Below are positions 1 through 21,931 of a stretch of 21,931 bases of DNA, piece after piece. Where the stretch lies: the IMG/VR virus record IMGVR_UViG_3300029912_000001, positions 1-21,931 of that record; one strand, written 5' to 3'. The stretch's first letter is position 1, and every line of letters begins with the position of its first letter. The DNA comes from a virus. The translations under genes were made by a program, and so were the position numbers. The notes under the pieces were generated by a model. That model was given only the letters and a program-made list of their open reading frames with translations. It had not been told where the DNA came from and did no database searches.

Positions 1-248
1 CTTTCAGGCCCAATAGATTGCAGGTTGCGCGACGCGCGAACCTTTCCGCTTTGCCCTCAGCCGTTCATCGGCGTCTCTTGCCAAGCATGGGCACTGGAAG
101 CGACGGGCAAGGATGCGCAAGGCCGCGCATTGATATAACCCTTGACCGTTCCAGCGAGCCTTACACAGTGCGAGAGCTTTGCCGCCTGCTCTTCGCTGCA
201 CTGTGTTGGCAGTAGCTAATGCGAACCCGGGGCCAAATCGAGCTGCTA

Positions 249-282
249 TTAGTGGTAGTATATAATAACTATATACTACTAA
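249..282. promoter_or_regulatory. AT-rich inverted repeat containing a perfect TATAAT
   Basis: A perfect 10-bp inverted repeat, GTAGTATATA at 255-264 and TATATACTAC at 270-279, has a 5-nt centre (ATAAC). The flanks add a few more partly matching bases. It is a strikingly AT-rich island in a GC-rich phage. The + strand contains TATAAT at 261-266, but I find no good -35 box at 16-18 bp upstream. It may be an operator, a promoter core or an easily melted site; sequence alone does not decide. Confidence 0.45.
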
Positions 283-306
283 GGGTTGTAGTGCGTAACG
301 GCCTGC

Positions 307-344
307 GCGCGTAAAGCTTTGCGCACTGCGCGTTGCTTACGCGC
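307..344. repeat. Inverted repeat GCGCGTAA / TTACGCGC
   Basis: Eight-base perfect arms, GCGCGTAA at 307-314 and TTACGCGC at 337-344, are separated by 22 nt of GC-rich sequence. It could be a hairpin in RNA or a pair of protein-binding half-sites. It sits between the AT-rich dyad and the 14-bp operator-like array, so it is probably part of the same control region. Confidence 0.35.
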
Positions 345-349
345 ACGAT

Positions 350-433
350 CCCTAGTGGGGTGTAAAGTTACACCTACTAGGGATCGTAGTGTAAAGTTAC
401 ACCCACTAGGGCTTGTGTCGTGTAACTTTACAC
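350..433. repeat. Array of three 14-bp near-palindromes (operator-like)
   Basis: GTGTAAAGTTACAC occurs at 360-373 and 389-402. Its exact reverse complement, GTGTAACTTTACAC, occurs at 420-433. Start-to-start spacing is 29 and 31 bp, close to three helical turns. Each copy is a dyad (GTGTAA-NN-TTACAC) whose two central bases give it an orientation. The outer boxes also repeat: CCCTAGT at 350-356 and ACTAGGG at 376-382 and 405-411. Evenly phased dyads ahead of an operon are typical of a repressor or activator binding array. The binding protein is not known; the small helix-turn-helix protein encoded at 1443-1625 is the nearest candidate. Confidence 0.6.
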
Positions 434-457
434 CCCACTACAGGTGGGGGGTACCCC
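433..457. other. Overlapping GC-rich hairpins
   Basis: CCCCAC (433-438) can pair with GTGGGG (444-449) around a 5-nt loop, and the next ten bases, GGGGTACCCC (448-457), form a perfect palindrome. The two structures share bases and are therefore mutually exclusive in RNA. No T-run follows, so a standard intrinsic terminator is not supported. It may be a pause or attenuator-like structure or simply part of the operator region. Confidence 0.35.
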
Positions 458-507
458 GGGGTCTGCTACCATGGCACGGATCTTGCCACCCTTCTGGACG
501 TTTTGAT

Positions 508-536
508 TTGAATTTACTTTGTGATCAACTTATTAG
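508..536 (+). promoter_or_regulatory. Candidate sigma70-like promoter for the late operon
   Basis: TTGAAT at 508-513 (4 of 6 matches to TTGACA) and TATTAG at 531-536 (4 of 6 matches to TATAAT) are separated by exactly 17 bp. They lie in an AT-rich block (about 500-545) unlike the surrounding GC-rich DNA. A transcript would start near 543, about 45 nt before the first gene. The site lies just downstream of the 14-bp array. The match is modest and the call rests on composition and position. Confidence 0.35.
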
Positions 537-588
537 GTATCTATTAGACGACTTGACACAATGTGCAGGGCCCCGGTACCTTCAAGCC

Positions 589-801
589 ATGACTCAGCTG
601 GAACGGCTGCACATGCGCCTCAAGACCAAGCTCGAAGGTCTGAGGGATAAGCCTTTCTACATTTCGCCGCTGTGGGTTCGAGCATCCTTGGCGCGCGAGC
701 TGGACCGAGTACAGGAGCAGATCGATGGCCGCAAGCAAGTCCGACCTGATGGGCAACGCAGCGCACTGGCTCAAGGAAGCAAAACGCAATCATCTGGGTG
801 A
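589..801 (+). CDS. Small charged hypothetical protein
   Basis: An open frame of 70 residues from ATG 589, mostly helical and charged, with no family I recognise. The first 50 residues look like real coding sequence (amphipathic helices rich in Arg, Leu, Glu). The last 25 or so residues lie in the 77-nt overlap with the next gene and look less protein-like. No strong ribosome binding site precedes ATG 589. ATG 613 (GGAA nearby) or TTG 508 are alternative starts; the frame stays open well upstream, but that part covers the operator array and is unlikely to be translated. It would be the first gene of the late operon. Confidence 0.45.
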   Translation: MTQLERLHMRLKTKLEGLRDKPFYISPLWVRASLARELDRVQEQIDGRKQVRPDGQRSALAQGSKTQSSG

Positions 802-964
802 CGCAGGCGTGGGAGCGATTTTCATTTTCTTCAACACCAACGAGTTTGGCTCAGCCGTATGTGCCGCCACCGTTAACAAGGCGTACTTGAAAAAGCATCT
901 CAAGGCCATCATTGACAAGATCGAACAAGACGAAACCAGGATTGTGACGCCCTATGACAATTAA
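725..964 (+). CDS. Small hypothetical protein (79 aa)
   Basis: ATG 725 follows a clear GGAG ribosome binding site at 715-718. The 79-residue product has a hydrophobic strand-like stretch (GAIFIFFNTNEFGSAVCAA, about residues 30-48) followed by a lysine-rich helix (KAYLKKHLKAIIDKIEQ, about 52-68). The family is not recognised. This strand-turn-strand-helix layout resembles part of the protein encoded at 1150-1446, which raises the possibility of distant paralogues. The 5' end overlaps the preceding frame by 77 nt and the 3' end overlaps the next gene by 11 nt, so it belongs to a tightly coupled group of small pre-terminase genes. Confidence 0.7.
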   Translation: MAASKSDLMGNAAHWLKEAKRNHLGDAGVGAIFIFFNTNEFGSAVCAATVNKAYLKKHLKAIIDKIEQDETRIVTPYDN

Positions 965-1157
965 CTCGAAGTTGAGCCAGCAGTTGACGCAGATCAAACT
1001 CGTGGGAGACGCGGTCGCTGTGCTACGGACGGAAGCGTGGTTCAACGACGCTGACGTTGTGATGGCAGCGCTGAACCTGACCCGCCAGTTGCTGAAGACG
1101 GTGTGCAAGGAACTGGTGACGACGCACGAAACCGCCTTGGAGAAAGCTGATGAGTGA
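954..1157 (+). CDS. Small helical hypothetical protein (67 aa)
   Basis: ATG 954 lies inside the end of the previous gene (11-nt overlap), with no strong ribosome binding site of its own, so translation is probably coupled. The 67-residue product looks all-helical, with a Ser/Gln-rich N-terminus and amphipathic helices (for example LNLTRQLLKTVCKELVTTHE near the C-terminus). It has no recognised domain. Its stop overlaps the next start by 8 nt. Confidence 0.6.
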   Translation: MTINSKLSQQLTQIKLVGDAVAVLRTEAWFNDADVVMAALNLTRQLLKTVCKELVTTHETALEKADE

Positions 1158-1446
1158 CGATCCAGTACGAACAGACATGGTGCCGCTTCACTACGACAAA
1201 GAAATCACGCCCAATGACGACAAGCTAAAGTTGGACGCCATCAATATCTGCAATCAGTATTTGCAGTTTTGGCTTCCAGGGGAGGTAGAGATCACAGTGC
1301 TGCTCTCCCGCCCCGGCGACAACAAGGTGAGCTTCGCCACGTCCAGCGCGAGCAAAGAGCGGGTGTTGCAGCAGATGAAGGATACGGCGACGGCCGTGCG
1401 CAGCAGCTTCAATTTGTTCGTGAAAGGCAACAGGTTTGTAAAGTGA
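1150..1446 (+). CDS. Hypothetical protein (98 aa)
   Basis: ATG 1150 is preceded by GGAG at about 1139-1142. The 98-residue product begins with an acidic, polar segment. A helix and two strand-like segments follow (EVEITVLLSRPGDNKVSFAT, about residues 45-64), then a long helix (KERVLQQMKDTATAVR). It ends in a basic tail. No family is recognised. The strand-turn-strand-helix pattern is similar to that of the 725-964 product. Its stop TGA (1444-1446) overlaps the GTG start of the helix-turn-helix gene, so the two are translationally coupled. Confidence 0.7.
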   Translation: MSDDPVRTDMVPLHYDKEITPNDDKLKLDAINICNQYLQFWLPGEVEITVLLSRPGDNKVSFATSSASKERVLQQMKDTATAVRSSFNLFVKGNRFVK

Positions 1447-1625
1447 ATGCGCGTTGGATCACATTCGAGGAAGCGGCGCGAGTGCTTGGAGTTTCGCGTC
1501 CTACTGCCAGGACGTTGTTGGCGTCTGGCGAAGTACCGGGCTTGGCAGACCACTTCGGAACAGCGCGAATTGACAGAGTCAAGTTCTTGGATTGGTTGAA
1601 GAAAAATACAGAAGAGCAAAAGTAG
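1443..1625 (+). CDS. Excisionase/MerR-like helix-turn-helix DNA-binding protein
   Basis: The 60-residue product starts at GTG 1443, whose last two bases belong to the preceding stop (GTGA overlap). Residues 6-27 (ITFEEAARVLGVSRPTARTL) form a clear helix-turn-helix. They are followed by a wing-like segment and a C-terminal helix (IDRVKFLDWLKKN) typical of the compact HTH_17 / excisionase-type fold. Such proteins bind DNA directly, as transcription regulators or recombination directionality factors. No integrase is seen here, and its place immediately before the terminase genes favours a transcription role. It may act on the 14-bp array at 350-433, but that is inference. A longer upstream reading frame exists but overlaps the preceding gene and is not needed. 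Confidence 0.75.
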   Translation: MNARWITFEEAARVLGVSRPTARTLLASGEVPGLADHFGTARIDRVKFLDWLKKNTEEQK

Positions 1626-1646
1626 CGGATGTTACAAAGCTGACGC

Positions 1647-1677
1647 CGCGCGCATCTGCATGCCATAGGTGCGCGCG
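1647..1677 (+). promoter_or_regulatory. Hairpin over the terminase small subunit start
   Basis: CGCGCGCA at 1647-1654 can pair perfectly with TGCGCGCG at 1670-1677 around a 15-nt loop. The loop holds the AGG (1667-1669) that would be the ribosome binding site. The stem ends on the G of the GTG start codon at 1677. Such a structure could limit initiation. It lies in the only intergenic gap (51 nt) between the small upstream genes and the packaging genes. Confidence 0.4.
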
Positions 1678-2171
1678 TGACCAAGGTTAAGCCGACCTAC
1701 AACAACAAGAAGGGCCCTGACGGCCTGACAGTCCGTGAGCGCAACTATGTGCGCGAGCGGCGCGCGGACATCTGCTCGCCAGAGTCAGTGATCATGCAGC
1801 GCGCCGGCTACGAGGGCAGCGCGCAGAACCTGACCATTCGCGCCCGGACCCTGATGCGTTGCAACCCCGTGGCGATGGCCGTGCGGGCGCCGTCGCTGCC
1901 AGACGATAAGCCGCTGGATCAAGAAGTGCTGAAGGACCAGGTCATTCGCACCTTCCGGCAGATTTTGAATTCAGACCGCACGTCGGACGCAGACAAAATC
2001 AAAGCGGGCAAAGAGCTTCTCTCTACGATCCCTGGCGGGTACGTGCCGCTTCAGGTTGTGCAGAAAGGCAGTTTTACACTGGAGTCCTGGGTGCAGCAAA
2101 TGGGCGGTTCGCCCGCCGAGCTCGATCAATCAACCTTCATCACAAACGGAGCAGACGATGCCACGAAATAG
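1677..2171 (+). CDS. terS: Terminase small subunit
   Basis: The 164-residue product would recognise phage DNA and deliver it to the large subunit during packaging. The N-terminus is basic. Residues about 17-62 (LTVRERNYVRERRADICSPE, then RAGYEGSAQNLTIRARTLMR and a CNPV-like end) match the usual layout of small terminases: L-T-x-(K/R)-x-x-x-(F/Y)-V, an A-x-x-R-A-G-Y box, then repeated R-x-x-x-L-M and N-P. A second helical region (about 85-120) probably mediates oligomerisation, and the C-terminus is acidic. The start is GTG 1677, with AGG upstream inside a hairpin loop. The position just upstream of the large subunit supports the call. The C-terminus overlaps the next start by 14 nt. Confidence 0.8.
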   Translation: MTKVKPTYNNKKGPDGLTVRERNYVRERRADICSPESVIMQRAGYEGSAQNLTIRARTLMRCNPVAMAVRAPSLPDDKPLDQEVLKDQVIRTFRQILNSDRTSDADKIKAGKELLSTIPGGYVPLQVVQKGSFTLESWVQQMGGSPAELDQSTFITNGADDATK

Positions 2172-2388
2172 CAGCGACGGTGAGTTGGACAGCCTCAAAC
2201 AGGAGCAGGAGTTTTGGGACCCAGCGGCGGGCGAGCGGCCCGAGGGCGAAGCGATGGACCGTGAGATCCCCGTGCGCTTCATTCCGGCGACGCAGTTGAT
2301 CAAGCCAGCGGGCACGTCGCCTGGGCTCCAGCCGGGTGGGGGTGGGCAGCAGGGTCCGGGCAACTCGCCGCTGCGCAAGGGCGGGTAG
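2158..2388 (+). CDS. Small Gly/Pro-rich hypothetical protein (76 aa)
   Basis: ATG 2158 overlaps the end of the terminase small subunit and has a GGAG ribosome binding site about 8 nt upstream. The 76-residue product is acidic in its first half and ends in a glycine/proline/glutamine-rich segment (PGGGGQQGPGNSPLRKGG), so it is probably largely disordered. The one ordered-looking stretch is IPVRFIPATQLIKPAG. No family is recognised. It lies between the two terminase genes together with another low-complexity gene. Confidence 0.6.
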   Translation: MPRNSSDGELDSLKQEQEFWDPAAGERPEGEAMDREIPVRFIPATQLIKPAGTSPGLQPGGGGQQGPGNSPLRKGG

Positions 2389-2391
2389 GCC

Positions 2392-2841
2392 GTGGGCAAG
2401 AGACTCAGCGGCGACTTCAAGACCGGCGCAGGGTCTGGCAAAGCAGCCGGGTCCGGTGGCCGCAACACCGGGAACGACCAAAACTTCTCGGGGCAAAAGC
2501 CGCGCAGCACGCCGAGCTTTCGCCAGCCCGAGCAGGGCACCACCAGTCCGGCCGGGCAGGCCCCAACCGTGGGCGGTGGCGCTGTCGTGCGCTTTCAGCC
2601 GTCAGATCCCAGGCTGACGGGGCAGGTGTCAAACCAGGCGCCGCACCAGGCCAGCATGAGCGAGGCAGAGAAAGGCGAGCTGCCCAGCAAGAGCACCGGC
2701 GTTCCTCCGTTGATTTTTCAGTCCAGTGACCCTTGCATCCACACCGACGCAGGCCGCGCGGCCGGGCCCGAGAAGTACGCGGGCGGGCTCATGCCTTCCC
2801 AAGCTCCGGGCTTTCCGGCGCCTCCGTACAAGGTCGCCTAA
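2392..2841 (+). CDS. Low-complexity Gly/Pro/Ser-rich hypothetical protein (149 aa)
   Basis: The frame starts at GTG 2392, three bases after the preceding stop, and ends at a TAA whose last base is the first base of the terL ATG (TAATG). The first 60 residues are glycine-, serine- and asparagine-rich (repeated GSGKAAGSGGRN-like character), suggesting disorder. Two short similar segments occur later: VRFQPSDPRLT and LIFQSSDPCIHT. No domain or family is recognised. The tight coupling at both ends and the good codon-level appearance support a real gene. It may be a virion or packaging accessory protein, but nothing proves that. Confidence 0.6.
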   Translation: MGKRLSGDFKTGAGSGKAAGSGGRNTGNDQNFSGQKPRSTPSFRQPEQGTTSPAGQAPTVGGGAVVRFQPSDPRLTGQVSNQAPHQASMSEAEKGELPSKSTGVPPLIFQSSDPCIHTDAGRAAGPEKYAGGLMPSQAPGFPAPPYKVA

Positions 2842-4400
2842 TGGGGCGGGTGAGCGCCAGCGAAGAGCCGTTGGCGTTCACCGCGTCCGAGCGCAAGGCC
2901 GTTGGTATTCCTGATGCCGTGGCGCGCAGGCTGCGCGCGGATTGTGGCTTCTTCATGCACAAGGTGTTGAACGTCGAAGGCGATGCCTGGCAGCAGAAGT
3001 TTTGGGGCGCCATGTCGGGCGAGCATATAGAGCCCTTCGCCAAGCGCATGCTAGCGCTGAAAGCCTGCAAGGGTCCTGGCAAGACGTTCGCGATGGCCGC
3101 TGCGGCGTGGTGGTGGCTGTTCACGCGCTGGCATTCCAACGGCGTTGCGATGTCGATCACATCGGACAACTTGCGTGACAACTTGTGGGCGGAGCTGGCG
3201 CGCCTTCAAGGACGGTCAACTTTGCTCAGCCACTTCTTTTCTCATCGTGGAGAAAGGATCGAAGCCAAGGAATACCCAAAGGATTGGTGGTTGTCGTTTA
3301 GATCTTTTCCGCAAAACGCCGACAAGAGCCAGCAGGCCAACACCCTGGCCGGTCTACATGGGCGGCATCCGCTCGTGCTCTGCGATGAGGTAGGAGACTA
3401 CCCTGATGGAGTGGTGGTGGCCGCAGAGGCGGTGTTGGCAACGCTGGTCAATGGCAAGCCGCCCGATGGCAGGATCATTTTGGCAGGCAACCCCACCAGC
3501 ACGGAAGGTCCGCTCTACCGGGTGACGATGCGCGACCGAGCTAGATGGTTCGTGCAAGAAATCACGTCTGACCCCAAGGACCCGCTCCGCTCGCCGCGCG
3601 TGGACCCTGAGTGGGTGCAAGCACAGATCGACACCTGGGGCATCGACAGCGACTTTGTAAAGGTGAACATCCTGGGGCAATTTCCGTCGCAGCAGGCGAA
3701 CAAGCTCATCGGGCCCGACACTGTGCAGACAGCAGCAGCGCGCAAGATCGAGCCAGGCTTTCAGCAAGACGCCCTGGTCTTCGGGCTGGACGTAGCGCGC
3801 TACGGCGACAACGCCAGCGTGCTGTTCCAGCGGCAGGGCAACATGTCGTGGCGCCCCAAGGTCTGGCGCGAGTTAGACTTGATGAGCCTGGCAGATCAAG
3901 TTGCCACAGAGTTTGTCACCAAGAACCCAGCGGCTTTGTTTGTAGATCAAAGCGGCGTGGGCGGCGGAATTGTTGACCGGCTGCGGCAGATGGGCATTCC
4001 CGTGCTCGCCATTGACTTTGGTGGAGCCCCTTTGGACAACCGCTTTGCAGATCGCCGCAGCGAGATGTACTGGAAGATGGCGGATTGGCTCAAGCGTGGA
4101 GGAACCATACCTGACGACGTAGCTCTGCGGCAGGAGCTGGTGTCGCCCAACTACTCGTGGAAGGCGACCGGCAAGATCACAAAGTTTAAGCTGGAATCCA
4201 AAGACGAGATGAAAAAGCGCGGCGTGAGCAGCCCGGACATGGCCGACGCGCTCGCGCTTACTTTTGCAGCGCCTGTGGTAACGCCTGCAAAAGATCAAGT
4301 CATGTACAGCGCGCCTCAGATGGGCAGCAATAATGGCTGGGGCAGCAACCGCTTGCGCGGCGGGACTGAAGAGTCCTGGGACCCTTATGGGAGCGACTAA
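2841..4400 (+). CDS. terL: Terminase large subunit (packaging ATPase-nuclease)
   Basis: The 519-residue motor protein pumps DNA into the prohead and cuts the concatemer. The ATPase half has a Walker A-like loop KACKGPGKT (residues 74-82, with K81), a Walker B strand HPLVLCDEV (D182, E183) and a coupling-motif-like ILAGNPTS (213-220). The RNase H-fold nuclease half has the expected acidic residues: D317 in FGLDVARYGD, D369 in LFVDQSGVGGG, and D466/D469 in SSPDMADALAL. The length is normal for the family. ATG 2841 overlaps the preceding stop (TAATG); the frame is open further upstream but that part lies inside the preceding gene. The C-terminal 35 residues are Gly/Ser/Asn-rich and probably flexible. 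Confidence 0.95.
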   Translation: MGRVSASEEPLAFTASERKAVGIPDAVARRLRADCGFFMHKVLNVEGDAWQQKFWGAMSGEHIEPFAKRMLALKACKGPGKTFAMAAAAWWWLFTRWHSNGVAMSITSDNLRDNLWAELARLQGRSTLLSHFFSHRGERIEAKEYPKDWWLSFRSFPQNADKSQQANTLAGLHGRHPLVLCDEVGDYPDGVVVAAEAVLATLVNGKPPDGRIILAGNPTSTEGPLYRVTMRDRARWFVQEITSDPKDPLRSPRVDPEWVQAQIDTWGIDSDFVKVNILGQFPSQQANKLIGPDTVQTAAARKIEPGFQQDALVFGLDVARYGDNASVLFQRQGNMSWRPKVWRELDLMSLADQVATEFVTKNPAALFVDQSGVGGGIVDRLRQMGIPVLAIDFGGAPLDNRFADRRSEMYWKMADWLKRGGTIPDDVALRQELVSPNYSWKATGKITKFKLESKDEMKKRGVSSPDMADALALTFAAPVVTPAKDQVMYSAPQMGSNNGWGSNRLRGGTEESWDPYGSD

Positions 4401-4766
4401 ATGGGATCTTCAAACGTAGTCAACCAGCAAGGCAGCACGCTCTCGGACGCTGACCACGACACTTTGTACGGCATTGACGGACCCGGTGGCGTTAAAGTTG
4501 GTGGCTTGCGAAACACAGATCCCACCAAGTTTGCAACCATGTTGAACAACTGGTTGACGAGCGGAAAGCCCAAGCCGGTGAATCCGGGCGAGACATTTAA
4601 GCAGGCTCAGGACGTGTACGGGTTGCACGAAAAAGCCAGCGCAGGCGCGGGCATCGGCGGACTCTTTGGGTTGGGCTTGATGATTGGAGATCTTTCACCA
4701 AAGGTGCCAACTCTTACACCCAACGTGCCGTCCTATGGCATGAAGCCTGTGCCGGGTGTAAAATGA
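4401..4766 (+). CDS. Hypothetical protein with glycine-rich hydrophobic segment (121 aa)
   Basis: ATG 4401 directly abuts the terL stop, and the gene ends inside the portal start (ATGA overlap). The 121-residue product has a polar N-terminus (Asp-, Gly- and Asn-rich), a central helical part (TKFATMLNNWLTSGKPKP), then a glycine-rich hydrophobic stretch AGIGGLFGLGLMIGDL (about residues 82-97) that could contact a membrane or pack in a virion. The tail is proline-rich. No family is recognised. Its place between terL and portal suggests a packaging or head-vertex accessory. Confidence 0.7.
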   Translation: MGSSNVVNQQGSTLSDADHDTLYGIDGPGGVKVGGLRNTDPTKFATMLNNWLTSGKPKPVNPGETFKQAQDVYGLHEKASAGAGIGGLFGLGLMIGDLSPKVPTLTPNVPSYGMKPVPGVK

Positions 4767-6625
4767 GCAGCTGGGACTTGATTCAAAAACAGATCAACGA
4801 ATCTGCCAAGCACCCAGATCCTCAAGAGTTCTTGGGCATCAAGCGTCAGACCGTACAGCCAGAAGACCGGCTCGAACGCAGGCGCCGCTATTTACTGAGC
4901 TGGACCGCACGCAAAGCCGAGCGCACCCGGCAATGGAGCAAGTGGCAGGATCTTTCGTCTTTAATCATGCCAGAGCTGGGCCGGTTTCTAACGTCGGACC
5001 ACAACGTGCCGAAAGACACGTCGAAGATTCTCAACGGCACGCCCACGCGCATGGCGCGCTCTCTCATTGCCATGCTCATCTCTGGCCACACCAGCCCGGC
5101 GCGCCCGTGGTTGAACCTTACTGTGATGGATCAAAACTTGGCCGAGTGGGGGCCAATGCGACGTTGGCTGTGGGAGTTGAACCGGCGCGTGCGGCTGCTG
5201 TTCGAGCTGGCCAACTTCTACCGCGTCATGGCCATGTGCGTGTATCCGGGCCTGGCAGTATTCGGCCTGGGCACTTGTCTACTCGAAGAAGATCCTGTCA
5301 AGGTGCTACGCTTTCCGCAGCTGGCAATGGGCTCCTACGTGCTGGCTGGAGATGGCGACGGGATCATTGACACGTTGCAGTACGAAGAGGCGTGGACCGT
5401 GGGCGAGCTGGTCAAAGAGTTTGGCTGGGACAACGTCTCCAACTCGATCAAAGTTGCTTGGAACGGCGGTTGGTACGAGCAGTACGTTTCGATCTTGCGA
5501 ACTATCTCGCCAAACTCTGAGTTTATTCCCGGCACCATCGGCGCCAAGGGAAAGAAATGGGGCTCGGCCTGGATGGAGATTGGCGGACTGTCCAGTGCGG
5601 CGGGCGCCTTGGCGCAGCCTAGCTCGGACCCGGCCATCGGTTTTCTGCGCGAGGGAGGCTACGAGTCCTTTCCGGTGTTGTGCGCTCGCTGGGCCACCAC
5701 GTCGAGGGACATCTACCCAACAGGGCCTGGGCACGACGCGCTGCCAGACGCGCGCATGGTCATGCAGCTGGAGCGGCGCGAGTTGCTGGCCATCAGCAAA
5801 GGCGTGAACCCTGCCATGCTGATACCCGACGCACTGAGGCTCAACCGTTTGAGCATGCTGCCCGGTGACGCCATCTACTACCCGACCGGCACCAATGGCA
5901 TAGAAATCAAGCCCGCACATATCGTGGACCCGCGCTGGGTCGAGCAGTCCGCGAGCAAGCGGCAAGAGGCAATGCAGCGTATTGGGCAAGCTTTCTTTGT
6001 CGATCTTGCACGCATCTTTACCGAGACGCAGCCTGGCGACAGCAAGCAGCCCGACACGGCGGCAGCGGTAGCAGCCAAGGACCAGGAAAAAATGTTGCAG
6101 CTGGGCCCGGTGCTGGAAAACATCAACGAGTTTTTGACCCGCTTGGTTGAGCGCACGTTGCAGATCATGGCTAAGCGTCGCATGATTCCGCCCGCGCCGC
6201 TGGAGGCGCGCGACATGCGATTAAAGGTCGAGTTTGTGTCGATCTTATCTCAAGCGCAGAAGTTGCTGGGCGCGCAGCCCAAAGAGCGTTTGATTCAAAT
6301 GGTCGGGCAACTTGGCGCAGTGGTTGGGCCTAACGCGCTGGAGCAGCCCATCGACAAGATCAATACTGATGTGCTGGTGGATGAGTACGCGGACGACCTG
6401 GGCATTCCGCCTTTGGCTATTGCCACGGACGAAGAAGTTGCGAAAAAGAGGCAAGCGCGCCAGCAGCAGATGCAGCAGGCCCAGCAGGCGCAGATGATGG
6501 CGACGGGCGCAGATGCCGCGCAGAAGGCAGGGACGGTGGACATGAAGGGTGACAACTTGGTTACGCGAATGCTTGGGCAGACCGCGGGCGCTGAAGCAGG
6601 CGAGTCTGGAGAGCAAGCCGCATGA
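4763..6625 (+). CDS. Portal (head-to-tail connecting) protein
   Basis: The 620-residue product is the ring through which DNA enters and leaves the head, of the T7 gp8-like head-tail connector class. The region from about residue 42 to 120 fits the family: an Arg-rich helix, then WQDLSSLIMPELGRF (61-75), KILNGTPTRMARSLIAMLIS (88-107) and SGHTSPARPWLNL (107-119), which match the S-G-x-T-(S/N)-P-x-x-P-W-(F/L) box of podoviral portals. The centre is mixed alpha/beta. The C-terminus is Gln/Ala-rich (KKRQARQQQMQQAQQAQMMA), as is common in this family's barrel and tail segments. ATG 4763 overlaps the previous stop (ATGA). The position after terL and before scaffold and capsid is standard. Confidence 0.9.
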   Translation: MSSWDLIQKQINESAKHPDPQEFLGIKRQTVQPEDRLERRRRYLLSWTARKAERTRQWSKWQDLSSLIMPELGRFLTSDHNVPKDTSKILNGTPTRMARSLIAMLISGHTSPARPWLNLTVMDQNLAEWGPMRRWLWELNRRVRLLFELANFYRVMAMCVYPGLAVFGLGTCLLEEDPVKVLRFPQLAMGSYVLAGDGDGIIDTLQYEEAWTVGELVKEFGWDNVSNSIKVAWNGGWYEQYVSILRTISPNSEFIPGTIGAKGKKWGSAWMEIGGLSSAAGALAQPSSDPAIGFLREGGYESFPVLCARWATTSRDIYPTGPGHDALPDARMVMQLERRELLAISKGVNPAMLIPDALRLNRLSMLPGDAIYYPTGTNGIEIKPAHIVDPRWVEQSASKRQEAMQRIGQAFFVDLARIFTETQPGDSKQPDTAAAVAAKDQEKMLQLGPVLENINEFLTRLVERTLQIMAKRRMIPPAPLEARDMRLKVEFVSILSQAQKLLGAQPKERLIQMVGQLGAVVGPNALEQPIDKINTDVLVDEYADDLGIPPLAIATDEEVAKKRQARQQQMQQAQQAQMMATGADAAQKAGTVDMKGDNLVTRMLGQTAGAEAGESGEQAA

Positions 6626-6966
6626 GAGCCGACGAGCAGGAGGGCATACTTAATGACTCCAGCGCAAAGCGCGCCAAGGACCAAGTTGAAGCTGAAGCGC
6701 GGCGCTTGAACAGAAGCGATCTGTTAGAGCTTCTGGGCAACCCAGCGTTTCTGCGTTGGCTGCAAAAATTTGTGTACCCGTGTTTGATGCAGGCTTTTCC
6801 AGTTGGCGATCATGCTGAGCTTGCAGCGTTCAAGGGCAGGCATCACTTGCTGCTGGAGATGATGAGGGATTTTGAGGAACAGGAAGGCAACTTTTTAGGC
6901 CGGTTGATCGACGCAAGAGAAAATTATCAGAGCATGCTGCTGCGAGCAGCTGGAGATAGATCATGA
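6622..6966 (+). CDS. Bbp19-like small structural protein
   Basis: The 114-residue product starts in an ATGA overlap with the portal stop and ends in an ATGA overlap with the scaffold start. The core, LLELLGNPAFLRWLQKFVY then HAELAAFKGRHHLLLEMM, resembles the small Bbp19-like phage proteins (a helix ending in (F)(L)xWL, a Cys/Phe-rich middle, then A-x-x-x-G-(R)-R-x-x-x-L-x-(L)-L), which sit beside the portal and scaffold in BPP-1-type phages. Its role is not firmly known to me; a head or assembly protein is likely. The family match is from memory of the pattern. Confidence 0.6.
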   Translation: MRADEQEGILNDSSAKRAKDQVEAEARRLNRSDLLELLGNPAFLRWLQKFVYPCLMQAFPVGDHAELAAFKGRHHLLLEMMRDFEEQEGNFLGRLIDARENYQSMLLRAAGDRS

Positions 6967-7742
6967 CTGAGCAAGAGTTGAAAGCCCACGCTGACGCGCA
7001 GGCCGCAGAAGCAGCCAAGGTCGCTGCCCAGGTGAAGACTGAACAAGTGGCCAAGGACGCAGAGCTGGCCAAGGGACCCAGCGGCCTGGACAGCATCAAG
7101 GCCGAAGATTTGAAGTCGTTGTACAGCAAGTCGCCGCAGATGTTCAAAGACGCAGGGATCGTGCAAGCAGAGCCTGTTCTCAAGCCCGTCGAACTGCCAC
7201 AGAGCGCCGCTCCGGTGGCCTACGAAGGGATTGAGATCAAGTTTGAAAAGGACGTGGTCGTACCAAAGGAAGTTCTCGACAAGTATTTCGTGCACGCAAA
7301 AGCCAACGGATTGACGCCCAAGCAGGTTCAAGCCGAGATTGATTTTCAGTTGGAGCGTGCACGAGAGTTCACAGCGGCTCAGCCCAAGGTGAAGACTTCG
7401 CAGGAGCTTCAGCTTGAGCAGGACGGCTTGAACGTGGCGGCGTTGAAGGCTGACCCGGTCTTCGGGAAGGCGTACGAGGCCAACATGGAGTTGGCTCGCA
7501 GAGCCGCTGCAAAGTTTGGTGATGCCGAGTTGTTGGAGAGGCTGCGCACCAGCGATCCTGTGTTGGTCAGGCACTTCCACAAACTCGGGCTCGCTGATGC
7601 CGAGGACGGTACGCGCAGAGGTCAAAGCAGGAATGGCAACGAGTCTGACGAAGCAGATCCTGCAAAAGCTCAGGAAGCTTACATGCGCAGGCGCTACAGC
7701 AGATCTCCTCAGATGTTCCCCGACAACCCCAAGCAAGATTAA
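6963..7742 (+). CDS. Capsid scaffold protein
   Basis: The 259-residue product is highly charged and helical, rich in Ala, Lys, Glu and Gln, without Cys, and lies directly before the major capsid gene; together this is the signature of a scaffolding protein. It would guide prohead assembly and then leave. An unusual feature is a duplicated motif: YSKSPQMFKD at residues 54-63 and YSRSPQMFPD at residues 245-254, near the two ends. Scaffold C-termini often bind the capsid protein, so the motif may be a capsid-binding peptide. ATG 6963 overlaps the previous stop (ATGA) and has GGAG upstream. Sequence similarity to a named scaffold family was not recognised; the call rests on composition and order. 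Confidence 0.8.
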   Translation: MTEQELKAHADAQAAEAAKVAAQVKTEQVAKDAELAKGPSGLDSIKAEDLKSLYSKSPQMFKDAGIVQAEPVLKPVELPQSAAPVAYEGIEIKFEKDVVVPKEVLDKYFVHAKANGLTPKQVQAEIDFQLERAREFTAAQPKVKTSQELQLEQDGLNVAALKADPVFGKAYEANMELARRAAAKFGDAELLERLRTSDPVLVRHFHKLGLADAEDGTRRGQSRNGNESDEADPAKAQEAYMRRRYSRSPQMFPDNPKQD

Positions 7743-7757
7743 CTAGGAGCGGCAAAC

Positions 7758-8786
7758 ATGGCACTTTCAGCACTCAGCTCAACCGACCTTACATTGGTCG
7801 ATGTTGCAAAGCGATCGAAAGACGGGATGATGCTTCCCGTCGTGGAAGCGCTCCAACAGCGCAACGGTCTGCTCCAGAGCATGGTCTGGAAGCAGGGCAA
7901 CACCGACACCGGCCATCAGGTGGCTTCGCGCAATGCGCTGCCGTCTGTCTCTTGGGTCCGGTATAACGACGGCGTGCAGCCGTCCAAGAGCACGGTGGAC
8001 ACGTTCACTGAGCGCACGGGCATCCTCGAAGGTCTGTCGTCCGTGGACAAGCGCGTTGCGCAGATCAACGGCAACGAAGCAGCTTTCCGCGCGTCGGAAG
8101 ATGACGCTTTTCTTGCGTCGATGGCCAACACCCTGGAGTCGGCGTTCTTCTACGAGTCCACCAAGGTCAACCCAGAGCGCATCATGGGTTTGGCACCGCG
8201 GCTCGGTCTGAGCACCGGCGCGTACGGCAACAGCATCATCAAGGCGCAGGTCGCGGAAACCACGGCGGACCAGACTTCAATCTGGTTGGTTGGCTGGGGT
8301 GAACGCACTGTGTACGGCATCACCCCGCGTGGGCAGCCGACTGGTCTGGAGATGGAAGACAAGGGCGAAATCCGCGACAAGGATTTGGTCACGGGCGCCG
8401 TGAAGTACAAGTACGAGACGTTGTTCCGTTGGCGCTGTGGTCTTTGCGTTGAGGACTATCGCTTCATCGTCCGTATCGCCAACATCAGCTCGTCAACTCT
8501 GACGGTGGACGCTTCCACCGGCGCAGACTTGATCCGCTCTATGGTGAAGGCGTACTGGCAGATCTTCGACCCTCGCTCGGTGCGGCTTGCGTGGTACTGC
8601 AATCGCACAGTCGGAAGCTTCCTGCATCAGCAGGCGCTGTCGAAGACCTACAACTCGACTCTGTCCATTGATCCCGCGCCGATGATTGGCGCAATCGGGA
8701 TGTTTGGGCAGCCCATCGTTCGCGCGCTGGGGTCGCCAATCTACATCTCGGACGCAATCACCAACGTCGAAACTTTCGTCAACTAA
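7758..8786 (+). CDS. Major capsid protein, Gp7-like (epsilon15/BPP-1 type)
   Basis: The 342-residue product builds the icosahedral shell. The N-terminus (SSTDLTLVDVAKRSKDGMM, then LPVVEALQQRNGLLQSMVWK) and the ASRNALPSVSWVRYNDGV segment match the Gp7-like major capsid family, known from phage epsilon15 and Bordetella phage BPP-1, which has an HK97-like fold. Later segments such as GLAPRLGLSTGAYGNSII and WGERTVYGITPRG fit the same family. Length is typical. It has its own strong ribosome binding site (AGGAG at about 7744-7748) and a 15-nt gap before it, unlike most genes here, which fits high expression. The scaffold gene precedes it and the cement gene follows. Confidence 0.88.
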   Translation: MALSALSSTDLTLVDVAKRSKDGMMLPVVEALQQRNGLLQSMVWKQGNTDTGHQVASRNALPSVSWVRYNDGVQPSKSTVDTFTERTGILEGLSSVDKRVAQINGNEAAFRASEDDAFLASMANTLESAFFYESTKVNPERIMGLAPRLGLSTGAYGNSIIKAQVAETTADQTSIWLVGWGERTVYGITPRGQPTGLEMEDKGEIRDKDLVTGAVKYKYETLFRWRCGLCVEDYRFIVRIANISSSTLTVDASTGADLIRSMVKAYWQIFDPRSVRLAWYCNRTVGSFLHQQALSKTYNSTLSIDPAPMIGAIGMFGQPIVRALGSPIYISDAITNVETFVN

Positions 8787-8816
8787 TAGTCCACCCGGAC
8801 AATAAAGGAGATCAAA

Positions 8817-9368
8817 ATGCAGGACAAATTCGCAATGTTCGACATCGCGTCGAGCTTGATTCAAGCTGGTGCATCGGGCATCGGCTTTGGTGGTGGAGTC
8901 GCAGGTGCCTACACGTCACCCGGAGGTACGGGTGGCTCGTATGACACGGGCGCGCCTCTGCCTGCCAGCAACACGTCTGGCACGGGCATTCCCAACGCCG
9001 TAGGTCCGACCGGCACCATTGGCGGGCCTTTGCTGCATGATCTGGGCCGTGGACGGAGGTTGCTGCTCTACGTGCAGGTCGTGGCCCTGGTGACGCCAGG
9101 CACGGCAACGCTGGAAGCCGACTTCATCTGCGCAGACTCGGCGGACTTGACCGTCAATCAAACGATCTTGCTCCGTTCCAATGCGGTGTTGGTGTCCACC
9201 ATGGTCAACAACCCTGGGTATCGGTTCCCGCATGGGAGCACGCCCGGAATCGTGCCGCGCAGGTTCGTGGGCATGCTATACACCATCGGCGTTTCCACCA
9301 TCACTGCTGGCAGCGTCTCGGCGGGCTTGATGCTCGACGTGGATGATCACGCTGGCGTCTACTCGTAA
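8817..9368 (+). CDS. Cement / decoration protein, Bbp16-like
   Basis: The 183-residue product follows the capsid gene and has a strong AAGGAG site before ATG 8817. After a short N-terminal segment and a Gly/Ser/Thr-rich stretch (about 24-66) it is predominantly beta (RRLLLYVQVVALVTPGTATL, QTILLRSNAVLVSTM, GMLYTIGVSTITAGSVSAGL). This fits the jelly-roll cement protein that staples capsomers in BPP-1 (Bbp16), encoded directly after the capsid gene there as well. The gene order is strong support; sequence similarity is recognised by pattern only. It should act on the outside of the capsid. Confidence 0.72.
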   Translation: MQDKFAMFDIASSLIQAGASGIGFGGGVAGAYTSPGGTGGSYDTGAPLPASNTSGTGIPNAVGPTGTIGGPLLHDLGRGRRLLLYVQVVALVTPGTATLEADFICADSADLTVNQTILLRSNAVLVSTMVNNPGYRFPHGSTPGIVPRRFVGMLYTIGVSTITAGSVSAGLMLDVDDHAGVYS

Positions 9369-9377
9369 GGAGAGATC

Positions 9378-9752
9378 ATGTCAAGCGCAAAAGATGATGT
9401 TCCGCGTTTCAAGGTGACGCAGCCGTTTTTCGACGGCAGCACCAAGCATGAGTCTGGGACCGAGCTGGCCTGGTCGGTTCCGGCCGGGTGGGATGCGCGC
9501 CTGAACGGGCCCCACTACATGGAGAACGGGCCCAGCCTCACGTTCGAGCCTCTCAACGAGGCAGCGGAAAAGTTGCAGCTGTCCCATCGTGAGCGCATTC
9601 GGCGCGCGAACCAGCCGCAGGCGTCCGAGATGGAGCAGTTGAAAAAGTTGGTGGCCACCCAGAACGAGCAGATCTTGACGCTGATGAACAACGTCATGGC
9701 CGAGAACGCTGAGCGGCGCAAGCGAGACGACGAGCGCGAGAAGAAGCGGTAA
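9378..9752 (+). CDS. Hypothetical head-region protein with C-terminal coiled coil
   Basis: ATG 9378 has a strong AAGGAG site. The 124-residue product has a first half with aromatic, beta-like character (RFKVTQPFFDGSTKHESGTE, then SVPAGWDARLNGPHYMENGP). The second half is a strongly charged helix, probably a coiled coil (EMEQLKKLVATQNEQILTLM onward to a Lys/Arg/Glu-rich end). No family is recognised. It is the last gene before the hairpin that separates head and tail genes and it shares the strong-signal layout of the capsid genes, so a head-associated structural protein is a reasonable guess. Confidence 0.7.
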   Translation: MSSAKDDVPRFKVTQPFFDGSTKHESGTELAWSVPAGWDARLNGPHYMENGPSLTFEPLNEAAEKLQLSHRERIRRANQPQASEMEQLKKLVATQNEQILTLMNNVMAENAERRKRDDEREKKR

Positions 9753-9757
9753 CACAC

Positions 9758-9791
9758 AGGGTGACGCAGGCTCACGCTTGCGTCACCCTTG
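9758..9791 (+). terminator. Intrinsic terminator-like hairpin between head and tail genes
   Basis: An 11-bp perfect stem, AGGGTGACGCA at 9758-9768 pairing with TGCGTCACCCT at 9779-9789, has a 10-nt loop. It starts 5 nt after the stop of the preceding gene. The following bases (TTGCATT) make only a weak T-tract, so termination may be partial, or the hairpin may protect the upstream mRNA from 3' decay. No promoter is obvious before the next gene, which suggests read-through is needed for tail gene expression. Confidence 0.7.
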
Positions 9792-9806
9792 CATTCAGGA
9801 GCCAGC

Positions 9807-10628
9807 ATGCCCGCTCGCGCAGACGTAGACATTGCTAACATGGCCCTGCTTTACGCAGGTGTGAATCAGCGCATCAGTGCGTTGACAGATAGCTCGCCAG
9901 CGGCGCAGGCTCTCAACACTGTTTACGCTGAAATTCGTAGATCTTTACACAATGAATTTCGTTGGCCGCACGCGGTCAAGCGGCAGCAACTGATTCCGTA
10001 CTTTGGCAATCAGTACGCTGCGACTGGGATCTACAACGTAGGAGATCTTGTAAAGTTTGGTAACAACGTGTATAGATCTTTGCTCGGTATGAATTTGAAT
10101 AACGAGCCCGACTTGAATAGCGCTGCTGCGTGGTGGGCGCAAGTTACGCGCGACGGCTATGCGTACGTTTGCCCAGTGCCGCCCGACATGCTGAATCCTA
10201 TAGCGGTCTGGGAAAAGCTCACGGTGACAGGCGCCAGTGTCGCGCCTCTGTACGCCTTCGACAACACGCCGACGATGCCTAACTTGCGCAATCCGCGCAT
10301 GAGCCAGCGAACGCCGTTCAAGCTAGAGAACGCCAACGACGGAACAGATCTTGAAGTTTTGCTGTGCGATTTGGACACGCCTATATTGGAGTACACGGCG
10401 GACGTGACCAATCCGTCGATCTATCCGCCGATGTTCGTTGAGACGTTTGCGTGGCATCTTGCGGCGCCGCTGGCAATGGGCCTTCGCGGCGATGAGAAGA
10501 AAGCTCAAGCTTGTGAAGTGATGGCCACGCGCACGCTCGCAGATGCCTGGGTTATTGCGATGCGCGACATGCAGGAAGACGAGCAGCCGGTCAGTGAGTT
10601 TGAAGCTTCGCGTGAGGGTATGCCATGA
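9807..10628 (+). CDS. Tail tubular protein A-like adaptor with carbohydrate-binding-like insert
   Basis: The 273-residue product resembles T7 gp11-type adaptors, which sit under the portal and hold the tail. The N-terminus (ADVDIANMALLYAGVNQRI, then SSPAAQALNTVYAEIRRSLH) and FRWPHAVKR (51-59) match the family's 'N-x-x-L-..-G-..-I' and 'W-x-F/W-A' layout, and the C-terminal half (PPMFVETFAWHLAAPLAMGL) is the usual second helix. Residues about 72-113 are an insert: YNVGDLVKFGNNVYRSL followed by NNEPDLNSAAAWWAQV, which resembles the chitin-binding type CBM5/12 module (Y-x-x-G-D-x-V-..-Y-..-P-..-W). ATG 9807 has AGGAG at 9797-9801; the longer TTG start at 9789 would lie in the hairpin. It is the first gene of the tail module. 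Confidence 0.85.
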   Translation: MPARADVDIANMALLYAGVNQRISALTDSSPAAQALNTVYAEIRRSLHNEFRWPHAVKRQQLIPYFGNQYAATGIYNVGDLVKFGNNVYRSLLGMNLNNEPDLNSAAAWWAQVTRDGYAYVCPVPPDMLNPIAVWEKLTVTGASVAPLYAFDNTPTMPNLRNPRMSQRTPFKLENANDGTDLEVLLCDLDTPILEYTADVTNPSIYPPMFVETFAWHLAAPLAMGLRGDEKKAQACEVMATRTLADAWVIAMRDMQEDEQPVSEFEASREGMP

Positions 10629-13435
10629 ACGAAACACTGCCAATTAAGCAAAGCAAGTTTAGCAACGGTGAGATCTCGCCTGCCAGCTATGGCGACACCA
10701 AGAACCCAAAGTTTGAGTCTTCGTTGAAGCTGTGCCTGAACTGGCTTCCAATTCAAAATGGATCTGTTTCAAAGCGGCCTGGCACGAAGTTCATTGCGCC
10801 TATCAAGCAAGCGGCTTTTGGCGCGCGTTTGTTTTCGTTCATTTTTTCAGATCAGCAAGCGTTCGTGCTTGAAGTGGGCAACTTGTACATTAGGTTTTAC
10901 AGAAACGGGCAATACGTAGGTGCAGATTTTAATCTGCATACTTTTGGCGATGCGTACGCGGGTGGGTACTACGAGCTTACTACAACGATCACAACTACCA
11001 TGTTGCCGTTTTTACTTGCTACGCAGGTTGGCGATGTGATCACATTCACGTATGGCAATCAAAACGGTGGTGGCAACTTTGCGCCCGTGGACGTGCGGCA
11101 CACGGCAGGCGTTAATGGCCCTTGGACTTTTAGCGTTACGCTTTTTGCTGCGCCCGCGTACCCTGGGTTGGTCGCGCCAAGATCTTTTGTGTTTCTGTAC
11201 GGTACGCCACCGTCACTAAGTGTGCATCCGCAAGGAGATCGAGTTTACACTAGCAGCGGTGGCGTGAACACAGAGTGGATGTGCATTCAAGATGTTGTGC
11301 CAGACACAGGCGGCGTATTCGCGCCCCCTTCGCCTCCTGTGCTCAACGCTACGACCACCGGTGTCAACGGCACGCTGTATTGGCAGGCTGTGATAGATCT
11401 TGCGCATCAAGCTGCGCAGTGGCGTTTTTGTTACACGGTCACGTTTCAAAATGCGACAGACGGTACTGTGTACGAGTCAGCGCCAAGCCCAATCTACACG
11501 ACCAACACAGCGTTATCTGCTGATCGTGCTTTGGATATAGGGCTTGCGGCTGCTTTAGCTGCACCGCCCGTTGGCTACGCGGCTTTGCTCATCAGCTGGT
11601 TTCGCGCGGGAGCTTCGTCCATCTTTGGTTGGATCAAAGATACCAAGGTCACTGACGGCGGCTATCTTGACGTAGGGCAAGCGCCAGATTTTACGCGCCA
11701 GCCTCCGCAAGGCACAGATCCTTTCTTGGTAAACGGTGTAGATTCATTTCCGGCTGTGCTGGGGTATATAGATCAAAGACGTGCTTGGGGCAACTCTGTG
11801 CGGTTGCCGTCCATCATTCAGCTCTCTAAAATTGGAGATCTTTTTAATTATGACGGACGTAACTTACCTGGTTCTGACAAAGACGCCATGCTTAACGTCG
11901 CGTTTGCGTCGGACGTGCTTGAAGATATTAGATCCATCACAGCTTTGAAGCGGACCGTGGTGCTCACCGGGCAAGGCGAATGGCTGCTTGCGGGCCAGGG
12001 CGGCTCGCCCATTTCGCGCTCCAACTTGGATGTGAAACGCCAGAGCAAGTGGGGCTCCAGCTGGCTCAAGCCTCTCGTGATTGGCAACGGGCTTTTGTTT
12101 TGCACGTCCAAGTCCAACATGATTCGTGATCTGTATCCACTGTACGGTATTTACACGGACACTTGGGACGGTCAAGATTTGACTGTCATGGCTAAGCACT
12201 TGTTTGATCTGCACACCATCAAAGCCTGGGCTTTTCAAAGCGTGCCTTATCCCGTGGTTTACATGGTGAGGGAAGACGGCGTGCTGCTTTCTTGCACTTA
12301 CCAGCACGCGCCCGCAAGCTTTGGGCAGCAGCTGACAGAGGGCGTCGTGGCTTGGGCGCAGCACAACACGGGTAGCGGCGATTCTTTTGAAGACGTGTGC
12401 GTAGTGCCTGAGCCTCCCGAAGACGCAGTGTATGCCATCGTGCGCCGCTTCGATGCGGTGGTGGGGACTAAGCGCTACATCGAGCGCTTCAACAGGATTG
12501 CCACGCCAGGATCGCCGTACGTGCCAGGCGTGCCTGATATTCGGTACGCCATGCACACGGATTGCACTATTGTTTATGATGGACACAATGATCAACTTGG
12601 TGGAGCCAACCCAGGCGCCTCCGCTTGGTTTGACTCCGTGCTGGTGCCAGGATCTCAAAATCCTGCGGACTACGTTGCTGGCACGGCTATCAAAATCACG
12701 GTAGGGTCGGGCGCGACGCCGTTCGCAGCGGTTGACGCAGCTGCGCCATACGCGTCCGCATTTGTTTTTGATCCAGAAAATGTTTTTAATGTTGGGCCCG
12801 TGCGTGCGCACATCACCGGGTTTACCAGCAGCACGGTTGTCACAGCAGAGCTGGACGCGCCCTGCACGCTCGCGCAGCTGCAACGGTACACATCTGGGTT
12901 TTCTGCCGCCGTGGGCCTTTGGGGCTTGGCGAAGGGAGTGCTGGCGTCGCCTGGGTTTGGCGTTTTGGCTGGCTTTGCCTTGGACTCGGGCCTACCCAAC
13001 GGTTCGCGCGGTTTGATTGCCTTGGTTGACGGTGACGTTCAGATCCCTGCAACCTTCGTCAACGGCGTGGCAAACTTCGCAGTGCCGGGCTTGGTCATCC
13101 GGCTCGGGCTGGCGTACAACGCTGACTTGAGCTTGCTTGATGCGTACGATCCGCGAGTTGAGGTGCGGCAAAAATTCAAAAACATCCTGCGCGTGGCCTT
13201 TGAAGTTTACAACACGCGCGATATGTGGTTTGGCAAGAACGCGCTGAGCCTGACGCAATGGCAGCAGCGCAACGTAACTGATGCGTACGGCGTGGTGGGT
13301 TTGGCCACAGGCTACTACGAAGAGTTTGTCATGGGCGAGTACGGCAAGACTGGGCAGCTCTTGGTGCGGCACTTTAATCCGTTTCCTGCAACGCTGACTT
13401 CAATCTTGAGGGAGATGCGCCTTGGAGATACTTAG
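10625..13435 (+). CDS. Tail tubular protein B-like (nozzle) protein
   Basis: The 936-residue product is the likely tail nozzle, the T7 gp12 counterpart, and is longer than T7 gp12 (about 794 residues). The N-terminus is diagnostic: KFSNGEISP (residues 11-19), then an LNWLPIQNGSVSKRPGTKFI segment (38-57), the common 'F-x-x-G-(E/Q)-(I/L)-S-P ... G-x-x-x-R-P-G-T-x-F' layout of podoviral tail proteins. The centre is beta-rich, with long Gly/Thr/Ser/Asn stretches, and WGSSWLKP / WLLAGQGG-like segments typical of the family. ATG 10625 overlaps the adaptor stop (ATGA). The region 10.6-11.9 kb has noticeably AT-richer wording and many AGATCT sites. Confidence 0.87.
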   Translation: MNETLPIKQSKFSNGEISPASYGDTKNPKFESSLKLCLNWLPIQNGSVSKRPGTKFIAPIKQAAFGARLFSFIFSDQQAFVLEVGNLYIRFYRNGQYVGADFNLHTFGDAYAGGYYELTTTITTTMLPFLLATQVGDVITFTYGNQNGGGNFAPVDVRHTAGVNGPWTFSVTLFAAPAYPGLVAPRSFVFLYGTPPSLSVHPQGDRVYTSSGGVNTEWMCIQDVVPDTGGVFAPPSPPVLNATTTGVNGTLYWQAVIDLAHQAAQWRFCYTVTFQNATDGTVYESAPSPIYTTNTALSADRALDIGLAAALAAPPVGYAALLISWFRAGASSIFGWIKDTKVTDGGYLDVGQAPDFTRQPPQGTDPFLVNGVDSFPAVLGYIDQRRAWGNSVRLPSIIQLSKIGDLFNYDGRNLPGSDKDAMLNVAFASDVLEDIRSITALKRTVVLTGQGEWLLAGQGGSPISRSNLDVKRQSKWGSSWLKPLVIGNGLLFCTSKSNMIRDLYPLYGIYTDTWDGQDLTVMAKHLFDLHTIKAWAFQSVPYPVVYMVREDGVLLSCTYQHAPASFGQQLTEGVVAWAQHNTGSGDSFEDVCVVPEPPEDAVYAIVRRFDAVVGTKRYIERFNRIATPGSPYVPGVPDIRYAMHTDCTIVYDGHNDQLGGANPGASAWFDSVLVPGSQNPADYVAGTAIKITVGSGATPFAAVDAAAPYASAFVFDPENVFNVGPVRAHITGFTSSTVVTAELDAPCTLAQLQRYTSGFSAAVGLWGLAKGVLASPGFGVLAGFALDSGLPNGSRGLIALVDGDVQIPATFVNGVANFAVPGLVIRLGLAYNADLSLLDAYDPRVEVRQKFKNILRVAFEVYNTRDMWFGKNALSLTQWQQRNVTDAYGVVGLATGYYEEFVMGEYGKTGQLLVRHFNPFPATLTSILREMRLGDT

Positions 13436-13907
13436 CGTTCGCGCAGTACCTGCGGGCAAGCGCCAAGTGCGCGAGCTGGGGCGCCTCATGCGCCCAGCTG
13501 ACCGTGCAGAGATCTTAGCGTCAGGCGGCTGGAGCGATGTCGAGCGCTGCTTGCGCGCCAACGTGAACCGCTCAGTTGAAGCTTGGGCAATGTACGCTGA
13601 CAAAGATCTTCTCTGCATTGTAGGTGTGCTGTTGGGGCCCAACTGCCAGGTGCCGTGGGTGCTAACCAGCGTGCACGTCGATAATCATCCGCTGACTTTT
13701 TGGCGGGCAAGCAAGGAAGTGGTGGACAAGCTGCGTGACAAGTACCCGTTAATGATCAACATGATTCATGCCAAGTACGGAGCCGCGCTGCGCTGGGCTG
13801 AGAGGCTAGGTTTTACGATCATGGCTCCTGAGAAGTTTGGCGTAGCGGGCGACTTGTTTTGCAAGGTTGTGCTCGACACGCGCAAGATCGAGGTGGCTTG
13901 TGGGTAG
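13422..13907 (+). CDS. T7 gp13-like internal virion protein with GNAT fold
   Basis: The 161-residue product has the outline of GCN5-type acyltransferases and of the T7 gp13-like internal proteins: LGRLMRPADRAEILASG (19-35), a strand pair DLLCIVGVLLG (62-72) and VPWVLTSVHV (78-87), a helix FWRASKEVVDKLRDKY (93-108), and the end motif AALRWAERLGFT (121-132), the N/A-x-x-W-x-x-x-L-G-F of the fold. Whether it is still catalytic is unknown. TTG 13422 is the likely start, with GAGGGAG at about 13408-13414, and overlaps the nozzle stop by 14 nt. Place in order (nozzle, this gene, gp14-like) matches T7. Confidence 0.75.
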   Translation: MEILSVRAVPAGKRQVRELGRLMRPADRAEILASGGWSDVERCLRANVNRSVEAWAMYADKDLLCIVGVLLGPNCQVPWVLTSVHVDNHPLTFWRASKEVVDKLRDKYPLMINMIHAKYGAALRWAERLGFTIMAPEKFGVAGDLFCKVVLDTRKIEVACG

Positions 13908-14385
13908 CGCGGCCTTGCTGGCGATGGGCACGGGCACGGCTCTCAAGACAGTAGCGTCATTGCAGCAGGCTGACCGGGCCAGGGCGGATGCTGAATTGAC
14001 CGCGCAGGCGTCCGACCGGGCGGCGTCTGACGCGGTGCGTCGTGGCGAGTTGCGGGACCTACAGGTGGCTATGCGCGGCTCGGCCGTCACAGCGGCCCAA
14101 CAGGTGGCCCAGAGCGGCACCGGCATCCTGACGGGTGTAGGAGCGTCGAGGACGGCGCTGGAAGCGTCTTCGGCCGTGAATGAGGTAGACAGGCGAACCG
14201 TGCGCATCAACGCGGCGTTGGACGCCTACGGCCTTCGTGAGCGGTCCAGGGCCGCCCGTCAGGAAGGCGCGAACGCCCATGCGTCCGGTGTGAACGCCGC
14301 CGTGGGTACGTTCTTGAGCGGCGTTGCCAGCGTGAGTGAGAAGCTGGGCGAGCGCGCGGCTGACCAGCCGGGTGAGGACGAATAA
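13900..14385 (+). CDS. T7 gp14-like internal virion protein
   Basis: A 161-residue, almost entirely helical protein. It opens with a small hydrophobic, glycine-rich segment (GSAALLAMGTGTALKTVASL) and continues with Ala/Arg/Glu/Gln-rich helices (LQQADRARADAELTAQASDR). A central QSGTGILTGVGASRTALEAS segment matches the 'Y/Q-x-x-S-G-..-L/I-..-G-S' turn seen in gp14-like proteins, and a DRRTVRINAALDAYGLRER helix follows. In T7, gp14 forms the outer-membrane part of the ejection channel. GTG 13900 with GAGG about 6 nt upstream is preferred; it overlaps the previous stop by 8 nt. The frame is open further upstream inside the preceding gene. It ends in TAATG overlap with the next gene. Confidence 0.72.
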   Translation: MGSAALLAMGTGTALKTVASLQQADRARADAELTAQASDRAASDAVRRGELRDLQVAMRGSAVTAAQQVAQSGTGILTGVGASRTALEASSAVNEVDRRTVRINAALDAYGLRERSRAARQEGANAHASGVNAAVGTFLSGVASVSEKLGERAADQPGEDE

Positions 14386-16106
14386 TGCCGACTCCCGAGA
14401 TTCAAGAGGCCAGCGTGCAGCAAGAGGCTACGCCGGTGGTGTCGCAGCAGACGCCGGGAGTAGGATCGTACGCGGGCGCAACAGTAGGACAGGCGTTGGA
14501 CGTTGCGGGCGATGCGCTTTGGAAGATCGGCACGCAGGAATATCAGCGCGCAATGCAGGCTAAGGCGCAGCAAGCCGAGTCAAACGCGCAACGTGAAATG
14601 CAACAGGTTCGAGACGGCTACGCTTCAAAGCAATTTGGCGAGAACGCCGTGAAAACGCACCAACAAACAAGCGATGCTTTGGAAGCGATCAGAACAAAGT
14701 ACGAGCACTCAATACCAAGCAAAATGGGGCGCAACGTCTATAATAACGCTACGCTTAAGATCTTGCGCATGTCGCAGGAAGGCGTAGACTCGCACTTTGA
14801 ACGGCAAAACAAAGTTTATCAAAATGATCAATTCTTGAGCGTTGCGCAGAACAACACAAAAGAGATCGCAACGCAAGCGCGGGATAACCCAGCCAACGCG
14901 CTCAAGCTTCTGCGAGACTTGCCTGCCCGCGCGCGCCAGCAGGCAGAAGGCCAAGGCAAAGAAGGCGAGGCAGCTGACGCTTTTGTGTCAAAGATCATGC
15001 AAGCACCAACACAAGCTTATCTGGTGGGGCTTACGCACAACCTAGACGTGACGCCTACGCAGCTAGATGAAGCGTATGAGAAGTACGGCACCGTGCTCAC
15101 AGACGCTGGCCGTAAGTCTGTCGAGGCTGCGATCTTTAAGAAATCTGTTGCGTGGACGGCCAGCGCTATCGTGGATACTTTGCCGGTCGTTGCGTACGAT
15201 GCGCGCGGTCGGTATAACGTGGACGCGGTACAAGAGCACAAGGCGAATCTTGACCCAGACGATCCGCGTACTCCAGCCATCATCAAAAGTTTGGATCATG
15301 CAGTGTTAGAGCGCAACAATGAAGTTAAAGCGCGGGTGTTGCAGAGCATGGATGCGATCAACAAAGCTCAGGTGCGTGGCCAGCCGTTCAAGATGAGTCT
15401 GGCTGACAGCGCGGATGTTGCTGAGATACGTATGAACGATGGCGCGCTTGCGCGCGCGCTAGACAGGCGCGAAACGAACGAACTTGCCACGGCGCAAGGG
15501 CGCGAACTGCGGACAGTCAAAACCGCGAACCGCGCATCGTTCAATGAGGAGTTGTTTCGTGTAAATACGCTGTCAGACGATGCGCTGCGCCAGCTTAATC
15601 CTAAAGAGTATGCGAACGTTGTTCGCGCTCTGGGCTTGCCCGAACCGATGGTAGACAAGCTGACACACCATGTCGAAGCTGAACAAAAAGAAGCGACTGG
15701 CGGATTGACGCGCACGGATCTAACAAGCATCGCTAGCGCTGTTGCGACGGCGGCGCATCGAGGAAGCCCACGGCTTTCAGCGCAGGCTAAACTTGAGATT
15801 CATTCTGCGCTGGCGGAAGCTAAGCGCAACGGTTTGATCAAAGACTACGACAGCGCTGTGAAGTTTGCGCAGAGTAAAACTAAGATCGTTCCTAACGGCA
15901 CGACTATGTTTGGGTTGGTCGGCAAAACTGCGACGCAGTGGCAAATTGACGCCGCTCACCGCGATTCAGACGGGCCGCGGACCGCTCCTGCGCAGGCTGT
16001 GCCTGTCGCCAAGCAGAACGTGCCAAAGCGTTTGTCAGCTCCCAAAACTATTGGCGGTGAGACGCGCGTGTATGACTACGATCTGAAAGCTTGGGTAAAG
16101 CCGTGA
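14385..16106 (+). CDS. Internal virion / ejection protein, gp15-like by position
   Basis: The 573-residue product is helical throughout, with many Ala, Gln, Lys and Asp residues and a polar Gln/Pro-rich N-terminus. A helix near residues 44-75 is Gln-rich (YQRAMQAKAQQAESNAQREM). Later parts (for example ALKLLRDLPARARQQAEGQG, then DVTPTQLDEAYEKYGTVLTD) look like stacked helical repeats such as those of gp15-type ejection proteins. No enzymatic motif is visible. ATG 14385 sits in a TAATG overlap and has a GGTGAGG region upstream. Order between a gp14-like gene and a very large gp16-position gene is the main support; sequence similarity to T7 gp15 is weak by eye. Confidence 0.65.
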   Translation: MPTPEIQEASVQQEATPVVSQQTPGVGSYAGATVGQALDVAGDALWKIGTQEYQRAMQAKAQQAESNAQREMQQVRDGYASKQFGENAVKTHQQTSDALEAIRTKYEHSIPSKMGRNVYNNATLKILRMSQEGVDSHFERQNKVYQNDQFLSVAQNNTKEIATQARDNPANALKLLRDLPARARQQAEGQGKEGEAADAFVSKIMQAPTQAYLVGLTHNLDVTPTQLDEAYEKYGTVLTDAGRKSVEAAIFKKSVAWTASAIVDTLPVVAYDARGRYNVDAVQEHKANLDPDDPRTPAIIKSLDHAVLERNNEVKARVLQSMDAINKAQVRGQPFKMSLADSADVAEIRMNDGALARALDRRETNELATAQGRELRTVKTANRASFNEELFRVNTLSDDALRQLNPKEYANVVRALGLPEPMVDKLTHHVEAEQKEATGGLTRTDLTSIASAVATAAHRGSPRLSAQAKLEIHSALAEAKRNGLIKDYDSAVKFAQSKTKIVPNGTTMFGLVGKTATQWQIDAAHRDSDGPRTAPAQAVPVAKQNVPKRLSAPKTIGGETRVYDYDLKAWVKP

Positions 16107-19100
16107 CTGACTGGGACAAAGTAGAGCCGCCGCCACCGCCTGCGGGAGTTTCTGACTGGGCTAAGGTTGCACCGCCGCCAGAAGATAGCGACAACGTCGG
16201 TGTAACGCGCCTGCCGCCACCGCCTGACATGAAATCTTCAGGTTTGAAAAAAGGCGCTTACACGCTTGGCGGGCTTGAACTTGCAAACGCTGCAAAAGAT
16301 CAAGACCCAAAAAAAGCAATACAAGCGCTCAGCGATGCGCGTGCAAACAACTTGGAGCCACAGCACGCGGCTGACAACGCTGACATTTTTCAAGCGCAAC
16401 GGCAGACTGCGGGCGTGGCGCAAGCGTTGGCACAAAGCCCGGCGCTAATGAGTTACGCGGGCCAGTCAACACAACACGTTGCAGCTATCGCGGGCGATTC
16501 CACCAACCTTGCAGCCGTAGGGCGCGGAGCTTTTGGCGAGCCTGAGCTTCCTTGGTACGGAGATCTTGACGAAAACGCGCCGCCTGCGGAAGATGGGCCC
16601 GCGTACGAGCGACCCACCGGGCCCGATGCAATCACTGCTGCATTGACCAAGCACACTGCGTCAATGATCAAAGATTTTGTTGACGCATACATCGGCCTTC
16701 AAAGCACGCCTTCGCAGGGCGTTAAAAATCTGAGCAAGTCTCTTGGTAGCATTGCAGGACAAGATCTTGCAGATGTGATTCCAGCGCCTGTGGAGGCAGT
16801 GGCGGGGGTGCTGCCATCTCTCGTGGGCTTGGGAGTCGCTGCGGCAACTGGGCCCGAAGCGTTGTTTGCCAGCATGTTCATGGGCGGTTATGGAAGGCTC
16901 AGAGCAGCGGGCGTAGAAGATGGCCTGGCTGCGACCGGCGCGGCACTGGCTGCCAAGCTGGGCTCTGGCTTTGGTACTGAGTTTTTGACTGGGCTGGCGC
17001 CAAAGGCAACGCAAGCCTTGGTTCGCGATACGGCTGCGCAGGCCATGACTTCGCTAGTGCGCAGCGCTGCTGCCAAGGAAGCGGCAAAAAAGTTTGGCGT
17101 GCATGCAGCTTCAGGCGCGCTGATGACTATCAGCATGGGCATGACTGAGTTGATCACAAAAAATATTGACACGTACAGCAAGACCGGCAAAGAACCAGAT
17201 CCTTCTGAGCTATGGCAAAACTTCAAGCAGCTGTCCAAGCAAAGTCTTGCGCTCTTGCCGTTTGCAGCAACCGGTCCGTTGATGGAGTATCACCAACAAA
17301 TGGGCAGGCACCTGGCTGCTCATGCAGATCAAATTAAGCTTGCAGCGTTAACCGGCCCACTTGGCGAAACGGACATTGTGCGCACCGCGCCTGCCGAAGC
17401 TAAACAGATCGTGCGCCAGATGGCTGATGACGCGGGCGAGCGTTGGGCCAACGAAGAGCAGCCTCCACCAAGCGCGCCCGCGCGCGGAGGCTCTGTCGAG
17501 ATAATGGCTGGCTCGTACGTTCAGGCGGCGAAGCAATCAAAGGTAGTTGACGCGCTGAAAAAAGAAATCAATAAGATCGAAACCTCGGGCGACACCGTAC
17601 CCGAAGACTTGGAGCGTAAACTTACGCAGGAAGTTGGCAAGCTGAACCGGCTGATGGAGCCTGAGCATTTTGGGGAGCCCATCCCTGCGCCCGCGCGCGC
17701 AGCGGGCAAGGTTTACGTTGACGCTGACGTGCTGCGCAAAGTTGCTACAAACAATAAACTTGATCCGCACAAAGTAGCTGAACAAGTTACAGGCAACGCC
17801 AACGCGCTAAACGAAGCAGAGGCAACGAACACGGCCATCGCAGTCCCGGTGGAGAACTACGCGGTGGACTTGCAGCCTCTGCACAAAGATCTTGCCAAAG
17901 GCACGTCACTGCATGAAGACAACCCTTCGTTGGCGAGCGTGCAGTCTGAGCCTCCTATTGATCTGCAAGAAGCGCTGGCTAATTTAGCTAAGCCGCTGAA
18001 CAACGCTGAGTTGACTAGACTTGCTGCGGTAAACGCAAAAGCAGCTCCTGCGCCCGTAGCAGATCCTGCCCTCAACACGCCGCAAACAATTCATGGCATT
18101 CAAAAAACATTCGCAGCGTTGAAGACGCTAGGCTTTGATGTGCCTGAATTGCCCGCCAGTATAGTGCCTCTCAACACAGGTGAGCCGTTGTCGCCACCAA
18201 AAAAAGAGCCCACTACGCCTGCTGCTATCTACAAAGCTCAAGCAGTCAAGGCGATGGCAGACAAAACGATCTTTCAACTGGCGACAAAGGCGTATGCGAG
18301 CGCAGCCCGCAAAGCTCAAGGCATCATTGATAAGATGCGGGTGCAGACGGAAAATAAACTGTCGAGCGCTGAGCAGACTGCGCAGCAAGGGATCGACGCT
18401 AAGACGCGGCAAGAAGCCCAGGACAAGTCCGTCACAGCCACGCAGAAGACTGTTGTTGCGGGAGAGAAGTCTCTCGAAGCGATGCGTCAGATTGAAATTC
18501 GCAATCTAAACCGGGCCATGGAAACCGCGCGGGCCCAGGCGCAGAAAGCGGCAACTAAAGTAGTTGGTAGCGTCACTGCGTCTGTGTCGGACGGCATTCG
18601 GGCAGACCGCTACGGCGCAGGCGCGCTCTACGGCGAGCTGTATGACCACGTTTCTCAAGCTCTGGGTTTGCGCACGCCAGCGCCCAACGAAGAGTTAAAC
18701 GATCCTACTGTCAGCATGAACGTACTACAAACTAGTTACGGCTCAGATCTACCGTTTGACTTGGAACAAGTGTTGGCCCTAATTAAGACGCCCAAAGAGC
18801 TGGGTGAAATGAAGTTGTCCGAAGCGAACACCGTTGATGCGTTTTTCAAAACGCTGCAAAAAATATCTAGCGAAGCCAGCAAAGCTTACACTGAAGGCCA
18901 GCTGCTAGATCGTAAAGCTGTCATCGACAAAGACATCTTGCCTGCTTTGAAGGCGCAAACGCCCGATGGGCAGGCTAACTCGCCTCCCGATGTGCAGAAC
19001 CCGGAGCTTGCTCGCCCGCCTCCCGATGTGCGGAACCCGAAGCAAGCAGGTGCGCGCTCGCGCTGGGAAGCGTTCAAAGACGGCATCGCAGCTATGAAAG

Positions 19101-21169
19101 GTGATGAATCCAAGCTTTCGTTTCAAACCTTGCTCAAACCCATGGGCAAGTGGGGCGCATCGCATTTCCTGCGCGTGCTCTCGGCTGAGAAAGTCGAGGC
19201 TCGAATCAGGACCCAGCAGGCAGACGCAATGTCGCTCACCAGCAAACTAGCCGGGCTAGATCGACGCGTGCCGTGGCCCCAAGGAATGTCGCAGCCAGGT
19301 TTAACTCAAGATGTATCAGTGGCCGACATGCTGCACATTCGGCGCTTGATGGGTACGGAGGAAAACTCTGCGGCTATCGCGGAAGCAACCAAGGTGCCGT
19401 TGCCAGCTTGGGAAGCTTGGTTTGATCAGCATATGACCAAAGGCATGTACGACGCTACCCAACAATTTTGGACTGGCACCAAGTCTCTCGGCAACGAGCA
19501 AGCAGCCAACATGGCTATTCGTGGCGCGGTGCCCATGGTGCGCCAGACACCGAGAAAAATCAAAACGCAATTTGGCGACTACACCGGCTCGTTCAGCGGC
19601 CCGATGCGCTGGCTCGATGGTTCAGGGCGCTTGCCTAGTCCGGTGAGTGCAGACGACCCTATGAGAGGCAACCGGGTGGCGCCTGACGTGCCCCACCGTA
19701 AGACTGAGGCGCCAAGCCCTGCCATTGACCGCTTCCCTGACCTGAGCGCGTCCAACGGCCAAGCTCATTTTAGAGAGCAGGCCCGCGACATTGCTTACAG
19801 CGAGCCGGTACGCGATGGCCACGCAATGTTTACTGATCCTGACTTTCAGCGCGCAGTGGTGCAACGGCTAGGACAAGCTTGGTATGACAGATTGATCCAA
19901 GCGCACGACCGGGTAGCTGACGGTGGCCGCGTAGCAATAGATCGTGGAATTAGCACAGTAAACGTGCTGTTCACGGGCGGGCGTATCGTGGCCGGCGCTA
20001 CGTTTCCTTTTAACATAAGCACCATGCTCAAGACTGCGATCCATCCGCTGCAAGATGCTATGCTGCAAGGCGGGGGGCTGAACTTAATCAAGGGTACGTT
20101 GCGCGCTGTCAGCTCTGAAGGCCGCGCTGAATCTAACGCGCAGTCACGCATTGTATCTTTGTACACTCGGGACGCCTATCGGCGGCAACGCGATATGGCG
20201 CACGATCTTGAAGGCAACACAGACAGCGCTCTTGAGAAAGTGGGCGATGTCGCTTCTGCCGCCGGGCACTTTTTCAATGCGCACACGCTCGCGGCGCACG
20301 CTCACATTATCTGGCATACCAATAGGTACGCGGCGCCCGCAGGTAGCACATACCAAGAGTCGATAGACTACGCGGACCAGCGCACAGCGGCAGCTTTGCC
20401 GCCAAATACGGTCGTCCGGCAGTCCGCGCAAAACATGAACCAGCTTTTTGCGGCGATGAACTTGACGTACAATTTTCAAGGAGCTTTTTTCAACATGAAA
20501 GCGCAGAACGAGATGGAGGTACGCGCGAACATCGCAGGTGGTGCAAATAAGTTTGTCGCGCGCGGTATCCAACTGGCTCAGCGGCTTGGCACCTACGCAA
20601 CTTTAGGCTTGGGACTATGGATCGGTGGCCAAGGGCGCACCAAACAAGAGGAAGAAGAAGACGCAGCCGGGCATGGCAGTGTCAGCGGCTTTGGCGATAC
20701 AACGATGCTGGGGCACCACGTTGGCACAGCAAAATGGATTGCGCGCACGCTCATGGTCGAGAAGTATTTAGGCAGCCCTATTGCGCACAAGCTCATGGAA
20801 ATGGCCGCGCCTATCTTGGTGGGCGACAAGCCTGCGCGCTCCTACGGTTTGTTAAACCCGCCTGCGCAAGAGTTGGCCGACGCGGAATGGAAAGACTTTG
20901 TTACGATCGTTAACAGCGAGAAAGAGGGTTCGCAGCGTTTGAACGCAGCGTTTGACAGCGTGGCAATGGTTTTTGTGCCCGGCCATGTGCAGATGAAGCG
21001 CAGCGGCCAAGCCAGCTATCAGCTGCTGCACGCAGAGGATTTTGAAGGCGACTATCAGCCGCGTGGTGACTTAGATAGGTTAGACATGCTCATTCGTGGT
21101 ACGAAGCCACGAAACGCTTCGTTCCTCAGCGATGCGCAAGGACTCATTTCTGGAAGGAGTAGACAATGA
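16103..21169 (+). CDS. Very large internal virion / ejection protein (1688 aa)
   Basis: In the gp16 position of a T7-like tail module. GTG 16103 overlaps the previous stop (GTGA); TTG 16091 is an alternative. The N-terminus has a short tandem motif, TDWDKVEPPPPP then SDWAKVAPPP, before a Pro-rich linker. A hydrophobic Gly/Ala-rich region follows (about residues 224-350, e.g. GVLPSLVGLGVAAATGPEAL). KVYVDADVLRKVATNNKLDP (about 536-555) resembles a module found in other large phage polyvalent proteins. A long helical, Gln/Lys/Ala-rich region (about 707-830) is probably coiled coil. A Pro-rich direct repeat lies near 960-980. The C-terminal third (about 1280-1510) has aromatic/hydrophobic segments (NQLFAAMNLTYNFQGAFFNM; LGTYATLGLGLWIGG) of the kind seen in LPD-type C-terminal domains. 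No lytic transglycosylase motif of T7 gp16 is visible. It probably enters the cell with the DNA. Confidence 0.8.
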   Translation: MTDWDKVEPPPPPAGVSDWAKVAPPPEDSDNVGVTRLPPPPDMKSSGLKKGAYTLGGLELANAAKDQDPKKAIQALSDARANNLEPQHAADNADIFQAQRQTAGVAQALAQSPALMSYAGQSTQHVAAIAGDSTNLAAVGRGAFGEPELPWYGDLDENAPPAEDGPAYERPTGPDAITAALTKHTASMIKDFVDAYIGLQSTPSQGVKNLSKSLGSIAGQDLADVIPAPVEAVAGVLPSLVGLGVAAATGPEALFASMFMGGYGRLRAAGVEDGLAATGAALAAKLGSGFGTEFLTGLAPKATQALVRDTAAQAMTSLVRSAAAKEAAKKFGVHAASGALMTISMGMTELITKNIDTYSKTGKEPDPSELWQNFKQLSKQSLALLPFAATGPLMEYHQQMGRHLAAHADQIKLAALTGPLGETDIVRTAPAEAKQIVRQMADDAGERWANEEQPPPSAPARGGSVEIMAGSYVQAAKQSKVVDALKKEINKIETSGDTVPEDLERKLTQEVGKLNRLMEPEHFGEPIPAPARAAGKVYVDADVLRKVATNNKLDPHKVAEQVTGNANALNEAEATNTAIAVPVENYAVDLQPLHKDLAKGTSLHEDNPSLASVQSEPPIDLQEALANLAKPLNNAELTRLAAVNAKAAPAPVADPALNTPQTIHGIQKTFAALKTLGFDVPELPASIVPLNTGEPLSPPKKEPTTPAAIYKAQAVKAMADKTIFQLATKAYASAARKAQGIIDKMRVQTENKLSSAEQTAQQGIDAKTRQEAQDKSVTATQKTVVAGEKSLEAMRQIEIRNLNRAMETARAQAQKAATKVVGSVTASVSDGIRADRYGAGALYGELYDHVSQALGLRTPAPNEELNDPTVSMNVLQTSYGSDLPFDLEQVLALIKTPKELGEMKLSEANTVDAFFKTLQKISSEASKAYTEGQLLDRKAVIDKDILPALKAQTPDGQANSPPDVQNPELARPPPDVRNPKQAGARSRWEAFKDGIAAMKGDESKLSFQTLLKPMGKWGASHFLRVLSAEKVEARIRTQQADAMSLTSKLAGLDRRVPWPQGMSQPGLTQDVSVADMLHIRRLMGTEENSAAIAEATKVPLPAWEAWFDQHMTKGMYDATQQFWTGTKSLGNEQAANMAIRGAVPMVRQTPRKIKTQFGDYTGSFSGPMRWLDGSGRLPSPVSADDPMRGNRVAPDVPHRKTEAPSPAIDRFPDLSASNGQAHFREQARDIAYSEPVRDGHAMFTDPDFQRAVVQRLGQAWYDRLIQAHDRVADGGRVAIDRGISTVNVLFTGGRIVAGATFPFNISTMLKTAIHPLQDAMLQGGGLNLIKGTLRAVSSEGRAESNAQSRIVSLYTRDAYRRQRDMAHDLEGNTDSALEKVGDVASAAGHFFNAHTLAAHAHIIWHTNRYAAPAGSTYQESIDYADQRTAAALPPNTVVRQSAQNMNQLFAAMNLTYNFQGAFFNMKAQNEMEVRANIAGGANKFVARGIQLAQRLGTYATLGLGLWIGGQGRTKQEEEEDAAGHGSVSGFGDTTMLGHHVGTAKWIARTLMVEKYLGSPIAHKLMEMAAPILVGDKPARSYGLLNPPAQELADAEWKDFVTIVNSEKEGSQRLNAAFDSVAMVFVPGHVQMKRSGQASYQLLHAEDFEGDYQPRGDLDRLDMLIRGTKPRNASFLSDAQGLISGRSRQ
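18981..19039 (+). repeat. Direct repeat of 23 bp inside the large ejection gene
   Basis: The same 23-bp sequence occurs at 18981-19003 and 19017-19039 with one mismatch (CAG versus CGG in the middle), 36 bp apart, and encodes PPDVQNPELAR followed by PPDVRNPKQAG. Since 36 is a multiple of three the frame is kept. It marks a flexible proline-rich linker that probably grew by duplication. Confidence 0.8.
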
Positions 21170-21931
21170 TTGGGATTCTCGCAGCGCTGCTTGCGGTGGT
21201 CAATGTTGGCACCAACGCATCGCCAGGATATGGGTGCGATGGTGTGGCAGTGGGCCCCTACGCCATCAGCTTTCCGTACTTGACCAGCACAGATCTTATT
21301 GTCACTTCGACCACGGCGCCTGGCGTGGTCACAACTCTGGCTTACGTGACCGACTACACGCTATCAGTGACCAGCACCAGCACGACTGGCACAGTGACGC
21401 TGCTCGCGGGTAGCAAATGCCCTGCTGGCAGCACGTTAACGATCACGCGCACTTTGGCTTTGACTCAGCCCTACGGATTTAGAAGTCAGACTTCGTTCAA
21501 CCCCGCGTTGCACGAGCTTGCGTATGATCGTTTGTTTATGATCATGACACAAATCAACAGCAGCGTGTTCGGCCAGTACGTATCGAAGGGCGATATCATA
21601 GTGCGTAACAGCTTGGCGCCCACCCGGCTTGGGGTTGGCGTGGACGGTCAAGTCCTCACTGCTAGCTCTGCGACGCCGACTGGTCTGGTCTGGGGCTCTG
21701 GTTTCACGGTTGGCGGCTCCTACGTGGCTCCTGGGGGCGGCGCCGTCCCGCGATCGATCGCGAACAAGCTGGGCGACGTGGTGAGCGTCAAGGACTTTGG
21801 CGCTGCAGGCGATGGGGTTACGGACGATACAGCGGCGGTCAACTCGGCCGTTGCGCTGGCCGGATCGATCACAGGAGTTACGTTCCCGTGCCCGGGCACC
21901 TACTCAACCAGCAATCGCGGCACGCTCTTGT
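21166..21931 (+). CDS. Tail fibre / tailspike, N-terminal part (cut by window end)
   Basis: The open frame has 255 residues in the window and continues beyond it. ATG 21166 has AAGGAG at 21154-21159 and overlaps the previous stop. Residues about 21-130 match the T7 fibre N-terminal virion-attachment domain layout: VGPYAISFPYLTSTDLIV (29-46), VTDYTLS (61-67), GSTLTITRTLALTQPYGF (88-105), then an aromatic helix (ALHELAYDRLFMIMTQI). Residues 142-176 are the familiar linker KGDIIVRNSLAPTRLGVG...GQVLTASSATPTGLVWG. From about 205, VVSVKDFGAAGDGVTDDTAA is the opening of a pectate-lyase-like parallel beta-helix, the fold of many glycan-degrading spikes. The first ten residues (MIGILAALLA) are unusually hydrophobic. 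It should bind or cleave the host surface polysaccharide. Confidence 0.88.
   Translation, partial: MIGILAALLAVVNVGTNASPGYGCDGVAVGPYAISFPYLTSTDLIVTSTTAPGVVTTLAYVTDYTLSVTSTSTTGTVTLLAGSKCPAGSTLTITRTLALTQPYGFRSQTSFNPALHELAYDRLFMIMTQINSSVFGQYVSKGDIIVRNSLAPTRLGVGVDGQVLTASSATPTGLVWGSGFTVGGSYVAPGGGAVPRSIANKLGDVVSVKDFGAAGDGVTDDTAAVNSAVALAGSITGVTFPCPGTYSTSNRGTLL

Follow-up and report, generated by a model that had tools for sequence, protein, structure and literature searches.

The stretch of phage DNA analyzed here carries a strong excess of the seven-letter word AGATCTT, and the pressure behind it acts at the level of the DNA, not through protein or codon usage. The word is polar, with an invariant GATC core; the palindrome AGATCT is only part of the signal. 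As AGATCTT occurs approximately eight times more often than protein sequence and codon preference call for, it must be placed or kept by something that acts on the DNA.

Virus identity and gene content

The window, that is, the whole stretch analyzed, comprises positions 1-21,931 (21,931 nt) of IMGVR_UViG_3300029912_000001, an uncultivated virus. Homology and gene order identify it as the structural-gene module of an epsilon15/BPP-1-like podovirus. The window proteins matched a terminase, a portal (head-tail adaptor), a protease, a major head protein, two tail proteins, and an internal virion protein, and the homologous terminase, portal, protease, capsid, tail tube, and internal virion genes are syntenic, in the gene order of epsilon15. 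The portal shares 34-35% identity with those of BPP-1 and epsilon15 across most of its length, and matches of the capsid protein fall in this broad group too, Limnohabitans phage DC33 (~40%) among them. The likely genes all lie on the + strand. Neither the 573-aa product (14385-16106) nor the 1692-aa product (16091-21169) matches Pfam, and the former has no PHROGs match either; their positions are those of the epsilon15 virion proteins gp15-gp17.

Two further contigs belong to the same species (99.9% identity) and harbor the same AGATCT sites wherever they overlap the window. The conspecific contig L002 extends the genome 4.3 kb upstream; searches for an extension beyond L002 and for one downstream of the window returned nothing. 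No prophage of the clade was detected in the genome collection (best match, 32% identity), and the Rfam scan of the window gave no match.

Size of the excess

The window contains exactly 21 AGATCT sites, 20 of them in genes, and all 21 coordinates read by hand in the earlier note were correct (Table 1). In 100 dinucleotide shuffles, AGATCT had a mean of 2.48 and a maximum of 8, and none reached 21. Additionally, three nulls that keep the proteins were used: shuffling synonymous codons within each gene, across genes, and while also keeping codon-boundary dinucleotides. Against the 20 sites in genes, the synonymous-codon shuffles gave means of 3.9 and 3.5 (sd about 1.7), and the boundary-keeping shuffle gave 4.4-4.5 (4.5 with a reduced gene set). 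The earlier note had accepted in advance that its claim would fall if a codon shuffle yielded about 21 sites or if unrelated AT-containing 6-mers were equally in excess; the shuffles gave about 4, and none of those 6-mers matches AGATCT. Its view that no single codon pair accounts for a real excess also holds, with 5/5/10 sites per reading frame against 0.2/1.9/2.5 expected.

AGATCTT occurs 17 times in genes against about 2 (2.1) in all three codon shuffles, approximately 8-fold (8.4) above expectation, with a Poisson p of about 1e-10 to be read against 16,384 heptamers. When all 4- to 8-mers were scanned against the codon null, AGATCTT was the top 7-mer and GATCTT the top 6-mer (26 versus about 5.2-5.6), with TAGATC, AGATCT, and AGATC beside them. 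GATC in general had also been proposed as over-represented, which is correct but modest once codons are controlled (124-128 in genes versus 92-97). On both strands, the window holds 957 AGATCT and 1,050 AGATCTT per Mb. No report of an AGATCT excess was found in the part of the literature covered.

Nine of the 21 sites fall within 2.3 kb (9.6-11.9 kb), as had been noticed; the clustering is mild (p about 0.008), and GC is locally lower there. The lack of sites before 3300 is true of the window but does not mark a boundary, because L002 has three AGATCT sites in the 4.3 kb just upstream. Helical phasing of the sites gave values that were erratic with the period tried and were taken as noise.

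Table 1. Positions of AGATCT-containing words and CGATCTT flank variants in the window
Word	Position	Strand	Context
AGATCTT	3300..3306	+	large terminase gene, AGA TCT frame
AGATCTT	4688..4694	+	GAT CTT frame
AGATCT then C	7701..7706	.	protease gene
AGATCTT	8560..8566	+	major capsid gene; only site common to relative L082
AGATCTT	9670..9676	+	
AGATCTT	9939..9945	+	tail tube A gene
AGATCTT	10043..10049	+	tail tube A gene
AGATCTT	10074..10080	+	tail tube A gene
AGATCTT	10346..10352	+	tail tube A gene
AGATCT then C	10671..10676	.	tail tube B gene
AGATCTT	11180..11186	+	tail tube B gene; full palindrome AAGATCTT
AGATCTT	11395..11401	+	tail tube B gene
AGATCTT	11836..11842	+	tail tube B gene
AGATCTT	13510..13516	+	internal virion protein gene
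AGATCTT	13604..13610	+	internal virion protein gene; AAGATCTT
AGATCTT	14758..14764	+	AAGATCTT
AGATCTT	16561..16567	+	1692-aa ORF
AGATCTT	16762..16768	+	1692-aa ORF; AAGATCTT
AGATCTT	17887..17893	+	1692-aa ORF; AAGATCTT
AGATCT then A	18745..18750	.	1692-aa ORF
AGATCTT	21291..21297	+	downstream of 1692-aa ORF, outside listed genes
CGATCTT flank variant	5490..5496	+	
CGATCTT flank variant	6001..6007	+	
CGATCTT flank variant	6240..6246	+	
CGATCTT flank variant	9163..9169	+	
CGATCTT flank variant	15130..15136	+	
CGATCTT flank variant	18267..18273	+	
CGATCTT flank variant	20203..20209	+	

Polarity, core, and flanks

T follows AGATCT at 18 of the 21 sites, whereas A precedes it (AAGATCT) at only five. 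Within genes, the following base is T in 17 of 20 cases compared with 45% under the null (p about 0.0003). The earlier focus on a palindrome therefore captured a real excess but not its form, as what is enriched is a polar word built on a GATC core, and the enrichment of GATCTT equals that of AGATCT. Flank deviants that keep GATC are enriched as well (CGATCTT, 7 in genes versus 1.8; AGATCCT, 6 versus 1.4; AGATCGT, 4 versus 0.9), whereas single-base deviants inside the core are near expectation. The left A and the right TT contribute independently: their fold enrichments are 2.2 and 5.0 and that of GATC is 1.34, so that 2.2 x 5.0 / 1.34 predicts an 8.2-fold enrichment, and 8.4-fold was observed.

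Synonymous choice

The AGATCTT excess is a signal at the synonymous level. The dipeptides concerned are near normal (Arg-Ser, 25 versus 22.7; Asp-Leu, 40 versus 32.5), and Ile-Leu, Ile-Phe, and Ile-Ser also occur at ordinary or nearly ordinary rates. AGA-TCT is used in 5 of the 25 Arg-Ser pairs, with AGA making up only 24 of 383 Arg codons. GAT-CTT encodes 12 of the 40 Asp-Leu pairs, nine of these after a codon ending in A; after such codons, it is the commonest Asp-Leu pair. Codon usage and dipeptides were rejected as the cause on the codon shuffles and dipeptide counts, and codon-boundary dinucleotide effects on the boundary-keeping shuffle.

Avoidance of other palindromes

Loss of short palindromes under restriction is well known in phages; accumulation of one is not. 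The excess had been described as the reverse of the usual phage pattern, and the same genes bear this out: 22 other 6-bp palindromes stand at or below half of the codon-shuffle expectation. GCCGGC and CTGCAG are the most strongly depleted, and palindromes are likewise reduced in several relatives.

This avoidance raises a rebound explanation, in which avoided sites (GGATCC, CGATCG, CTGCAG, and others) were changed to neighbors such as AGATCT. The single-step escape products AGATCC and AGATCG are indeed raised 1.8- to 2.6-fold. However, imposing the observed avoidance on codon-shuffled genes gave AGATCT a mean of 3.9 and a maximum of 7, which largely refutes the rebound, and the right-hand TT is not explained by it; we regard it as very improbable. 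Deamination of a precursor was also rejected, as AGACCT (1 versus 3.5) and AGGTCT (2 versus 1.5) are too little depleted to supply 15 extra sites. A strand bias from Type III restriction was not retained either, because it would account for sites being lost from one strand but not for sites being gained.

Comparison with other phages

The comparison set comprised 56 other loci, namely terminase and portal relatives, mostly phage contigs of 5-21 kb, two of them identical. Under the boundary-keeping null, the best 7-mer in these loci never exceeded a -log10 p of 5.6, compared with 9.6 in the window. Seven named relatives, including BPP-1, DC33, zth2-2, and ctEw122, were scanned likewise. Among the some 60 loci analyzed alike, AGATCTT is the strongest dispersed word. 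This rank, the Poisson p, and the presence of the excess in three contigs of the species leave almost no room for chance or codon usage raising one word out of thousands, even with the word picked after the sequence had been read. In BPP-1, CGATAGC appeared equally strong but owes most of its count to a tandem repeat of 24 bp in VR2 and was discarded. The VR2 annotation of that record (L121, 33229-33558) spans 24-bp units repeated in tandem within bbp36.

This phage is not alone in having one enriched palindrome, but its polar seven-letter word is the strongest dispersed word among the loci compared. In Podoviridae sp. ctEw122 (MW202640.1), a distant cousin with a related virion module, AGATCT is again the most enriched palindrome (34 versus 12.3). 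There, however, the word lacks polarity (right flank C 14, T 15, G 9, A 0), CGATCG and ATCGAT are enriched too, and total GATC is much higher. Limnohabitans phage DC33 (L120, PQ492659.1) and phage zth2-2 (L124, OL791268.1) strongly over-represent CTCGAG (29 versus 7.7 and 29 versus 10.7, respectively). Both resemble the window in having one dispersed palindrome 2.7- to 3.8-fold above the codon shuffle while many others are avoided, and differ from it in that their word lacks a GATC core. The record of L120 gives its taxonomy as Inoviridae, yet its 39-kb genome has a capsid gene matching the podovirus group of the window, and it is probably misfiled.

Close relatives and hosts

The closest relatives, L082, L083, and L003, share about 75-79% DNA identity with the window in their best segments. 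None showed a clear or significant AGATCT excess over codon shuffles, a null that is conservative for such short sets because the boundary-keeping shuffle mixes poorly in them. Where the two can be aligned, 15 AGATCT sites lie in the window and six in L082. The single site present in both falls in a conserved Gln-Ile-Phe encoded by the capsid gene. Most of the remaining window sites encode amino acids other than those of L082, so AGATCTT arose largely at variable positions. With no clear excess in the closest relatives and one of 15 sites shared, the pressure is recent and the excess young.

A host chromosome rich in AGATCT or AGATCTT could pass its word bias on to the phage, since phage composition usually follows that of the host. 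Hosts rich in HIPs (highly iterated palindromes) do exist (PMC4390886). The host survey was sparse. It took in about 800 proteobacterial genomes, drawn from the class (369) and the order (300; a few overlap) of the beta-proteobacterial locus L106 and from the class of the alphaproteobacterial locus L108 (142). The highest AGATCT density among the 369 was ~675 per Mb, in a genome where the control word is also very common; for AGATCTT, the maximum in the 300 and 142 genomes was about 580 per Mb. In sampled stretches of the densest alphaproteobacteria, AGATCT stayed at or below 1.9 times its codon-shuffle value. None of the about 800 genomes approached the window in the density of the word counted, and inheritance of a host bias, from a host that may be unsampled, is improbable. 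In the class of L108, G781 (loci L131-L133) showed a very strong excess of CGACACTTC-like words, with ACACTTC at 26 versus 3.5 in sampled genes, a count that may include repeats.

Possible accumulation around a GATC-recognizing enzyme

Our tentative first choice, with the cause inferred, is a HIP-like accumulation of AGATCTT driven by an enzyme that recognizes GATC, either a methylase or methyl-directed repair. Such an enzyme could be a DNA methyltransferase of the host or phage, or the repair machinery reading its mark. It would bias which bases beside GATC survive, the left A and right TT would accumulate, and AGATCTT would need no function of its own. In HIP1, deviation within GATC is disfavored and deviants concentrate at the outer bases, and a methylation-directed repair ratchet has been proposed (PMC4390886). 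Like HIP1 and the alternate HIPs of cyanobacteria (Elhai 2015, PMC4390886), AGATCTT is a short GATC-core word that stands far above expectation regardless of reading frame and whose one-base deviants spare the core. HIPs are palindromic, chromosome-wide, and cyanobacterial, whereas AGATCTT is a polar 7-bp word in a phage, with few AAGATCT sites, and no host carrying the word was found.

The methylation reading is supported by the adenine methylase of BPP-1, the two DNA methyltransferases of epsilon15, and a short ORF of ctEw122 annotated as an N-6 methylase in a genome that also has AGATCT as top palindrome. No methyltransferase was recognized among the proteins scanned in 26 kb (the window and upstream L002). 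The polarity of AGATCTT, its lack of excess in the surveyed hosts, and the absence of a clear excess in L082, L083, and L003 argue against methylation.

Nearly as likely as methylation or repair is a dispersed, oriented site bound by a sequence-specific phage or host protein and kept by selection for binding. This possibility, which we hold with reserve, would involve a ParB-like or repressor-like protein, a nucleoid protein, or a Chi-type recombination signal. A polar 7-bp word with additive flank contributions behaves like a binding-site matrix, and a ParB-like protein (phrog_1033, E 4e-12) is encoded upstream on the opposite strand (L002 554-1654, -); it had no tblastn relative in the phage collection. 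Two of the three upstream L002 sites keep the genome polarity despite the reversed gene, as expected for a signal in DNA and not in mRNA; the third is opposite, and only these three sites bear on polarity versus gene direction. However, 20 of the 21 window sites lie inside genes, and inspection by eye showed no extended conservation of the flanks. Sites of ParB and of repressors are also normally longer, and known Chi words are G-rich. Chi sites and DNA uptake sequences resemble AGATCTT in being polar, dispersed, and over-represented, and have other sequences. No enrichment of IHF sites or boxA was detected.

AGATCT is also identical to the 6-mer that ATP-DnaA binds as single-stranded DNA in the unwinding element of the E. 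coli origin (PMC8235120), and the sites might act as host DnaA-ATP boxes that titrate or recruit DnaA. The sites are, however, spread over structural genes and not an origin. The 9-mer boxes that accompany AGATCT in a DnaA-dependent origin are missing: the window has no TTATNCACA, and one-mismatch boxes are at chance (6 versus 7.3). A role as DnaA boxes is hence slightly harder still to credit than the rebound from restriction.

Meaning of the signal

Whether through methylation-linked repair, selection for binding, or otherwise, the window would offer a compact natural case for the origin of highly iterated words. A broader reading, which we consider rather doubtful, is that AGATCTT is the phage's own genome-wide oriented DNA signal, placed in synonymous positions of structural genes for a protein or methylase of the phage to read, with other family members using other words, such as CTCGAG. 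Such a signal would be read during replication, packaging, partition, or self-recognition, and, if the reader is a phage protein, it would represent a new kind of genome-wide phage signal.

Before the rightward genes, at 344-440, the window also harbors a repeat cluster in which GTGTAAAGTTACAC occurs as direct copies at 360 and 389 and, inverted, at 420. It includes perfect 21-nt inverted arms (353-373/420-440) and looks like an operator array.
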